DNA of 64,000 bases. Source: Cryobacterium sp. PAMC25264 (GTDB lineage: Bacteria > Actinomycetota > Actinomycetes > Actinomycetales > Microbacteriaceae). Made by a program: the position numbers and the translations under genes. This document shows positions 1 through 64,000 of the stretch, piece after piece (position 1 is the first letter of the stretch; each line of letters begins with the position of its first letter). The notes beneath the pieces were generated by a model. It worked only from the letters and a program-made list of their open reading frames with translations, ran no database searches and was not told the origin of the DNA. The stretch spans positions 3,782,001 to 3,846,000 of the forward strand of contig NZ_CP080383.1 of NCBI RefSeq assembly GCF_019443325.1. The letters are read 5' to 3'.

Positions 1-161
1 ACGGTCACCTCGTCCACACGAACGCCCCGGGTGCCCTCGTACGCCAGCAGCGTCATCAGTTCTTCCACCAGCGCGCGGAACATCGGCGACGAGGTGCTCT
101 GGTCACGCAACACCGTGAGCTTGTGGGTGATGAGCGGATGGTCGGCTACGTGGACTCGCAT
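1..161 (-). CDS. upp: Uracil phosphoribosyltransferase, N-terminal part (runs off the window edge)
   Basis: The reverse strand from an ATG at 161 encodes a start [20 protein letters not shown] followed by an [18 protein letters not shown] stretch. This is the typical opening of bacterial uracil phosphoribosyltransferase, the pyrimidine salvage enzyme that makes UMP from uracil and PRPP in the cytosol. Only about 53 residues are inside the window; the PRPP-binding loop and uracil site lie outside it. It is divergent from tadA, with about 60 bp between the two starts. The identification rests on the conserved N-terminus only. Confidence 0.9.
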
Positions 162-223
162 AGGCTCAATCTACTAGTTCACGCGGGTCCGCGGCTCTAG
201 TCGGGCGCCGGGGAAGAGGTGAT

Positions 224-733
224 GTGGTGCGGCACAGCGACGAACATGAAGCGTGGATGCGCCTGGCCCTCGACGAGGCACAGGGCGCCCTGGCCGGCGG
301 CGACGTTCCGGTCGGCGCGGTGGTGCTGGATCCGGCCGGCCGGGTGATCGGCCGCGGGCGCAACGAGCGAGAGCTGCACCAGGATCCCACCCTGCACGCC
401 GAGGTGGTGGCCATCCGTGAGGCGGCAGCTGCGCTGGGGGACTGGCACCTCACCGACTGCACCCTGGTGGTGACCCTGGAGCCCTGTGTGATGTGCGCGG
501 GCGCGATCGTGGCGGCCCGGGTGGCCCGGGTGGTTTTCGGCGCGTGGGACGAGAAGGCCGGCGCCGCCGGATCGCTCTACGACGTGCTGCGCGACCGCCG
601 GCTCAACCACCGGGTCGAGGTCGTGTCCGGGGTGGCGGACGCCGAGTGCTCTCGGGTGCTCAGAGAGTTCTTCGAGGATCCGCTGCGCCGCCCGGCTGCG
701 CCCCGCCCGGCAACGCCGCCAGCCACTCACTGA
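224..733 (+). CDS. tadA: tRNA-specific adenosine deaminase TadA
   Basis: The 169-residue product carries the zinc-dependent deaminase signature: HAE at residues 58-60 (zinc ligand His and proton-shuttle Glu) and PCVMC at 87-91 (two zinc Cys). The flanking GRGRNERE and GAWDEKAGAAGSLYD stretches are typical of TadA. The family converts A34 to inosine in tRNA-Arg(ACG). The start is GTG at 224, with another GTG at 227; an AGAGG at 215-219 favours one of these over the ATG at 257. The proline/alanine-rich tail is encoded by the last 74 bp, which overlap the 3' end of the convergent amidotransferase gene. Confidence 0.95.
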   Translation: MVRHSDEHEAWMRLALDEAQGALAGGDVPVGAVVLDPAGRVIGRGRNERELHQDPTLHAEVVAIREAAAALGDWHLTDCTLVVTLEPCVMCAGAIVAARVARVVFGAWDEKAGAAGSLYDVLRDRRLNHRVEVVSGVADAECSRVLREFFEDPLRRPAAPRPATPPATH

Positions 734-1409
734 ACAGGGCCCGGGAGGCCGCCTGCATCGCGTCGGAGTATTCGGCGCGGTCCCGCCGCAGGGCGTCGGG
801 GTCCAGCCCCTCCGCGTCGAGCTCCGCGGTGGAGGAGGCCAGCCAGGTCTCGTGCATCTCGGCGGTCAGCTCGGGGTGGAACTGCACAGCCAGCGCCCAG
901 CCCTCGATGGCGAAGGCCTCGTTGCCGTACGCATCCGACCCGGCCAGCCGGGTGACACCCGGGGGCAGGTCGAAGGTGTCGCTGTGCCACTGCATCACCG
1001 GGATACCGCTGACATGCCGTAGGGGCGAGTCGAGCCCGGCCTCGGTGGGCTGCACCAGGCGGAAGCCGATCTCGTTGCTCGGACCCCGGTAGACGGGCGA
1101 GCCGAGGGCGTTGGCCATCAGCTGGGCACCCAGGCACACGCCGAAGACCGGGCGCCGGGCGGCCAGCCGGTCGGCGATGAGGCCCACTTCGTCGGCCAGC
1201 ACCGGGAACTGCTCGGTCTGGTACGCGCCCATCTCACCACCGAGCACCACGAGCAGGTCTGCCTCGGCCGGGTCGATCTGCCGCACGCCGTCGGTGAGGG
1301 TGTCGACGTAACGCACGGTGTAGCCGTGCTCGATCAGCACCGGCTCCAGGTTGCCTAGGTGGATGTCGTCGGCGTGCCGCAGGACCAGGGCGACGGGGCC
1401 CGCGCTCAT
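660..1409 (-). CDS. Class I glutamine amidotransferase (GMP synthase-like)
   Basis: The 249-residue protein has the class I glutaminase triad: nucleophilic Cys92 in GVCLGAQ and the His178/Glu180 pair in QFHPE, after an oxyanion-type LGGEMGAY segment. Stand-alone proteins of this type are usually annotated as GMP synthase-like or glutamine amidotransferase; the acceptor substrate is unknown. Its ATG overlaps the stop of the upstream CDF transporter gene by 4 bp, so the two are translationally coupled. Its 3' end overlaps tadA by 74 bp in convergent orientation. Confidence 0.88.
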   Translation of the reverse strand: MSAGPVALVLRHADDIHLGNLEPVLIEHGYTVRYVDTLTDGVRQIDPAEADLLVVLGGEMGAYQTEQFPVLADEVGLIADRLAARRPVFGVCLGAQLMANALGSPVYRGPSNEIGFRLVQPTEAGLDSPLRHVSGIPVMQWHSDTFDLPPGVTRLAGSDAYGNEAFAIEGWALAVQFHPELTAEMHETWLASSTAELDAEGLDPDALRRDRAEYSDAMQAASRALFSEWLAALPGGAQPGGAADPRRTL

Positions 1410-2368
1410 TCGCGGCCCTTGATGAAGATCGCGTCGGTGGGTGGGTTGACCGTGGCCGGGTCGATGTAGAGATCGGGTTCGAGGTAGATGACGCGGGCAC
1501 TGGGCACGGCCTCCCGGATGCGCGCTTCGATGGTGTCGATCCCCGCGGCGACCTCGGAGAACCGTTGCCCGGAATCAAAGGAGAGCTTGGCGGCGACGAG
1601 CAGCTCGTCCGGGCCGAGGTAGAGCGTCTTGAGGTGGATGAGGTTCTTCGTCTCAGGACCGGCCAGGATGGCGGACTTGATGGCGTCGACATCCTTGACA
1701 CTGGCGCCTTCGCCCACCAGCAGGCTCTTGGTCTCGATGCCGAGCACGATGGCGACCAGCACGAGCAGCACACCGATGCCGAGGGTGCCGATGGCGTCCC
1801 AGGTTGCATCACCGGTGATGACGGTGAGGCCCACACCGCCGAGAGCCAGCGTGAGGCCGGTGAGGGCCGCGACGTCTTCGAGCAGCACAACGGGGAGTTC
1901 GGGGGCTTTGGCGTGCCGGATGAACTGCACCCAGCTCTCGTTCTTACGGGTGTGGTTGGACTCCTTCACCGCGGTGCGCAGCGAGAACGACTCCAGGCCG
2001 ATCGCCACGAACAGCACCAGGATCGGCAGCCAGGCATTCTCGAGCTCGTGCGGGTTCTGCAACTTCTCGATGCCCTCGTAGATCGAGAACACGCCGCCGA
2101 CGGAAAACAGAATGATCGACACCACGAAGGCGTAGACGTAGCGTTCGCGGCCATAGCCGAACGGATGCTCGGTGTCGGCCGCCTTCTTCGACTTGCGTCC
2201 GCCGATCAGCAGCAGAATCTGGTTGCCCGAGTCGGCGAGCGAGTGCACACCCTCGGCCAGCATCGAGGACGACCCCGACACGAACCAGGCGATGAACTTG
2301 GTGATCGCGATGCCGAGGTTGGCGAGCAATGCCGCCACAATCGCCTTGTTTCCGCCTGATGCGCTCAT
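1406..2368 (-). CDS. Cation diffusion facilitator family metal transporter
   Basis: A 320-residue polytopic membrane protein with the CDF metal-site signatures: HSLADSGNQ in TM2 (about residues 42-50) and EDVAALTG in TM5 (about 173-180). HPFGYGRERY, the usual CDF loop, lies between them. The C-terminal roughly 90 residues form the cytoplasmic ferredoxin-like domain. The family exports Zn2+, Fe2+, Mn2+ or Co2+ in exchange for protons; the metal cannot be read from sequence here. It is the first gene of a two-gene operon with the glutamine amidotransferase and is divergent from proC (70 bp between starts). Confidence 0.93.
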   Translation of the reverse strand: MSASGGNKAIVAALLANLGIAITKFIAWFVSGSSSMLAEGVHSLADSGNQILLLIGGRKSKKAADTEHPFGYGRERYVYAFVVSIILFSVGGVFSIYEGIEKLQNPHELENAWLPILVLFVAIGLESFSLRTAVKESNHTRKNESWVQFIRHAKAPELPVVLLEDVAALTGLTLALGGVGLTVITGDATWDAIGTLGIGVLLVLVAIVLGIETKSLLVGEGASVKDVDAIKSAILAGPETKNLIHLKTLYLGPDELLVAAKLSFDSGQRFSEVAAGIDTIEARIREAVPSARVIYLEPDLYIDPATVNPPTDAIFIKGRE

Positions 2369-2438
2369 GCGACCAATCCTAGAACTGTCGCCCGACCCCG
2401 AGAGCCGCGGAAACCGTGCCGAAAACTACACTGGGGAG

Positions 2439-3287
2439 ATGACTTCGACCGCACCCGTCACCCTGCCCGCCATCGCCTTCCTGGGCGCCGGATCGATGGC
2501 CAGGGCGGTCCTCGCTGGCCTGCTCAAGCCCACGGTCACGGTGACCGGCGGCATCCGCACCACCAACCGGTCGGCAGCCAAGGCCGCCGAACTGGCCGGC
2601 ACCGCGGGTGTGACGGCGTGGGCCACCGAGACGGAGCCCGACGCCAACCGGCTCGCCGTGGCCGGTGCCGGCATCGTTATCGTGGCGGTCAAGCCCGCCA
2701 TGGTTCCCGACCTGCTCGCGGAGATCGCCGACAGCCTGGAGCCGGGCACCCTTGTCGTGAGCGTCGCGGCCGGCGTAACCATCGCCACCTTCGAGAAGCA
2801 CCTGCCCGCGACCGTGGCCGTGATCCGGTCGATGCCGAATACACCCGCCGTGGTGGGCATGGCCGTCACCGGGCTGAGCGCCGGCACCCGGTCCACGGCC
2901 GAGCAGATGGCGCTGGCGACGGCGTTGTTCGCGACGGTGGGGGAGGTGCTGGTGGTGTCCGAAGACAAGATCGACGCGCTGAGCACCATTTCCGGGTCCG
3001 GTCCGGCATATGTCTTCTATCTCATCGAGCAGCTCACGCTGACGGCCATCGACAAGGGGTTCACCCCGGCCGAAGCGGCCACCATGGTCAACGGCACGTT
3101 CCTCGGCGCGAGCGCGCTGCTGGCCGTGTCCGATCTCACGCCCTCCGAGCTGCGCCGCCAGGTGACCAGCCCTAAGGGCACGACCGAGCGGGCCGTGCAG
3201 CAACTCGAGACCGGGGGCCTCAAGGAGCTGTTCGACCGGGCCACGGATGCTGCGCTCGCGCGGGCCCGGGAGCTCGCCGCGTCCTAG
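2439..3287 (+). CDS. proC: Pyrroline-5-carboxylate reductase
   Basis: A 282-residue protein starting MTSTAPVTLPAIAFLGAGSM, with the Rossmann dinucleotide motif FLGAGSMA at about residues 14-21. The C-terminal P5CR dimerisation domain carries SGSGPAYVFYLIEQL and SPKGTTERAVQQLE. It catalyses the last step of proline synthesis, NAD(P)H-dependent reduction of 1-pyrroline-5-carboxylate. The ATG at 2439 follows a GGGG-rich ribosome site and places the Rossmann motif at the expected distance from the N-terminus; the frame is open further upstream, but that part overlaps the CDF gene. Confidence 0.96.
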   Translation: MTSTAPVTLPAIAFLGAGSMARAVLAGLLKPTVTVTGGIRTTNRSAAKAAELAGTAGVTAWATETEPDANRLAVAGAGIVIVAVKPAMVPDLLAEIADSLEPGTLVVSVAAGVTIATFEKHLPATVAVIRSMPNTPAVVGMAVTGLSAGTRSTAEQMALATALFATVGEVLVVSEDKIDALSTISGSGPAYVFYLIEQLTLTAIDKGFTPAEAATMVNGTFLGASALLAVSDLTPSELRRQVTSPKGTTERAVQQLETGGLKELFDRATDAALARARELAAS

Positions 3288-3301
3288 GCGTCGCCTCGCC
3301 A

Positions 3302-3326
3302 GGTTTCGACAGGCTCAACCAGCGTG
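3302..3326. repeat. GTCGAG-type intergenic repeat, single copy
   Basis: GGTTTCGACAGGCTCAACC is an imperfect palindrome of the same type as those at 7860-7945, 8927-8945, 9172-9213 and 41522-41766. It lies in the short gap between the convergent proC and trkA genes. Confidence 0.7.
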
Positions 3327-3329
3327 TGG

Positions 3330-4001
3330 TTAGGAGCCGAGGGCCGCGAAACGCTCGATGTCGCCCTCGGTGCCGGCGACGATGATGAGGTCGTGATTGG
3401 ACACGACGGTCTCGGCCGTGGCGTAGGTGAACGGGCGCCCGGGGCTCTTCACGCCCACGACGGTGACCTTGTGTTTGGTGCGTACGCCGGACTCGGTGAG
3501 GTTGAGCCCGCGGATCGGCTTGGGCGGGTACATCTTCACGAGCGCGAAGTCGTCATCGAACTCGATGAAGTCCAGCATTCGCCCCGACACCAGGTGAGCG
3601 ACCCGCTCACCGGAGTCGGCCTCGGGATAGATCACATGGTTGGCACCGATGCGTTCGAGGATCTTGCCGTGTGACTGCGAAATCGCCTTGGCCCAGATCT
3701 GCGGGATCTTGAGGTCGACGAGGTTCGCGACGATCAGCACGCTGGCCTCGATCGAGGACCCCACGGCGCACACCGCCACGGAGAAATCCTGGGCGCCGAT
3801 CTGGCGCAGCGCGTCGATGGACTTCGCGTCGGCCTGCACGGCGTGGGTGACACGCTCCGACCACTTCTGCACGAGCGCCTCGCTGTTGTCCACAGCGAGG
3901 ACCTCACGGCCCAAACGGTCGAGCTTGCCGGCCGTCGCGGCACCGAAGCGGCCCAGTCCGATGACGAGCACGGGGGCGTCGTGTTTGATCCGGTCAACCA
4001 A
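3330..4001 (-). CDS. Trk/Ktr potassium uptake regulatory subunit (RCK protein)
   Basis: A 223-residue cytosolic protein with an N-terminal Rossmann RCK_N domain (GLGRFG at residues 15-20, nucleotide binding) and a C-terminal RCK_C domain ending GTEGDIERFAALGS. Proteins of this family (TrkA/KtrA) form the gating ring of K+ channels of the TrkH/KtrB type. The start is TTG at 4001, preceded by GGAAAGG at good spacing; it overlaps the stop of the TrkH-like gene by 8 bp, so the subunits are co-translated. It ends just before a convergent proC. Confidence 0.93.
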   Translation of the reverse strand: MVDRIKHDAPVLVIGLGRFGAATAGKLDRLGREVLAVDNSEALVQKWSERVTHAVQADAKSIDALRQIGAQDFSVAVCAVGSSIEASVLIVANLVDLKIPQIWAKAISQSHGKILERIGANHVIYPEADSGERVAHLVSGRMLDFIEFDDDFALVKMYPPKPIRGLNLTESGVRTKHKVTVVGVKSPGRPFTYATAETVVSNHDLIIVAGTEGDIERFAALGS

Positions 4002-5436
4002 CGATGGGCCTTTCCTCGGGGCGTTTGAACAACTGTCTGCTTTGGCTCGCTGCCAGCGCCGCTGCGAGAGTCACTGTACCAACCCGGCCCATGAACATCG
4101 TGGCGGCCAACACGTAGACCCCTTCCGGCGGCAGTTCGGCCGTCAACCCCGTCGACAGCCCCACGGTCGCAAACGCCGAGATCACATCGAAAAGCACGAC
4201 GTCGAGCGCCTGCTTGGAGATATGCAGGATCAGAATGCTCGATACGGCGACCGTGGTCGCGCCCCACAGCACCACGCTCACGGCCAGGCGCAGGATATCG
4301 CTGGGGATGCGGCGGCCGAAGGCTTCCATCTGCTCCTTGCCCTGCGCCTCGGCGAAGGCGGCCAGGAACAGCACCGCGAGGGTGGTCACCTTGATGCCGC
4401 CGGCGGTGGAGGCCGAGCCGCCGCCGATGAACATGAGCATGTCGCTGAGCAGCATGCTGGAGCCGTGCAGGTCAGCGATGTCTATGGTGGCGAAGCCGCC
4501 CGACCGGGTCATCACCGACATGAAGAGGGACTGGAAGATCGTGTCGCCGGCGTTCAGCGACCCGAAGGTCAGCGGGTTGTCGAATTCCAGAATGATGTAG
4601 AAGATCATGCCGATGACCATCAGCGCCGTCGTGGTCCACAGGGTGAGCTTCACGTGCACCGACCAGCGCCGGGGCGTGCGCCAGTGGCGGGCTAAGGTCA
4701 TCAACACCGGAAAGCCCAGGCTGCCCAGGAACACACCGGTCATCAGGGCGCCGAGGAACCAGTAATCGTTGGCGAACTGGCCGATGCCCTCCGCATTCGG
4801 GCTGAACCCGGTGTTGGTGAAGGCCATTGCGGCGTAGTAGATGCTCTGCCAGAGGGCCTCGCCAGCGGGCACGCCGTCGATGAGCATCCGCGGGAACAGG
4901 AGCAGGGCGACGGCCGCCTCGATGGTCAGGGTGCTGATGGCCACGGTGAGCAGTAGGCTGCCGACCTCACCGAGCCGTACGGCCTGGCCCTCGTTGACCG
5001 GGCCGATGTGGATGCGGGACGGGTTCGAGTCGCTGGCCGCCATGAGCTTGGCGCGCAGGCCGAGTCGGCGGGAGATGACCAGGCCCATCAGGGACGCCAG
5101 GGTCAGCACCCCCATGCCGCCGATATTGACGCCGACGACGACGAGAACGTTGCCGAACGCCGACCAGTGCGTGGCCATGTTCACCGTGCTCAGGCCGGTG
5201 ACGCAAATCACCGACACGGCAGTGAAAACGGCATCGTGCAGTGGGGTTTCCGTATCCCCGGCGGAGGCGATCGGTAAGGAGAACAGCAGGGTGAAGAGCA
5301 GGATCAGTGCGGTGAACACGAACAGCGCGAACCGGGACGGCGACTTGCGCACGATCCCGTCGACAGAATCCCGGATGCGTCCGTACCAGGTGTCGGAATG
5401 GCTGCTGAACCGGGCGTTAGGGGTCTGCGTCTTCAC
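3994..5436 (-). CDS. TrkH/KtrB-family potassium uptake membrane subunit
   Basis: A 480-residue multi-spanning protein with the repeated M1-P-M2 pore architecture of the Trk/Ktr superfamily. Recognisable filter-type regions include VICVTGLSTVN, MAFTNTGFSPN, TRSGGFATID and SAFATVGLSTG, each with the conserved filter glycine. The GGGSASTAGGIKVTT stretch is the characteristic gating loop. It imports K+ under control of the RCK protein encoded downstream. The start is GTG at 5436. A perfect palindrome at 5465-5479 lies 29 bp upstream, between this gene and a divergent ArsR-type regulator. Confidence 0.94.
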   Translation of the reverse strand: MKTQTPNARFSSHSDTWYGRIRDSVDGIVRKSPSRFALFVFTALILLFTLLFSLPIASAGDTETPLHDAVFTAVSVICVTGLSTVNMATHWSAFGNVLVVVGVNIGGMGVLTLASLMGLVISRRLGLRAKLMAASDSNPSRIHIGPVNEGQAVRLGEVGSLLLTVAISTLTIEAAVALLLFPRMLIDGVPAGEALWQSIYYAAMAFTNTGFSPNAEGIGQFANDYWFLGALMTGVFLGSLGFPVLMTLARHWRTPRRWSVHVKLTLWTTTALMVIGMIFYIILEFDNPLTFGSLNAGDTIFQSLFMSVMTRSGGFATIDIADLHGSSMLLSDMLMFIGGGSASTAGGIKVTTLAVLFLAAFAEAQGKEQMEAFGRRIPSDILRLAVSVVLWGATTVAVSSILILHISKQALDVVLFDVISAFATVGLSTGLTAELPPEGVYVLAATMFMGRVGTVTLAAALAASQSRQLFKRPEERPIVG

Positions 5437-5464
5437 TCGAAGCCCCCTGCCTGAATGGTGGTCG

Positions 5465-5479
5465 ATGACAAGTTGTCAT
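5465..5479. promoter_or_regulatory. Perfect palindrome between trkH-like gene and arsR-like gene, candidate operator
   Basis: ATGACAAGTTGTCAT has two 7-bp arms around a single G. It lies 29 bp before the potassium transporter start and 34 bp before the ArsR-type regulator start, the usual place for an operator of a divergently transcribed regulator. That the ArsR-type protein binds it is an inference. Confidence 0.55.
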
Positions 5480-5512
5480 GGTACCCGCACCGGGAATGAC
5501 TAGCCTTGGGGC

Positions 5513-5962
5513 ATGGCAGACATCTTTGGCGTGGTGGCGGACTCGACCCGACGCGATATCTTACGCATTCTCCTCGAGCGCTACAACCAGTCCAGCGCTG
5601 CCCAGGGGGAATTGAGCGTTTCCGACATCGTCAATTCGCTCGGCCTGAGCCAGCCGACGGTCTCCAAGCACCTCAAGGTGCTCCGTGAGGCCGGCCTGGT
5701 CGGCGTGCGCGAAGAGGGGCAGCACCGCTACTACCACCTCGACTACGCGCCGCTCGAGGAGATCGAGGATTGGCTGATCCCGTTCCTCAGCATCGACGTC
5801 GATACCGCCGCCGCCGACGAGACCGAGGTGCTCAAGGACGAGCAGCGTGCCTTTGCCGCCGCCATCGGCAAGGCGTTCGCTGACACGTCCTTCCAGATGT
5901 CGCACGCCGTCAAGGACTCGACGGTGACCAAGAGCGTCAAGAAGTGGCGTAAGAACGACTAG
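5513..5962 (+). CDS. ArsR-type winged-helix transcriptional regulator
   Basis: The 149-residue protein opens MADIFGVVADSTRRDILRIL and contains the winged HTH with recognition segment LGLSQPTVSKHLKVLREAGL (about residues 45-64), followed by wing residues VREEGQHRYYHL. No Cys cluster of the metal-sensing ArsR/SmtB type is present, so a metal-sensor role is not supported. The 50-residue lysine-rich C-terminal extension (ending VKKWRKND) is longer than in minimal ArsR proteins. It is divergent from the potassium transporter and is followed at 64 bp by a small HTH gene and the bS22 gene, an arrangement I recall as common in Actinobacteria. Confidence 0.85.
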   Translation: MADIFGVVADSTRRDILRILLERYNQSSAAQGELSVSDIVNSLGLSQPTVSKHLKVLREAGLVGVREEGQHRYYHLDYAPLEEIEDWLIPFLSIDVDTAAADETEVLKDEQRAFAAAIGKAFADTSFQMSHAVKDSTVTKSVKKWRKND

Positions 5963-6026
5963 CGAGCCCACGGGGTTCGTTCTACAGTGACGACACCAGC
6001 CCCGCCGAGCCTCGAGGGAGCCGCCC

Positions 6027-6260
6027 ATGTCACGCGAGCTTCCCGACCCGCGGTTGGATGACCTGCGCTTCCTCACCGTCGCCGAGGTCGCGGGCGTCAT
6101 GAGGGTCTCCCGGATGACCGTGTACCGCCTGGTGCACGCCGGACAGTTGCCCGCCGTGCGCTTCGGGCGGTCGTTCCGGGTGCCCGAAGCGGCCGTTCTG
6201 AAGGCCATCGAACCCACTCGTGGGGGAAGTGAGTCGGACGGGACTTTCTTTATCCGTTAG
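6027..6260 (+). CDS. Small excisionase/BldC-like helix-turn-helix DNA-binding protein
   Basis: The 77-residue protein has a single MerR-like/excisionase-type HTH: LTVAEVAGVMRVSRMTVYRL, followed by VHAGQLPAVRFGRSFRVPEA, the typical short wing. Proteins of this shape in actinobacteria include BldC, which binds DNA as head-to-tail arrays, and phage Xis-like factors. No phage genes are nearby, so a chromosomal BldC-like role is more likely. The start is ATG at 6027 after GAGGGAG. The gene ends 60 bp before the bS22 gene. Confidence 0.85.
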   Translation: MSRELPDPRLDDLRFLTVAEVAGVMRVSRMTVYRLVHAGQLPAVRFGRSFRVPEAAVLKAIEPTRGGSESDGTFFIR

Positions 6261-6320
6261 AATGGGGTTTTCGTGTCGGTCGCGAATCCCGCGACTAAAC
6301 CAAATCTTTGTGAGGTCCGT

Positions 6321-6419
6321 GTGGGTTCTGTAATCAAGAAGCGACGCAAGCGTATGGCGAAGAAGAAGCACCGCAAGCTGCTTCGTAAGACTCGCCACCA
6401 GCGTCGTAACAAGAAGTAG
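6321..6419 (+). CDS. Small ribosomal subunit protein bS22 (AURKAIP1/COX24-type), 32 residues
   Basis: From a GTG at 6321 the frame encodes MGSVIKKRRKRMAKKK, then HRKLLRKTRHQRRNKK, and stops at TAG 6417-6419. The composition is extremely basic, with no acidic residues. It matches the actinobacterial proteins with an AURKAIP1/COX24 domain that were recognised in mycobacterial ribosome structures as bS22. It is too short for most gene finders. GAGG lies upstream at suitable spacing, and a strong terminator follows 27 bp after the stop, consistent with a highly expressed transcript. Confidence 0.93.
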   Translation: MGSVIKKRRKRMAKKKHRKLLRKTRHQRRNKK

Positions 6420-6445
6420 ACGGTCTCGGCCGTTTTTATGAGCTG

Positions 6446-6475
6446 AGCGCTAGGTCTGTGACCTAGCGCTTTTTG
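6446..6475 (+). terminator. Rho-independent terminator after bS22
   Basis: AGCGCTAGGTC (6446-6456) pairs perfectly with GACCTAGCGCT (6460-6470) across a TGT loop, followed by TTTTG. The right arm also contains the stop codon and last codons of the convergent HAD phosphatase gene. Confidence 0.9.
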
Positions 6476-7182
6476 CTTGCGCCAGCGGCCTTGAGCTGTG
6501 CCACCTTCATGCGCATGACGGGCCACCCGCGGGCGACCGCATAGCGGCGTAGCGTCGCATCCGGGTTGACCGCCACCGGGTTGCCGACGAGCTCGAGTAG
6601 CGGGATGTCGTTGTGCGAGTCGGAGTACGCCCAGCAGTGGGCCAGGTCGATCTCGCGCGCCTGGGCGATCTCGCGTGCCACATCGGCTTTGCGGCTGCCG
6701 TGGCAGATGCCGTCGACGAGTTGTCCCGTGAAGATGCCGTCGACGGTCGCGAGCCGGGTGCCGAGCGCGCCCGTCAGCTCCAGGCGCTCCGCGATCACGT
6801 CGGCGACTTCTTGCGCCGTCGCGGTGACCAGCCACACCTCGCGGCCCGCCGTCAGGTGGGCGCGGGCGACGGCCACGGTCTCCGGCCAGAGCCGCTGGAT
6901 GAGTCGGCTGTCGAAGATCTCCTGACTGAGGGTGACGAGTTCGTCACGGGTTCGCCCGGTCATGATGTCCATCGCACGCAGCCGGAGCCGGGAGATGTTC
7001 ACGCCGTCCTCGCCGACCGCCAGGAAGCGGGTCTGGCTCCAGCCGAACGCGACGACATCGGCCAGCGAGATGAACCGCATCCGCCAGGCGCCCACGCCCA
7101 TGTGATACAGGCTGGCGCCGCGGAGCAGCGTGTTGTCCACGTCGAAGAACGCGATTGCGCGGGGGCCGGATTCTTCGGACAT
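6463..7182 (-). CDS. HAD-superfamily IB phosphatase (phosphoserine phosphatase-like)
   Basis: The 239-residue protein has HAD motif I FFDVDNTLL (nucleophile Asp14 and Asp16), motif II-type VTATAQEVADVIAERL, and motif III/IV around YSDSHNDIPLLELVGNPVAVNPD. These define subfamily IB, related to SerB and lipid/polyol phosphatases. The substrate cannot be assigned; SerB itself is possible but the cap region is short. The last codons and the stop lie inside the terminator stem of the convergent bS22 transcript. It is divergent from the glutaredoxin-like gene (52 bp between starts). Confidence 0.85.
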   Translation of the reverse strand: MSEESGPRAIAFFDVDNTLLRGASLYHMGVGAWRMRFISLADVVAFGWSQTRFLAVGEDGVNISRLRLRAMDIMTGRTRDELVTLSQEIFDSRLIQRLWPETVAVARAHLTAGREVWLVTATAQEVADVIAERLELTGALGTRLATVDGIFTGQLVDGICHGSRKADVAREIAQAREIDLAHCWAYSDSHNDIPLLELVGNPVAVNPDATLRRYAVARGWPVMRMKVAQLKAAGASKKR

Positions 7183-7234
7183 TGCGGTCGAGTCTACCCA
7201 AGGTGCAGTCGCCGCTGCGGCTTAGGCTGGAGCC

Positions 7235-7504
7235 ATGTCCACCGCGCATCTCACCCTGATCGGCAAGCCCGGCTGCCACCTCTGCGACGACGCCCGCGTG
7301 GTGGTGACCACGGTGCTGGCCGAGCTGGAGACCGAGGCAGGCGCGCCCACCGTGCTGCTCGAGGAGAAGTCGATCCTCGACGACGCCGAGTTGCACGACC
7401 GGTTCGTCGAGGATATCCCGGTGCTGCTCATCAACGGCCGGGTGCACAACTACTGGCGCATCGATCCGGTGCGCCTGCACACCGCTCTCCTGGAGGTTCG
7501 ATGA
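7235..7504 (+). CDS. Glutaredoxin-family protein (DUF836/NrdH-like)
   Basis: An 89-residue protein beginning MSTAHLTLIGKPGCHLCDDA, with redox motif CHLC (Cys14, Cys17) after the first beta strand and a cis-Pro-type segment DIPVLLINGRVHNYWRID. This is the compact thioredoxin-fold family often placed next to HAD phosphatases in Actinobacteria. The redox partner is unknown. Its TGA overlaps the ATG of the Dabb gene (ATGA), so the pair is co-translated. Confidence 0.88.
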   Translation: MSTAHLTLIGKPGCHLCDDARVVVTTVLAELETEAGAPTVLLEEKSILDDAELHDRFVEDIPVLLINGRVHNYWRIDPVRLHTALLEVR

Positions 7505-7800
7505 CCATTCTGCATATCGTCTCGTGGCGGCTGGCGGCCACCGACCCCACCGAGAAGGCCGAGCACGCGGCGCAGATGGTGGCCAGGCTCGGTGGTCTCG
7601 TCGGTGTGATCCAGGAGATCCGTTCCCTGCGCATCGGCCCGGATGTGCTGGGTGGCGCCAATTGGGACATCGCCCTCGTGGCGGAGTACGACGATGAGGC
7701 GGCCTTGGGCCGCTACCAGGTGCATCCGGCCCACGTCGAGGCGGGCGCTTACGTGAAATCGGTCACCGCCGAACGGATGGCCGTCGACTTCGTCGTGTAA
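7501..7800 (+). CDS. Dabb-family stress-responsive alpha/beta barrel protein
   Basis: A 99-residue protein with the ferredoxin-like Dabb fold: ILHIVSWRL at the N-terminus (conserved strand with His), IGPDVLGGANWDIALVAEYDD in the middle, and YQVHPAHVEAGAYVKS near the end, where the HP..H pattern is typical. The biochemical role of most bacterial members is unknown. The start at ATG 7501 overlaps the glutaredoxin stop and has GGAGG upstream. The 3' side is followed by GTCGAG repeats. Confidence 0.85.
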   Translation: MTILHIVSWRLAATDPTEKAEHAAQMVARLGGLVGVIQEIRSLRIGPDVLGGANWDIALVAEYDDEAALGRYQVHPAHVEAGAYVKSVTAERMAVDFVV

Positions 7801-7821
7801 AGGCACGGGCGCACCTCGTCG

Positions 7822-7950
7822 TTCAAGCGTGCCGAGACCCCGTGACCTGTGGGTTGGTGGCGCCCACGCGTTGGTCGAGCGTGTCGAGACCCCGCGACCC
7901 GCGGGCTGTTCGCGCCCACGCGTTGGTCGAGCGTGTCGAGACCCCGTGAC
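7822..7950. repeat. GTCGAG-type repeats, two near-identical tandem units plus a diverged one
   Basis: The string CGCCCACGCGTTGGTCGAGC is followed by GTGTCGAGACCCCG, and this block occurs twice (from about 7851 and 7912). A diverged unit with CAAGCGTGCCGAGACCCCG begins near 7824. The core GGTCGAGCGTGTCGAGACC is an imperfect inverted repeat. These units fill the gap between the Dabb gene and the convergent lipoprotein gene and have no coding signal. Confidence 0.85.
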
Positions 7951-7977
7951 GTGCGTGTGTGTTGTGCTGTGACGCAG

Positions 7978-8009
7978 AAGAACGGCCGAGCGTGTGCTCG
8001 GCCGTTCTT
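7978..8009 (-). terminator. Strong hairpin downstream of the lipoprotein gene, likely terminator
   Basis: AAGAACGGCCGAGC (7978-7991) is perfectly complementary to GCTCGGCCGTTCTT (7996-8009) across a GTGT loop. It starts 24 bp beyond the stop of the minus-strand lipoprotein gene. The T-tract is short, so it may act on both strands or be only moderately efficient. Confidence 0.75.
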
Positions 8010-8032
8010 GTGTATTGCGGTGTTGCGGGGTG

Positions 8033-8719
8033 TTACTTGGTGGCGACGGTGATGGTCGCGATGCCGACGAGGAGCTGGTCGGCGATGGCGTCGGTGCCGA
8101 ACGTGGTGTTCAGCAGGCCGGCGGCGTCGGCGGAGATGTGCACGGTGGTGCCGGTGAGGATGGCGTTGTCGCCGTCCATCTGGAGGGGCTTGAGGGTTCC
8201 GCCGTAGAGGTCGAAGAGCTTGACCTGGGTGGCGGCGGACTCGCCGTTGGCGGTGACGTCGCCGAAGAGTTCGCTGGTGCCGGGGTCGATGGTGAAGTTG
8301 GTCAGTTCGACGACGGTGTCGCCGGCGGTGAGGGAGAAGCCGCTTCCTTCGTGCTCGATGTTGCCCTGGACGTAGGGGCGGTAGTCTTCGGCCGGGTCGT
8401 AGTAGTCCACGTTTCCGCCGGTGATGGGGAAGTGCAGGCTGCCTTCTTCGAGGGTGGCGGTGCCGACGGTGCCGGGGGTGAGGCCGAGGCTGGTGAGGGC
8501 GGCGGCGAAGTCGGCGTCCAGGAGGACGGCGGTGTCGACGCCGGTGAGGGCGGGGATCGAGGCGACCGGGGTGGGGGTGGCTTCGGCGGAGCTGCTGCTC
8601 GAGGAGGAGCTGGAGGACGGCGTCGAGGACGTGCCTTCGTCGGTGGAGCAGGCGGCGAGGCCGGCGACGAGGAGGCCGGCGGTGGTCAGTCCGAGTGCGG
8701 TCTTGGTGAAGCTGCGCAT
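8033..8719 (-). CDS. Secreted lipoprotein of unknown function
   Basis: A 228-residue protein with a lipoprotein signal peptide (basic MRSFTK, hydrophobic core, lipobox LAAC at about residues 21-24). A low-complexity Ser/Thr-rich linker with a run of serines follows (about 28-52), then a roughly 175-residue beta-rich domain containing LHFPITGGNVDYYDP, ELTNFTIDPGTSELFGDV and VKLFDLYGG. The layout suggests a surface-anchored beta-sandwich. The FPITGG and NF.ID..T..L.G pattern resembles domains I have seen in secreted proteins of several phyla, but I cannot name a function. GGAAC lies before the ATG at 8719. No operon partner is present. Confidence 0.75.
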   Translation of the reverse strand: MRSFTKTALGLTTAGLLVAGLAACSTDEGTSSTPSSSSSSSSSSAEATPTPVASIPALTGVDTAVLLDADFAAALTSLGLTPGTVGTATLEEGSLHFPITGGNVDYYDPAEDYRPYVQGNIEHEGSGFSLTAGDTVVELTNFTIDPGTSELFGDVTANGESAATQVKLFDLYGGTLKPLQMDGDNAILTGTTVHISADAAGLLNTTFGTDAIADQLLVGIATITVATK

Positions 8720-8926
8720 GATGTGTTCCTTTGCTGTGGGATGGTCTGCGGGGTGTTGCTGGTAGTGCTGGTGTTGCTTGGTATGCAGGTGGTTCGGCCC
8801 CCGGCAGAAAAGGTTTGGTCAATTTGAGAAACTTTTCCGCGATCGCCTGTCGCGGCCAACTCACGGGTCTGTTTCGCCTAGATAAGCCCCCGACGTGCGG
8901 GTGCGTGTGTGTCGCGCCCCGACGCT

Positions 8927-8945
8927 GGTCGAGCTCGTCGAGACC
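8927..8945. repeat. GTCGAG-type inverted repeat, single copy
   Basis: GGTCGAGCTCGTCGAGACC, an imperfect palindrome of the same family as 7822-7950 and 41522-41766. Confidence 0.75.
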
Positions 8946-9171
8946 TCGTGATCAGCATCTCATCGAGCGCACCCGCTAGTCGGCCTTCGGCGCGCTCAAA
9001 CCAGGAAGCTCATGAGGCCGCCCCTCGATGAGCGCAATACGCTTGGCCCTGCCCCAACATGTAGGGCAGGGGGAGAGCGTGGCGCGGGCCGTGTTGAAGC
9101 ACGGCGCCAGCGGCAGGTCTGTGCGAGTCCACCAACGGATGACGGTTGGCGAGGGCGGGCATCCCGTGGGG

Positions 9172-9213
9172 GTCTACTTCGACAGGCTCAGCACAAGTCG
9201 ACGGGCTCGACCA
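9172..9213. repeat. Paired GTCGAG-type repeats
   Basis: Two half-related cores lie in tandem: TTCGACAGGCTCAGC and then TCGACGGGCTCGACCAGC. The second matches the core of the 53-bp tandem units at 41575-41766. Confidence 0.7.
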
Positions 9214-9254
9214 GCGTGGGGCGGGTCGGTGAGGTTGTCTTGGGGGTTGACGCG

Positions 9255-9287
9255 AAATCGCGCCTGTCCAGCGGACAGGCGCGATTT
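9255..9287 (-). terminator. Hairpin downstream of aspS
   Basis: AAATCGCGCCTGTCC (9255-9269) pairs perfectly with GGACAGGCGCGATTT (9273-9287) across a three-base loop, 20 bp after the aspS stop. On the minus strand the right arm ends in ATTT, giving a weak U-tract. Confidence 0.75.
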
Positions 9288-9306
9288 GTGAAGCAGGAGT
9301 TGCGGG

Positions 9307-10635
<1,329 letters not shown>

Positions 10636-10699
10636 CCCTGAAGTTTAGCCGCACAGCTCTCGGCGAATTCGCGGGTGACCCCTCCGTAGACTGGACTGC

Positions 10700-11344
10700 G
10701 TGGTAGCTAGCCAGGTACATATCGTGCGTCACGGTGAGGTTTTCAACCCCGAACGCGTGCTTTACGGCAGACTTCCCGGCTTCAAGCTGTCCGATCTGGG
10801 ACAGCAGATGGCCGAGGCGGCTGCCGCAGACCTCGTCGCGCGTGCGCGCCCGGTCGCGCGGGTGATCGCGTCGCCGCTGCAGCGCACCCAGGAGTCCGCG
10901 GCGCCGATCATGGCGGCCTTCGACCTGCCCATCCACCTCGACGAGCGCCTCATCGAACCTGCCAACCGGTTCGAGGGCAAACGGATGCGCGGCCCCGGCG
11001 GTGCCCTTCGGGACCCGCGCAACTGGCCCAGCCTGGTGAACCCGTCCCGGCCCAGCTGGGGCGAACCGTTCCGCTCCATCTCCACCCGGATGCTCGCAGC
11101 GATCGACGACGCCTTCCACTGCGTGGACGACGGTGACGTGGTGCTGGTCAGCCATCAACTGCCGATCTGGATGGTGCACCGCAGCCTGGCCGGGGAGCGT
11201 CTCGCGCACGACCCGCGCAAGCGCCGCTGCGACCTCTCCAGCATCACGACCCTGACCCTGCGCGGCAACAGGCCCGCCGAGATCGCCTACTCGAGCCCGG
11301 CCGCCGGCCTCCTGGTGCCCGCCAACGACGTGGGTGCAGTGTGA
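10700..11344 (+). CDS. Histidine phosphatase family protein (phosphoglycerate mutase-like)
   Basis: The 214-residue protein starts VASQVHIVRHGEVFNPERVL, with the phosphohistidine motif RHGE. It has SPLQRTQESAAPI (second conserved Arg), a conserved Glu in DERLIEPANRFEGKR, and VLVSHQLPIW (second catalytic His). The substrate is not evident. It is the first gene of the cytochrome c maturation operon: its stop overlaps the GTG of the ResA-like gene by 4 bp (GTGA). This conserved linkage suggests co-expression rather than a direct role in haem attachment. The start is GTG at 10700, divergent from aspS. Confidence 0.9.
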   Translation: MVASQVHIVRHGEVFNPERVLYGRLPGFKLSDLGQQMAEAAAADLVARARPVARVIASPLQRTQESAAPIMAAFDLPIHLDERLIEPANRFEGKRMRGPGGALRDPRNWPSLVNPSRPSWGEPFRSISTRMLAAIDDAFHCVDDGDVVLVSHQLPIWMVHRSLAGERLAHDPRKRRCDLSSITTLTLRGNRPAEIAYSSPAAGLLVPANDVGAV

Positions 11345-11949
11345 ACCGCCGACCGCGCCGAATTCCTGCGATCCTGGCCGGCTTCGCGGCGCTTGCCCTC
11401 GCCCTCAGCGGCTGCAGCAGCGACGACTCCCTCGCCAGGCAGTACACAGACGGAACCAACAAGGGCTACATCGCCGGGGACGGCAGCGTTACGGAGATCC
11501 CCGCTGACGAGCGAGGCGAGTCCGTGGAGTTCAACGGCACCCTCGAAGACGGCTCCACGGTCACCTCCGCCGACTACGCCGGTGAGGTTCTCGTGGTCAA
11601 TTTCTGGTACGCCAGCTGCGCCCCCTGCCGCGCCGAGGCCCCCGACCTCAAGGCCATCAGCGAGCAGTTCGCCGACAACGGCGCCAGCTTCCTCGGCGTC
11701 AACGTGCGTGACCAGGCTGCCAGCGCCATCGCCTTCAACGAGGCCTACGAGATCAGCTACCCGTCGGTGATGGACGTCGACAACGGCGGGATGCAGCTGG
11801 CCTTCAGCGGCAACATCCCCCCGAACGCCGTGCCGACCACGCTGGTGCTGGACTCGTCCGGCCGGGTCGCCGCGCGCATCCTGGGCCAGGTGAACTCGCC
11901 GGGCATCCTGAAAACCTTGATCTCCGACACGATTGCCGAGGACGGCTAG
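11341..11949 (+). CDS. TlpA/ResA-like thiol-disulfide reductase lipoprotein
   Basis: A 202-residue thioredoxin-fold lipoprotein. The signal peptide has lipobox LSGC with Cys25; the active site is CAPC (Cys93, Cys96) in NFWYASCAPCRAEAPDL; a cis-Pro region follows in PPNAVPTTLVLDSSGRVAAR. ResA-type proteins reduce apocytochrome c haem-binding cysteines on the outer membrane face, receiving electrons from CcdA. The next gene is CcdA and then ResB and CcsB, which fits this role exactly. The GTG at 11341 overlaps the upstream stop. Confidence 0.92.
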   Translation: MNRRPRRIPAILAGFAALALALSGCSSDDSLARQYTDGTNKGYIAGDGSVTEIPADERGESVEFNGTLEDGSTVTSADYAGEVLVVNFWYASCAPCRAEAPDLKAISEQFADNGASFLGVNVRDQAASAIAFNEAYEISYPSVMDVDNGGMQLAFSGNIPPNAVPTTLVLDSSGRVAARILGQVNSPGILKTLISDTIAEDG

Positions 11950-11951
11950 GC

Positions 11952-12713
11952 GTGGGGAATCCCTTCGGCGAGATCGTCTTCAGCGGGCAACTGTTCCTGG
12001 CGATCCCGATCGCAGTGCTGGCTGGCCTGGTCTCGTTCGCGTCACCCTGCATCCTGCCGCTCGTGCCCGGGTACCTCGCCTACATCGGCGGTTTCGCCGA
12101 CGGTAGCGCGGGGTCGAAGTTGTCCGCCCGCCGCGGTCGCAACCGGCTCCTGCTCGGTGTGTCCCTGTTCATCCTCGGTTTCACCCTGGTGTTTGTGCTC
12201 ACCGGGGTGGTGTTCGGCTTCGCCGGCTTCTGGCTCAACCAGTACCGCGACCTGATCACCCGCATCGCCGGCGCCATCGTGATCCTGCTCGGCCTGGTCT
12301 TCGTGGGCCAGTTCGGTGCGATGCAGCGCACCATCAAGACCTCGTGGCGCCCCAGGATGGGCCTGGCCGGCGCCCCAGTGCTCGGCGCGGTCTTCGCGGT
12401 CGGCTGGACCCCGTGCACCGGCCCCACGCTCACGGCCATCAACTCGCTGAGCCTGAGCACCGGATCGCCCTGGCAGGGCGGCCTGCTTGCACTGTTCTAC
12501 GCCCTCGGCCTGGGCATCCCGTTCCTGCTGATCGCCCTGGGTCTGAACTGGGCCACCGGGGCCGTAGCCTTTCTCAAGCGCCACATCCGAGCGATCAACC
12601 TGTTCGGTGGCGTGCTCCTGATCGTTATCGGGGTGCTCATGGTGAGCGGCGTGTGGAACGTCTGGCTCCTGAACCTGCAAGGGGTGATTGGCAGCTATGT
12701 CCCGGCCATCTGA
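11952..12713 (+). CDS. ccdA: Cytochrome c biogenesis protein CcdA (DsbD-type membrane thiol reductase)
   Basis: A 253-residue protein with six hydrophobic segments. The two conserved redox cysteines are in the membrane: SFASPCILPLVPGY (TM1) and VGWTPCTGPTL (TM4), the paired P-C motifs of the family. It carries reductant from cytoplasmic thioredoxin across the membrane to the ResA-like protein. The GTG start at 11952 is 2 bp after the ResA-like stop, and the 3' end overlaps resB by 17 bp. Confidence 0.95.
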   Translation: MGNPFGEIVFSGQLFLAIPIAVLAGLVSFASPCILPLVPGYLAYIGGFADGSAGSKLSARRGRNRLLLGVSLFILGFTLVFVLTGVVFGFAGFWLNQYRDLITRIAGAIVILLGLVFVGQFGAMQRTIKTSWRPRMGLAGAPVLGAVFAVGWTPCTGPTLTAINSLSLSTGSPWQGGLLALFYALGLGIPFLLIALGLNWATGAVAFLKRHIRAINLFGGVLLIVIGVLMVSGVWNVWLLNLQGVIGSYVPAI

Positions 12714-14370
12714 CCACATCGATTCGGCACCGGCTCCGTCCGGCGACGGAATCACCCAACCGAAGCTCGGCTTCGTGGGCACCCTGCGCTGGTTCTGGCG
12801 TCAGCTCACCAGCATGCGCACCGCCCTGTTCCTGCTGCTCCTGCTCGCCATCGCGGCCGTGCCCGGTTCGCTGGTGCCCCAGCGCAGCTCCGACCCGAAC
12901 GGTGTCACGCAGTATTTCACCGACAACCCCGACCTCGCGCCGGTGCTGGACAAGATCCAGGCGTTCGACGTCTACTCCTCGGCCTGGTTCTCCTCGATCT
13001 ACCTGTTGCTGTTCATCTCGCTGATCGGCTGCGTGATCCCGCGCACCAAGCACCACCTGCAGGCGCTCCGCGCCAAGCCGCCCAAGACGCCGGCCCGGCT
13101 GGCGAGGCTGGCGGGCTTCACCGCCCGCACCGCTCCGGCGGGCACGGATGCGGCCACCGCCGTCGCATCCGCCCGCACCCTGCTCAAGCAGGGGCGTTAC
13201 CGGGTGGCCCTGTTCGACGGCCCGAAGGAGTTCTCGGCGTCGGCGGAGCGAGGCTACATGCGCGAGACCGGCAACCTGGTCTTCCACTCCGCCCTGGTGG
13301 GACTGCTCGTGGTCGTCGGCTTCGGCAGCGGCTTCGGCTTCAGCGGTCAACGGGTGCTCGTGGAGGGACAGACCTTCGTGAACACCCTGCTGGCCTACGA
13401 CTCGTTCAACCCCGGCCGGTTCTTCAACGACACCAGACTCGACCCGTACAAGCTCACGCTGGATGACTTCAAGGTGAGCTACGAGACCAAAAACCTCGAC
13501 GCGTTCGGTCAGCCACTCGACTTCACCGCCGGGGTCACGGTGACCCCGCGCGGCGGCGAGGCTCAGCCGGGCGAGGTGCGGGTCAACGACCCGCTGCGCA
13601 CGGGCGGCACCAGCATCTACCTGCTCGGCAACGGGTACGCGCCCACCATCACCGTGAAGGACCCGAACGGCACCGTGGTGTTCACGGACTCCGTGCCGTT
13701 CCTCCCGCAGGATGCCAACCTCACGTCCTTGGGCATCGTCAAGGTGCCAGACGGCCTGGCCGAGCAGATCGGCCTGGTCGGGTTCTTCTACCCGACCCAG
13801 GCCGAGACCACCACCGGCTCCTACTTCTCGAGCTTCCCCGACCTCACGTACCCGGTGCTGACGCTCAACGTGTACGCGGGCGACCTCGGACTGAACGACG
13901 GCGTGCCCACCTCGGTTTACGCCCTGGACACCGACACCATGGAGCCGCTGGCTACTCGCACGAGCGACATCAAACCGCTCGAGCTCAAGCCAGGCGAGAC
14001 GCAGGAGCTGCCCAATGGGCTGGGCTCGGTGACCTTCGAGAACGCCACCCCGGATGCCGCCGCCGGCGACTACGCCGGTTCGGTTCCGCGGTTCGCGTCG
14101 TTCGACATCCACCACGACCCCACCCAGGGCTGGGTGCTGCTCTTCGCCGTGCTCGTGCTCGGCGGCCTGCTCACCTCGCTGTTCGTACCCCGTCGTCGCC
14201 TCTGGGTGAAGGCGATCGAACAGGCGGATGGCTCGGTGCGGCTCGAATACGCCGGGCTCGCCCGCGGTGAGGACCCCGGACTGGAATCGGCGGTGACGTC
14301 TTTCGCCGACCGGCATGCCGCACTCATGGAACGCTCCGCCCCGGTCCTAAAACCGGCCGATCCCGCTTAG
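12697..14370 (+). CDS. resB: ResB-family cytochrome c biogenesis protein
   Basis: A 557-residue protein with three N-terminal TM segments (the first around LRWFWRQLTSMRTALFLLLL, with the VPGSLVPQRSSDPN loop typical of ResB). A large extracytoplasmic domain follows (about residues 220-460), then a final TM around 470-490 (WVLLFAVLVLGGLLTSLFVP). Together with CcsB it forms the System II haem-attachment complex. The ATG at 12697 overlaps ccdA by 17 bp, so translation is coupled; a TTG three codons upstream is also possible. Confidence 0.94.
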   Translation: MSRPSDHIDSAPAPSGDGITQPKLGFVGTLRWFWRQLTSMRTALFLLLLLAIAAVPGSLVPQRSSDPNGVTQYFTDNPDLAPVLDKIQAFDVYSSAWFSSIYLLLFISLIGCVIPRTKHHLQALRAKPPKTPARLARLAGFTARTAPAGTDAATAVASARTLLKQGRYRVALFDGPKEFSASAERGYMRETGNLVFHSALVGLLVVVGFGSGFGFSGQRVLVEGQTFVNTLLAYDSFNPGRFFNDTRLDPYKLTLDDFKVSYETKNLDAFGQPLDFTAGVTVTPRGGEAQPGEVRVNDPLRTGGTSIYLLGNGYAPTITVKDPNGTVVFTDSVPFLPQDANLTSLGIVKVPDGLAEQIGLVGFFYPTQAETTTGSYFSSFPDLTYPVLTLNVYAGDLGLNDGVPTSVYALDTDTMEPLATRTSDIKPLELKPGETQELPNGLGSVTFENATPDAAAGDYAGSVPRFASFDIHHDPTQGWVLLFAVLVLGGLLTSLFVPRRRLWVKAIEQADGSVRLEYAGLARGEDPGLESAVTSFADRHAALMERSAPVLKPADPA

Positions 14371-14380
14371 GCTGTAAAAC

Positions 14381-15379
14381 GTGAATCTGAACGAGCTCTC
14401 GATCCTCAGCCTCTACTCGGCCATGGCCGTGTACGCGCTGGCGTTCATCGCCTTTGCGATCGATCTGGCCAAGCGCAGTTCCGCCGTCGACTCGGCGGCT
14501 GTGGCCGCCGCATCCGGTGCTTCCGGTGAATCCTCGGTGGCCGGGGCGGTGGCGGGTGGCACCACGACGCTCACCCGCATCAGCGCGCGCATCGCCAACG
14601 ACGCCGTCACGCCGTACGGTCGCTCCGCGAGCCTCCGGGTGGGCGTCTCGCTCACCGTGCTGGCCTGGGGCCTGCACGTCGTGGCCGCGGTGCTCCGCGG
14701 CATCGCCGCCGAGCGGGTGCCGTGGGCCAACATGTACGAGTTCGCCATGACGGGCACGCTGCTCATCGTCACGGTCTTCCTCATCGTGCTCACCCGCACT
14801 GACCTGCGCTTCCTCGGCACCTTCGTCACGGGCCTGATCCTGATCCTGCTCGGCATCGCCGCCCTGCAGTTCTACGTCGAGGTGGCACCGCTGCCGCCGG
14901 CGTTGCAGTCGGTGTGGCTGGTCATCCACGTGTTCGTTGCGTCGCTCGGCACGGGTTTCTTCGCCCTCGGCTTCGCGCTCTCCTTCGTGCAGCTGCTGCA
15001 GTCGCGGCGCGAAGAGCAGGCCGGCACCGACAAGCCCGGCCGGCTCAAGTTCCTGAAGACGCTGCCCACGGCGTTCACGCTGGAGAACCTGGCCTACCGC
15101 GTCAACATCATCGGCTTCATCCTGTGGACGTTCACCCTGATGGCCGGGTCGATCTGGGCCGAACGCGCCTGGGGTCGGTACTGGGGTTGGGACACCAAAG
15201 AGGTGTGGACCTTCATCATCTGGGTGATCTACGCCGGGTACATCCATGCGCGGGCCACCCGCGGTTGGCGCGGCTCGCGCTCGGCCTGGCTGGCCATCAT
15301 CGGCTTCGCCGCCGTGATGTTCAACTTCGGCATCGTGAACGTGTTCTTCAAGGGTCTGCACGCCTACTCCGGCCTCTAA
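14381..15379 (+). CDS. ccsB: c-type cytochrome biogenesis protein CcsB (ResC)
   Basis: A 332-residue polytopic protein with the haem-handling WWD-type motif WGRYWGWDTKEVWTFIIWVI (about residues 265-285). Conserved His residues lie on the flanking outer loops, as in HVVAAVLRG, LVIHVFVASLG and YIHARATRGWRG. CcsB presents haem to ResB/ResA for covalent attachment to apocytochrome c. It is the last gene of the operon. A 63-bp palindrome (15397-15459) follows 17 bp after the stop and is likely the bidirectional terminator between ccsB and menC. Confidence 0.95.
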   Translation: MNLNELSILSLYSAMAVYALAFIAFAIDLAKRSSAVDSAAVAAASGASGESSVAGAVAGGTTTLTRISARIANDAVTPYGRSASLRVGVSLTVLAWGLHVVAAVLRGIAAERVPWANMYEFAMTGTLLIVTVFLIVLTRTDLRFLGTFVTGLILILLGIAALQFYVEVAPLPPALQSVWLVIHVFVASLGTGFFALGFALSFVQLLQSRREEQAGTDKPGRLKFLKTLPTAFTLENLAYRVNIIGFILWTFTLMAGSIWAERAWGRYWGWDTKEVWTFIIWVIYAGYIHARATRGWRGSRSAWLAIIGFAAVMFNFGIVNVFFKGLHAYSGL

Positions 15380-15396
15380 CCCACAGCCGCACACAT

Positions 15397-15459
15397 CCGC
15401 GAACTGTGAGCAAAGCCCCGAAAACGGGCCCGTTCCGGTGCTTAGCTCACAGTTCGCGG
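15397..15459. repeat. Palindrome family A, copy 1 (ccsB/menC)
   Basis: The arms CCGCGAACTGTGAG and CTCACAGTTCGCGG are perfectly complementary, with GCAAAGCCCCGAAAACGGG and its partly complementary partner between them. The stop codon of convergent menC (TGA) and the codons for Val-Arg-Glu-Leu lie in the right arm. The structure can form a long hairpin on either strand, so bidirectional termination is likely. Other copies are at 29388, 36012, 37089 and 53310. Confidence 0.93.
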
Positions 15460-16439
15460 ACGTCGGCGAGGAGGGCGTGCACTCGGGTGATCCGGGCGAG
15501 CCACCAGTCGCGGCGCTCGGCGCTCGCGGCGTAGGTGTCCAGCAGGTCCGCATCCGGCACCACGCGTCGAACCGGGATGCTGCCATCGACCGGCAGCAGC
15601 GGGTCGTGGGTGACATCGGCGGCCAACAACGACGCCGTGGCGAGGCCGCAGTCGTAGTCCAGCTCGGGTAACCCCCCGGCCAGGAACGCACCCATGGAGA
15701 TGCCCACCGAGGTGTCGAGGGCGCTGGAGACGATGAGGGGCAGGCCGGTCTCGGCCTGAATGGCCAGCACCGCACGGATGCCGCCGAGCGGTTGCACCTT
15801 CACCACGAGCAGGTCCGCGGCGCCAGAGCGTGACACCAGGAGCGGGTCGGCCTGCTTGCGCACACTCTCGTCGGCCGCGATCGGCAGATCGAGGTAGTCG
15901 GTGCGGCGGCGGATCTCGGCGAGTTCATCGATCGACGCGCAGGGCTGCTCCACGTACTCGAGGTCGAACTCGGCCAAAGCGTGAATGGCGTGTTCGGCTT
16001 CGTCGAGGTTCCACAGGCCGTTCGCGTCCACACGGATGCGTCCCTCCGGGCCGAGTACCCGGCGCACAGCGCGGACGCGCTCCACGTCTTCGGCGAGGGT
16101 CTGGCCGGGATCGGCGACCTTCACCTTGGCGGTGCGGCAGCCGGGGAAGCGGGCCAATAGGGCGGGGACGGCGTCGGCGTCGATGGCCGGCACCGTCGCG
16201 TTGACGGGCACCCGGTCGCGGAGGAGCGCCGGGGTCTCCTGCCACCCGAACTCCAGTGCGGCCCGCAACCAGGCGGCGGCCTCCTCGTCGTCGTATTCCA
16301 CGAAGGGGGAGAACTCGCACCAGCCGGCCGGTCCCTCGATCAGCACGGCTTCCCGGCTGGTGAGGCCGCGAAAACGGGTGACAAGGGGGAGGTCGACCAC
16401 GCGGGCGGTGGCGAGCACATCGTGCAGTGAGGGGAGCAT
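15447..16439 (-). CDS. menC: o-Succinylbenzoate synthase
   Basis: A 330-residue enolase-superfamily enzyme. The catalytic Lys region is KVKVADPGQ (KxK-type), with metal ligands in RIRVDANGLWNLDEA, YVEQPC and PIAADESVR, and LLVVKVQPLGG supplying the second Lys. It dehydrates SHCHC to o-succinylbenzoate in menaquinone synthesis. The next MK genes (menB, menE, menA) lie about 2.3 kb away on the other strand. The last residues VREL and the stop codon are encoded by the arm of the palindrome at 15397-15459, so the C-terminus has been altered or extended by that element. Confidence 0.95.
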   Translation of the reverse strand: MLPSLHDVLATARVVDLPLVTRFRGLTSREAVLIEGPAGWCEFSPFVEYDDEEAAAWLRAALEFGWQETPALLRDRVPVNATVPAIDADAVPALLARFPGCRTAKVKVADPGQTLAEDVERVRAVRRVLGPEGRIRVDANGLWNLDEAEHAIHALAEFDLEYVEQPCASIDELAEIRRRTDYLDLPIAADESVRKQADPLLVSRSGAADLLVVKVQPLGGIRAVLAIQAETGLPLIVSSALDTSVGISMGAFLAGGLPELDYDCGLATASLLAADVTHDPLLPVDGSIPVRRVVPDADLLDTYAASAERRDWWLARITRVHALLADVREL

Positions 16440-16481
16440 GGCTCTAGTGTGCCAGCATCCGCTTGAGCGGTCTGGACCGGC

Positions 16482-16745
16482 TCATTCGGTGGAATCGGCG
16501 ATGAAGGTCTGCTCATCTGTCAGGATGACGTCCGGCGCATTGGGCTGCACATCCACGATCGCGATCGCGGTGCCTGCAGAAATGAGCAGGTAGGCATCCT
16601 GATAGCGCCCGGCCCCGCTGTTGACGCGGAGCCAACTGGGCACCCCGCTGGTCACGGCCGCGGTGATCTCGGCGCGCAGCGACTCGAGGGTGCGATCGCC
16701 GAGGGTGTACGGTTTGCCGCCGTAGACGATGTCGATGCGACTCAC
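16482..16745 (-). CDS. Small protein of unknown function, 87 residues
   Basis: The product starts MSRIDIVYGGKPYTLGDRTL and continues LESLRAEITAAVTSGVPSWL, then a beta-rich second half with AYLLISAGTAIAIVDVQ. It has no signal peptide or TM segment. Its ATG overlaps the stop of the upstream DUF7882-type gene by 4 bp, so the two are co-translated and probably act together. I do not recognise a named family. Confidence 0.75.
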   Translation of the reverse strand: MSRIDIVYGGKPYTLGDRTLESLRAEITAAVTSGVPSWLRVNSGAGRYQDAYLLISAGTAIAIVDVQPNAPDVILTDEQTFIADSTE

Positions 16746-17074
16746 GAGTCATCCTTCACTACCGACGTGGATCCGAGTCGGTGCGGTTCGGGCACGATCT
16801 GCAGGCCGCCGGACGAGTTCGCGGTCAACATCAGGGCTTCGATCCAGTCACGGTTCAGGCTCGGCGAACGACCCCCAAAGTACTTGTAGGCCAGTGGAAT
16901 GCTCGGATGCATCCAGATGGTGCTCCGGCCGTCACCACCCTGGGGGTCATCACGCCACGTGAAATAGAAGGCCTCACCCCGGCGCAGTTTCGCGCCGATC
17001 ACAACCTGGAGATGGGCGAGGACCCGATCATCGAAGTCCGCCGTGAGGCTCGAATCGTACGTCAGCTTGCCCAT
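16742..17074 (-). CDS. DUF7882-type small protein (often labelled ATP-dependent DNA ligase in Microbacteriaceae)
   Basis: The 110-residue product MGKLTYDSSLTADFDDRVLA continues with HLQVVIGAKLRRGEAFYFTW, then RSTIWMHPSIPLAYKYFGGR and NRDWIEALMLTANSSGGLQI. I associate this set of motifs with a very common small protein of Microbacteriaceae. The 'DNA ligase' label used for some homologues has no support here: there is no nucleotidyltransferase KxDG motif and the protein is too short. The function is unknown. It is coupled to the 87-residue gene and follows the sigma factor gene by 51 bp on the same strand. Confidence 0.8.
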   Translation of the reverse strand: MGKLTYDSSLTADFDDRVLAHLQVVIGAKLRRGEAFYFTWRDDPQGGDGRSTIWMHPSIPLAYKYFGGRSPSLNRDWIEALMLTANSSGGLQIVPEPHRLGSTSVVKDDS

Positions 17075-17125
17075 TGCACCACTCCGTTATTTGGGGTTGC
17101 TGACACGGTACGCCGGTTTCTGCTT

Positions 17126-18205
17126 CTAGTCCCTCAGATACCTCTCAAGTCGTGGCACCTTTAGGAGGGCCAAAGCGCGCTTCTCGATCTGACGCACACG
17201 CTCCCTGGTCACCCCCTGGATGACCGCTATCTGGTCGAGGGTGCGCGGTTCCTCCCCGGTGAGCCCGAAGCGGGCCGTGAGGATGGAACGCTCCCTGTCC
17301 GGAAGAGCATCGAGGTAGAAGGTGATGTCGGCCGCTCGCAGAGTGATCGTGGCGCATTCGTCAGGCTGTGGCAGGTCGTCGTCGATGATCAGCTCGGCGA
17401 TGTCGCCGATGCCGTCACCGACGGGGGCGTGCAGCGAGATCGGCTCGTTGTCGTACTGCAACAGCCGCGAGACGTCCCGCACCGCGATCTGGGACAGCTC
17501 GGCGATCTCTCTGAGGGTGGGTTCCCGGTCGAGGGTGCTGGTGAGGTCCCGGCGGATGCGCTTGATCTTGTTGAGCTTTTCGGCGGTGTGCACCGGAATG
17601 CGGATCATGCGCGACTTGTCGGCCATGCCGCGGTGGATGGCTTGACGGATCCACCACGTGGCATAGGTGGAGAACTTGAAACCGGTCATGAAGTCGTACT
17701 TCTCGACGGCACGGACCAGGCCGATGTTGCCGTCCTGCACGAGGTCCATGATCGGGACCCCGCGGCCGGAATAGTGCTTGGCGATGCTCACCACCAGGCG
17801 CAGATTGGCCTCGATGAAGTGGTTCTTCGCACGCCTGCCCTCGAAGACCAGGCAGGTGAGCTCCCGCTTGAACTCGGCGGACAGGTTCACCCCGTCGGCC
17901 GCGGCGCGGGACATCTTCTCCTCGGCGAACAGGCCGACCTCGATCTTGCGGGCCAAATCCACCTCGTCCTCGGCCGAGAGCAGGGGGCCCTTGCCGATGC
18001 GGCGCAGGTAGTCGCCGAACGCATCCGTCGACGCCCGGCTGTACCGGGAGGTGGCGGAGGCGCTGGCGGCGGCCGACGGGGTGTAGCCGGTGCTGGGTTC
18101 GGCGGCCGGCCGACGGGTGGGCGCTGACTGGCGGGTGGGCGCCGCAGCGGTGGCTGCGGTCCGGGCGATTGTGGACGTAGCGGGTGTATGGACGATGGTC
18201 GTCAT
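17126..18205 (-). CDS. RNA polymerase sigma factor, sigma-70 group 2 (SigB/HrdB-like)
   Basis: A 359-residue protein with an Ala/Thr/Pro-rich N-terminal 60 residues and region 1.2 DAFGDYLRRIGKGPLLS (61-77). Region 2 follows (about 125-200) with FIEANLRLVVSIAKHY, DLVQDGNIGLVRAVEKYD and STYATWWIRQAI; then region 3; then region 4 (about 295-350) with ARFGLTGEEPRTLDQIA and GVTRERVRQIEKRAL. It lacks the long acidic region of a primary sigma factor, so it is a group 2, SigB-type factor. The ATG at 18205 has GGGAGG upstream and overlaps the stop of a small upstream gene (ATGA). Confidence 0.93.
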   Translation of the reverse strand: MTTIVHTPATSTIARTAATAAAPTRQSAPTRRPAAEPSTGYTPSAAASASATSRYSRASTDAFGDYLRRIGKGPLLSAEDEVDLARKIEVGLFAEEKMSRAAADGVNLSAEFKRELTCLVFEGRRAKNHFIEANLRLVVSIAKHYSGRGVPIMDLVQDGNIGLVRAVEKYDFMTGFKFSTYATWWIRQAIHRGMADKSRMIRIPVHTAEKLNKIKRIRRDLTSTLDREPTLREIAELSQIAVRDVSRLLQYDNEPISLHAPVGDGIGDIAELIIDDDLPQPDECATITLRAADITFYLDALPDRERSILTARFGLTGEEPRTLDQIAVIQGVTRERVRQIEKRALALLKVPRLERYLRD

Positions 18206-18570
18206 GCGAGTACCTCCCGGGTCAGAAGACTTGCGGTGGCGCGGTCGAAGGAGGAGGAGTAGGCGCGTTCGCGGGGTCGGCCGAGATTGGTGACCTCGAA
18301 GGCGCTGCCCACGATCTGGATGAAACCGAGAAGGGCCGAAGGGTCGTCCTGGGTGATCAGATGATCGGCGACGCGCCATTCGGTGGGTGACAGTGGAGTG
18401 ATGTCCACATCGGTGTAGTCGGGCTCTGGCGCGGTACGGGCGCTCGGCAGGGACTGGGGCGTCTGATGCTGTGTCGGGTGAGGCAGGACAGGGGGCGTGG
18501 TTTCGGCGCTGATGACGGGTGCGTGTTCGGGTAACGCGGTGTCGGGTGCCGAGGGGCTGTTATCAAACAT
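18202..18570 (-). CDS. Small protein translationally coupled to the sigma factor gene, unknown function
   Basis: From the ATG at 18570 (GGAGG upstream) the frame encodes 122 residues. A Pro/Thr/Ser-rich, probably disordered, N-terminal half starts MFDNSPSAPDTALPEH. A compact second half contains PLSPTEWRVADHLITQDD, LLGFIQIVGSAFEVTNLG and FDRATASLLTREVLA. The stop TGA overlaps the sigma factor ATG. No HTH, TM or Cys motif is seen. Being first in the sigma operon, it may be a regulator or partner of the sigma factor; that is inference from position only. Confidence 0.8.
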   Translation of the reverse strand: MFDNSPSAPDTALPEHAPVISAETTPPVLPHPTQHQTPQSLPSARTAPEPDYTDVDITPLSPTEWRVADHLITQDDPSALLGFIQIVGSAFEVTNLGRPRERAYSSSFDRATASLLTREVLA

Positions 18571-18723
18571 GACCACCTCCGGGTCGTTCGGGTGAGATAA
18601 GTACACAGCCGGGGATTCAAGCCGTTCAAGGGGTTGACGTGATGCCCTCGGAGGAGGTACACCTGAAAAGCCCTCAACTCTCTCAGCCCACTCGCCATCG
18701 ACCCCGCCGCGTAGGCTGATCCC

Positions 18724-19635
18724 ATGCCCGAACTCGTTTCTGAGATCTTCGATCCTTCCCAGTGGCGTTCGGTGGACGGCTTCGCCTCCATCACCGACAT
18801 CACCTACCACCACGACATCACCGGACGCATCGCCCGGGTGGCCTTCAACCGGCCCGAGGTTCGGAATGCTTTCAGGCCGCAAACCGTTGACGAGCTCTAC
18901 GCCGCGTTGGAGGACGCCCGCACCAACCCGCAGATCGGCGTGGTGCTGCTCACCGGCAACGGCCCGAGCCCGCGCGATGGCGGCTGGGCGTTCTGCTCGG
19001 GCGGTGACCAGCGCATCCGTGGACGGGACGGCTATAAGTATGCGGAGGGTGAGACCGCCACGGGCATCGACAAGGCCAGGGGTGGCCGGCTGCACATTCT
19101 CGAGGTGCAGCGCCTGATCCGTTTCATGCCCAAGGTCGTCATCGCGGTCATCCCGGGCTGGGCGGCCGGTGGCGGGCACTCGCTGCACGTGGTCTGCGAC
19201 CTCAGCATCGCCAGCGCCGAGCACGGCAAGTTCAAACAGACGGATGCCGACGTCGGCTCCTTCGACGGCGGCTACGGCAGCGCCTACTTCGCCCGCCAGG
19301 TGGGCCAGAAGGCCGCGCGCGAGGTCTTCTTCCTCGCCCGCGAGTACTCCGCCCAGCGCGCGCTCGAGATGGGGGCGATCAACGCCGTGGTGCCGCACGC
19401 CGAGCTGGAGAACGAGGCACTGGACTGGGCGCGCACCATTCTGACCAAGTCGCCCACGGCCATCCGCATGCTCAAGTTCGCCTTCAACGCCGTCGACGAC
19501 GGCATGGTCGGCCAGCAGGTCTTCGCCGGGGAGGCCACCCGGCTCGCCTACGGCACCGACGAGGCCGTCGAGGGGCGGGACTCGTTCCTTCAGAAGCGCG
19601 AACCGGACTGGTCGCCGTACCCCTGGCAGTTTTAG
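18724..19635 (+). CDS. menB: 1,4-Dihydroxy-2-naphthoyl-CoA synthase
   Basis: A 303-residue crotonase-fold enzyme. It has the MenB-specific CSGGDQRIRG oxyanion segment, GWAAGGGHSLHVVCDLSIAS (second oxyanion/active-site loop), KQTDADVGSFDGGYGSAYFA with the catalytic Asp and Tyr region, and the C-terminal EGRDSFLQKREPDWSPYPW tail characteristic of MenB. It cyclises o-succinylbenzoyl-CoA in menaquinone synthesis. It is followed 21 bp later by menE and then menA on the same strand, forming a menBEA operon divergent from the sigma factor gene. Confidence 0.97.
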   Translation: MPELVSEIFDPSQWRSVDGFASITDITYHHDITGRIARVAFNRPEVRNAFRPQTVDELYAALEDARTNPQIGVVLLTGNGPSPRDGGWAFCSGGDQRIRGRDGYKYAEGETATGIDKARGGRLHILEVQRLIRFMPKVVIAVIPGWAAGGGHSLHVVCDLSIASAEHGKFKQTDADVGSFDGGYGSAYFARQVGQKAAREVFFLAREYSAQRALEMGAINAVVPHAELENEALDWARTILTKSPTAIRMLKFAFNAVDDGMVGQQVFAGEATRLAYGTDEAVEGRDSFLQKREPDWSPYPWQF

Positions 19636-19656
19636 CGGTGTCGCGGTGATCGCATC

Positions 19657-20862
19657 GTGAGGGACCTCCGTGTCGTGCCCGTCGGCGATCCGATGCGCTT
19701 CCTGGCCGAGCTGCGCAGGGTGCTCGCGAACGACGGCCCGGCACTGCTGCCGGTGCCCGATGAGCCCGGCGCGGTGCCGAGTCGCGGCGACCTGGGCCGT
19801 GTGCCGCGGAACGTGGCCGTGGTGATCGAGACCTCGGGGTCGACCGGGCGGCCGAAACGGGTCATGCTCAGCACTGACGCGCTCCTGGCATCCGCCGCGG
19901 CATCGGGGGTGCACCTGGGCGGCGACGGCCAGTGGCTGCTGGCCCTGCCCGCGCACTACATCGCCGGGGTGCAGGTGCTCGTGCGGTCCATCGCTGCCGG
20001 AACCGAACCCGTACTGCTGCCACCGGGACACTTCGACCCCGCCGTCTTCGCCGCCCACGCCGGCCGGCTCACCGAGCCGCTGCGGTTCACCTCGCTGGTG
20101 CCCGTGCAGCTGGCTCGGTTGCTGGATGCCGCGCCGGGCGACTCGGCGCTGCTGACCGTGCTGCGCCGGTTCACCGGCATCCTCGTGGGCGGCCAGGCTG
20201 TGTCGGCCGAGCTCATCGGCCGGGCCGAAGCGCTCGGGGTGCGGGTGGTGCGCACCTACGGCTCGTCCGAGACCGCCGGAGGCTGCGTGTACGACGGGGC
20301 GCCGATCGGCAATGCCGTGGTGCGCACCGTCGACGGACAACTGGAGATCAGCGGCTCGATGCTCGCGGAGGGCTACCTGGGCGACGAGGACCTCACCGGG
20401 GAGCGCTTCGTGGAGCACGACGGGGTGCGGTGGTACCGCACCGGCGACCTGGGCGCGGTCGCCCCGGACGGCACCGTGAGCGTGACCGGCCGGGCCGACA
20501 ACGTGATCATTTCCGGCGGGGAGAAGGTGTCTCTGGACGCTGTCGAACGCCTGGTGCGCACCCTGCCGGGCCTTGGTGATGCCTGCGTGGTGCGTGCAGC
20601 GGATGCGGTGTGGGGCGAGGTGCCCATCGTCGTGGTCGCTGCCGGGCTACCGGGGGCCGGCGTGCGCGGTGCTGTCGTTCCGGAGCTCGAGACCGTGCGG
20701 GGCTCCGTGGCGGCGGGGCTCGGACCGGCCGCCCGGCCGGCGCGGATCGTGACGGTGCCGGCCGTTCCCCTGCTCGCCTCCGGAAAGCCGGACCGCCGGG
20801 CGTTGCAGGCACTCGTGGGAGCCGCCGCGCTGGACTCCGGGCAGGCTCCGACGGCGGACTGA
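19657..20862 (+). CDS. menE: o-Succinylbenzoate-CoA ligase
   Basis: A 401-residue ANL-family adenylate-forming enzyme. The P-loop-like motif is VIETSGSTGRPKRVMLS, followed by VRTYGSSETAGGCVYDG, YRTGDLGAVAPDG, GRADNVIISGGEKVSLDAVE and a C-terminal Lys in ASGKPDRRAL. It is shorter than fatty acyl-CoA ligases, as expected for MenE. It converts o-succinylbenzoate to its CoA thioester. The start is GTG at 19657, 21 bp after menB; the operon continues into menA. Confidence 0.94.
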   Translation: MRDLRVVPVGDPMRFLAELRRVLANDGPALLPVPDEPGAVPSRGDLGRVPRNVAVVIETSGSTGRPKRVMLSTDALLASAAASGVHLGGDGQWLLALPAHYIAGVQVLVRSIAAGTEPVLLPPGHFDPAVFAAHAGRLTEPLRFTSLVPVQLARLLDAAPGDSALLTVLRRFTGILVGGQAVSAELIGRAEALGVRVVRTYGSSETAGGCVYDGAPIGNAVVRTVDGQLEISGSMLAEGYLGDEDLTGERFVEHDGVRWYRTGDLGAVAPDGTVSVTGRADNVIISGGEKVSLDAVERLVRTLPGLGDACVVRAADAVWGEVPIVVVAAGLPGAGVRGAVVPELETVRGSVAAGLGPAARPARIVTVPAVPLLASGKPDRRALQALVGAAALDSGQAPTAD

Positions 20863-20895
20863 GTCGCTCGCAGCCGGGGCCACTAACATGAGTGC

Positions 20896-21921
20896 GTGGC
20901 AAACGGAGCTCGGCCCTCGCGGCCCAATCAGCAGAAATCATCCCAGCCGTCGCGGCCGGCCGCGAACCGGCCGAAGAACCCGGCCAAGTCGGGCAACCCG
21001 GCTCGGAAGAGCGGTGTCGTGACCGGCGCCGTGCGCACCGGCCCGGCCACGGCCGGCGACTGGATCTCCGGCGCACGCCTGCGCACCCTACCCCTGGCCA
21101 TCGCGCCCGTGGCGCTGGGCACCGGCGCGGCCGTCGTGGCCGCCGGCAACGGCGAGTTCCACTGGGTACGCGCCCTGCTCGCCCTGGTGGTGGCGGTGTG
21201 CCTGCAGATCGGCGTGAACTACGCGAACGACTACTCCGACGGCATCCGCGGCACCGACAACCACAGGGTCGGCCCGGCCCGGCTCACCGGCGGGGGAGCG
21301 GCCAAGCCGCGCACGGTGCTCGCCGTTGCCCTGGTCTTCTTCGGCCTGGCCGCCGTTGCCGGCCTCGTGCTCGTGATCGTGAGCCAGTACTGGTGGCTGC
21401 TGGCCGTGGGTGCGGCCGCGATCGTGGCGGCATGGTTCTACACCGGTGGCAAGAAGCCCTACGGGTACCTGGGCCTGGGGGAACTGTTCGTCTTCGTGTT
21501 CTTCGGCCTCGTGGCCACGACGGGCACCACTTACGTGCAGGCGGGCACGGTCAACCTGGAGAGTTGGCTGAGCGCCGTGGCCATCGGCCTGATCGCCTGT
21601 GCCGTGCTGATGGTGAACAACCTGCGCGACATCAAGCCCGACAAGGTGGCCGGCAAGCGCACCCTCGCCGTGTGGATCGGCGCTAAGGCGTCCCGCGTCG
21701 TGTTCTGCGTGTTCCTGCTGGTGCCGTTCGCGATCGCCGGGTTCTTCGCCCTGTTCTACCCGCTGGCCTGGTACACCTTCTTCGTGCTGCTGCTGGCCCT
21801 GCCGGCCGCCCTCATCGTGGCCACGGCCACCACGGCGAAGGAACTGATCCTGGCGCTCAAGCTCACCAGCCTGGCCGCGCTGCTCTACGGCATCCTGCTC
21901 GGGCTGGCCTTCGCGCTCTAA
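20896..21921 (+). CDS. menA: 1,4-Dihydroxy-2-naphthoate polyprenyltransferase
   Basis: A 341-residue UbiA-superfamily membrane enzyme. A hydrophilic, basic N-terminal 50 residues (Asn/Lys/Pro-rich) precedes about eight TM segments. The first Asp-rich motif is NYANDYSDGIRGTDNHRVGP and the second is NNLRDIKPDKVAGKRTLAV, both typical of MenA. It prenylates DHNA to demethylmenaquinone; the polyprenyl donor could come from the synthase encoded at 33511. The GTG start at 20896 lies 33 bp after menE. Confidence 0.96.
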   Translation: MANGARPSRPNQQKSSQPSRPAANRPKNPAKSGNPARKSGVVTGAVRTGPATAGDWISGARLRTLPLAIAPVALGTGAAVVAAGNGEFHWVRALLALVVAVCLQIGVNYANDYSDGIRGTDNHRVGPARLTGGGAAKPRTVLAVALVFFGLAAVAGLVLVIVSQYWWLLAVGAAAIVAAWFYTGGKKPYGYLGLGELFVFVFFGLVATTGTTYVQAGTVNLESWLSAVAIGLIACAVLMVNNLRDIKPDKVAGKRTLAVWIGAKASRVVFCVFLLVPFAIAGFFALFYPLAWYTFFVLLLALPAALIVATATTAKELILALKLTSLAALLYGILLGLAFAL

Positions 21922-22001
21922 TCGTCGCCAAGCACCCGTCGCGCAGCACCCGTCGCGCACCCGGGCCGCACGCACGCTGCGGGCCTCTGCCTCTAGCCGA
22001 G

Positions 22002-22073
22002 GCCAACTGTGCCCCGTGCGGACTTATGCACCCGGTGCGCCGGGGCCTTTTGTCCGCACGGGGGCCAGTTGGC
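22002..22073. repeat. Palindrome family B, intact copy (menA/putA)
   Basis: GCCAACTGTGCCCCGTGCGG on the left is complementary, with few mismatches, to CCGCACGGGGGCCAGTTGGC on the right. The inner part has GACTTATGCACCCGGTG and CCTTTTGTC. It sits between convergent menA and the putA-like gene. A second copy, split by the IS3 element, has its halves at about 29789-29820 and 31383-31414. Confidence 0.85.
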
Positions 22074-22104
22074 GGATGCCGCCGCCGCAGGACACGGCGC
22101 AGGG

Positions 22105-25100
22105 TCAGAGCAGCGCGTCGGTGAGGTGGTTCGGGGTGCCGAAACGGTGCGCCGTGATGCTCACGGCCTGCTCGCGGAGGAACGGGAGCAGTTCCACCCG
22201 GCCCGCCTCGGTGACCGGCTGAGCCCAGACTGCCAGGTCGGGGCGGCCGTCGGTGACCTCAACGAGCGAGCCGTAAACGGCTGAGCCCGCCGGGGCGCCG
22301 AGCAGCCGGAGTCGCCCGCCGCCCTGGCGGGCTATTCCGGTCAGCCAGGCGGCGTCGTCTTCCACCGTGAGCGGTGCGCTGAGGGCCGGCGCGAGCGCAT
22401 CCGCCAGCGCCGACGGCAGGGCCAAGGCCGTCGACACCGTCACGGGCGCGCCCGTGAGCGCGGCGGCGGCCACGACGCGCACCAGCGACACCAGCGGTTC
22501 GCCGGCGGACAGGCGGATGGCGACGGGGGCCGCCGGCGCCCGGTACCGGAACACGTTGCGTTCGGCCGCGAGGCCCGACACGTCGGCGGCCCCGCCGAAG
22601 CGCTCGGCCCAGGCCAGGGCGTCGCTCCGCAGCGCGCGGTGCAGCAGCGCGGCGTCGGCGGCGCTCAGCCCAGGCGTCGCCGCCGCGAGGATGCCCTCGA
22701 CGACCGGATGTGTGACGGCCGTGCCCGTCGTGGCCGGGGCGGGGGTCCACGACCCCAGGCCGACCAGGTAGTTCGGTCCTCCCGCCTTGGTGCCGGGCCC
22801 CACGGCCGACTTCTTCCAACCGCCGAACGGCTGCCGGCGCACGATGGCACCGGTGGTGCCGCGGTTCACGTAGAGGTTGCCGGCCTGGATGCTGTTCAGC
22901 CAGGTTCCGATCTCGGCCGGGTCGAGGGCGTGCAGGCCGGTGGTGAGGCCGTAGTCGACCACATTGGCCAGCTCGATCGCCTCCTCGAGGGTGGCCGCGG
23001 TCATGATGCCCAGGATCGGACCGAAGTACTCGGTGAGGTGGAAGGCCGACCCGGCCCGCACGCCGTCGCGCAGGCCCGGGCTCCACAGCCGGCCGGACTC
23101 GTCGAGCCGGCGCGGCTCGAGCAGCCAGCTCTCCCCGGCGCCCAGCACGGTGAGCCCGTCGAGCAGCTTGCCCGTGGCGGGTTCGATCACCGGGCCCATC
23201 TGGGTGGCCGGGTTCTCCGGGTAGCCGACGGTGAGGGAGGCGACGGCATCCTGCAGCTGAGTGCGGAATCGGCGCGAGGTGGCGACGGAGCCGACCAGGA
23301 TGACAAGGGACGCGGCCGAGCATTTCTGGCCGGCGTGGCCGAACGCTGAGGAGACGACGTCCTTGACGGCCAGGTCGAGGTCGGCGCTGGGCGTGACGAT
23401 GATCGCGTTCTTACCGCTGGTCTCGGCCAGCAGCGGCAGGTCGGGCCGGAAGCTGCGAAAGAGCTCGGCGGTCTCGTAGGCGCCGGTGAGGATCACCCGG
23501 TCGACAGCGGGGTGCGCGATCAGGTGGGCGCCCAGGCTGTCTTCGGGCACCTGCACCAGGCGCAGCACGTCGCGGGGCACACCGGCCTGCCAGAGGATGT
23601 CGGCGATCACGGCACCGCAGCGTTCGGCCGGACCGGCGGGCTTGAGCACCACGGCGGAGCCCGACGCCAGGGCCGCGAGTACCGACCCGGCCGGGATCGC
23701 GACGGGGAAGTTCCACGGCGGGGTGACCAGGGTGATCGACGCCGGTGTGAACCGGGCACCGTCGACGTCCTCGAGCTCCCGGGCGAGGCCGGCGTAGTAG
23801 TGCGCGAAGTCGACTGCCTCCGACACCTCGGGGTCGGCCTGGTCGATGGTCTTGCCCGCTTCGGCCGCCATCACCTCGAGCAGGTCGCCACGGCGGGCCT
23901 CGAGGGCCTCGCCGGCGCGATGCAGCACAGCCGCCCGGCCGGCGGCACCGAGCGCGGCCCAGCCGGACGCAGCGGCGACGGTGTCGGCGAGCACGGCGTC
24001 CAGGGCCACCGCATCCGTCACCCGGGCCGCCTCGATGGTGTCGACGCCCAGGCTGGAGCCGGGCACCCGGCCCAGGATCTGCAGCGCCCAGTCGCGGTTG
24101 GCGGCCACGGAAGGATCGGTGTCTGCGGTGTTCTCGAAGGCGTCCGCTGACGGCGCCCGCACGGCCGCGTAGCGGTCGGCGACACGGTGCGGGGCGGGCA
24201 CCGCCGTGTCGAGCGCGGCCAGGGAGGCCAGGAAACGCGCCTGTTCGCGGGCGAACAGTGCCTCGTTGTCGTGCAGTTCGAACACGGCCGACATGAAGTT
24301 GTCGCTGGACGCGCCCTCCTCGAGCCGGCGGATCAGGTAGGCGATGGCCACGTCGAACTCGGCGGGCGAGACGACCGGCGTGTAGAGCAGCAGGCTGCCG
24401 ACGTCGCGACGCACGGCCTCGGCCTGGCCCTGCGCCATGCCGAGCAGCATCTCGTATTCGATGCCGCCCTGCACCCCGCGCTGCCCGGCCAGCAGCCACG
24501 ACCAGGCGATGTCGAAGAGGTTGTGGCCGGCCACGCCCAGGCGCACATTGCGGATGCGCTCGGGGGTGAGCGCGTAGTCCACGACTCGCTTGTAGTTGGT
24601 GTCCGACTCCTGCTTGGTGTGCCACGTGGCCAGAGGCCAGCCGTGCACCTCGGCCTCCACCTGTTCCATCGGCAGGTTGGCGCCCTTGACGAGTCGCACC
24701 TTAATTCCCGCGCCGCCGCGGGCCCGGCGGGCCGCCGCCCACTCCTGCAGACGGATCATGGCCCCGAGCGCGTCGGGCAGGTAGGCCTGCAGCACGATGC
24801 CGGCCTCCAGCGACACGAATTCGGGCCGGTCGAGCAGTTCGGTGAAGACCGCGATGGTGAGGTCGAGGTCCTTGTACTCCTCCATATCGAGGTTGATGAA
24901 CTTGGGCCGTGGGGCCGCCGCCGCGCGGGAGAAGAGCGGCGTCAGGTGCTCCACGATGCCGGCCACGGCGGCGTCGAACGCCCAGTGGCTGTGCGGCGCG
25001 ACGGTGGAAGAGACCTTGATCGACACGTAGTCCACGTCGTCGCGGGCCAGCAGCCGGTGTGTGCCGGCCAGGCGGCGGGCGGCCTCGCCCTCACCGAGCA

Positions 25101-25581
25101 CGGCCTCGCCGAGCAGGTTGACGTTGAGCCGGATGGCCTCGCCGCGGATCTTGGCGATGGCCGGGCCGAGCTTGGCATCCGTGGCATCGATGATGAGGTG
25201 GCCCACCATGTGGCGCAGCACCCGCCGGGCGATCGGCACGACGACCCCGGGCAGCAGCGGTGCCATCAGGCCGCCGAGTCGCACGGCGGCGCGCATCGGC
25301 GCGGGCAGGAAGGCTGGCACGTCTGGCGCGATCCGGGCCAGCGTGCGCGCGGCGACCCGCAGGTCTTCTGGGCGCACGACTCCGTCGACGAAGCCGACCG
25401 TGAAGGCGAGGCCCTGGGGGTCGCGCAGCACCCCGGCGAGCTGCGCGGCCGATCCGTCCACCGGGAACCCGGACGCCTCGGCCAGCCAGCGGCGTACGAG
25501 AGCGATCGTCTCGGCGGCGTTCAGGTCGGACGGGATGCCGGTTGTCTGCTCGCCGTGCGGCCGGGGTGCGAGGTCGGTCAT
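22105..25581 (-). CDS. putA: Bifunctional proline dehydrogenase / glutamate-semialdehyde dehydrogenase (PutA type)
   Basis: A 1158-residue fusion. The N-terminal PRODH domain (to about residue 480) has INLDMEEYKDLDLT, GIVLQAYLPDA, RLVKGANLPMEQVEAEVHGW and YEMLLGMAQGQ. The ALDH domain has TPPWNFPVAIPAGSVLAAL, the Glu-containing LLAETSGKNAIIV, the catalytic Cys in GHAGQKCSAASLVI, and NLYVNRGTTGAIVRRQPFGG. A further C-terminal domain of about 200 residues follows. It oxidises proline to glutamate. No N-terminal DNA-binding domain is present, so it is not a trifunctional PutA. The ATG at 25581 is divergent from a LysR regulator. Confidence 0.95.
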   Translation of the reverse strand: MTDLAPRPHGEQTTGIPSDLNAAETIALVRRWLAEASGFPVDGSAAQLAGVLRDPQGLAFTVGFVDGVVRPEDLRVAARTLARIAPDVPAFLPAPMRAAVRLGGLMAPLLPGVVVPIARRVLRHMVGHLIIDATDAKLGPAIAKIRGEAIRLNVNLLGEAVLGEGEAARRLAGTHRLLARDDVDYVSIKVSSTVAPHSHWAFDAAVAGIVEHLTPLFSRAAAAPRPKFINLDMEEYKDLDLTIAVFTELLDRPEFVSLEAGIVLQAYLPDALGAMIRLQEWAAARRARGGAGIKVRLVKGANLPMEQVEAEVHGWPLATWHTKQESDTNYKRVVDYALTPERIRNVRLGVAGHNLFDIAWSWLLAGQRGVQGGIEYEMLLGMAQGQAEAVRRDVGSLLLYTPVVSPAEFDVAIAYLIRRLEEGASSDNFMSAVFELHDNEALFAREQARFLASLAALDTAVPAPHRVADRYAAVRAPSADAFENTADTDPSVAANRDWALQILGRVPGSSLGVDTIEAARVTDAVALDAVLADTVAAASGWAALGAAGRAAVLHRAGEALEARRGDLLEVMAAEAGKTIDQADPEVSEAVDFAHYYAGLARELEDVDGARFTPASITLVTPPWNFPVAIPAGSVLAALASGSAVVLKPAGPAERCGAVIADILWQAGVPRDVLRLVQVPEDSLGAHLIAHPAVDRVILTGAYETAELFRSFRPDLPLLAETSGKNAIIVTPSADLDLAVKDVVSSAFGHAGQKCSAASLVILVGSVATSRRFRTQLQDAVASLTVGYPENPATQMGPVIEPATGKLLDGLTVLGAGESWLLEPRRLDESGRLWSPGLRDGVRAGSAFHLTEYFGPILGIMTAATLEEAIELANVVDYGLTTGLHALDPAEIGTWLNSIQAGNLYVNRGTTGAIVRRQPFGGWKKSAVGPGTKAGGPNYLVGLGSWTPAPATTGTAVTHPVVEGILAAATPGLSAADAALLHRALRSDALAWAERFGGAADVSGLAAERNVFRYRAPAAPVAIRLSAGEPLVSLVRVVAAAALTGAPVTVSTALALPSALADALAPALSAPLTVEDDAAWLTGIARQGGGRLRLLGAPAGSAVYGSLVEVTDGRPDLAVWAQPVTEAGRVELLPFLREQAVSITAHRFGTPNHLTDALL

Positions 25582-25682
25582 GGTACTCCAGGGGGTCGGC
25601 CGCGGCGGGGGAGTGCGCGGCATCCACTCAGTATCTGCAGCCGAACGCTTTAGAAGAAGTAGCGAATACTGATTGATAAGCT

Positions 25683-25695
25683 TCAGCTCAGCTGA
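25683..25695. promoter_or_regulatory. Short palindrome in the putA/lysR intergenic region, candidate operator
   Basis: TCAGCTCAGCTGA has two perfect 6-bp arms around a central C. It lies about 18 bp before the LysR start and about 100 bp before putA. LysR-family proteins usually bind a T-N11-A dyad in the divergent gap; this is only one candidate. Confidence 0.4.
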
Positions 25696-25712
25696 TGCTT
25701 TGGAGGCCCCTG

Positions 25713-26642
25713 ATGCTCGATGTGCGTCGCCTGATCCTGCTCCGCGAGCTGTCCATCCGCGGCACCATCGCCGCCGTCGCCGAGGCCATGCTGCTCAGCC
25801 CGTCGGCCGTGTCGCAGCAACTCAGCCAGCTGGAGAAGGAGGCCGGGGCGCAGCTCACCCGTAAGGCCGGGCGTCGCTTGCGGCTCACCCCGCAGGGCGA
25901 GCTGTTGGTGGCATCGGCCGGGGAGGTGCTCGACACCCTGGAGCGGGCGGAGGCGGCGCTGCGCACCTCGCACACGACAGTGCGCGGAACCGTGCGGGTA
26001 GCGGTCTTCCAGTCCGCGGCGCTGGCGCTCATGCCCGCGGCCCTGGCGATGATGACCCGGCAGCACCCCGATGTGCGGGTGGAGATGGTGCAGCGGGAAC
26101 CCGAGCAGGCCCTGCACGAGACCTGGGCCCGCGACTTCGACCTGGTCATCGCCGAGCAGTACCCCGCGCACTCGACGCCGTGGCTGCCGGGTCTGCACCG
26201 GCGCGAGCTGACGACCGACGCCATCCATCTGGCGCTGCCGGCCACGGATGCCGCACTCTGGCCGGTCGGCTCGCTGGCCGAAGCGGGGCGGCTGGCGTGG
26301 GTGATGGAACCGCGCGGCACGGCCTCCCGGCACTTCGCCGAGCAGCTCTGTCGCAGCGCCGGTTTCGAACCCGACGTGCGCTACGAGACCGCAGACCTGC
26401 AGGCGCAGATCCGGTTGATCGAGTCGGGCAACGCCGTGGGCCTGATGCCCGACCTGGTCTGGACCGGGCGCAGCACCACCTGCCGGCTCGAGCGGCTGCC
26501 CGGCGACCCACGTCGTACGATCTTCACGGCCCAACGCGAGGCCGGGTTGGAGGCGCCGGCGTTGCGGGCGTTCCGGGAGATGCTGGCGGGTACGGCCGAA
26601 CTGCAGGCCGGTAGCGGTCGGGGAGACCCGGCCGGCGGTTAG
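25713..26642 (+). CDS. LysR-family transcriptional regulator
   Basis: A 309-residue regulator. Its N-terminal winged HTH reads MLDVRRLILLRELSIRGTIA, then a recognition helix with LLSPSAVSQQLSQLEKEAGA. A periplasmic-binding-protein-like effector domain follows (about 90-295). The ATG at 25713 has GGAGG at proper spacing; an in-frame ATG 18 bp upstream lacks a ribosome site. It is divergent from putA (131 bp between starts), which makes it the probable regulator of proline catabolism. The 3' end overlaps the convergent DUF4229 gene by 4 bp. Confidence 0.9.
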   Translation: MLDVRRLILLRELSIRGTIAAVAEAMLLSPSAVSQQLSQLEKEAGAQLTRKAGRRLRLTPQGELLVASAGEVLDTLERAEAALRTSHTTVRGTVRVAVFQSAALALMPAALAMMTRQHPDVRVEMVQREPEQALHETWARDFDLVIAEQYPAHSTPWLPGLHRRELTTDAIHLALPATDAALWPVGSLAEAGRLAWVMEPRGTASRHFAEQLCRSAGFEPDVRYETADLQAQIRLIESGNAVGLMPDLVWTGRSTTCRLERLPGDPRRTIFTAQREAGLEAPALRAFREMLAGTAELQAGSGRGDPAGG

Positions 26643-27001
26643 GCCAGGTTGGAGCGCTGGTCGGTGGGCGGCTGGTCCGGGAGCTCCTGCTCGGCTCGCG
26701 CCTGCTGCTCGCTCTCCTGCACGCGTTCCTGCTCGGACTCGGCCCGGTCGACCGCGGCGTCCTCGGATTCGGCATCGGGGTGCACGGGTTCCTGTGCGCG
26801 GTGCCGCACCTCGTAGAGGTCGCGGGCGACGCTGTTGCGCGGGTTGCGCAGGAAGATATACGACAGGCACAGGCCGATGATCGCGGCCAGAACGGCGGCC
26901 AACCAGCCCTCGATTCCCAGCACGAGCAGGATCACGAACGGCACCGCGAACATCAGGACGCGGAGCACGGTGAACAACACCCAGGCTGGAACAGCTTTCA
27001 T
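26639..27001 (-). CDS. DUF4229-family small membrane protein
   Basis: A 120-residue protein. Two TM segments (about 5-30 and 32-50) are followed by FLRNPRNSVARDLYEVRHR, a motif I associate with DUF4229. The charged tail is rich in Glu and Gln (SEDAAVDRAESEQERVQESE). The function is unknown. In Actinobacteria it is commonly found near menaquinone genes, as here (menA upstream, menD downstream), but no role in that pathway is established. Confidence 0.82.
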   Translation of the reverse strand: MKAVPAWVLFTVLRVLMFAVPFVILLVLGIEGWLAAVLAAIIGLCLSYIFLRNPRNSVARDLYEVRHRAQEPVHPDAESEDAAVDRAESEQERVQESEQQARAEQELPDQPPTDQRSNLA

Positions 27002-27071
27002 GAATCCAGCTTAGAACGTGCTCCTGACCGGCACTCACCGATCTCTCGGGCGACCGGCCTACAATTGGGGC

Positions 27072-27509
27072 ATGTTCCGCCTGTTGTTCGGCCTCGGAGT
27101 CGTCGTCGTCATTCTCACCATCTATGCGCTGGTGGATTGCGCGGTGTTCGACCGCAATCGCATACGCGGTCTTCCACGCTGGGTGTGGGTCTTCGTCATA
27201 GTCCTCATCCCGGTGATCGGTGCCGTACTGTGGCTGCTGATCGGCCGCGGACGCCGCAGCAGCGCGGCGGGCCCAGGCGCCCGGGTGACGCGCTCGATGG
27301 CTCCGGACGACGACCCCGACTTCCTGCGCGGCCTGGACCGCGCGAAGGACCAGGAACAGCGCATCCGCGACCTCGAGCAGGAGCTCGCCGACTTCGACAA
27401 GATGGACCCGCCCGCCGCCGGGCCGGCCTCGCACCCCGGCACCGCCGGGGTCGACCCGAAGAACACCGACCCCAGTGACGGTGACCAGCCGGGCCGACGG
27501 GATGCCTGA
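27072..27509 (+). CDS. Small membrane protein with a phospholipase D nuclease N-terminal (PLDc_N) domain
   Basis: A 145-residue protein. Two TM segments begin [20 protein letters not shown] and [20 protein letters not shown], with LIGRGRR after the second; this is the PLDc_N signature. The cytoplasmic tail is charged and contains a predicted coiled coil ([17 protein letters not shown]). No phospholipase catalytic HKD motif is present. It overlaps the likely start of menD, so it is probably co-transcribed with it. The ATG at 27072 follows a GGGG element. Confidence 0.8.
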
Positions 27510-29379
27510 GGCGGCAGCTCAGACCGGATCGACACCCGAGGCGCCCGCCACCCTGCCGGCTGAGGCCGCACCGCGTTTGGCGCCTGTTGCGCCCAGCGGT
27601 AGCCCGGCGACCGACTTCAGCGTGGCCCTGCTGGCCGAGTTCGTGCGCCTGGGCGTGAGTGATCTCGTGCTCAGCCCCGGATCGCGCTCGCAGGCCCTGG
27701 CTCTGGCCGCCGCAGAGTTCGAGCGGCTCGGCCTGCTGCGTCTGCACGTGCGGATCGACGAGCGCGGCGCCGGCTTCCTGGCGCTCGGGCTCGCGATCGA
27801 GAGCGGACGCCCGGCGCTCGTGGTCTGCACCTCCGGCACCGCCGTGGCCAACCTGCACCCCGCCGTGCTCGAGGCGCACCACTCAATGGTGCCGATGATC
27901 CTGCTCACGGCGGACCGGCCCGGCGAGCTCCGCGGCATCCGATCGAATCAGACCACCGTGCAGCCCGGCATCTTCGCGGGCGCCGTGCGGCTGAGCGACG
28001 ACGTGGACGCCCCCGACGGCAGCGCCGGCGAGGGCGAGATCGCCGTGCGCCTGGCCGGCCGGGCGTACAGGGTGTCCCTCGGCACCGACACGCTCAACCC
28101 CGGAGCGGTGCACCTGAACCTGGCGTTCCGGGAGCCGTTGTCGGCCGCGGTCGAGCTCGCGGTTGCCGGTCCGGAGGCTGACCTCGCCGGGGCCCTCGAC
28201 GGCGCCGGCCTCGCCGATACCACTGAGGCAACCGCCTCCGACGACCTCGCCGATTATGCCGACCTCGTCGCCCACGCTGACGAGGCTGGGGGTGCCGGCG
28301 CAGTCATCGCCGCATCCGTGCTGCTCGAAGCCGGGCCCCGCACCGTCGTGGTAGCCGGCGCCGGTGCCGGGCCGGCGGCGGAAGAACTCGCCCGCACGGC
28401 CGGTTGGCCGCTGCTGGCCGAGGTGTCCAGCGGCTCACGGTTCGGGCCCAACCTCGTGGTGGCCTACCGGGAGCTGATCCGCGACGCCGATTTCGGCGGC
28501 CAGGTGCAACGCGTGATCGTCTTCGGCCACCCCACCCTGAGTCGCGAGGTGCCGACGCTTGTGCAGCGAGACGGGGTGGAGACCGTCGTCGTGGCTCCGG
28601 CCGGAGCCGAGCGGTACAACCCGGGCCACCGGGTGTCCAGCTTCGCCCGCACCGCCACGGCCTCGGCCGCTGCCGTCACCGCGGCGGGAACCCGCGACGC
28701 ACGCGCCTGGACGGGCCGCTGGGTGATGACGAGCCGGGCCATCCTGGCCGCCGACACGCAGCTGGATACGCCCGCCTTCGGAACGCACGGCATGACCAAG
28801 GCCGAGTTCGCGGCCATGAAGGCCCCGGTGACCCGGGCTATGCTCGCCGACGCGGTGTGGCGGGCCTCCTGGCCGCACGACCGGCTGGTGCTGGGCGCGT
28901 CCCGGCTGATCCGCGAGCTGGACACCCGGGTCACGGGCAAGAAGATCCCCGTGCACGCCAACCGCGGCCTGGCCGGCATCGACGGCACCGTCGCCACGGC
29001 CGTGGGTATCGCGCTGGCCAGCCAGGCGGGTGAGCATCCGCTCTCGAGCGGCACGACCCGGCTGCTGGTGGGCGATGTGACCCTGTTGCACGACGCCGGG
29101 TCGCTGCTCATCGCGCCCGGGGAGACGCGCCCGCGGGTGCAGGTGGTCGTGGGCAACGACGGCGGCGGCACCATCTTCGACGGCCTCGAGGTGGCCGCAA
29201 CGGCCAACCCCACGGCCGTGGACCGGGTGCTCTTCACCCCGCAGCAGGTGGACCTTCAGTCCCTGGCGGCCGCCTACGGCTGGTCCTACGTGCGCGCCGC
29301 CACCCGCAGTGCCCTTGAGACCGCCCTCACGGCGCCGGTCGCGGGCCCCACCCTCGTCGAGGTCCCCCTCCAGCGCTAG
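27502..29379 (+). CDS. menD: 2-Succinyl-5-enolpyruvyl-6-hydroxy-3-cyclohexene-1-carboxylate synthase
   Basis: A ThDP-dependent enzyme of 625 residues from the ATG at 27502; a GTG at 27475 in the same frame is an alternative start. N-terminal motifs are [34 protein letters not shown] and [20 protein letters not shown]. The ThDP-binding part is near [19 protein letters not shown] and [13 protein letters not shown], then [12 protein letters not shown]. It adds the succinic semialdehyde unit from 2-oxoglutarate to isochorismate. It overlaps the PLDc_N gene by 8 bp. A palindrome follows 8 bp after the stop. Confidence 0.95.
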
Positions 29380-29387
29380 CGCCCCCA

Positions 29388-29450
29388 CCGCGAGCTGTGA
29401 GAAAAGCCCCAGAATTCGGGAAATTTCGGGGCTTTACTCACAGTTCGCGG
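29388..29450. repeat. Palindrome family A, copy 2 (3' of menD)
   Basis: CCGCGAGCTGTGAG and CTCACAGTTCGCGG form the outer arms, with one mismatch. The inner part AAAAGCCCC pairs with GGGGCTTT, and GAATTC lies near the centre. It begins 8 bp after the menD stop and directly abuts the allophanate hydrolase remnant. Confidence 0.92.
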
Positions 29451-29451
29451 A

Positions 29452-29780
29452 TGGTTAGACGACTCTCTCGAGGAGGGCGGCCTGGTCGCCGCCACCACCA
29501 GGTCGGCTACAGCCTCTTCGCCCTCGATACCGTGCCGCCCAAGCCCGACCTGGTGCGCGTGGCCGAGGGGAAGGGGGCACCGATCGAGGTCGAACTCCGG
29601 GCGCTGGACGCGGCATCCTTTGGCCGGTTTGTGGCCGCGCTGCCGCAGCCGATGGTCATCGGGCGAGTGGCGCTGGCCGACGGCAGCCAGGTGGAGGGGT
29701 TCCTCTGCGAGCCGATGAGCGCCGCTGGTGCCGCCGACATCACGGCCACCGGCGGCTGTCGGGCACACCTGGCCGGCTGA
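29452..29780 (+). pseudogene. Allophanate hydrolase C-terminal remnant, 5'-truncated and frameshifted
   Basis: The frame ending at 29780 encodes YSLFALDTVPPKPDLVRV, then IEVELRALDAASFGRFVAAL, GFLCEPMSAAGAADITATGG and a final CRAHLAG. This is the C-terminal domain of allophanate hydrolase (AtzF/DUR1,2 type), which normally ends GGWRAYL; the Trp is Cys here. Upstream homology (LEEGGLVAATTRSA) lies in a different frame and joins near 29507, so one base is missing. The whole amidase domain is absent: the sequence starts right after palindrome copy 2. It is a decayed gene fragment. Confidence 0.8.
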
Positions 29781-29788
29781 GCGCCGGC

Positions 29789-29820
29789 GACTGTTGCCCG
29801 CGCGGACAATTGCGCCCGTT
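29789..29820. repeat. Palindrome family B, left half of a copy split by the IS3 element
   Basis: GACTGTTGCCCGCGCGGACA, then ATTGCGCCCG, parallels the left arm of the intact copy at 22002. The complementary right half is at 31383-31414, on the other side of the insertion sequence. Confidence 0.75.
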
Positions 29821-29900
29821 ATGCCCTGAGTGTCAGCCTGTGGTGAGACAAATCATCGTTTCATCACGGGCCGGCTGAGGGCGGGGAAGAGGACATCCAA

Positions 29901-30350
29901 ATGGAAATGTCAGAAGTCCAAACCCGGCTTACTCGGAAGCATCATTTCACGTCTGCTGAGCGCCTCGCGATTCTTGCGCAGTGGGAGCAGTACGCGTCGA
30001 CGGGCGCGGAGATCGGCGCGAAGTCCGCGTTCTGTCGCCGAGTCGGCATCGACGTTAGGTCGCTGTCGCGGTGGAGTCAGGAGAAGCGGCAGGGCCTGCT
30101 GGTCGAGACGGAACAGCGGCAGACTAAGTACGTGTTGACGAAACAGGAACGGATCGAATTTCTGCGATTGCAGAAGGAAAACGCGATCCTCAAAGCCCAG
30201 TTGGAGCAGTCCGAGAGCGCGGTGGAAGTGTTGGGAAAAGCCTCAGAGCTCTTGTCCGCGCTGGCCAAGAGCTCACAAATCCGCACCCCGCCGCTGCCGG
30301 ACGAGCCAGCGATCCCGGCCGCGTTTCGGAAGCCGAAACCCACCGAGTAG
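29901..30350 (+). CDS. IS3-family transposase OrfA (HTH and leucine zipper subunit)
   Basis: A 149-residue protein. The N-terminal HTH starts around HHFTSAERLAILAQWEQYAS and continues through CRRVGIDVRSLSRWSQEK. A coiled-coil/leucine-zipper part follows (about residues 85-125, LTKQERIEFLRLQKENAILK). OrfA gives DNA binding and multimerisation and is joined to OrfB by -1 frameshifting in many IS3 elements. The OrfB frame is open upstream into the end of orfA, which allows this. The ATG at 29901 has GAAGAGGA upstream. Confidence 0.9.
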   Translation: MEMSEVQTRLTRKHHFTSAERLAILAQWEQYASTGAEIGAKSAFCRRVGIDVRSLSRWSQEKRQGLLVETEQRQTKYVLTKQERIEFLRLQKENAILKAQLEQSESAVEVLGKASELLSALAKSSQIRTPPLPDEPAIPAAFRKPKPTE

Positions 30351-30379
30351 CGTTCGAAACAGTCGTCGACCTGACTGCG

Positions 30380-31372
30380 GTGGGGATGCCGGTGGTGCGG
30401 GCCTGCGCGTTGGTCGGCTACTCGCGGGCATCGTTCTATCGGCACCGCAGCCCCCGCGCCCGCCTGGCCGCGCCGATCCCGCAGAAGGACCGGCACCAGC
30501 CGGCCACGCTCTCCACTGCGGAGAGCGCGCAGATCCTGGCGCTGATCAACACCCCTGAGTATGAGGGCTTCTCGATCTGCCAAGCCTTTTACCGGGCCTG
30601 GGATGCGGGTGTTTACCTGGCGTCGAAGTCTTCCTGGTACCGCGTCGCCCGCGCGGCCGGGCAGGTCCACGAGCGCCGCCGGCAGGCTGAGGGGTCGCCG
30701 AAGAAGATCCCCGAGCTGGTCGCGACCGCCCCGTCACAGGTGTGGTCCTGGGACATCACCAAGCTCAAGACCACGATCCGGGGCCGCTACTTCCACCTCT
30801 ACGTGATCATGGACATCTACTCGCGTCGCGTCGTGGGCTGGCGGCTGGAGGCCTACGAGGATGGTGACCTCGCCGAAGAACTGATCCAAGAAGCGGTCAC
30901 CGCGAACCACGGCGTCGCGCCGAACTCTCTGCACTCGGATAACGGTGCTGCGATGGTGAGCACACCGGTGTCCTTACTGCTGGAGAAACTCGGCGTCGAT
31001 AAGTCCTTCTCCCGGCCCAAAGTCTCCAACGACAACCCCTACAGCGAAGCGTTATTCAAGACCGCGAAATACGATCTCGCGTTCCCTGAGATCTTCGACA
31101 CGACCGATGACGCCCGCGCCTACTTCGACTGGTTCTTCCACGAATACAACCAGAACCACCGCCACTCCGGCATCGCCTGGAACACCCCCAACGACGTTCA
31201 CTACGGCCGCACCGACCGAGTGACCCGCCGCAGAAGCCAAGTCCTCAACACCGCATTCCGAACGCATCCAGAACGCTACGCCCAACACCCCAAGCCCCCG
31301 GCCCTACCGGGCCGGGTATGCATCAACGACCCCCGCCAAAAACCCAAACCCAACCTGTCTCAAACAGGTTGA
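30380..31372 (+). CDS. IS3-family transposase OrfB (DDE integrase)
   Basis: 330 residues from the GTG at 30380. An HTH_21-type segment (residues about 60-100) is followed by an rve integrase core. The DDE triad is visible: Asp in WSWDITKLK, Asp in LHSDNGAAMV, and Glu in SNDNPYSEALFKTAKYD. The C-terminal part has HRHSGIAWNTPNDVHYG. The stop lies in the right terminal inverted repeat. It looks intact. It is expressed either alone or as an OrfAB fusion by -1 frameshift from the overlapping frame. Confidence 0.93.
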   Translation: MGMPVVRACALVGYSRASFYRHRSPRARLAAPIPQKDRHQPATLSTAESAQILALINTPEYEGFSICQAFYRAWDAGVYLASKSSWYRVARAAGQVHERRRQAEGSPKKIPELVATAPSQVWSWDITKLKTTIRGRYFHLYVIMDIYSRRVVGWRLEAYEDGDLAEELIQEAVTANHGVAPNSLHSDNGAAMVSTPVSLLLEKLGVDKSFSRPKVSNDNPYSEALFKTAKYDLAFPEIFDTTDDARAYFDWFFHEYNQNHRHSGIAWNTPNDVHYGRTDRVTRRRSQVLNTAFRTHPERYAQHPKPPALPGRVCINDPRQKPKPNLSQTG

Positions 31373-31382
31373 CAAATACCGC

Positions 31383-31414
31383 GTACCGGGCGCATTTGTC
31401 CGGAGCGGGCACTT
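31383..31414. repeat. Palindrome family B, right half of the split copy
   Basis: ACCGGGCGCATTTGTCCGGA followed by GCGGGCACTT matches the reverse complement of the left half at 29789-29820 with a few mismatches. It shows where the IS3 element landed. Confidence 0.72.
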
Positions 31415-31448
31415 ACCGGGGTGCGAGGTCGCGTGGCGCGAGCCGGCT

Positions 31449-32681
31449 CTAGCCGAACGCCTCCACCACGGGGCGGAACTTCATCTTGGTCTCGGCCAGC
31501 TCGCGGTCGGGGTCGGAGTCCAGCACGATGCCGCAGCCGGCGTACGCGGTGACGTCCCCGGCCGGGGTGACCTGCGCGCAGCGCAGCGCGATGGCCCACT
31601 CGCCGTCGCCGTCGGCGCCCACCCAGCCCACCGGACCGGCGTAGCGGCCGCGGTCGAAGGGCTCAAGCTCGCGGATGAGCGCGAGCGCGTCCTGCGTCGG
31701 GGTGCCGGCCACCGCGGCGGTCGGGTGCATTGCCGCAATGAGGTCGAGCGAGGTGGACCCGTCGCTCAGGGTGCCCTCGACGTCGGTGGCCAGGTGCCAG
31801 AGGTTGGGCAGCTTGACCGTGAACGGGATCTCGCTCGTGGTGAGCACCGAGGTGTGCGGGCGGAGCGCGGCCAGCACGCTCTGCACGGCGAACTCGTGCT
31901 CGTCGCCGTCCTTGCTGGAGGTGGCCAGGGTGAGGGCTGCCTCGAGGTCCGCCGCGGCATCCGACCCGCGGGAGATGGTGCCGGCGAGCACCCGGGCATT
32001 GACCTCGTTGTGGTCGGCGCGGATCAGGGTCTCGGGGCTCGAGCCGACGAGGCCGTCGACGGCGTAGGTCCAGCAGTCCGGGTAGCCCAGGGCGAGCTCG
32101 GTCAGCAGTCGGCGCAGGTCGGACTCGGCCGGCAGGTGCCCGACCAGGTCGCGGGCCAGCACGACCTTGCTCAGGTCCCGGTCGCCGATGTGGGTGACGG
32201 CGGCGGAGACGGCAGCGCGGTAGCCGGCCGGCGTCAGCGCACCGGGAAGCAGCGAGATGCGGTACTCGTCGCCGAGCGGCTGCAGTGCCAGCGGGATTTC
32301 AGGGGCGGCCTGTCCGGTGGGCCAGATGCGGGTAACCCAACACTGGCCGTCCTCGCGGCCCACGATCACCTCGGGCACGATCAGCACACTGGTCTGGCTG
32401 GACGAGTCGTCGAAGGCGAAGGTGCCGAACGCGAGCAGGCCGGTGCCGGTGCGCGCCAACGGGTCGGTCACGGTGGCCGCCGCGACGACATCGCGCCAGG
32501 CGGCTGCGGCATCCTGCATGCGGGTAGGGCCGGAGAACTCGAGCCGCAGTGCCGTGCCGATGCCGGCGAGACCCTGGTTGCGGCGCATCCAGAGCAACGG
32601 CGTGCGCTGGTCGAGCAGGAGGATCAATTGGCGAATGTCGGCAATCGGGGACGTTTCAACCGTTAGAGCAGGCGCATTCAC
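31449..32681 (-). CDS. menF: Isochorismate synthase
   Basis: A 410-residue chorismate-binding enzyme. Conserved C-terminal motifs are KVVLARDLVGHLP, NEVNARVLAGTISRG, the Glu in DEHEFAVQSVLAALRPH, MHPTAAVAGTPTQDALALIR and YAGPVGWVGADGDGEWAIALRCAQV. It isomerises chorismate to isochorismate. In this window a menaquinone role (MenF) fits best because menD, menG and a polyprenyl synthase are adjacent; a siderophore EntC role is less likely. The start is GTG at 32681, divergent from menG (72 bp). Confidence 0.92.
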   Translation of the reverse strand: MNAPALTVETSPIADIRQLILLLDQRTPLLWMRRNQGLAGIGTALRLEFSGPTRMQDAAAAWRDVVAAATVTDPLARTGTGLLAFGTFAFDDSSSQTSVLIVPEVIVGREDGQCWVTRIWPTGQAAPEIPLALQPLGDEYRISLLPGALTPAGYRAAVSAAVTHIGDRDLSKVVLARDLVGHLPAESDLRRLLTELALGYPDCWTYAVDGLVGSSPETLIRADHNEVNARVLAGTISRGSDAAADLEAALTLATSSKDGDEHEFAVQSVLAALRPHTSVLTTSEIPFTVKLPNLWHLATDVEGTLSDGSTSLDLIAAMHPTAAVAGTPTQDALALIRELEPFDRGRYAGPVGWVGADGDGEWAIALRCAQVTPAGDVTAYAGCGIVLDSDPDRELAETKMKFRPVVEAFG

Positions 32682-32753
32682 TCGTCTACCCTACGCCTGC
32701 GCCCGGGCACCCGGCCGCGCCGTATCCCAGGCGCCGCAATCTAGACTGGACCG

Positions 32754-33479
32754 GTGAGTAGAGCAGATCTTAATAAGCAGCCAGCGCAGGTCGCCGCCAT
32801 GTTCGATCTGGTCTCGACACACTATGACCGCACGAACGCACTGCTCTCCGTGGGCAACGCCTCGCTGTGGCGTGTCGCGACCACACGGGCCGTGAACCCG
32901 AAGCGTGGCGAGCGCATCCTCGATATCGCCGCGGGAACGGGTACCTCGAGCGTCGCCCTGTCGCACACGGGCGCGCACGTCGTGGCCGCCGATTTCTCCG
33001 AGGGCATGATCAAGGTGGGCCGTGAGCGGCACTCCGGCAACCCGAACGTCGAGTTCGTGCAGGCGGATGCGACGGCGCTGCCGTTCGCGGACGGCGAGTT
33101 CGACGCCGTCACCATCTCCTTCGGCCTGCGCAATGTCGTGGAGCCCAAGAAGGCCATCGCCGAGTTCTACCGCGTCACCAAGCCCGGCGGCCGTGTCGTC
33201 ATCTGCGAGTTCTCCACCCCGCCGTTCACCCCGATCCGGGTGGGCTACTTCGCCTACCTCAACCACGTGATGCCCCGCATCGTGAAGCTGGCCTCCTCCA
33301 ACGCCGAGGCCTACGACTACCTGGGCGAATCGATCGCCGCCTGGCCCGACCAGCCCACGCTCAGCGCCTGGCTGCGTGATGCCGGATACGACGCCGTGGC
33401 CTATCGCAACCTCAGTCTCGGTATCGTGGCTCTGCACCGCGGAATCAAGACGGCCGCTGCAGCGTCCACAACCTCCTGA
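32754..33479 (+). CDS. menG: Demethylmenaquinone methyltransferase
   Basis: A 241-residue class I SAM methyltransferase of the UbiE/MenG type. It has MFDLVSTHYDRTNALLS, the SAM motif ILDIAAGTGTSSVAL (about residues 52-66), ADATALPFADGEFDAVTISF and GLRNVVEPKKAIAEFYRVTK, both UbiE/COQ5 signatures. It methylates demethylmenaquinone to menaquinone. The start is GTG at 32754; the next gene, 31 bp downstream on the same strand, makes the isoprenoid side chain. Confidence 0.95.
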   Translation: MSRADLNKQPAQVAAMFDLVSTHYDRTNALLSVGNASLWRVATTRAVNPKRGERILDIAAGTGTSSVALSHTGAHVVAADFSEGMIKVGRERHSGNPNVEFVQADATALPFADGEFDAVTISFGLRNVVEPKKAIAEFYRVTKPGGRVVICEFSTPPFTPIRVGYFAYLNHVMPRIVKLASSNAEAYDYLGESIAAWPDQPTLSAWLRDAGYDAVAYRNLSLGIVALHRGIKTAAAASTTS

Positions 33480-33510
33480 AACTCCCAGATCCGATCGTTA
33501 GGCTGACAGA

Positions 33511-34581
33511 GTGAAATTGACCGCCCCCGTGGCCCGCCGGAGCCCGTCGGTAACGTCGCAGCTGGGCCTGAGCGATCGGATCTTCTCCACGGCCGCCGAC
33601 CGTGGCCTCGCCGCCAGCATCGAGACCGGACTCGACGACGTGACGACGAGCCTGCTCGGCGAACTCGTCTTCGCCGATGAGATCGCCAACGTCACCAGCC
33701 GATACCTGCTCAACGCCGGCGGCAAGCGCGTGCGCCCGATGCTCGCGCTGCTCACCGCGCACCTGGGCGATGGCACCGTGCCCGACGTCATCCGTGCCGC
33801 CACCGCGATCGAGATCACTCACCTGGCGTCGCTGTACCACGACGACGTCATGGACGACGCCGACAAGCGCCGCGGCGTGCCCAGCGCGCAGGTGGTCTGG
33901 GGAAACTCCATCGCCATCCTGGCCGGTGACCTGCTCTTCTCCCGCGCCAACCAGCTGATGGGCCGGCTCGGCGAACGCGCCGTGCGCCTGCAGGGCGACA
34001 CCTTCGAACGCCTGGTGCTCGGCCAGCTGCACGAGACCGTGGGCCCCGCCGACGACCAGGACCCGATCGACCACTACATCCAGGTGCTCGCCGACAAGAC
34101 CGGGTCGCTCATCGCCGCCGCCGCCCAGTCCGGCATTATCTTCTCCAACGCGCCCGCCGAGTTCGAAGAGCCCGTCGTGCTGTTCGGCGAGCGGATCGGC
34201 GTGGCCTTCCAGCTCATCGACGACGTCCTCGACCTGTCGCCGCAGCCGCAGGAGACCGGCAAGGTGCCCGGCACCGACCTCCGCGCCGGCGTCGCGACGC
34301 TGCCGCTGCTGCGCCTGCGCGAACGCGCCGCAACGGATGCGCGGGCCGCCGACCTCGTCGCCCGCCTCGAGGCCGATGTGATGAACAGCAAGGGCGCCAC
34401 CACCGAGGCCGCCGACTCCGCCATCAGCGCGCTGCGCGAACATGACGTGACCACCCAGACCCTCGCGGAGGCCCACGGTTGGGCCCGTGACGCCGTCGAC
34501 GCCCTCAAGCCCCTGCCGCAAGGCTCGGTCAAGAAGGCGCTCACCCGTTTCGCCGACACCATCGTCGAGCGATCCAGCTAG
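33511..34581 (+). CDS. Long-chain polyprenyl diphosphate synthase (menaquinone side chain)
   Basis: A 356-residue trans-isoprenyl diphosphate synthase. The first Asp-rich motif is DDVMD at 111-115 (YHDDVMDDADKRRG) and the second is FQLIDDVLDLS (about 230-240), with GGKRVRPM upstream. The residues before the first motif (LASLYH) are small, as in long-chain synthases. The product length cannot be read from sequence. Position directly after menG suggests it makes the menaquinone side chain. The start is GTG at 33511. Confidence 0.92.
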   Translation: MKLTAPVARRSPSVTSQLGLSDRIFSTAADRGLAASIETGLDDVTTSLLGELVFADEIANVTSRYLLNAGGKRVRPMLALLTAHLGDGTVPDVIRAATAIEITHLASLYHDDVMDDADKRRGVPSAQVVWGNSIAILAGDLLFSRANQLMGRLGERAVRLQGDTFERLVLGQLHETVGPADDQDPIDHYIQVLADKTGSLIAAAAQSGIIFSNAPAEFEEPVVLFGERIGVAFQLIDDVLDLSPQPQETGKVPGTDLRAGVATLPLLRLRERAATDARAADLVARLEADVMNSKGATTEAADSAISALREHDVTTQTLAEAHGWARDAVDALKPLPQGSVKKALTRFADTIVERSS

Positions 34582-34591
34582 AAAGGCTCCC

Positions 34592-35989
34592 ATGACCAAG
34601 TTGCGATTGGCCATAGTCGGTGCGGGCCCCGCCGGCATCTACGCCGCAGATATCCTCCTGAAGGCCGAGCGGAATTTCGATGTCTCCATCGACCTGTTCG
34701 ACCACCTTCCGGCCCCGTATGGGCTCGTGCGCTACGGCGTCGCGCCCGACCACCCCCGCATCAAGGGCATCATCACGGCGCTCCGGGACGTGCTCGACCG
34801 CGGCGATATCCGCCTGTTCGGCAACGTCCGCTACGGCACCGATATCACCCTCGACGACCTCAAGAAGCACTACAACGCGGTCATCTTCGCCACCGGGGCC
34901 GTGCACGACGCCGACCTGGCCATCCCGGGCATCGAGCTCGAGGGCTCCTACGGTGCCGCCCGGTTCGTGAGCTGGTTCGACGGCCACCCCGACGTGCCGC
35001 GCACCTGGCCGCTCGAGGCTAAGTCGGTCGCCGTGATCGGCAACGGCAACGTCGCCCTCGACGTCTCCCGCATCCTCGCCAAGCACGCCGACGACCTGCT
35101 GCCCACCGAGATCCCGGCGAACGTCTACGAGGGCCTCAAGGCGTCCCCGGTCACCGACGTGCACGTGTTCGGCCGCCGCGGCCCCACCTCGGTGAAGTTC
35201 ACCCCGCTGGAGCTGCGCGAACTCGGCGAACTCAACGACGTGGACATCATCGTGCACGACGAGGACTTCGACTACGACGATGCGGCCCGTGCGGCCGTGG
35301 CCAGCAACAAGCAGGTCTTCGTGATCGACAAAGTGCTCAACCAGTGGCGGAACCGCGAGACCGGGAGCGCCTCACGCCGGCTGCACCTGCATTTCTTCGC
35401 CCGCCCGGTGGAGGTGACCGACGACGGCAACGGCCACGTCGGCGGCTTCAAGTACGAGCGCACCGCACCGGATGGCCACGGCGGCGTGGTGGGCACCGGC
35501 GAGATCCGCGAGGTGCCGATCCAGGCCATCTACCGGGCCGTCGGCTACTACGGGTCCTCGCTTCCGGGCATCCCGTTCGACAAGAAGCGCGGCGTGATCC
35601 CCAATCGCGAGGGCCAGGTGCTCTGGAAGGGCGAGCCGGGCTTCGAGTCCAGCACCGCCAGCCAGCAGATGTACGGCGTGTACGCCACCGGCTGGATCAA
35701 GCGTGGGCCGGTGGGCCTGATCGGGCACACCAAGTCCGACGCCATGGAGACCGTGCGGCACCTGATCAACGATGTCGGCAATTGGTGGCGCCCCGAGTCG
35801 CCCTCTGAGGAGAGCATCCTCGAGCTGCTCGACGAGCGCGGCGTGGCGTACACCGACCTCGACGGCTGGCACCGCCTCGACCAGCACGAGCTCGCGCTCG
35901 GCGCCGAACAGGGTCGCGTGCGCGTCAAGGTGGTTCCCCGCCACGAGATGGTCGAGATCTCGCGGGCCCAGGTTCCCGCCGAGCTCTAG
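34592..35989 (+). CDS. Ferredoxin/adrenodoxin-type NADP reductase (FprA-like)
   Basis: A 465-residue flavoprotein. The N-terminal FAD motif is AIVGAGPAGIYAAD (about 7-20), followed by APYGLVRYGVAPDHPRIKGI. The NADPH-binding motif is VAVIGNGNVALDVSRIL (about 148-164), with VFGRRGP, and the C-terminal GWIKRGPVGLIGHTKSDA. This is the adrenodoxin reductase/FprA architecture, moving electrons from NADPH to ferredoxin-type proteins. The ATG at 34592 is 10 bp after the polyprenyl synthase stop, so it is likely in one operon with menG. Confidence 0.92.
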   Translation: MTKLRLAIVGAGPAGIYAADILLKAERNFDVSIDLFDHLPAPYGLVRYGVAPDHPRIKGIITALRDVLDRGDIRLFGNVRYGTDITLDDLKKHYNAVIFATGAVHDADLAIPGIELEGSYGAARFVSWFDGHPDVPRTWPLEAKSVAVIGNGNVALDVSRILAKHADDLLPTEIPANVYEGLKASPVTDVHVFGRRGPTSVKFTPLELRELGELNDVDIIVHDEDFDYDDAARAAVASNKQVFVIDKVLNQWRNRETGSASRRLHLHFFARPVEVTDDGNGHVGGFKYERTAPDGHGGVVGTGEIREVPIQAIYRAVGYYGSSLPGIPFDKKRGVIPNREGQVLWKGEPGFESSTASQQMYGVYATGWIKRGPVGLIGHTKSDAMETVRHLINDVGNWWRPESPSEESILELLDERGVAYTDLDGWHRLDQHELALGAEQGRVRVKVVPRHEMVEISRAQVPAEL

Positions 35990-36011
35990 CCCCGACTCTC
36001 GCTCCTCGCCC

Positions 36012-36074
36012 CCGCGAACTGTGAGTTAAGCCCCAAAAAACGCGAGTTTTCGGGGCTTAGCTCACAGTTCGCGT
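36012..36074. repeat. Palindrome family A, copy 3 (3' of the FprA-like gene)
   Basis: CCGCGAACTGTGAGTTAAGC on the left pairs with GCTTAGCTCACAGTTCGCG on the right; CCCC(A)n and TTTTCGGGG are in the middle. It begins 22 bp after the stop of the reductase gene and ends about 15 bp before the alpha/beta hydrolase start. Confidence 0.93.
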
Positions 36075-36088
36075 TCTAGGGTGGGGGG

Positions 36089-37084
36089 ATGGTGGAACTC
36101 GTGTGGCGGGAGGACCTGCTCGGGGAGCGCTTCCAGCAGGCCACGTTGCCTCTCGGCAGCGACGGCGAGGGCGATGTGGTCGCCACCCTGGTTCGCCACC
36201 GCCCGGCGCCGACCGAACTCGTCTCACCCTTCGCGCCGGCGCACGGTATCGACGTGCTCTACGTGCACGGATGGTCGGACTACTTCTTCCAAACCGGCCT
36301 AGCCGAACACTGGCACCGGGTGGGCGCCCGTTTCTACGCCCTGGACCTGCGCAAGTACGGGCGCAGCCTGCGCGAGCACCAGACCCCTGGGTACGTGGCC
36401 GACCTGGCCACCTACGACGCCGACATCGACGCCGCCCTCACCGCGATGGGCCACGGGGAGAACTCAGAGCGGCCGTCCCGCCGCCGCCTGGTGTTGATGG
36501 GCCACTCCACCGGCGGACTCACGCTGAGCCTGTGGGCGTCCAGACACCCGGGCCGGGCCCACGCGCTCGTGCTGAACAGCCCGTGGCTGGAGTTTCAGGC
36601 CGGCGGTGTGGGTCGGGCCTTCATTGCGCCCCTTGTGCAGCTGGGCGCCCGCGTGCAGCCGCTGGGTACTCTTCCTCAAGTGGACCTGGGCTTCTACAGC
36701 CGTTCGGTCTCGGCCGAGTTCGACGGCGAATGGTCCTACGAATCGCGCTGGCGCCCGCCGCGTGGCTTCCCGCCGCCCAGGGCCTGGCTGAATGCGGTGC
36801 TCGAGGGACACGCAGCCGTGGCGGCCGGACTGGGCATCGAGGTGCCCATCCTCACCCTGCTTTCGGCGCGGTCCACGATCCTGCCGCGCTGGAGCGATCA
36901 GATGCGGCACAGCGACAGCGTCCTGGTGGTGAACGACATCGCCAGGGCCGCCGTACGGCTGGGCTCGACGGTGACGGTGGCGCGCATCGAGGGCGCCCTG
37001 CACGACGTCGTTCTCTCGGCTCCGGCTCCCCGGGCGGCGGCGTATGCGGCGCTCACCCGGTGGCTGCGCGCCTACGCCTCCTAA
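36089..37084 (+). CDS. Alpha/beta hydrolase (serine aminopeptidase/lysophospholipase type)
   Basis: A 331-residue alpha/beta hydrolase. The nucleophile elbow is MGHSTGG with Ser140; the oxyanion part is VLYVHGWSDYFFQTG; the C-terminal ALHDVVLSAP supplies the His. ALDLRKYGRSLREHQTPGY matches the Hydrolase_4/monoacylglycerol-lipase-like group. The substrate is unknown. It lies between two family A palindromes (36012 and 37089), so it is likely a separate transcript bounded by them. Confidence 0.88.
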   Translation: MVELVWREDLLGERFQQATLPLGSDGEGDVVATLVRHRPAPTELVSPFAPAHGIDVLYVHGWSDYFFQTGLAEHWHRVGARFYALDLRKYGRSLREHQTPGYVADLATYDADIDAALTAMGHGENSERPSRRRLVLMGHSTGGLTLSLWASRHPGRAHALVLNSPWLEFQAGGVGRAFIAPLVQLGARVQPLGTLPQVDLGFYSRSVSAEFDGEWSYESRWRPPRGFPPPRAWLNAVLEGHAAVAAGLGIEVPILTLLSARSTILPRWSDQMRHSDSVLVVNDIARAAVRLGSTVTVARIEGALHDVVLSAPAPRAAAYAALTRWLRAYAS

Positions 37085-37088
37085 CCAT

Positions 37089-37150
37089 CCGCGAACTGTG
37101 AGTTAAGCCCCTAAAAACGCGAGATTCTGGGCTTATCTCACAGTTCGCGA
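37089..37150. repeat. Palindrome family A, copy 4 (alpha/beta hydrolase / yajQ)
   Basis: CCGCGAACTGTGAGTTAAGC and its partner on the right (GCTTATCTCACAGTTCGCGA) form the arms. It starts 4 bp after the hydrolase stop and ends 7 bp before the stop of the convergent yajQ-like gene, a bidirectional-terminator position. It is the most diverged copy. Confidence 0.92.
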
Positions 37151-37157
37151 GAGGGGG

Positions 37158-37646
37158 TTAGCGGAAATTGACGAACTGGAGGGCCACGTCGAGGTCCTTG
37201 CCTTTGAGGAGGGCCATTGTGGACTGCAGGTCGTCGCGGCTCTTCGAGGAAACCCGCAGCTCGTCGCCCTGGATCTGACTCTTGACACCCTTGGGTCCCT
37301 CGTCGCGGATGATCTTGTTGATCTTCTTCGCGTTCTCCTGGTCGATGCCGGCCTTCATGCTGGCCTCGATGCGGTACTCCTTGCCCGACGCGTATGGCTC
37401 GCCGGCGTCGAGGCTGCGCAGCGAGATGCCGCGCTTGATCAGCTTCGACTCGAACACCTCGAGGATCGCCTTGACGCGCTCCTCGGTGTTTGCCTTCATG
37501 AGCACCTTCTCGCCGCTCATCTCGATGGATGCGCCCACGTTCTTGAAGTCGTAGCGCTGAGCCACCTCTTTGTGAGCCTGGTTGAGCGCGTTGTCGACCT
37601 CCATGGGGTCGACCTTGCTGACGATGTCGAACGTTGAATCTGCCAT
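37158..37646 (-). CDS. YajQ-family nucleotide-binding protein
   Basis: A 162-residue protein (from the ATG at 37646; an ATG three codons upstream is also possible). It starts [20 protein letters not shown], with [26 protein letters not shown] and the C-terminal [20 protein letters not shown] and [10 protein letters not shown]. YajQ proteins bind c-di-GMP or other nucleotides and RNA in several bacteria; the function in Actinobacteria is uncertain. MADS is the usual family N-terminus. Confidence 0.93.
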
Positions 37647-37701
37647 GGGAGCCATGTTACCGAGAAGGGCCGGATGCTGCCCGTTCCCGCCGCGCTCCCG
37701 C

Positions 37702-38718
37702 TCAGCCGCCGGGGCGGGCGGTGCTCGAACGCACGATCAACTCGAACGGCATCGGAGTGTTCAACGCCGCCTGATCGTGCTGGCCCGGGTGCAACTGGTC
37801 CATCAGGATCTCCACGGCCTTGGCGCCCTGGCCCTGGGGGAATTGCGCGATGGTGCTCAGGCCGAAGAAGTCCGCCAGCTCGTGGTCGTCGATGCCGATC
37901 ACCGAGACGTCCCGTGGCACCACCAGGCCCAGGTCGCGGGCGGCCAGGATGCTGCCGATCGCCATCTCGTCGGAGGCCGCGAAGATCGCCGTTGGGCGGT
38001 CGTGCGGGCTGCCGAGCAGCTGTTTGGCGGCCTGGTAGCCGCCGCGGATGGTGAAGTCGGCCGGCTGGAAGAGCTCGGCGGACAGCCCGATCCCGGCGTT
38101 CTCCAGGGCCGCCTCGTAGCCGAAGCGCCGGTTCGTGGGCAGGTGGAAGTCCAGGTCGAAGTCCTTGTTGCCGCCGATGTGGGCGATGCGGGTGTGGCCG
38201 AGCGCGAGCAGGTGCTCTGTGGCGAGCCTGGCCACCGCTACATCGTCGATCGTGAGGGTGCGCACACCGGAGATCGGGCCGCCCACGCCCACCAGCGGCT
38301 TGCCCAGGGCGTGCAGCCTGGCCACCTCGCTCTCGGTGAGTTCGAGGGAGATCGCGATGACGGCATCCACTCGCTGGCGCAACAGGAAGTGCTCGAACAC
38401 GCTGCGTCGTTCGTCCCCGCCGCCGGTGAGGTTGTAGAGGGTGAGGTCGTAGCCGTTCTGCAGCAACGCCTTCTGGGCGCCCTCGACGACGCTGGAGAAG
38501 AACCAGCGGTTGAGGAACGGTACGACGACGCCGATGTTCTTCATCCGACCCGACGCCAGGCTCGACGCGTTGGACGAGACCACATAACCCAGCTCGAGAG
38601 CGGCGGCCTTGACCTTCAACCGGGTGGCCGGAGAAACGTGGCCGTTGCCGCTCAGGGCGCGCGAAACCGTGGCGGTGGAGACGCCCGCGCGGCGGGCGAC
38701 CTCGTCGATGCCGACCAT
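37702..38718 (-). CDS. LacI-family transcriptional regulator
   Basis: A 338-residue regulator with an N-terminal [23 protein letters not shown] and hinge [14 protein letters not shown], followed by a sugar-binding-protein-like effector domain (about 60-335). No sugar transport gene is adjacent; the nearest is the alpha-glucoside locus from 42724, whose two operators (44422, 44517) have no regulator beside them. This protein is therefore a candidate regulator of that locus, by inference only. The ATG at 38718 is divergent from tRNA-Tyr. Confidence 0.9.
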
Positions 38719-38875
38719 TCGGGTTCCTTACCGACGTGCAAGAAGGGGTATTAGGTGATCATATCCACCGCCCGGGCGGCGGGTCGCCCACCCTGATTTC
38801 GCACTTGGGCCCTCTGGCTTGTATTCTGTCTGAGCGTCTCCGGTCACGTGGTCACATATGGTCGGGTATGCACTG

Positions 38876-38957
38876 GCGAGTTACCCAAGCGGCCAAAGGG
38901 ATCTGACTGTAAATCAGACGGCGTAGCCTTCGTGAGTTCGAATCTCGCACTCGCCAC
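38876..38957 (+). tRNA. tRNA-Tyr (anticodon GTA)
   Basis: Acceptor stem GGCGAGT (38876-38882) pairs with ACTCGCC (38950-38956), discriminator A. The anticodon stem TCTGA/TCAGA encloses loop CTGTAAA with anticodon GTA at 38910-38912. A long variable arm (class II tRNA) is present, then T-arm GAGTTCGAATCTC. The CCA end is not encoded. Confidence 0.98.
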
Positions 38958-38985
38958 AGCAAGAACTGCACAAACACAGCACAAC

Positions 38986-39013
38986 GAACGCGCCGGACCT
39001 CCGGCGCGTTCGT
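38986..39013 (+). terminator. Hairpin after tRNA-Tyr
   Basis: CGAACGCGCCGGA (38986-38998) is complementary to TCCGGCGCGTTCG (39001-39013). It lies 28 bp after the tRNA. The T-tract is absent, but the stem is very stable. Confidence 0.7.
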
Positions 39014-39078
39014 GCGTTAACCCGCCGGATGCCCAGCCGCCCTGTCGGCGTCTGGTGCCCGTGGCGTACCGTGGGCGG

Positions 39079-39912
39079 ATGACCACTGCAGCCACCGCCG
39101 AACTGCTCGCCCTCGCCCAGGAGACCGCCACGGTCGCCGGGGAGCTGGCGCGCCTCCGCCGCGCCGAGGGCGTGGAGATCGCCGCATCCAAGTCGTCCCC
39201 GGAGGACGTGGTGACCCTGGCCGACCGCGAGACCGAGGCCCTGATCCGCGGGCTGCTGTCGGATGCGCGCCCCGACGACGGCTTCTACGGGGAGGAGTCC
39301 ACCGCCACCGCTGGCACCTCGGGCCTCACCTGGGTCGTCGACCCTATCGACGGCACCGTCAACTACCTCTACGGCATCCCGTTCTATGGTGTGAGTATCG
39401 CCGTGGTCGAGGGCGACGCCGACCCGGCCACCTGGACCGCCCTGGCCGGCGCGGTGCGCAACCCCGCCATCGACGAGCTGTTCTCGGCGCGCGCCGGCCA
39501 CGGTGCTCACCTCAACGGACGCCGCCTCCAGGTGGCCAGCGGAGTGCCACTGTCGCTGGCCCTGTTCGGAACAGGCTTCTCCTACGACTCGGCCCGACGC
39601 ACCCGCCAGGCGCGGGTTCTGCAGGGCCTCATCCACGAGGTGCGCGACGTGCGCCGGATGGGCGCCGCCTCCCTCGATCTGTGCGGGGTGGCGGCCGGCC
39701 GGCTCGACCTCTATTACGAGCGCGGGCTGAAGCCATGGGACCACGCCGCCGGCGCTCTCGTCGCCGCAGAGGCCGGCGCCCGGGTCGGTGCGTTCGGTGA
39801 CGACCGTGAAGGCCAGAGCCTTCTCATCGCGGCCTCCCCGGACCTCTACCGCACGGCCGAACCGCTGCTGACGAAACTTTTCCAGGAATTTATGGCCGAC
39901 GACGACATATGA
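39079..39912 (+). CDS. Inositol monophosphatase-family enzyme
   Basis: A 277-residue Mg2+-dependent phosphatase. Metal ligands are in FYGEES (Glu), WVVDPIDGTVNYLYG (DPIDGT motif) and the C-terminal LKPWDHAAGALVAAEAGA (WDxAAG motif). The family includes inositol-1-phosphatase and histidinol-phosphatase (HisN); the substrate cannot be separated from sequence alone. The ATG at 39079 starts just after the tRNA-Tyr terminator. A terminator (40005-40028) lies downstream. Confidence 0.88.
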   Translation: MTTAATAELLALAQETATVAGELARLRRAEGVEIAASKSSPEDVVTLADRETEALIRGLLSDARPDDGFYGEESTATAGTSGLTWVVDPIDGTVNYLYGIPFYGVSIAVVEGDADPATWTALAGAVRNPAIDELFSARAGHGAHLNGRRLQVASGVPLSLALFGTGFSYDSARRTRQARVLQGLIHEVRDVRRMGAASLDLCGVAAGRLDLYYERGLKPWDHAAGALVAAEAGARVGAFGDDREGQSLLIAASPDLYRTAEPLLTKLFQEFMADDDI

Positions 39913-40004
39913 GGATTCCCCGGCGGCGCCACCGGCGCGTCCCTTGCGCTGCCGGGTCACACGCCGGTTCTCGTCCCGCGATCGACGCGGCCCGGGTCGG
40001 CCCG

Positions 40005-40028
40005 ACGGGGTGCGCCCCACCCCGTTTT
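40005..40028 (+). terminator. Rho-independent terminator after the inositol phosphatase-like gene
   Basis: ACGGGGTG (40005-40012) pairs with CACCCCGT (40018-40025), loop CGCCC, followed by a T run. It is about 90 bp after the stop. Between it and the M23 gene, 40060-40130 is AT-richer than the surroundings and has a GCTAGCC/GGCTAG inverted repeat around 40074-40105; this is the likely promoter region of the peptidase gene. Confidence 0.75.
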
Positions 40029-40156
40029 CGGGTGTGATTCGCCGTCGCGAAATGGAATTTTCGCGGCTCGCAAGCTAGCCTTTATCTATTCGTTACTTTG
40101 GCTAGAGCCAAATCACCCGCTTTTTCCCTGTCCTTACGCGCTGAAAGTTCCCGCCC

Positions 40157-41470
40157 TTGTCACGTCACTCCCCGTTTTCGGATGCCTCCGCACCCGACTC
40201 GAGTGACCCCTCACAAGACGACGAATTGTCGCCGTTTCCGGCTCTGTCGAACACCCCGCAGCCGGTACTGACCCGCCGCGAACAGCGCGAACTCGAGCGC
40301 CGGCTCGTCGAAGACGCCGCCCCCGCACAGGATGCCCCGGCCGCAGGCCACCATTCCCCCGACTTTGTTGCCGCCCCCGCCGTCGAGCTCACGCCCGAGG
40401 CGCTTCTCGTCGTGGACACCGAGCTGGACGAGCCGCATGTCGAGTCCGTCGCCGTGCGCGAATCGAATCTCGCCCTCCCCGCGGAGCCGGCCTACGAGCA
40501 GCTCCCCACCGACGTGTCGCCGAACACCACGACGACCTCGATCCCGCTGCCCTCCCGCGCGGCCCTGCGCGCCCAACTGCGCGCCGCGCAGGCGACGGAT
40601 GAGGCCACGCCCGCCGTCACCGCCGCTCCGGCCGCACAGGCCCCCCAGGACTCACCCGAGGCCGAGCGGGTGCTGCCCGAGTTCGTGCCGCGCACGCGTG
40701 CGCTGCCGGCCCCGGCTAAGCGCACTCCGGTGTCCACGCGTTCCGGGCACCACCGCATGCGCATGCTCGCCGCCCGCAGCGGATCGATCGTCGCCATGAC
40801 GTTCGTGGCGCTGATGGCCGTGGCCACCTCGATCCCCGCTGACGCCCTGCTGTCCTCCAGCGATGTGCAGGCCGCGGCGCACCAGGCGCAGAAGCCCGCC
40901 GATGGCGGCCCTGCCCAGGTCATCAACCTTGCCAGCGGTACGGACACCATCACGGTGGAGCAGGACAGCTTCGAATCCAAGTCCATCGCCGAGGTGGCTG
41001 CGGCCAGCGGCATCCGCCTCGAGGCTGACTTCACCAACAACCCGAACGGCACCATCCAGTGGCCGTTCGCGGTCGGTGTGCACGTCGGCGACCAGTTCGG
41101 CTACCGCAACTGCGCCGGCTGCTCGGTCAACCACGGCGGCCAGGACTTCAACCCCGGCCTCGGGGCTCCCATCCAGTCGATCGCCGACGGCGTCGTCAGC
41201 TACGCCGAAGACGGCGAAGGCAGCCTCGGCGTGCACATGGTCATCGACCACATGATCAACGGCGAACTGGTGTCCAGCGTCTACGCGCACATGATCCACG
41301 GGTCGATGCTGTTGAAGGCCGGCGACGTCGTGAAGGTCGGCCAGGTCATCGGCCAGGTTGGCTCCACGGGCATGTCGACCGGCCCGCACCTGCACTTCGA
41401 GATCCGCCTCGGCGGCCTCAACGGCACCAAGGTGGACCCGCTGGTCTGGCTCCGCGCCAACACCAACTAG
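40157..41470 (+). CDS. M23-family metallopeptidase, membrane-anchored
   Basis: A 437-residue protein. A long hydrophilic, Pro/Ala/Glu-rich cytoplasmic N-terminal part precedes one TM segment near residues 215-235 (IVAMTFVALMAVATSIPADA) and an extracellular C-terminal LytM domain. Zinc ligands are the His and Asp of NHGGQDFNPG and the His of GPHLHFEIRLGG, with AHMIHGSMLLKAGDVV between. It probably cleaves or remodels peptidoglycan. The start appears to be TTG at 40157; the true start is not certain. The next gene on the other strand is the alarmone synthetase. Confidence 0.85.
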   Translation: MSRHSPFSDASAPDSSDPSQDDELSPFPALSNTPQPVLTRREQRELERRLVEDAAPAQDAPAAGHHSPDFVAAPAVELTPEALLVVDTELDEPHVESVAVRESNLALPAEPAYEQLPTDVSPNTTTTSIPLPSRAALRAQLRAAQATDEATPAVTAAPAAQAPQDSPEAERVLPEFVPRTRALPAPAKRTPVSTRSGHHRMRMLAARSGSIVAMTFVALMAVATSIPADALLSSSDVQAAAHQAQKPADGGPAQVINLASGTDTITVEQDSFESKSIAEVAAASGIRLEADFTNNPNGTIQWPFAVGVHVGDQFGYRNCAGCSVNHGGQDFNPGLGAPIQSIADGVVSYAEDGEGSLGVHMVIDHMINGELVSSVYAHMIHGSMLLKAGDVVKVGQVIGQVGSTGMSTGPHLHFEIRLGGLNGTKVDPLVWLRANTN

Positions 41471-41521
41471 GCCACCGCCAGCAGCCCAGCCCGCGGCCTC
41501 TGCGCGCGGCGCTCCCACACG

Positions 41522-41766
41522 GTGGTTGAGCTTGTCGAAACCTGGTGAGCCGCCCTGGGGATGCCGCGCTGGGTCTCGACAGGCTCGACCGGCGAGAGGG
41601 GCGGCTTCAGAGGTCGGCCTGCGGGGTCTCGACGGGCTCGACCGGCGAGAGGGGCGGCTGCAGGAGGAGGCCGCCGGGGCCTCGACGGGCTCGACCGGCG
41701 AGAGGGGCGGCTGCAGGAGGAGGCCGCCGGGGCCTCGACAGGCTCGACCGACGAGAGGGGCGGCTC
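41522..41766. repeat. GTCGAG repeat array: four 53-bp tandem units plus an outlying core
   Basis: The units start at CTCGAC 41575, 41628, 41681 and 41734, so the period is exactly 53 bp. The unit reads CTCGACGGGCTCGACCGGCG followed by AGAGGGGCGGCTGCAGGAGG and AGGCCGCCGGGGC; units 2-3 differ at few positions. A single GGTTGAGCTTGTCGAAACC core lies upstream at 41523-41541. The last unit ends at the stop codon of the alarmone synthetase gene. No spacers vary as in CRISPR. Confidence 0.93.
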
Positions 41767-42553
41767 AGACGGCCTTGGCCAGGAAAGCCTCCAGCAGCGA
41801 GCGGGGCAGCGGGAACGGCATGCCGTCGGCTCCGTTCGGCGTGGACTGCAGCTCGCGCTGCGCCACGGGCTCGCCGCCGGTGCCCAGCGACACCACCTGG
41901 TCGTGCAGGCGCTCCATGTCCACGTCCAGCCGGTGCGCCACATCCGCGGCCTGTTTGAGCTCGCCCACGAGGGCGGCCGGCACGGCCCCGTCGTACTTGT
42001 AGAAGATCTTGTGTTCCAGGCTGGCCCAGAAGTCCATCGCCACGGTGCGGATCTGCACCTCGACGGTCACGGGCTGCACCCGGTCGGACATGAACACCGG
42101 GATCGCCACGATCAGGTGCAGGCTCTTGTAGCCGTTCGGCTTCGGGTCCTTGATGTAGTCCTTGACCTGCAGCACGGTGATGTCCTGCTGGCTTGTCAGC
42201 ATCTCCAGCACCCGATAGGTGTCTGAGATGAAGCTGCAGGTGATGCGGATGCCCGCGATGTCTTGGATGTTCTCCCGAATGCCCTCGAGGTGCAGGGGGT
42301 AGCCCTTGCGGGTGGCCTTCTTGAGGATGCCCTCTGGTGACTTCAGTCGGTGGCTGACGTGCTCGATCGGGCTGTAGTCATGGATCGCACTGAACTCTTC
42401 CTTGAGGATGTTGACCTTGGTCATCATCTCGTCGGTCGCGAACTTGTACGACATCATGAAGCGCGTCAGCTCGGTCCGGAGTGCTCGGAGGTCGGTCGGC
42501 CATTCGGCGTCCAGGTCCGTCACGAGTTCTCCCTCATCCACCAACGCCGTCAT
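41765..42553 (-). CDS. Small alarmone synthetase (RelA/SpoT-domain GTP pyrophosphokinase)
   Basis: A 262-residue protein with only a (p)ppGpp synthetase domain: RLKSPEGILKKATRKG, IQDIAGIRITCSF, DYIKDPKPNGYKSLHLIVAI (GYKSLH, substrate loop) and VEVQIRTVAMDFWASLEHKI (EVQIRT). There is no HD hydrolase, TGS or ACT domain. It makes (p)ppGpp from ATP and GDP/GTP. The ATG at 42553 is the likely start; a GTG six codons upstream is an alternative. The stop codon directly follows the last unit of the 53-bp array. Confidence 0.93.
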   Translation of the reverse strand: MTALVDEGELVTDLDAEWPTDLRALRTELTRFMMSYKFATDEMMTKVNILKEEFSAIHDYSPIEHVSHRLKSPEGILKKATRKGYPLHLEGIRENIQDIAGIRITCSFISDTYRVLEMLTSQQDITVLQVKDYIKDPKPNGYKSLHLIVAIPVFMSDRVQPVTVEVQIRTVAMDFWASLEHKIFYKYDGAVPAALVGELKQAADVAHRLDVDMERLHDQVVSLGTGGEPVAQRELQSTPNGADGMPFPLPRSLLEAFLAKAV

Positions 42554-42723
42554 CCACCGTGTTGCGATCACACGGTGCGGCTCTCCAACGATGCCGCGCG
42601 CACAGAGCGGCGACCACCCCAGTCTGGCATCCCGCACATCGACACTCGCTGGGAGCAGGATGTGTGCGCTCGATGCGAAGGCGTTGTGCGGGATGCGGGG
42701 CGGTCGCCGCCGTGCGGCCGGGA

Positions 42724-44391
42724 TCAGGCCTGCAGCCAGGCGGTGGTGTCGCCGGGGAGAGTGCGTCCCTCGAGGAGTTCGCTGCTGAGCAGCAGGGCGC
42801 CATCGGGCAGCTCCACGGGCTGGTCGCCGGTGTTCGCCACGACGATGACATTCCCGTTGCGGAATACGAGCACACTGTCGCTGGGCGACGGCAGCCAGTC
42901 GACCGAACCGAGTCCGAGACCGTGTTCGCGGCGCAGCTTGAGTGCGAGTGTGTAGAGCTCCAGCGTCGATCCCTCGACGCCCTCCTGCGCATCCCGGGCC
43001 AGCGTGGCCCACTCGGCCGGCTGGGGCAACCAGCTGGCCGGGCTGGGTCCGAAGCCGTAAGACGGCGAGGCCGCCTCCCAGGGGATCGGCACTCGGCAGC
43101 CGTCGCGGCCGTAGCGCTCCCCGTTGGTGCGGAACCAGGTGGGGTCTTCGCGGGAGGAGTCCGGTAGGTGGATGACCTCGGGCAGGCCGAGTTCCTCGCC
43201 CTGGTAGATGTAGCTTGAACCGGGCAGCGACAGCATCAGCGCGGATGCTGCCCGGGCTCGGCGCAGGCCAACCTTGGTGTCGGGCAGCCCGACGGTGTTC
43301 GGGCCGATGCCGTGGCCCTGCAGGTTGTCCGCGGTCAGGGCCAGCCGGGAGGCGTGGCGCACCACGTCGTGGTTGGAGAGCACCCAGGTGCTCGGAGCGC
43401 CGACGGCGCTGAACGCGGCCAGGGAATCGTCGATCACGCGCTTGAGCGGTGCGGCCTCCCACGGGGTCTCGAGGTAGGCGAAGTTGAAGGCTTGGTGCAT
43501 CTCGTCGGAGCGCACCCACTGGGCCACCCGCTCGAGCGGGTCCACCCAGGCCTCGGCGGCGAGGATCCGGTCGCCCTCGTACTCGTCGAGCACCAGGCGC
43601 CAGTCGCGGTAGATGTCGTGCACGCCGTCCTGCGCCCAGTAGGGCGCGCCGGCCACGGGCTCAGCCACCACCCCGGGCTCGAGCGAGGTGGCCCCGCCCA
43701 TGCTGCCGCCGTCGACCGGCGGGGTGTAGTCGGGCAGGCCCTTAGCCTTGATCATGCCGTGGGCCACGTCCACCCGGAAGCCGTCGACGCCACGGTCGAG
43801 CCAGAAGCGCAGCACGTCCCGGAACTGAATGCGCACCCACTCGTTGTCCCAGTCGAAGTCGGGCTGGGTGGTGTCGAAGAGGTGCAGGTACCACTGGCCC
43901 GGTGTGCCGTCGGGGTCCACGGTGCGGGTCCAGGCGTTGCCTCCGAAGACGGACTCCCAGTTGTTCGGGGGGAGTTCGCCGTTCTCGCCGCGGCCGTCAC
44001 GGAAGATGTAGTGCCCGCGCTCCTCGCTGCCGGGCCCGGCGGCCAGTGCCGCCTGGAACCAGGGGTGGTCGCTGGAGGAGTGGTTGGGCACGATGTCCAC
44101 GATCACCCGGATGCCCAGCGCGTGCGCGGCATCCTGCATGGCGTCATAGTCGGCGAGCGTGCCGAAGAGCGGATCGACGTCGCAGTAGTCGGAAACGTCG
44201 TAGCCCGCGTCGCGCTGCGGCGACCGGTAGAACGGCGATAGCCAGATGGCATCCACCCCGAGCTCCGCCAGCTGGGGCAGGCGGGAACGGATGCCCGCGA
44301 GGTCGCCCATGCCGTCGCCGTTCGCGTCAGCGAACGACCGTGGGTAGATCTGATAAATAACGGCGGTACGCCACCACTCTGTGCCTGTCAT
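42724..44391 (-). CDS. GH13 alpha-glucosidase (oligo-1,6-glucosidase type)
   Basis: A 555-residue GH13 enzyme. It starts MTGTEWWRTAVIYQIYPRSF, followed by GIRSRLPQLAELGVDAIWLS, region I VIVDIVPNHSS, region II GVDGFRVDVAH with the Asp nucleophile, region III ILAAEAWVDP with the acid Glu, and region IV WVLSNHDVVRHASR. It hydrolyses short alpha-glucosides such as maltose or isomaltose in the cytosol. A LacI-type operator (44422-44435) lies 31 bp upstream of its ATG, and the divergent MalEFG-type transporter would deliver the substrate. Confidence 0.94.
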   Translation of the reverse strand: MTGTEWWRTAVIYQIYPRSFADANGDGMGDLAGIRSRLPQLAELGVDAIWLSPFYRSPQRDAGYDVSDYCDVDPLFGTLADYDAMQDAAHALGIRVIVDIVPNHSSSDHPWFQAALAAGPGSEERGHYIFRDGRGENGELPPNNWESVFGGNAWTRTVDPDGTPGQWYLHLFDTTQPDFDWDNEWVRIQFRDVLRFWLDRGVDGFRVDVAHGMIKAKGLPDYTPPVDGGSMGGATSLEPGVVAEPVAGAPYWAQDGVHDIYRDWRLVLDEYEGDRILAAEAWVDPLERVAQWVRSDEMHQAFNFAYLETPWEAAPLKRVIDDSLAAFSAVGAPSTWVLSNHDVVRHASRLALTADNLQGHGIGPNTVGLPDTKVGLRRARAASALMLSLPGSSYIYQGEELGLPEVIHLPDSSREDPTWFRTNGERYGRDGCRVPIPWEAASPSYGFGPSPASWLPQPAEWATLARDAQEGVEGSTLELYTLALKLRREHGLGLGSVDWLPSPSDSVLVFRNGNVIVVANTGDQPVELPDGALLLSSELLEGRTLPGDTTAWLQA

Positions 44392-44421
44392 GACGGACAG
44401 ACTACGGCATTCCGAGCAACA

Positions 44422-44435
44422 TGCAAGCGCTTCCA
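44422..44435. promoter_or_regulatory. LacI-type operator upstream of the GH13 alpha-glucosidase gene
   Basis: TGCAAGCGCTTCCA is a CG-centred imperfect palindrome of the classic LacI-family type. It lies 31 bp before the minus-strand start and matches the site at 44517 in the same gap. Confidence 0.7.
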
Positions 44436-44516
44436 CTAATCCGCAACAGCAAATCGACCTGAGCACTGTAGATAACCACACACTGGGTTGCTAATCGAGA
44501 AAATGACAGGTATACA

Positions 44517-44530
44517 TGTAACCGCTTGCA
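44517..44530. promoter_or_regulatory. LacI-type operator upstream of the alpha-glucoside ABC transporter
   Basis: TGTAACCGCTTGCA is a CG-centred palindrome, 34 bp before the SBP start codon at 44564. With 44422 it gives each divergent gene its own operator. Confidence 0.7.
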
Positions 44531-44563
44531 CAAATGTCAATGTTGATTACGAAAGGCACACCA

Positions 44564-45796
44564 ATGATGGTGAAGAAGAATGGCCTGCTCGCCGCGGGCG
44601 CGATAGCCGTCGCGGCGTCCCTGGCCCTGGCCGGATGCTCGGCTGGATCCGACTCGAGCGGCGCCACCTCGGACGCCGATTCCAGCACGTTGACCGTGTG
44701 GGTCGACGCCGACCGCGCCGCAGTGCTGAAGGACGCCGCCGCGGCCTTCACCAAGGAATCCGGCGTCAAGGTCAAGCTCGTCCAGAAGGACTTCGCCAAG
44801 ATCCAGGAAGAGTTCATCGCGCAGGTTCCCACCGGTAAGGGCCCCGACATCACGATCGCCGCCCACGACTGGCTCGGCAACTTCGTGAGCAACGGCGTCG
44901 TACAGCCCGTGGAGCTCGGCGACACCGCGGCCGACTACCAGCAGGTCGCCGTCACCGCCATGAGCTACGAGGGCAAGACCTACGGCGTGCCGTACTCGAT
45001 CGAGAACATCGCGCTGCTGCGCAACACGGCCCTCGCCCCCACGGCCCCGGCCACGTTCGACGACATGGTCGCCGCCGGCACCGCCGCGGGCACCGAGTTC
45101 CCCTACCTCGTGCAGATCGGCCCCGAGGCCGACCCGTACCACCTCTACCCGTTCCAGACCTCGTTCGGCGCCCCGGTGTTCGGCACCAACGCCGACGGCA
45201 GCTACAACCCCGACGACCTCACCGTGGGCAACGCCGGTGGCGAGGCCTTCGCCACCTGGCTCGCCGCCGAGGGTGCGGCCGGGCGGATGAGCGTCAACCT
45301 CACCGGCGACATCGCCAAGGAGAAGTTCTACGCCGGCGCCTCCCCGTTCCTGCTCACCGGACCGTGGAACGTGCCGGACGCCCAGGCCGCCGGCATCGAC
45401 GTGTCCGTCGACGCCGTTCCCTCGGCCGGCGGCCAGCCCGCCCAGCCGTTCGTCGGCGTGCAGGGCTTCATGGTCAGCGCCAAGACCAAGAACGCCATCG
45501 CCGCCAACGAGTTCCTGGTGAACTACATCGGCAGTGAAGACGTGCAGACCGCGCTCTACGAGGTCGGCGGGCGCCCGCCGGCGCTCACCGCCGCGTTCGA
45601 AGCCGCTAGCTCCGACCCGATCACCGCCGGCTTCGGCGCCGTCGGCGCGACGGCCGTGCCGATGCCCAACATCCCGCAGATGGGCAAGGTCTGGCAGTTC
45701 TGGGGCGTCACCGAGGCCGCGATCATCAGCAACCAGGGTGACCCCGTGCAGCTGTGGCAGAAGATGACCGCGGACATCGCCGCGGCCATCCAGTAA
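44564..45796 (+). CDS. Sugar ABC transporter substrate-binding lipoprotein (MalE-like)
   Basis: A 410-residue lipoprotein: a signal peptide with lipobox ALAGC (Cys25), then an SBP fold with LTVWVDADRAAVLKDAAAAF, TGKGPDITIAAHDWLGNFVS, YGVPYSIENIALLRN and FLLTGPWNVPDAQAAGIDVS, which are typical of maltose/maltodextrin-binding proteins. The start was chosen at ATG 44564, where GAAAGG is at good spacing. The gene is followed by a stable hairpin and then two permease genes. No ATPase is encoded here, so a shared MsiK-like ATPase elsewhere is likely. Confidence 0.93.
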   Translation: MMVKKNGLLAAGAIAVAASLALAGCSAGSDSSGATSDADSSTLTVWVDADRAAVLKDAAAAFTKESGVKVKLVQKDFAKIQEEFIAQVPTGKGPDITIAAHDWLGNFVSNGVVQPVELGDTAADYQQVAVTAMSYEGKTYGVPYSIENIALLRNTALAPTAPATFDDMVAAGTAAGTEFPYLVQIGPEADPYHLYPFQTSFGAPVFGTNADGSYNPDDLTVGNAGGEAFATWLAAEGAAGRMSVNLTGDIAKEKFYAGASPFLLTGPWNVPDAQAAGIDVSVDAVPSAGGQPAQPFVGVQGFMVSAKTKNAIAANEFLVNYIGSEDVQTALYEVGGRPPALTAAFEAASSDPITAGFGAVGATAVPMPNIPQMGKVWQFWGVTEAAIISNQGDPVQLWQKMTADIAAAIQ

Positions 45797-45810
45797 CAAC
45801 CGGCTCCTCC

Positions 45811-45847
45811 CGGGTGCGCCCGGCCTCTTCGGGGCCGGGCGCACCCG
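45811..45847 (+). promoter_or_regulatory. Stable intercistronic hairpin after the SBP gene
   Basis: CGGGTGCGCCCGGCC (45811-45825) pairs perfectly with GGCCGGGCGCACCCG (45833-45847) across a 7-base loop. No T-tract follows. Such a hairpin between an SBP gene and its permeases probably stabilises the upstream message or attenuates read-through, giving more SBP than permease. Confidence 0.75.
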
Positions 45848-45927
45848 AGCACCGCATCACCGCTACGCCGCACCACCCGCGGAAGCGCAGAACTCGCAGC
45901 ATCCGCACCTCACATCGAGAGCAGACA

Positions 45928-47553
45928 ATGATGACTACCCCCGGAACCGGGCACGACCGGGCCCAGATCGTCGCCGCCAAGAGGCAGCGGCAGGCGAGCC
46001 GCATCGCGGAGGCCGCGTCCGCCGGCATCAAGGTGTTGCTGGTCAAGGTGCTGGTGCTGGGCATCGTCGACGCGATCAGCGTCTACGCCCTCTTCGTGCT
46101 GTTCGCCAAGCAGGACTGGCTTGTTTTCGCACTGGTCCTCGTCGTCACCGTGGTGGTCAACTGGATCTACTTCCGGGTCAAGGGCCTGCCGGCCAAGTAC
46201 CTGACCCCCGGCCTGATCTTCCTGCTCATCTTCCAGATCTTCGTGGTGGGGTACTCCGGCTATATCGCCTTCACCAACTACGGCACCGGACACAACAGCA
46301 CCAAGGACGATGCGGTCTCCTCACTCATCCTGTCGGCGCAGGAGCGCGTGCCCGATTCGCCCACCTACGCCCTCACCGTGCTCGAACAGGCCGGCGTCTA
46401 CAGCTTCCTGGTCACCGATCCAGACGGCGACATCAGCGTCGGCAACGCCGAGACCCCGCTCAAGACCGTGACGGATGCCGAGACGGACGGCTCCGGCCAG
46501 GCCGTGGGCCTGCCCGGCTACACCACCCTCAACTTCGCGGACATCGTGTCCAACCAGGAGGCCATCGCGGCCGTGGCCGTGCCCCTCTCCGACGACCCGA
46601 ACGACGGAAGCCTGCGCACCCCGGACGGCTCCGCCGCCTACCTCTACCTCTCCGACCTCGTCTACGACGAGGCCGCCGGCACCATGACGAACACCGGCAC
46701 CGGCGTGGTCTACACCGAGGACCCGTCGCAGGGCTCCTTCGTCGCCGCCGACGGCAGCGAACTCCAGCCCGGCTGGAAGGTGGAGGTGGGCCTGGCCAAC
46801 TTCGCCAAGGCCTTCGGCACGGACTCCATCCGCGGCCCGCTGATCAGCGTCACCCTGTGGACCTTCGCCTTCGCCTTCCTCTCGGTGGCCACGACCTTCG
46901 CGCTGGGCCTGTTCCTGGCCATCGTCTTCAACGACCTCAGGATGCGTGGCCGCAACGTCTACCGCGTGGTGATGATCCTGCCGTACGCCTTTCCCGCGTT
47001 CCTCTCCGCCCTGGTCTGGGCCGGCATGCTCAATCCGCAGTTCGGCTTCATCAACCAGGTGCTCTTCGGCGGCGCGGAGATCCCGTGGCTCACCAACGAG
47101 TGGCTGGCGAAGTTCAGCATCATCTTCGTCAACCTCTGGCTGGGCTTCCCCTACATGTTCCTGGTGTGCACGGGCGCGCTGCAGTCGATCCCCGGCGAGC
47201 TGCAGGAGGCCGCAACGGTGGACGGCGCGAAGCCCTGGCAGGTCTTCCGGCTGATCAAACTGCCGCTCCTGCTGGTGTCGGTGTCGCCGCTGTTGATCGC
47301 CTCGTTCGCGTTCAACTTCAACAACTTCAACCTCATCTACATGCTCACCAACGGCGGCCCACGCGACGTCACGGCCGGGGTGAACGTCGGCGCCACCGAC
47401 ATCCTCATCTCGATGGTCTACAAGGTCGCCTTCGTCGGCGCCAACCGTGACTACGGGCTGGCGAGCGCTTTCTCCATCCTGATCTTCGTGCTTGTGGCCC
47501 TCGTGTCGATCATCAGCTTCAGACAGACCAAGGCACTAGAGGAGTTGAACTGA
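45928..47553 (+). CDS. Sugar ABC transporter permease (MalF-like)
   Basis: A 541-residue membrane protein. N-terminal TM segments (about 40-120) are followed by a large periplasmic domain (about 130-290), then the core TM segments with the EAA loop (EAATVDGAKPWQVFRLIKLP) that contacts the ATPase. The large P2-like domain is the hallmark of MalF. The ATG at 45928 has a second ATG directly after it. It ends 1 bp before the MalG-like start. Confidence 0.92.
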   Translation: MMTTPGTGHDRAQIVAAKRQRQASRIAEAASAGIKVLLVKVLVLGIVDAISVYALFVLFAKQDWLVFALVLVVTVVVNWIYFRVKGLPAKYLTPGLIFLLIFQIFVVGYSGYIAFTNYGTGHNSTKDDAVSSLILSAQERVPDSPTYALTVLEQAGVYSFLVTDPDGDISVGNAETPLKTVTDAETDGSGQAVGLPGYTTLNFADIVSNQEAIAAVAVPLSDDPNDGSLRTPDGSAAYLYLSDLVYDEAAGTMTNTGTGVVYTEDPSQGSFVAADGSELQPGWKVEVGLANFAKAFGTDSIRGPLISVTLWTFAFAFLSVATTFALGLFLAIVFNDLRMRGRNVYRVVMILPYAFPAFLSALVWAGMLNPQFGFINQVLFGGAEIPWLTNEWLAKFSIIFVNLWLGFPYMFLVCTGALQSIPGELQEAATVDGAKPWQVFRLIKLPLLLVSVSPLLIASFAFNFNNFNLIYMLTNGGPRDVTAGVNVGATDILISMVYKVAFVGANRDYGLASAFSILIFVLVALVSIISFRQTKALEELN

Positions 47554-47554
47554 G

Positions 47555-48472
47555 ATGGCCATCGCACCGAGCATCGCAGCCCCGAGCGACACCGACTACA
47601 TCCCGGTGAAGCGCCCCTTCAGCTTCGGCCGCTGGTTCCGCGCCACCGGCTGGCGCCACCTCATCGGCGCCGTCATGGTGATCTTCTCCGCTTTCCCGCT
47701 TCTCTACGTGCTGTCGGCGTCGCTGCACCCTGGCGGCACCCTGATCACCGCCAACGGCCTGTTCAGCCAGATCGACATCGGCAGCTACATCACCCTGTTC
47801 AACCTGCCGCAGCAGCCTTACGCCGACTGGTACGCCAACACCCTGCTGATCGGTGGCATCACCTCGGCCGGCACCGTGTTCCTGGGCGCCCTGGCGGCGT
47901 ACTCCTTCTCCCGGATGCGCTTCACCGGCCGCCGGGCGGGCCTGCTGATGCTCGTGCTCGTGCAGATGTTCCCGCAACTGCTGGCCGTCGTGGCCATCTT
48001 CCTGCTACTCAACGGAATCTCGGACATCTTCCCCGCCATCGGCCTCGACACCCAGATCGGCCTGATCATGGTCTACCTCGGCGGCGCGCTCGGTGTGAAC
48101 ACCTACCTGATGTACGGCTTCTTCAACACGATCCCGGCGTCCATCGACGAGGCAGCCAAGCTCGACGGCGCCGGCCACGCGCGCATCTTCTTCACCATCA
48201 TCCTGCGCCTGGTCGCGCCCATCCTCGCGGTGGTCGGGCTGCTCTCGTTCGTGGGCACCACCAACGAGTTCGTGATCGCGAGCATCGTGCTGATCACCCC
48301 CGAGAAGCAGACCCTCGCGGTGGGCCTCTACCAGTTCGTGTCGCAGGAGTTCTCGAGCAACTACTCGGTCTTCGCGGCCGGCGCCGTGCTCGCGGCCCTG
48401 CCGGTGATGGCCCTGTTCCTCTGGCTGCAGAAGTACATCGTGGGCGGCCTCACGGCCGGCTCCGTCAAGTAA
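47555..48472 (+). CDS. Sugar ABC transporter permease (MalG-like)
   Basis: A 305-residue permease with six TM segments. The EAA loop is DEAAKLDGAGHARIFFTIIL, and the C-terminal QKYIVGGLTAGSVK is typical of MalG. It partners the MalF-like protein in maltodextrin-type uptake. It is followed 7 bp later by the second GH13 gene, so the enzyme is part of the same operon. Confidence 0.93.
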   Translation: MAIAPSIAAPSDTDYIPVKRPFSFGRWFRATGWRHLIGAVMVIFSAFPLLYVLSASLHPGGTLITANGLFSQIDIGSYITLFNLPQQPYADWYANTLLIGGITSAGTVFLGALAAYSFSRMRFTGRRAGLLMLVLVQMFPQLLAVVAIFLLLNGISDIFPAIGLDTQIGLIMVYLGGALGVNTYLMYGFFNTIPASIDEAAKLDGAGHARIFFTIILRLVAPILAVVGLLSFVGTTNEFVIASIVLITPEKQTLAVGLYQFVSQEFSSNYSVFAAGAVLAALPVMALFLWLQKYIVGGLTAGSVK

Positions 48473-48479
48473 GCGCCGG

Positions 48480-50401
48480 ATGCCGCTCCGCCCGCTGCCG
48501 GTGCTCGTCCTTCCGCACCACGACGGCTCCCCGCTCTACGTCTCGACCCCGGAGCCCGCGATAGGCGACGTCGTCACGGTGAGGCTGCGCATCCCGCTCG
48601 CCTTCGGCGCCGTGGCCCTCGTGCGCACCCGGTCCAACCCCGACCAGGAACCGCGATTCGACGATGCCCGGCTGCTCGGCTCCGCCGCCACCGGCGATGA
48701 CGGATACGCCTGGTGGGCCGCGGACCTCGTGGTGGAAAACCCCGTGCACGGCTACCGGTTCCTGATCAGCATGGCCGATGGCGGCCATTGGTGGCTGAAC
48801 GCCAGCGGGCTGCACGACATCGAAACCCTCGACTCCGAGGACTTCAAGCTCGTCGCCCACCCGGCCCCGCCGGCCTGGGCCGCCACCAGCGTGATGTACC
48901 AGATCTTCCCCGACCGGTTCGGTCGCTCCGCCGCCGCCGACACGCGCGAGGCGCCGGACTGGGCCATGCCCGCGCAGTGGGGCGACGCCGTCGACCAGCT
49001 GCCACCGGGACGTTCGCACCAGTTCTACGGCGGCGACCTCGACGGCATCACCGAGCACCTCGACCACCTCGAACGGCTCGGCGTCACCCTGCTCTACCTC
49101 ACCCCGGTTTTCCCGGGCCGCTCCAACCACCGCTACGACGCCGCTGCCTTCACCGAGGTCGATCCGCTGCTCGGCGGCGACAAAGCGCTGATCCGGCTCG
49201 TCGAGGCTGCCCATGCGCGCGGGTTCCGGGTGATCGGCGACCTCACGGCCAACCACTCCGGTGACGGTCACGAGTGGTTCCAGGCGGCCCACGGCGCCCC
49301 GGCGGCACCCGAAAGCGCCTTCTACTACTGGCTCGACGCGGAGCAGCGCGACTACATGTCCTGGCTCGGCGTGCCCGAGCTACCCAAGTTCAACTGGACC
49401 TCCCCGGAGCTCCGACGCCGGTTCATCGAGGGTGCGGATTCGGTGGTGGCGAAGTGGCTGGAACCGCCGTTCAACCTGGACGGCTGGCGCATCGACGTCG
49501 CGAACATGACCGGCCGGCTCGGCGACGAAGACCTCAACGCCGAGGTGCGCCAGGCCATCCGGCAGACCATGATCGACGTGAACCCCGACACCATCCTGCT
49601 CGGCGAATTCACCAACGACGCCGCGGCCGATTTCCAGGGCGACGCCTGGCACGGCGCGATGACCTACGCGAACTTCACCAAGCCGCTCTGGTCGTGGCTC
49701 TGCCGGCCCGACCCGGTGCCGTCGTTCTTCGGGGTGCCGCTGGGCAGCATCCCAGCGCACACCGGCGTCCAGTTCCACCGGGCGCACACCCGCTTCGCCG
49801 CCGGATTCCCCTGGCGCACCCGGCTGGCCACCATGAACGCCCTGGACACCCATGACACCGCCCGCTTCCGCACCCACGCCGACGCCGAGGCGGTGCCGGT
49901 AGCCGTGGGGCTGTCGGTGACCCTGCCGGGTATCCCGGTGGTGTTCGCCGGCGACGAGTTCGGCCTTGCCGGCATCGACGGCGAGCATTCCCGCACCCCG
50001 ATGCCGTGGTCCAGCGTGACCGACCCGGATGTGGCCGCCACCATCGACCTGTACACGGCGCTGATCGGCCTGCGCCGGCGCATGAGGCGCTGAGCACCGG
50101 CGGCCTGCGCTGGCTGCACGTGGGCGACGACGCGCTCGTCTACGTGCGCGAGAGCGCGGAGGAGACCGTGTTACTGCTCGCCACCCGGGCCGCGGCTGAC
50201 GTGACCCTGCCGGTCTGGATGGTGCCGTTCGGCGGCGGCGTCGGCATCCTGCCGGCCGAGCTGGGGCCGGCCGTCTTTTCTTCCGGTCCGGAGGGGCTGC
50301 ACCTGGCCGCCACCGGCGCATCCTTCACCGCCTGGGTGCTGCCCGGCGTCACAATCGCGGCGGATGAGCACCCTGTGTCGCAGAGAGGTCTCGCGAGGTG
50401 A
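48480..50401 (+). pseudogene. GH13 alpha-glycosidase (neopullulanase/cyclomaltodextrinase-like), frameshifted near 50078
   Basis: The first frame (48480-50093, 537 residues) has an N-terminal beta-domain (about 1-110) and a GH13 barrel with VMYQIFPDRFGRS, HQFYGGDLDGI, VIGDLTANHSG, LDGWRIDVANMTG (nucleophile), TILLGEFTND (acid) and LDTHDTARFRTH. It then stops early. The C-terminal beta-domain continues in another frame (AHEALSTGGLRWLHVGDD through LPGVTIAADEHPV) to 50401. Adding one base in CGGCG at 50076-50080 gives one frame of about 640 residues. It is either an inactivating deletion, a sequencing error or a truncated enzyme that may still fold. Confidence 0.85.
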
Positions 50402-50454
50402 TAATGTTTACCGGTTGCCAAAAGCACGGTTCAGCTTCAGAACTATGAAGTTTT

Positions 50455-50526
<72 letters not shown>

Positions 50527-50557
50527 CAGGCTTGGGAGCTAAGCTCTGAAGGCCTAA

Positions 50558-50631
50558 GGCGGGGTAGCTCAGTTGGTTAGAGCACACGGCTCATAATCGT
50601 GGTGTCGCGGGTTCAATTCCCGCTCCCGCTA
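50558..50631 (+). tRNA. tRNA-Met (anticodon CAT)
   Basis: Acceptor GGCGGGG pairs with the 3' TCCCGCT with two G-U pairs. The anticodon stem CACGG/TCGTG encloses CTCATAA with anticodon CAT at 50592-50594. The T-arm is GCGGGTTCAATTCCCGC. The first base pair is G-U rather than the mismatch typical of initiator tRNA, so an elongator is likely. Confidence 0.95.
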
Positions 50632-50636
50632 CACAC

Positions 50637-50678
50637 AAAGGCCCTTTGATCTGGTGTTTACCGGTCATGGGGCCTTTC
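50637..50678 (+). terminator. Terminator after the tRNA-Thr/tRNA-Met pair
   Basis: AAAGGCCC (50637-50644) pairs with GGGCCTTT (50670-50677), with a 25-base loop containing a second small stem, then TCTCTT. Confidence 0.7.
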
Positions 50679-50761
50679 TCTTATGGGTCAGCATCCCCGC
50701 GGCTCCGTTCTAGCTCCGAAGTTCAGGGGGCGGCACCCGCGGAACGCGAGAGACTGGTGAA

Positions 50762-53322
50762 GTGATTTCTGCGCTGTTCGACCCGGCGAGACTCGGTCGC
50801 GGGCTCTCGTTCGCCTCCGCGATCGATGATCTGAGCGCCGCGTTGGATCGGAGCCCCACCGTCGTCGTCAGCGCGCCGCCGGGCACGGGAAAGACCACGC
50901 TCGTCCCGCCGTTTCTCGCCGATCGTGTTCAGGGTCGTGTGATCGTCACTCAGCCCCGCCGGGTCGCTGCCCGCGCAGCCGCCCGGCGACTCGCGCAGTT
51001 GGACGGATCCCCGCTCGGCTCCCGCGTCGGATTCACCGTCCGCGGCGCACATCAGGTGAGTCCATCCACCCTGATCGAGTTCGTCACCGCCGGCGTGCTC
51101 CTTCGCCGACTCCTCGATGACCCTGGTCTCGACGGGATCGGCGCGGTCATCATCGACGAAGTGCACGAACGTGCCTTGGAGACGGATCTGCTGATCGGGC
51201 TGCTCGGCGAGGTCCGCGAGCTGCGTGAGGACCTCGTCCTCATCGCGATGTCCGCGACACTGGACGCCGAGAGGTTCGCGACGATTCTCGGCACGGATGC
51301 GTCGCCGGCGCCGATCGTGACCCAGGTGGCACCGGCGCATCCGCTCGAGGTGCACTGGGCGCCCTCTCCCACACCGCGACAAGATGAACGCGGGGTGACC
51401 TGGGCTTTCCTTGACCACGTCGCGAGCACCGCGGTTGCCGCGCACCGCACTCTCGTGCGCACCGATCCGGCAGCCGATGCTCTCGTCTTTGCGCCGGGTG
51501 CGCGGGAGGTCTCCGAGATCGCCGGACGCATCCGTGGTCTCGCGGCGGAGTTCGACGTCCGCGAACTGCACGGCCAGATCCCCGCCGCAGAGCAGGATGC
51601 GGTGATCGGTGGGCGGAGCCTCGGTGGTGCCGCGCGAATCATCGTCACGACGTCGCTCGCTGAATCCTCTCTGACCATCCCCGGCGTGCGCCTGGTCGTT
51701 GACACCTGCTTGTCTCGTGCTCCGCAGCGGGATGCAGTGCGCGGGATGAGCGGTCTCGTCACCGGTCCCACGCCCAAGGCCTCCGCCATTCAGCGCTCTG
51801 GGCGCGCCACCCGGCAGGGGCCGGGCGTCGTGGTCCGCTGCGTCGACGAGCGAACCTTCGCCACGGCGCCGTCGCACGCTGCCCCGAGATCCAGGTGGCC
51901 GACCTCACCGACGCAGCCCTGCTCCTCGCCTGTTGGGGCGCTCCTGGCGGGGTGGGCCTCCGACTGGTCGATCCGCTTCCCTCGGGCAGCCTGGGGGAGG
52001 CCCTCGCCGTACTGCGGGGGCTCGGCGCGATCGATGCCGATGGCCGCGCCACCGACGAAGGACGAGCACTCGCCCGCGTCCCGACGGCTCCTCGCCTCGC
52101 TCGCGCACTGCGCGCAGGGGGTGACCTGGTCGGCGGGCGCACGGCGGCCGAGGTCATCGCGCTGCTCAGCGGTGATCTCCGCGTTGCAGACGGAGACGCC
52201 CAGGCTGCGCTCACCGTGCTGCGAAACGGACGAAGCCCGGATGCCCGCCGATGGGAGCGGGAAGTCCGGCGTCTCCGGCGCTTCGCCGGGGCGAGAGACA
52301 CGGTGCGAGGAGGCGCTGATCAGACCGGACTCATTATCGCGCTCGCGTTTCCCGAGTGGATCGCTCGCCGCGTCGATCAGTCGCCGCACGGCGCAACCTT
52401 CCTTCTCGCCTCCGGCACCCGTGCCGGGATCACGGGTCCGCTCGCGAGTGCCGACTGGTTGGCGGTGGCGGACGTCACTCGCGCGGAGGGGCGAGCGGCC
52501 GCAGGAACGGGGGCAATCATCCGCTCTGCCGCCATCATCTCCGAGAACCAGGCGGAGCAGGTGGCGCCCCATCTCTGCACCGACAGGGTCGACGCTCAAT
52601 TCGTGGACGGGCGCGTCGTCGCGCGCCGTGAACGTCGGATCGGCGCGATCATCCGCTCGTCTGTACCGGTGCGCGTTCAGGCGGACGATGGCGGACGGGA
52701 TGCCGTGCGCCTCGCTGTCATAGAGCACGGACTCGGAGTGTTCACCTGGTCAGACGCCGCGGACGCTCTGCGGCGTCGCCTCGCACTGCTGCACCGTGAG
52801 CTCGGTTCGCCTTGGCCGGATGTCTCGGACACCGTTCTGCTCAGCACGCTCGATTCCTGGCTCGGCCCCGAGCTGTCAGACCTCGCCGCCGGCACTCCGG
52901 CCGCGCGCATCGACCTGGTCCCGGCGCTCCGTCGTCTCTTGCCGTGGCCAGCCGCGGTCGACCTCGATGCTCTGGTTCCCGAGCGCCTCCAGGTGCCCAG
53001 CGGCTCGCAGGTCCGACTCAGCTACCCACCCGCCGATGATTCCGCCGCCCATCCCGTCGTGGCTGTGAAACTTCAGGAATGCTTCGGATGGGGCCAGACT
53101 CCGCGAATCATCGGAGGACGAGTGCCGGTATTGTTCCATTTACTTTCCCCCGCCGGGCATCCCCTTGCCGTGACCGACGACCTCGCATCCTTCTGGGCAG
53201 GCCCGTACTCGCAGGTGCGCGCAGAGATGCGCGGCCGCTATCCCAAGCACCCCTGGCCAGAGGACCCCTGGTCCGCCACACCCACCCGGCACACCACACG
53301 CCGCGCTGCCCGCGAACCGTGA
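50762..53322 (+). pseudogene. hrpB: ATP-dependent helicase HrpB, frameshifted near 51886
   Basis: The first frame (50762 to about 51884) encodes the helicase core: APPGTGKTTL (Walker A), IIDEVHERALETD (DEVH box), IAMSATLDAERF, and SGRATRQGPGVVVRCVDE (motif VI). The rest (ratchet/HA2-like and HrpB C-terminal domain, EIQVADLTDAALLLACWG onward) is in another frame and ends REP* at 53322. One extra base in CCGAG at 51884-51888 would join them (about 853 residues, normal for HrpB). It may be true decay or a sequencing error. The last three residues and the stop lie in palindrome copy 5. Confidence 0.87.
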
Positions 53323-53372
53323 GTAAAGCACCCAAAACCGGAGGTTTTGGGTGCTTTACTCACGGTTCGCGG
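53310..53372. repeat. Palindrome family A, copy 5 (hrpB/lacI)
   Basis: CCGCGAACCGTGAGTAAAGC pairs perfectly with GCTTTACTCACGGTTCGCGG. ACCCAAAACC is in the centre on the left and GGTTTTGGGT on the right, so the whole 63 bp is nearly one perfect palindrome. The stop of hrpB (TGA 53320-53322) and the stop of the convergent lacI-type gene (53356-53358) are both inside it. Confidence 0.95.
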
Positions 53373-54369
53373 TACTGGGAGGGCCCGTTGTGGCCCGGCG
53401 TACCAGGCCCGTCGGCAGCCGGATGTGGTTTTGCGGCAGGGTGTCGCCGTTCAGCAGGGAGACGAGCATCCCGGCGGCGGTGGCGCCGAGTCTTTTCATC
53501 GGCTGCCGGATGGTGGTCAGCGCCGGGTTCATCTGTGACGCCTCCGGAATATCGTCGAAGCCGATCACCGAGATGTCGCCGGGCACCTCGAGGCCGATCT
53601 CGGCGGCGACCTGGATGATCGCGATGGCCGACAGGTCGTTCGCGGCGAACACAGCGGTGGGGCGGTCCGTCATGCCCAGCAGGGATGCGGCGGGACCCTT
53701 GGCTGTCTCGCGCTTGTAGAGGCCGACCCGCACCAGCGCCGGGTTGAACGGGATGCCAGCATCCGTGAGGGCCTGCCGGTAGCCGGCTTCGCGGAGGGTG
53801 GCACTGCGCAGGTCCGGCCGGCCGCCGAGGAAGCCGATCCGCCGGTGGCCGAGTTCGATCAGGTAACGCGTGGCCTGCAGGGCGCCGCCGAAGCTGTCCG
53901 ACTCGACCGTGGGGAGGTCGGCGCGGCCGGTGTGCGGGTCGATGGCCACGACGGGAATCTCGGTGGAGGTGGTGTCCACCGTGGGCGTGACCATGATCGC
54001 GCCGTCGATCAGCGTGCCGCTGAGCCGGCTCAGCGACCGCCGCTCCCAGCCGTTGGTCTCCCGCTGCCGGGAGCCGCTGTAGGCGAGCAGGTCATAACCG
54101 GAATCCTGCAGCGCGACGCCGACACCCTTGAGGATCTCGGCGCTGAAGGGCTCGAAATCCGCCACCAGGATGCCGATGACGCTGGTGCGACGGGAGCGCA
54201 TGCTGCTGGCGACCAGGCTTGACTCGTAGCCGAGCTGTTGAACCACGTCGAGCACCCGCGCCGTGGTCGCGGCCGAGATACCGTACCGGCCGTTGACCGC
54301 CTTGGAGACCGTGGCGACGGACACGCCGGCGGCGGCGGCGACGTCGTGGATCGTGGCGCGGGGAGACAT
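53356..54369 (-). CDS. LacI-family regulator of the adjacent beta-glucoside locus
   Basis: A 337-residue regulator: HTH MSPRATIHDVAAAAGVSVAT then VSKAVNGRYGISAATTARVL, hinge SSMRSRRTSVIGILV, and a ligand-binding domain with VSVIGFDDIPEASQMNPALTT. It is divergent from an SBP-permease-permease-beta-glucosidase operon and is likely its repressor. The operator candidate is at 54392-54412. The final residues (STANRE) and TAA stop are encoded by palindrome copy 5, so its C-terminus has been set by that element. Confidence 0.92.
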   Translation of the reverse strand: MSPRATIHDVAAAAGVSVATVSKAVNGRYGISAATTARVLDVVQQLGYESSLVASSMRSRRTSVIGILVADFEPFSAEILKGVGVALQDSGYDLLAYSGSRQRETNGWERRSLSRLSGTLIDGAIMVTPTVDTTSTEIPVVAIDPHTGRADLPTVESDSFGGALQATRYLIELGHRRIGFLGGRPDLRSATLREAGYRQALTDAGIPFNPALVRVGLYKRETAKGPAASLLGMTDRPTAVFAANDLSAIAIIQVAAEIGLEVPGDISVIGFDDIPEASQMNPALTTIRQPMKRLGATAAGMLVSLLNGDTLPQNHIRLPTGLVRRATTGPPSTANRE

Positions 54370-54391
54370 GGGATCAGCATAGGACGTTTGG

Positions 54392-54412
54392 AAACTGTTT
54401 TCGAAAACGTTT
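54392..54412. promoter_or_regulatory. LacI-type operator for the second sugar locus
   Basis: AAACTGTTTTCGAAAACGTTT is a CG-centred palindrome with one mismatch, 22 bp before the LacI start. It abuts and slightly overlaps a TTGACA -35 element on the plus strand. Confidence 0.7.
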
Positions 54413-54439
54413 GACACTATTTTTTCTGGCTGTGACACT
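54411..54439 (+). promoter_or_regulatory. Candidate promoter of the beta-glucoside operon
   Basis: TTGACA at 54411-54416 matches the -35 consensus; GACACT at 54434-54439 (17-bp spacer) is a weak -10. The operator at 54392-54412 touches the -35 box, so repressor binding would block RNA polymerase. Confidence 0.5.
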
Positions 54440-54580
54440 GAGGCCATTCGGATGTCGGACGGGCCATCACAGTGGGCGTGCCGAAGGCCGAAAATACAGC
54501 ACTGCCCGACAGGGCGCGGCTCTACACCAAGACCATCGATGACCGATGGCGTCCCTCAATGAAGAGAAAAGGTTGAACCA

Positions 54581-55891
54581 ATGAAGGTGAACCACACCAC
54601 AGCGAAGAGAATCTTCGCGGGAACCATGGTCCTGGGCCTCGGCGCCCTGGGCCTGACGGCCTGTAGCGGCGACTCAACGGGTGACGGGTCGTCATCCGGC
54701 GGCGACGTCACGATGAGCCTCTGGCAGAACTCCACCACCGGCCCCGGCCAGGCGTTCTGGGACAAGACCGTTGCCGACTTCGAGACCGACAACCCCGGCG
54801 TGACCATCAAGGTCCAGTCCATCCAGAACGAAGACCTCGACGGCAAGCTGCAGACCGCCCTCAACTCCGGCGACGCACCCGACATCTTCCTGCAGCGCGG
54901 CGGCGGCAAGATGGCGGCCATGGTCGCGGCCGGCCAGCTGATGGACATCACCGGGGGTATCTCCGACCAGGTCAAGAACGAGATCCCCGAGGGCTCGTTC
55001 ATCGCGAACAGCCTCGAGGACAAGATCTACGCCATGCCCGTCGCGGTTCTGCCCGGCGGCATCTTCTACAGCCAGGATCTCTTCACGGCGGCCGGGATCA
55101 CCGAGACCCCCACCACGATCGACGAGCTCGAGGCCGACGCCGCGAAGCTCAAGACCACCGGCGTCGCACCGATCGCGCTCGGCGCCAAGGATGCCTGGCC
55201 CGCCGCGCACTGGTTCTACTTCTTCGCCCTCCGCGAATGCAGCCCGGCCGTTCTGGCCGAGGCCGCAGACACCAAGGACTTCAGCGACGACTGCTGGATC
55301 AAGGCCGGCGAAGACCTGCAGAGCTTCGCCGACACCAAGCCCTTCAACGACGGCTTCCTCACCACCGCCGCTCAGCAGGGCGCCGGCAGCTCCGCGGGCC
55401 TCGTCGCCAACCACCAGGCGGCCATGGAACTCATGGGAGCCTGGAACCCGGGCGTCATCGCCTCCCTCACCCCCGACACGAAGCCGCTGGCCGACCTGGC
55501 CTGGTTCCCGTTCCCCGAGGTGTCCGGCGGCGACGGCAAGCCCGGCTCCATCCTCGGTGGCGTCGACGGCTACTCCTGCTCGGCCGGAGCTCCGCCGGAG
55601 TGTGTCGACTTCCTCAACTACATCGGCAGCGCCGATGTGCAGAAGGAGTACTACGCGGCCTTCAACGCCCCGCCCGTGAACACCGTGGCGCAGGAAGCCG
55701 TCACCGAGCCCTACCTCAAGCAGATCATCGAGGCCTACAACAAGGCCCCGTACGTCTCGCAGTGGCTCGACACCGTCTACGGCCAGAACGTCGGAAACGC
55801 GCTCAACGTGGGCGTCGTCGACCTCCTCGCCGGCAAGGGCAGCCCCGAACTGTTGATCCAGGCGGTCAACGACGCGGCCAAGAAGGCCTAG
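54581..55891 (+). CDS. Sugar ABC transporter substrate-binding lipoprotein (beta-glucoside/oligosaccharide type)
   Basis: A 436-residue lipoprotein. The signal peptide has lipobox LTAC (Cys28), and the SBP fold contains VTMSLWQNSTTGPGQAFWDK, DAPDIFLQRGGGKMAAMVAA, YAMPVAVLPGGIFYSQDLF and AAMELMGAWNPGVIASLTPD. The nearby GH3 beta-glucosidase and LacI suggest a beta-linked oligosaccharide such as cellobiose; the sugar itself is not certain. It is 7 bp from the next permease. Confidence 0.93.
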   Translation: MKVNHTTAKRIFAGTMVLGLGALGLTACSGDSTGDGSSSGGDVTMSLWQNSTTGPGQAFWDKTVADFETDNPGVTIKVQSIQNEDLDGKLQTALNSGDAPDIFLQRGGGKMAAMVAAGQLMDITGGISDQVKNEIPEGSFIANSLEDKIYAMPVAVLPGGIFYSQDLFTAAGITETPTTIDELEADAAKLKTTGVAPIALGAKDAWPAAHWFYFFALRECSPAVLAEAADTKDFSDDCWIKAGEDLQSFADTKPFNDGFLTTAAQQGAGSSAGLVANHQAAMELMGAWNPGVIASLTPDTKPLADLAWFPFPEVSGGDGKPGSILGGVDGYSCSAGAPPECVDFLNYIGSADVQKEYYAAFNAPPVNTVAQEAVTEPYLKQIIEAYNKAPYVSQWLDTVYGQNVGNALNVGVVDLLAGKGSPELLIQAVNDAAKKA

Positions 55892-55898
55892 GCAGCTC

Positions 55899-56912
55899 AT
55901 GTCAGTTCGCGAGAATACTTCGACGCGATTAGAGGTGGATCTCGCGAGCGGCGGGAACTCGGGCACCACGCCCGGGTTCCCGCCCGTGCGGCGCCCCCGC
56001 CGTGTCGACTGGGGGGCCCGGGTAGAGATCGCGGTCCTCGTTGGACCGGCGCTGATCGTCTTCCTCGGCTTCGTGATCTTCCCCGTGGTGATGGCCGCGT
56101 ACTACGGCTTCTTCAGCTGGCAGGGCTACGGCCCGCCGACCGACTTCGTCGGGTTCCGCAACTACATCACCATCATCCAGGACCCCACTTTTCAGGAGGC
56201 CCTGACCCACAACGGCATCATCGTCGTCCTCTCCCTGGTGCTCCAGGGGCCGGTGGCGATCCTCCTCGCCCTGCTGTTGAACCGGAAGCTGCGCGGGCAA
56301 TCCCTCATCCGCGTTCTCATTTTCGTTCCCTATGTCATCTCCGAGGTCGTCGTCGGCACCGGCTGGAGCCTCATGCTGCAGACCAACGGCGCCGTGAACG
56401 GGCTCCTGGAGAAGGTCGGCCTGGGTGCGTTCACGCAGGACTGGCTGTCGAACCCCGACATCGCCATCTGGACCCTCATGGTGATCATCACCTGGAAGTA
56501 CGTCGGCTTCGCCGTCATCCTCTTCCTCGCCGGGCTCCAGGGCATCCCCGAAGAACTGCCGGAAGCGGCGGCCATCGACGGAGCGTCGTTCTGGCAGATC
56601 CAACGCCACATCACGCTTCCGCTGCTGGCGCCCACCCTGCGTATCTGGGCGTTCCTCTCCATCATCGGGGCGCTGCAGCTGTTCGACCTCGTCTACATCA
56701 TCTGGGGCCAGTACATCGCCTCCACCGCCGGCACCTCGACCATGGCGACGTACCTCGTCACCAACGGGCGGAACGCCGGCAACTACGGCTACGGAAACGC
56801 CGTGGCCGTCGTGCTCTTCCTGATCTCCCTGATCGTTGCGCTGATCTACCAGCGCTACGTGCTGCGCAGGGACACCGAAGGCGCCATCACTGGAAAGGGG
56901 ACGGGCAAATGA
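55899..56912 (+). CDS. Sugar ABC transporter permease, first subunit
   Basis: A 337-residue permease with six TM segments and an EAA loop (PEAAAIDGASFWQIQRHITL). The N-terminal 40 residues are hydrophilic. It is of the MalF/UgpA-like class without a large periplasmic domain. It overlaps the next permease gene by 4 bp (ATGA). Confidence 0.92.
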   Translation: MSVRENTSTRLEVDLASGGNSGTTPGFPPVRRPRRVDWGARVEIAVLVGPALIVFLGFVIFPVVMAAYYGFFSWQGYGPPTDFVGFRNYITIIQDPTFQEALTHNGIIVVLSLVLQGPVAILLALLLNRKLRGQSLIRVLIFVPYVISEVVVGTGWSLMLQTNGAVNGLLEKVGLGAFTQDWLSNPDIAIWTLMVIITWKYVGFAVILFLAGLQGIPEELPEAAAIDGASFWQIQRHITLPLLAPTLRIWAFLSIIGALQLFDLVYIIWGQYIASTAGTSTMATYLVTNGRNAGNYGYGNAVAVVLFLISLIVALIYQRYVLRRDTEGAITGKGTGK

Positions 56913-57793
56913 CCGTGCTCACTACGCCCGCCGTAGCGCTGCCTCCGGCCAAACGACCGGCCGAGATCAAGGTTGCCAGGCGCTGGGGAACCCCGGTCGC
57001 CTACGTTGTCGCCGTGCTCGTGATCGGCCTGATGCTCGCCCCGGTGCTATTCATCATCATCGGCGGGTTCCGCACCAACGCGCAGATCACCACGGACCCG
57101 TCCGGCTGGCCGAGCGTGTGGAACATCGGCAACTACCTCGATGTCCTCACGGGAGGCACGTTCTGGCGACTGGTGGGCAACTCCCTCATCGCCGGGCTCG
57201 CCACCACCTTCGGCGTCGTGCTGCTCGGCCTGATGGCCAGCTACGTGCTGGCCCGGTACTCGTTCCGCGGCCGGGGCATCCTCTACGCCTTGTTCGCGGC
57301 CGGGCTGATGTTCCCGATGACCGTGGCCATCACCCCGCTGTACCTGGTGGTGAAGAACCTGGGCCTGATGAACTCGCTCGGCGGTGTCATCCTGCCGCAG
57401 ATCGCGTTCGCGTTGCCCACGACGATCATCATCCTGGTGCCGTTCCTCAAGGCCATCCCCGATGAGATCCAGGAGGCAGCCTTCATCGACGGTTGCAGCC
57501 GGCTCGGTTTCTTCTGGCGGATGATCGTGCCGCTGGCCATGCCCGGCGTCATCACGGTGGGTATCCTGGCCTTCATCGCCAGCTGGAACAGTTACCTGCT
57601 ACCGCTGTTCATCCTGAACAACGACGCCGTGTTCACCCTGCCGTTGGGTGTGCAATCGTTCGCCTCGCAGTACTCCGTGGACACCGCGAAGGTTCTCGCG
57701 TTCACCTCCCTGTCCATGATTCCCGCCCTGGTATTCTTCGCCCTGTTCGAGCGCCGCATCGTCGGCGGGCTCACGGGCGCGGTCAAGGGCTGA
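56909..57793 (+). CDS. Sugar ABC transporter permease, second subunit
   Basis: A 294-residue permease with six TM segments. The EAA loop is QEAAFIDGCSRLGFFWRMIV, and it ends RRIVGGLTGAVKG, typical of MalG/UgpE-type partners. It is 53 bp before the beta-glucosidase gene and in the same operon. As in the first sugar locus, no ATPase is encoded in this operon. Confidence 0.93.
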   Translation: MTVLTTPAVALPPAKRPAEIKVARRWGTPVAYVVAVLVIGLMLAPVLFIIIGGFRTNAQITTDPSGWPSVWNIGNYLDVLTGGTFWRLVGNSLIAGLATTFGVVLLGLMASYVLARYSFRGRGILYALFAAGLMFPMTVAITPLYLVVKNLGLMNSLGGVILPQIAFALPTTIIILVPFLKAIPDEIQEAAFIDGCSRLGFFWRMIVPLAMPGVITVGILAFIASWNSYLLPLFILNNDAVFTLPLGVQSFASQYSVDTAKVLAFTSLSMIPALVFFALFERRIVGGLTGAVKG

Positions 57794-57846
57794 TCTGCCG
57801 CCCGCGTGTGGCGTCAGTGTTTTTGTCGAAGTAGAAAGAGAACGTT

Positions 57847-60183
57847 GTGACCAACCCCGAAATGCCGCCGGTGTCCGAACGCGTGCGCGCCCTGCACGCG
57901 CAGATGACCCTGGAGGAGAAGCTTGCGCAGCTCGTCGGATACTGGGTCGACCAGGGCGGTGAGGTCGTCGCTCCGCTTGCGGGGGAGATGGCCACCTCGA
58001 CCCGGTACGACGACGCGACGACCCACGGGCTCGGCCATCTCACCCGGGTCTACGGCACCCGCCCGGTCGACCCGGTCGAGCGCGCCGAATGGCTGTGGGC
58101 GGAGCAACGCCGACTGAAGACCGAGACCCGGCTGGGCATCCCGGCCATCGTGCACGAGGAGTGCCTGACCGGGCTCGCCGCGTGGAAGGCCGCAACCTTC
58201 CCCACGCCGCTGGCCTGGGGGGCCGCGTTCGACCCCGACCTGGTCGAGGAAATGGGCCGGCTGATCGGCGGCTCGATGCGGCAGCTTGGCATCCACCAGG
58301 GCCTGGCGCCCGTGCTGGACGTCATCCGCGACCCGCGCTGGGGTCGGGTGGACGAGTGCATCGCCGAGGACCCCTACGTGGTCGGCACCATCGGAACCGC
58401 GTATGTGCGGGGGCTGCAGGCCGAGGGTGTGCACGCGACCCTCAAGCACTTCGTCGGGTATTCGGCGTCGCAGGCCGGTCGCAACCACGCCCCGGTGCAC
58501 GCCGGCCGGCGCGAGATCAACGACGTGTTCCTGCCGCCGTTCGAGATGGCGGTGCTGGACGGCGGGGTGCGGAGCGTGATGAACTCCTACGCCGAGATCG
58601 ACGGCGCGCCCGTGGGCGCCACCCCCGAGTACCTCACCGGGATCCTTCGGGACCGCTGGGGCTTCGACGGTGTGGTCGTGTCCGACTACTTCTCGGTGGC
58701 GTTCCTGCAGCTGATGCACGCCGTCGCGGCCGACCGCGGTGAGGCCGCCGAGCTGGCGCTGTCCGCCGGGATCGATGTGGAGCTGCCGACCGGAGACGCC
58801 TTCCTCGCGCCCCTGATGGACCGGGTGCGGGCCGGCCTGACCGATGAGACGCTGATCGACCGTGCGGTGTTGCGGGTGCTCACGCAGAAGGAGGACCTGG
58901 GCCTTCTGGACGAGGCCTTCACCATGGCGCCCACCGAGATCGACCTGGACTCGCCCGAGCACCGCCGGGTGGCGCGAGTGCTGGCCGAGGAATCCCTGGT
59001 GCTGCTCACCAACCAGGGTGTGCTGCCGCTTCGCGGGTCGGCCGGACAGGGGCCCCGCAGCATCGCCGTGCTGGGACCGAACGCGGATTCCACCGAAGCG
59101 TTGATGGGCTGCTATTCGTTCGTGAACCACGTTCTCGCCCACCACCCCGACGTGCCCGCGGAGCTGTCGATGCCCACTGTGCTCGAGTCGCTGCGGGAGG
59201 AATTCCCCGGCGCCGAGATCCGGTACGCCGTCGGCTGCGCCGTGGAGGGCGACGACGACTCGCTCCTGTCCGCCGCGGTGGACGCCGCCCGGCAGTCCGA
59301 CGTGGCCGTGGTCGTCGTCGGCGACCGGGCCGGGCTGTTCGGCCGCGGAACCGTGGGCGAGGGCAACGATGTGGAGAGCCTGGAGCTCCCGGGTCTGCAG
59401 CGTCGGCTGGTGGAAGCCGTCACGGCGACCGGTACCCCGGTGGTCATGGTCTTGATGACGGGCCGCCCCTACGCCGTGGCATGGGCGGTCGACGGGACGG
59501 ATGCCCCGGCGGCGGTTCTGCAGGCCTTCTTCCCCGGCGAGGCCGGCGGCGCCGCCATCGCGGCTGTGCTGTCTGGCGCCGTCGCGCCGACCGGCCATCT
59601 GCCCGTGTCGTTGCCGCGGGCGGCGGGGGCCCAGCCATACTCCTACCTGCACCCGATCCTCGGCGGGCCGAGCGACGTGACCAGCGTGGACAGCACCCCG
59701 GTGTTGCCCTTCGGGCACGGGCTGACCTATACGACGTTCGAGCGCACCGCGTTTGAATCGGATGCAACGGTGGAAGCCGGCGGCACCTTCACGGCGAGCG
59801 TGCGCATCCGCAATACCGGTGAGAACCCCGGCACCGACCTGGTGCAGTTCTACGCCAGAGACGTGTACGCCAGCGTGACCCGGCCGGTGGCCCAGTTGCT
59901 GGGCTACCAGCGGGTCACCCTGGAGCCGGGCGAGGAGGCCGTGGTGCGCTTCCAGGTGCCAACGGCACGGCTGGCCTTCACCGGCCTGACCTTTGAGCGC
60001 ATCGTGGAACCCGGCGAGGTGGAACTGTGGGTGGGACCGTCCTGCGCCGTCAAGGAGACCACCGGGAGCATCCGCATCACCGGAGCCGTGCATCGCGTGA
60101 CGGTGGAGGACACCCGGCTGGTGGCCACCGCGGTCGAGCCGTTGGCCGAACGTACGCGCGGCACCGAGGCGGTGCCCGCCTGA
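57847..60183 (+). CDS. GH3 beta-glucosidase
   Basis: A 778-residue enzyme with the GH3 N-terminal barrel, catalytic nucleophile Asp280 in GVVVSDYF, GH3 C-terminal domain (LTNQGVLPL onward, AVLGPNADSTEALMGCYSF), and a C-terminal fibronectin III-like domain (TENPGTDLVQFYARD region). No signal peptide is present, so it acts on imported beta-glucosides in the cytosol. The start is GTG at 57847; the operon is LacI-controlled by inference. Confidence 0.94.
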   Translation: MTNPEMPPVSERVRALHAQMTLEEKLAQLVGYWVDQGGEVVAPLAGEMATSTRYDDATTHGLGHLTRVYGTRPVDPVERAEWLWAEQRRLKTETRLGIPAIVHEECLTGLAAWKAATFPTPLAWGAAFDPDLVEEMGRLIGGSMRQLGIHQGLAPVLDVIRDPRWGRVDECIAEDPYVVGTIGTAYVRGLQAEGVHATLKHFVGYSASQAGRNHAPVHAGRREINDVFLPPFEMAVLDGGVRSVMNSYAEIDGAPVGATPEYLTGILRDRWGFDGVVVSDYFSVAFLQLMHAVAADRGEAAELALSAGIDVELPTGDAFLAPLMDRVRAGLTDETLIDRAVLRVLTQKEDLGLLDEAFTMAPTEIDLDSPEHRRVARVLAEESLVLLTNQGVLPLRGSAGQGPRSIAVLGPNADSTEALMGCYSFVNHVLAHHPDVPAELSMPTVLESLREEFPGAEIRYAVGCAVEGDDDSLLSAAVDAARQSDVAVVVVGDRAGLFGRGTVGEGNDVESLELPGLQRRLVEAVTATGTPVVMVLMTGRPYAVAWAVDGTDAPAAVLQAFFPGEAGGAAIAAVLSGAVAPTGHLPVSLPRAAGAQPYSYLHPILGGPSDVTSVDSTPVLPFGHGLTYTTFERTAFESDATVEAGGTFTASVRIRNTGENPGTDLVQFYARDVYASVTRPVAQLLGYQRVTLEPGEEAVVRFQVPTARLAFTGLTFERIVEPGEVELWVGPSCAVKETTGSIRITGAVHRVTVEDTRLVATAVEPLAERTRGTEAVPA

Positions 60184-60192
60184 CGCGAGGGA

Positions 60193-60693
60193 CTAGTTGC
60201 CGCCTTCGGGTGCCGGCACCCAGGCCGGGGTCGAATCGATCGTGGTCGCGATCCGTCCGCTGATATCCGCAAGCTGGCGCACTTGCGCTGCGGTGAGGGA
60301 TTCGAAGACGAGCTCTTCGACGAGGGCGTGATGGGCGGGCGTGGATGCGGTCACGAGGGCGTGCCCGTCGTGGCTGAGGATGGCCAGGGTGAACCGACCG
60401 TCGGTCGGGTCGACCTCACGCCGCACCCAGCCCTTCTTCTCGAGCCGCGAGATCGCCCGGGAGAGCCGGGAGAGCGTGCTGCTGGCGTAGCCGGCGAGCA
60501 CGCTCATCCGAAGGCTGCGGCCCGGCGCGCTGTCCAACGCGAAGAGCAGGCCGTGCTCGTAGTGCGTCAGTCCACTGTCGCGCTGCAACTGGGCATCAAG
60601 CGCCGCGGGGAGGCGCTCGAGCAGGGTGGCGATGGAGGCCCAGGCAGCCAGCCGGTCGCCACTGAGGCCTGACGGGTTGAGGGACGGCGTCAT
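60193..60693 (-). CDS. MarR-family transcriptional regulator
   Basis: A 166-residue winged-helix protein: HYEHGLLFALDSAPGRSLRM, recognition helix AGYASSTLSRLSRAISRLEK, and wing GWVRREVDPTDGRFTLAILS (DxR motif of MarR). The ATG at 60693 is used because the upstream reading starts with TTG inside the operator. It is divergent from an SDR gene, with two palindromic operators between. It probably represses both and is released by a small ligand that the SDR might act on. Confidence 0.92.
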   Translation of the reverse strand: MTPSLNPSGLSGDRLAAWASIATLLERLPAALDAQLQRDSGLTHYEHGLLFALDSAPGRSLRMSVLAGYASSTLSRLSRAISRLEKKGWVRREVDPTDGRFTLAILSHDGHALVTASTPAHHALVEELVFESLTAAQVRQLADISGRIATTIDSTPAWVPAPEGGN

Positions 60694-60709
60694 GAATCCA
60701 CTGTAGCCA

Positions 60710-60725
60710 ACTTGCTCAAGCAAGT
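60710..60725. promoter_or_regulatory. MarR operator, copy 1
   Basis: ACTTGCTCAAGCAAGT is a perfect 16-bp palindrome located 17 bp before the MarR start. An identical copy is at 60741. Confidence 0.85.
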
Positions 60726-60740
60726 GAAAGGCCTAGCCTG

Positions 60741-60756
60741 ACTTGCTCAAGCAAGT
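60741..60756. promoter_or_regulatory. MarR operator, copy 2
   Basis: An identical copy of ACTTGCTCAAGCAAGT, 31 bp centre to centre from copy 1 (about three helical turns) and 37 bp before the SDR start. Confidence 0.85.
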
Positions 60757-60792
60757 AAAATCGCGCGGTGGTTACCGCCGGATGGAGACGAC

Positions 60793-61584
60793 ATGGAACT
60801 GCAGCTGCGTGGCAAGACGGCGTTCGTCAGCGGGTCGACACGCGGAATCGGCTTCGCCGTGGCCTCGACGCTCGCCGAAGAAGGCGCGCGCGTGATCGTG
60901 AACGGCCGCCACGAGGACGCGGTCGACGCGGCCGTGGCCGATCTTCGGCGGACTCATCCCGGTGCTGCTCACGCCGGGCTCGTCGCCGACTTCGCCGACC
61001 CCGCATCCGTCGGGCGGCTGATCGCCGAACTCGGCGACGTCGACATCCTCGTCAACAACGTCGGCCTCTTCGGCCTCGCCGAATTCGAGTCCATCACCGA
61101 TGACGAGTGGGTGCACTACTTCGAAGTCAACCTGATGAGCGGCGTCCGTCTGTCCAGGCATGCGCTGCCCGGCATGCTGAAGCGGGGCTGGGGCCGCATC
61201 CTCTTCGTGAGCAGCGAGTCAGGCGTCAGCATCCCCGCCGACATGATCCACTACGGAGTCACCAAAGCCGCGATGATAGCCCTGAGCAACGGCCTCGCCA
61301 AGCGCACCCGTGGCACCGCAGTGACGGTCAACACGATCCTCGGCGGCCCAACCTACTCGGACGGCGTCGCCAGCACGATTGAATCCATCGCCGCCGCTCA
61401 GTCTGCCCCGGTGGACGCTGTGAAGGCCGGGATTATCGGACGGAACCACACCACGTTGCTCGAGCGGTTCATCAAGCCAGAGGAGATCGCATCTCTGGTG
61501 GCCTATCTGGCGAGCCCGCTCGCATCGGCCACGAACGGCGCGGCAGTGCGGGTGGATGGTGGGGTGCTGACGGGAACACTCTAG
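60793..61584 (+). CDS. Short-chain dehydrogenase/reductase
   Basis: A 263-residue classical SDR. The cofactor motif is GSTRGIG (residues 14-20), then NNVG (88-91). Catalytic Ser141 and Tyr154/Lys158 lie in SESGVSIPADMIHYGVTKAA. The substrate is unknown. The ATG at 60793 has GGAG upstream. The divergent MarR gene and the two operators suggest a substrate-inducible detoxification or catabolic role. Confidence 0.92.
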   Translation: MELQLRGKTAFVSGSTRGIGFAVASTLAEEGARVIVNGRHEDAVDAAVADLRRTHPGAAHAGLVADFADPASVGRLIAELGDVDILVNNVGLFGLAEFESITDDEWVHYFEVNLMSGVRLSRHALPGMLKRGWGRILFVSSESGVSIPADMIHYGVTKAAMIALSNGLAKRTRGTAVTVNTILGGPTYSDGVASTIESIAAAQSAPVDAVKAGIIGRNHTTLLERFIKPEEIASLVAYLASPLASATNGAAVRVDGGVLTGTL

Positions 61585-61710
61585 GCCGAGCCACCCCGCG
61601 CCGGCGGGGCCGAGGTCAGGCGAGGATGCGGGTGACCGACTCGACCGCGACGAGACCGGTGTGACTCAGGGCACTGTCCGGCACGGCGGCTCGCGCGTAC
61701 GATCTGACCA

Positions 61711-62178
61711 ATGAGCTTCGACGACCGGCACCGGCAGATGTACAGCGGGGGTCGCCCCGGCCGTGCGGCCCTGCGATCAAACCGTTTCATGGGACGGCTC
61801 GCGGCGTCCGGCCTGTTGGGCTGGTGGCTGGTCCGGCTGGACACCGTGAACCCGAAGTCGGGCACGCCCCTGCGCCTGCCACTGGTGACCGCGCGGGTGG
61901 ACCGGCGTCGCTACGTCGTCTCGATGCTCGGCCAGGGCGCACGATGGGTGCGCAACGTGCGGTCCGCCGACGGGCGTGTGTCGATCCGGGCGGGCATGAG
62001 CCGGGACGTGCAACTCACCGAGGTGGAGGTGGCCCGCCGGCCTGCCATCATCAAGAACTATCTCCAGCGTGCTCCCGGCGCCCGCCCGCACATCCCGGTC
62101 GACAAGGATGCGCCGCTGGCGGACTTCGCGGCGATCGCGGCCGACTACCCGGTCTTCGAGATCGGCCGGGTGCGCTGA
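61711..62178 (+). CDS. Nitroreductase/deazaflavin-dependent oxidoreductase family protein (Ddn/DUF385-like)
   Basis: A 155-residue protein with LDTVNPKSGTPLRLPLVTAR, RRYVVSMLGQGARWVRNVRS, AIIKNYLQRAPGARPHIPVD and a C-terminal DYPVFEIGRV. This pattern is typical of the split-barrel F420/deazaflavin-dependent nitroreductase family (DUF385). The true cofactor is not proven by sequence. It is isolated between the SDR and a structured intergenic region. Confidence 0.85.
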   Translation: MSFDDRHRQMYSGGRPGRAALRSNRFMGRLAASGLLGWWLVRLDTVNPKSGTPLRLPLVTARVDRRRYVVSMLGQGARWVRNVRSADGRVSIRAGMSRDVQLTEVEVARRPAIIKNYLQRAPGARPHIPVDKDAPLADFAAIAADYPVFEIGRVR

Positions 62179-62519
62179 CCGAGCCGCGAGTCGGACGGGC
62201 GGCCGGGCGGCCGGACGGGCGGATGGGCGGCCGGTCAGAAGGAAGAGGCGGGCCACCCCGATGACGACCCACCCCAAGCGGGGATGCTTCTGGTGTGACC
62301 TCGGCCAGGCCCTATCAACGGTGCCTCAGGGCCACACTTCGGGGAACACCCCCGTTCGGGGGCAGTGTATCCCCGAATTCACCGGTTCGTAAGGCCTGGA
62401 GGGCGACGGATCTGGCCGGGTCGCCGGTTGTTTTGGCAAGATATTCTGACAGGTGTCGCAGCGTTCGGGGAGCCGGCGCCGCGGAGTGGATGGCGCGGTT
62501 GGCGCACCGGAGGAGAACA
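62179..62519. other. 341-bp intergenic region with a structured-RNA candidate
   Basis: The first 45 bp are G/C-rich simple repeats (GGGCGGCCGGGCGGCCGGAC). The candidate structure is at 62305-62399. A GGAGGAGAACA ribosome site leads into the next gene at 62520. No convincing small gene was seen. Confidence 0.6.
62305..62399 (+). ncRNA. Structured RNA candidate (leader or small RNA), unclassified
   Basis: The outer arms CCAGGCC (62305-62311) and GGCCTGG (62393-62399) enclose a strong hairpin at 62340-62375. In that hairpin CGGGGA pairs with TCCCCG, ACA with TGT, and CCCCC with GGGGG around loop GTTC. There is also a small GGCCCT/AGGGCC stem near 62309-62333. No T-tract follows, so this is not a simple terminator. 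No known riboswitch class was recognised. Confidence 0.4.
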
Positions 62520-63731
62520 ATGGCAACGCAGTCAGGCGCGGCAACGCAGGGTGCACCCGGGGCGCCGGTGGCCGCAGCTCCGGCGGCGGATGCTGCGGTG
62601 TCGGCACCGGTCTGGGTGCGGGGCGTCCGACGCCGACCCGAATCCGCGGTCGGAGCGGCCGGCGTGATGGCCGCGGAGCTGCACGAGCCGGGCAGCCCTG
62701 CCGCCGTGGCCGCTGCCGCGTGGGCGGTGGACGGCGACGCGGGCCGCGCCATCCGGTTCGCCGTGGACACGGCGCGCCTGTTGCCGCCGCCCGGTGCGGG
62801 GCAGACCCTGCTCCTCTTCGATGCTCTGGCCAGCGCGGCGGCGGCCGACCTCACCGCGGCACGAGTGCTGGAGGCGCACACCGATGCGTTGACCATCCTT
62901 CGCCAGGCTCACGGGGACACGGCGGCGCCCGGCTCGACCGGCGCCGGCACGCAGAGCTGGGGGGTCTTCGCCGCCGAGGGACCCGGAGTGCGGCTGTCCG
63001 CCACCCGCAGCGATGGCGCGCCCGGCGATTCCGGCTGGCAGCTCGACGGCACCAAGCCGTGGTGCTCGCTGGCGGGCTCGCTCAGTCACGCCCTGGTGAC
63101 CGCCCACACCACCCCCGCTGGCGCCGAACCCCGGCACCGCCGACTGTTCGCGGTCGACCTCGGCGACCCCGGGGTGCGGGTGCACGAGGGCAGCTGGGTC
63201 GCTACCGGGCTGACCCAGGTGCCCAGCGGCCCCGTGGACTTCAGCGCGGTTCCCGCCGTGCCGGTAGGCGACGACGACTGGTATCTGAGCCGGCCCGGGT
63301 TCAGTTGGGGCGGCATCCAGGTGGCGGCCTGCTGGTGGGGCGGTGCCGTGGGTGTGGCCCGGCAGCTGCGCCGGGCCGCAGAGGGCCGTGCGCCCGACCA
63401 GATCATGCGGGCCCATCTCGGCGCGGTCGACCTGGCGCTGCTCGGCGCCGGGGCTGCCCTCTGTGATGCCGCGACCGCGATCGACGCGGGCGAGGCCGTG
63501 GGGTCCGATGGTGTGCTGCTCGCCGCGCGGGTGCGCGGGCTGGTGGCCCGCACGGTCGACGAGGTGCTGACCCGGGTGGGACACGCGCTCGGCCCGGCGC
63601 CGCTCGCGCTCGACGCCCGACACGCCCGACGGGTCGCCGACCTGACCCTGTACGTGCGGCAGCACCATGCCGAGCGTGACGACGCGGCGCTCGGCGACCG
63701 CGTGCTCGGCAAGGAGCTCCCGGCATGGTGA
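62520..63731 (+). CDS. Acyl-CoA dehydrogenase-like protein
   Basis: A 403-residue protein. An Ala-rich N-terminus is followed by an acyl-CoA dehydrogenase-type fold: WQLDGTKPWCSLAGSLSHAL (middle beta-domain), WVATGLTQVPSGPVDF, and GVARQLRRAAEGRAPDQIMR plus the C-terminal helical part. The usual catalytic Glu could not be identified with confidence. The ATG at 62520 has GGAGGAG upstream. It overlaps the next gene (PIG-L deacetylase) by 7 bp, so the pair forms an operon. Confidence 0.85.
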   Translation: MATQSGAATQGAPGAPVAAAPAADAAVSAPVWVRGVRRRPESAVGAAGVMAAELHEPGSPAAVAAAAWAVDGDAGRAIRFAVDTARLLPPPGAGQTLLLFDALASAAAADLTAARVLEAHTDALTILRQAHGDTAAPGSTGAGTQSWGVFAAEGPGVRLSATRSDGAPGDSGWQLDGTKPWCSLAGSLSHALVTAHTTPAGAEPRHRRLFAVDLGDPGVRVHEGSWVATGLTQVPSGPVDFSAVPAVPVGDDDWYLSRPGFSWGGIQVAACWWGGAVGVARQLRRAAEGRAPDQIMRAHLGAVDLALLGAGAALCDAATAIDAGEAVGSDGVLLAARVRGLVARTVDEVLTRVGHALGPAPLALDARHARRVADLTLYVRQHHAERDDAALGDRVLGKELPAW

Positions 63732-64000
63732 CCTTCACTCACAACGGCGGCGGAACCAGCGAAGAGGTCTGGCAGGGTGCCGACTGGGCGGTGCGCGCCC
63801 GGCCGCTTACCCTGTCCGGTTGTGACCGGCTCGTGGTCGTCGCGGCGCACCCCGACGACGAGTCCCTCGGTGCCGGCGGCCTGATCGTCGCGGCCGCGGC
63901 CCAGGGGATCCCGGTCACCGTGATCGTGGCCAGCAACGGAGAGGCCTCGCATCCACACTCGCCCACCACCACACCCGCCGGCCTCGCGGTGGTGCGCCGT
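63725..64000 (+). CDS. PIG-L/LmbE-family deacetylase, N-terminal part (runs off the window edge)
   Basis: From the ATG at 63725 the frame encodes MVTFTHNGGGTSEEVW and then LVVVAAHPDDESLGAGGLIV, the zinc-binding AHPDDE motif of GlcNAc-type deacetylases (PIG-L family, including MshB). VIVASNGEASHPHSP supplies the next conserved part. The rest is outside the window. It overlaps the acyl-CoA dehydrogenase-like gene. The substrate is unknown; the pairing points to a cell-surface or natural-product acyl/glycosyl pathway. Confidence 0.85.
   Translation, partial: MVTFTHNGGGTSEEVWQGADWAVRARPLTLSGCDRLVVVAAHPDDESLGAGGLIVAAAAQGIPVTVIVASNGEASHPHSPTTTPAGLAVVRR

What the first reader, a model, noticed from the sequence alone, without database searches (positions are those of the whole stretch)
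15397..53372. Family A: five dispersed 62-63 bp palindromes at gene 3' ends
Copies at 15397-15459, 29388-29450, 36012-36074, 37089-37150 and 53310-53372 share outer arms close to CCGCGAACTGTGAG / CTCACAGTTCGCGG and an inner AAGCCCC/GGGGCTT pair, with a variable centre. All lie just downstream of a stop codon, and three (15397, 37089, 53310) lie between convergent genes. The arms are conserved and the loop is not, as expected for an element kept as a hairpin. They look like a mobile or gene-converted REP/MITE-like family used as bidirectional terminators.
Basis: partly seen in the sequence, partly recalled or inferred. Interest (0 to 1): 0.78.

Follow-up and report, generated by a model that had tools for sequence, protein, structure and literature searches.

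The report
Palindrome repeats with a partner nuclease
About a hundred 63-letter DNA palindromes sit at gene ends in this Cryobacterium, and they look like one half of a two-part repeat system whose other half is a DNA-cutting type of protein whose own gene lies between two of them.

Summary
Each copy is two 23-bp inverted half-sites 17 bp apart. The outer arms are conserved as sequence, not through pairing. No Y1 (REP-type) transposase was found in 37 genus genomes. Instead, a gene encoding an AbiEi-like module fused to a Vsr-like EDxHD (homing-endonuclease-type) nuclease lies between two copies. Its homologues lie between matched palindromes in 17 of 27 relative loci and 14 of 26 class-wide loci, against 2 of 505 control genes. 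Two close relatives without the gene keep one palindrome at its place, and their copies are decaying. I read it as a REPIN/RAYT-like dispersed-repeat system built on an unrelated nuclease; binding, cutting and spread are inferred. An ISL3 element uses the palindromes as landing sites (7 of 7). Terminator action is untested.

The parts
15397..15459 (.). 63-bp dyad element, copy 1 (23-bp half-site, 17-bp spacer, 23-bp half-site); supplies the TGA stop of the convergent minus-strand gene 15447-16439
   Evidence: site absent or replaced in four of five relatives compared, a copy present in G002
29388..29450 (.). 63-bp dyad element, copy 2, 8 bp after the stop codon of gene 27622-29379
   Evidence: copies on the shared left flank in G007, G004, G023 and, with a short spacer, G024
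36012..36074 (.). 63-bp dyad element, copy 3, between the genes ending at 35989 and starting at 36089
   Evidence: orthologous copies in G004, G024, G023, G002; absent in G007
37089..37150 (.). 62-bp dyad element, copy 4, between convergent genes 36089-37084 (+) and 37158-37646 (-)
   Evidence: orthologous copies in G004 (mutated), G024, G007, G023, G002
53310..53372 (.). 63-bp dyad element, copy 5, a perfect 30-bp inverted repeat; contains the stop codons of both flanking ORFs
   Evidence: the left flank has no match in the five relatives
36089..37084 (+). alpha/beta-hydrolase gene lying between copies 3 and 4; with its G002 orthologue the only hit among 505 control genes, and one of 10 genes in the held G000 DNA that lie singly between two copies
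   Evidence: (name from a plasmid record)

Best explanation
The five palindromes are chromosomal copies of a 63-bp recognition site belonging to a two-component dispersed-repeat system that works like REPIN/RAYT but uses an unrelated enzyme. SHOWN: about 101 copies of a site made of two inverted 23-bp half-sites with a 17-bp spacer; strong conservation of half-site sequence and total length but not of arm-to-arm pairing; a gene between two copies, whose protein family combines an AbiEi-like module (residues 1-192) with a Vsr-like EDxHD nuclease domain (195-302); the same gene-between-two-matched-palindromes layout, with lineage-specific arms, in many Actinomycetes; in two close relatives the gene is gone, one palindrome is left in its place and the other copies have lost their fixed length. 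INFERRED: the protein binds the two half-sites as a dimer in double-stranded DNA and nicks or cuts within the element; repair of the break copies or rewrites palindromes, and occasionally the whole palindrome-nuclease-palindrome cassette, at other sites, which keeps arms and spacing uniform; recombination between the two bracketing copies deletes the gene and leaves a solo palindrome, after which the family decays. The 3'-end location reflects where insertions are tolerated, and some copies now provide stop codons and may help end transcription.
Against: No binding, cleavage or movement was observed. In G000 itself the nuclease is only one of 10 genes that lie singly between two copies, and its downstream neighbour is another; that neighbour's homologue also lies beside a palindrome in G265 and G307. 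The link rests on recurrence across genomes. No recent duplicates: every pair of 88 copies differs at 4 or more positions, so spread is slow or over. Arms at shared sites are no more alike than arms of unrelated copies (38.8 v 38.2 of 46), so in-place selection and conversion between copies are not separated. G004 and G024 may share one loss event. Model-match counts are high in G004/G024 despite the loss and low (0, 1, 3, 8) in four genomes with a 54-60% orthologue (G013, G020, G034, G010; their flanking arms, where seen, differ). Nuclease and arm divergence correlate only modestly over 31 loci (rho 0.18; 9 of 2000 permutations). 10 of 27 and 12 of 26 homologue loci lack a matched pair by the script's rule. 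Pfam hits are sub-threshold or marginal. The inner stem shows weak pairing excess and G000 tandem copies favour G.U over A.C (33 v 11), which a pure dsDNA site does not need.
Confidence: 0.72

Rival explanations
1. Host regulatory or architectural sites: the AbiEi-like protein is a host regulator, roadblock or nucleoid factor that uses about 100 genomic sites at gene ends; its nuclease domain is incidental or defensive, and the sites are kept because they serve the host.
For: Long-lived positions: 18 of 27 held copies in G023, 15 of 23 in G007 and 8 of 8 in G002 share a junction, on one side at least, with a G000 copy; core arm columns conserved where loops are not; no recent copying; enrichment between convergent genes 45 of 93 v 15 of 67, p 0.0009.
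Against: Patchy presence and loss or replacement in congeners, gene-specific arms in each lineage, gene bracketed by its own sites with a solo site where it is missing and invariant catalytic residues look selfish rather than housekeeping.
Confidence: 0.2
2. Intrinsic bidirectional terminators: a family of RNA hairpins selected at gene ends, with no DNA-level partner.
For: Folding energies -35 to -58 kcal/mol; 115 of 133 flanking gene 3' ends within 35 bp; inner AAAGCCCC..GGGGCTTT core; weak pairing excess in the inner stem and G.U over A.C on the transcribed strand in G000 tandem copies (84 v 46 over all pairs).
Against: Outer arms pair no better than chance across copies, whereas Bacillus cereus terminators show compensatory changes (PMC5381666, abstract); the G.U bias is absent in relatives (29 v 39) and could be mutational; the sequence and 63-bp length are conserved beyond what pairing needs; stretches of congeners without family A show shorter ordinary hairpins at gene ends (G021, G016, G017); no T tract follows the outer stem in the window copies.
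Confidence: 0.12
3. Classical REP/BIME or REPIN family driven by a RAYT (Y1 HUH) transposase.
For: Copy number, extragenic location, inverted layout, IS targeting of the repeats.
Against: PF01797 has no match in any of 37 genus genomes, while the same search rings in 5 of 14 control genomes.
Confidence: 0.03
4. MITEs of the ISL3 element found in the same genome.
For: Seven identical ISL3 copies all lie in palindromes.
Against: The IS has its own ends (GGCTCT[TC]CTGAC) and makes 8-bp duplications inside the element at one dyad-symmetric position; a relative has the palindrome without the IS at the same place; palindrome arms are not IS ends.
Confidence: 0.01

Closest known systems
REPIN/RAYT (REP sequences with REP-associated tyrosine transposases)
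   Same: Dispersed extragenic palindromes in about 100 copies, inverted arms, a gene close to its own repeats (PMC3116915, abstract), repeats used as IS targets (PMC1525189)
   Different: Partner is a Vsr-like EDxHD nuclease fused to an AbiEi-like module, not an HUH Y1 protein; fixed 63-bp dyad rather than 20-40-nt REP units (REP size recalled)
EDxHD (Vsr-like) homing endonuclease I-Bth0305I
   Different: Fused to an AbiEi-like module; sits between its presumed sites in chromosomes and is associated with about 100 solo sites
AbiEi / Rv2827c type IV antitoxins
   Different: Extra nuclease domain; 17-bp spacing instead of 3 or 13; dispersed sites rather than one promoter; whether a toxin gene lies beside it was not profiled
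IS1397, ISKpn1, ISPpu9 and other REP-targeting insertion sequences
   Same: An IS inserted specifically into dispersed palindromes (7 of 7)
   Different: Here an ISL3-family element; Tobes and Pareja 2006 name IS3, IS110, IS4, IS256 and IS5 and do not mention ISL3 (PMC1525189, abstract and passages)

Membership tests
REP/REPIN-RAYT | Many extragenic palindromic copies in one genome | tested here: met
   94 intact + 7 IS-split copies located; none of the 94 inside a called gene
REP/REPIN-RAYT | Linked Y1 (HUH) transposase, PF01797 | tested here: not met
   0 of 37 genus genomes; 2 of 60 overall, both in other genera; 5 of 14 controls ring
REP/REPIN-RAYT | Partner gene next to its own repeats | tested here: met
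   Met with a different enzyme class
REP/REPIN-RAYT | REP head tetranucleotide GTAG/GGAG (recalled) | tested here: not met
   Arm consensus CCGCGAACTGTGAGNWAAGCMCC does not begin with it
EDxHD (Vsr-like) homing endonucleases | Vsr-like catalytic fold with E, D, H, D residues | tested here: met
   (motif name recalled)
EDxHD (Vsr-like) homing endonucleases | Cuts a specific site and spreads by break repair | not testable with these tools
   Only indirect: cassette/solo-site alternatives at one locus
AbiE type IV toxin-antitoxin | AbiEi fold and 23-bp inverted-repeat sites | tested here: met
AbiE type IV toxin-antitoxin | Adjacent AbiEii nucleotidyltransferase toxin | tested here: inconclusive
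   The downstream neighbour has close homologues in all 24 genus genomes examined, many without the nuclease beside it, so it is not an obligate partner; it was not profiled
MITE | Ends shared with a resident transposon and target duplications | tested here: not met
   ISL3 ends differ; no flanking duplication seen at the five window copies or at the one precise gain/loss site; other transposons of the genome were not surveyed
Intrinsic terminator | Stem maintained by compensatory pairing | tested here: not met
   Outer arms: no excess over dealt halves; weak excess in the inner stem only
Intrinsic terminator | Transcripts end there | not testable with these tools
   No RNA data

The most novel reading that the evidence does not exclude
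A class-wide family of AbiEi-EDxHD nucleases in Actinomycetes constitutes a second, independently evolved kind of REP-type genome colonist: each nuclease lineage carries its own palindromic site, seeds tens to about a hundred solo copies at gene ends, rewrites them in concert within a species, and is lost by recombination between its two bracketing copies, leaving decaying footprints.
Probability: 0.6. Interest if true: 0.88.

Novelty: new variant of a known kind. Interest (0 to 1): 0.83.

Why it matters
REP elements have been explained through one enzyme class, the Y1 RAYTs, which were not found here. If a Vsr-like homing-type nuclease with an AbiEi-like DNA-binding head plays that part across Actinomycetes (homologues in 88 of 148 genomes sampled), it gives a function and a target to a common 'DUF559 / endonuclease domain-containing' protein family and explains a class of unexplained palindromes at gene ends. 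It also gives a natural experiment, genomes with and without the gene, for how dispersed repeats are maintained. The sites, the protein and the gene-loss genomes are all defined, so each step can be tested directly.

Tried and rejected
Y1/RAYT partner: searched and not found. MITE of the resident IS: rejected from the seven insertion structures. Any gene family repeatedly next to copies inside G000 alone: clustering 285 neighbouring proteins gave only common families and one duplicated gene; the partner emerged only from cross-genome clusters, where ABC-type and other common families and the nuclease's downstream neighbour also recurred, but not between two palindromes in several families. Rfam: only tRNAs in the window. 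RNA-level test: a G.U over A.C bias in G000 tandem copies was not replicated in relatives and can arise from strand-biased mutation, so I did not build on it. Uneven chromosomal spread: not significant. Families B and C near nuclease loci: my fuzzy patterns were too loose to interpret. PDB by sequence: nothing convincing; by fold: clear. Foldseek 'pdb' was not run. Order-wide model search mixes true relatives with ordinary hairpins, so I use it only for the multi-copy cases. A first flank script used truncated gene calls and found 11 of 23; I replaced it by match coordinates, where 3 contig-edge loci of 30 were dropped, as were 3 of 29. Papers: searches showed, in the rows listed, no report linking DUF559-type nucleases with palindromic repeats, or on such palindromes in Cryobacterium; only open-licence papers are held and lists were cut, so absence is weak evidence. 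Papers seen: PMC1525189 (abstract, passages), PMC2817692 (one passage), PMC3116915 (abstract, outline), PMC7319586 (abstract, passages), PMC5381666 (abstract), PMC3710099 (passages).
Full report
WHAT IS THERE. The window is part of a single-contig 4,064,970-bp genome (G000; window = 3782001-3846000). The organism is a Cryobacterium: named Cryobacterium contigs that carry exact matches (11 stretches, all Cryobacterium) align at about 84-96% to held loci of G000 and its congeners, and the contig lengths of G007 and G023 equal those given for proteins of Cryobacterium sp. SO1 and SO2.

THE FAMILY. A covariance model of the five copies, arm patterns and a pairing script located 94 intact copies and 7 more split by an insertion sequence; the lists were capped, so this may be a few short. 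88 of 94 are exactly 63 nt. Pooled over the 176 arms of these 88, the information is 37.8 bits in positions 1-23 and falls to 0.19 bit at position 24. The unit is therefore a 23-bp half-site (CCGCGAACTGTGAGNWAAGCMCC), a 17-bp spacer, and the half-site inverted. No two of the 88 differ by fewer than 4 positions, so there has been no recent burst.

WHERE THE COPIES LIE. By a coding-score gene caller of my own, of 94 copies 45 lie between convergent genes, 43 between tandem genes, 5 between divergent genes, 1 undetermined, none inside a called gene. Background gaps in the window and three control stretches of G000 were 15 convergent, 35 tandem and 17 divergent of 67 (convergent enrichment p 0.0009, divergent depletion p 0.0004). 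115 of 133 flanking gene 3' ends are within 35 bp. In 24 of 94 copies a gene's stop codon lies inside the element, mostly the TGA of CTGTGA. At 15397 the relatives' protein ends ...LLAD, while in G000 it runs on into the element (read by eye from the alignment).

NOT A PAIRING-KEPT HAIRPIN. If right halves are dealt at random among the 88 copies, the outer 14 positions pair as often as they really do (1096 observed, 1099.2 expected). Arm variants at positions 7, 9, 14, 15 and 16 are independent between arms. The inner part shows a weak excess (17-23: 568 v 557.1, p 0.011; 24-29: 291 v 274.5, p 0.04). In tandem copies of G000 G.U exceeds A.C on the transcribed strand (outer arms 33 v 11), but relatives show 6 v 8 and convergent controls 11 v 17. 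An RNA-level role is therefore possible but not established.

LONG-LIVED SITES. Of copies held from congeners (mostly their best-scoring ones), 18 of 27 (G023), 15 of 23 (G007), 8 of 8 (G002), 4 of 5 (G004) and 3 of 4 (G024) share a junction, on one side at least, with a G000 copy. At such sites in G023, G007 and G002 (17, 13 and 6 pairs of 63-mers) the spacer is 0.61-0.64 identical and 15 core arm columns 0.93-0.98, while 4-fold codon sites are 0.68-0.70 identical. Arms at shared sites are, however, no more alike than arms of unrelated copies (38.8 v 38.2 of 46) and loops only slightly (10.6 v 9.5 of 17), so selection in place and conversion between copies are not separated. G023 copies carry their own arm variant (G at 7 in 93%, C at 9 in 98% of 54 arms), also at shared sites: the arms move together within a species.

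THE LINK IS GENERAL. With one fixed rule (palindromes of 40-76 nt within 300 bp on both sides whose arms match at 14 or more of 18), 17 of 27 homologue loci in the relatives set qualify, against 2 of 505 control genes, both being the window's hydrolase and its G002 orthologue. Among 26 full class-wide loci 14 qualify (330 bp and 38-76 nt; one locus, G041, is in both sets). Fisher p 3e-23 and 8e-19. Any palindrome beside the gene: 25 of 27, 25 of 26, and 106 of 505. The arms differ from lineage to lineage. In named records Arthrobacter sp. ERGS1:01, Arthrobacter sp. StoSoilB13 (plasmid 2) and Tsukamurella tyrosinosolvens show the pair by eye, and a second StoSoilB13 replicon has only one palindrome. 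The Tsukamurella 64-mer occurs in 8 records at 81% identity or more.

LOSS OF THE GENE. The orthologue (54% identity or more) is found in 14 of 37 genus genomes, one of them frameshifted; model-match counts (both strands, capped at 89) are higher with it (p 2e-4). The instructive exceptions are G004 and G024, about 93-95% identical to G000, without the orthologue but with 82 and 84 model matches. At the syntenic locus G000, G002, G003 and G026 have neighbour - palindrome - nuclease - palindrome - neighbour; G007 and G023 have the same nuclease cassette and downstream neighbour, with a further stretch and palindrome upstream and the upstream neighbour outside the fetched piece. G004 and G024 have neighbour - one palindrome - neighbour. 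Nine others (G009, G013, G016, G017, G020, G021, G022, G031, G034) have neither gene nor palindrome in that gap. In stretches not chosen for their own copies, model matches in G004 and G024 are 63 nt in 4 of 15 cases, against 9 of 10 in G007, G023 and G002 (p 0.004; scores lower, p 0.0015); without matches of E above 0.001 this is 4 of 11 v 8 of 9, p 0.03 (scores p 0.0007). Of 13 G000 sites alignable on both sides in G004, 8 are still recognisable (6 by script, 2 by eye as decayed or half) and 5 are gone, one as a clean 63-bp difference. G005, which shows no family A match, has at the same locus a solo palindrome of its own nuclease-linked family.

A PARASITE OF THE SITES. An ISL3-family element (1436 bp) has 7 copies with identical transposase in G000, all inside a palindrome, all with an 8-bp duplication at one dyad-symmetric position next to the half-site. 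In the window only 7-9% of AT-rich intergenic 8-mers lie in palindromes. G004 shows the IS-free palindrome at one of the sites. Related IS copies in other genomes mostly sit in unrelated sites.

HOW IT PROBABLY WORKS. The simplest account is a selfish, REPIN-like system: protein binds the dyad, cuts, and break repair spreads or rewrites copies; only recognisable copies are propagated or corrected, which keeps arms and spacing; loss of the gene starts decay. A host-serving alternative, in which the protein is a regulator or roadblock and the sites are useful, remains open. Terminator activity is plausible for some copies and untested. The match of fold, half-site length, layout and loss pattern makes the protein-site link strong (about 0.9); the copying mechanism is inference (about 0.5).

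Noticed in passing
window 22002-22073: A second palindrome family (about 66-72 nt, arms like GCAACTGTTGCC, core like GTGCGGACAATTGCGCC) with copies in G023, G002 and, by its arms, G005 stretches; possibly the site family of another nuclease paralogue.
   Followed up: partly
window 3292-3329, 7817-7972, 9185-9221, 41515-41765: Dispersed and tandem TCGACAGGCTCGACC-type repeats (52-53-bp units); in G004 and G024 such repeats occupy the site of palindrome copy 1.
   Followed up: no
G000:C1 298136, 435934, 628986, 2009893, 3590601, 3861003, 3879215: Seven ISL3-family insertion sequences with identical transposase, all inserted at the same symmetric point inside family A palindromes.
   Followed up: yes
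L234-L238, L042, L065 (G005): G005 has 75-nt elements of one length in two copies (ATTCGACGGAG..CTCCGTCGAAT) and a nuclease-linked CGCGAAAGCGGG family; two of its ISL3 relatives appear to sit at such elements.
   Followed up: partly
L308 (G006): G006 holds a second 63-nt palindrome with different arms (CCGCGAAACCGCAG..) near its main family.
   Followed up: no
L196-L215 (G007, G023, G002): A 60-64-nt GC-rich palindrome family around GGCGCGCC; members occupy the site of copy 1 in G007 and G023.
   Followed up: no
L415 and Tsukamurella tyrosinosolvens plasmid records: A DUF559 gene between two 64-nt palindromes, with further copies in 8 records.
   Followed up: partly
window 7978-8009, 9255-9287, 38984-39013, 45811-45847: Ordinary-looking 30-37-nt terminator-type hairpins, several with like-sequence counterparts in relatives' stretches.
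   Followed up: no
window 38875-38956, 50455-50526, 50558-50631: Three tRNA genes.
   Followed up: no
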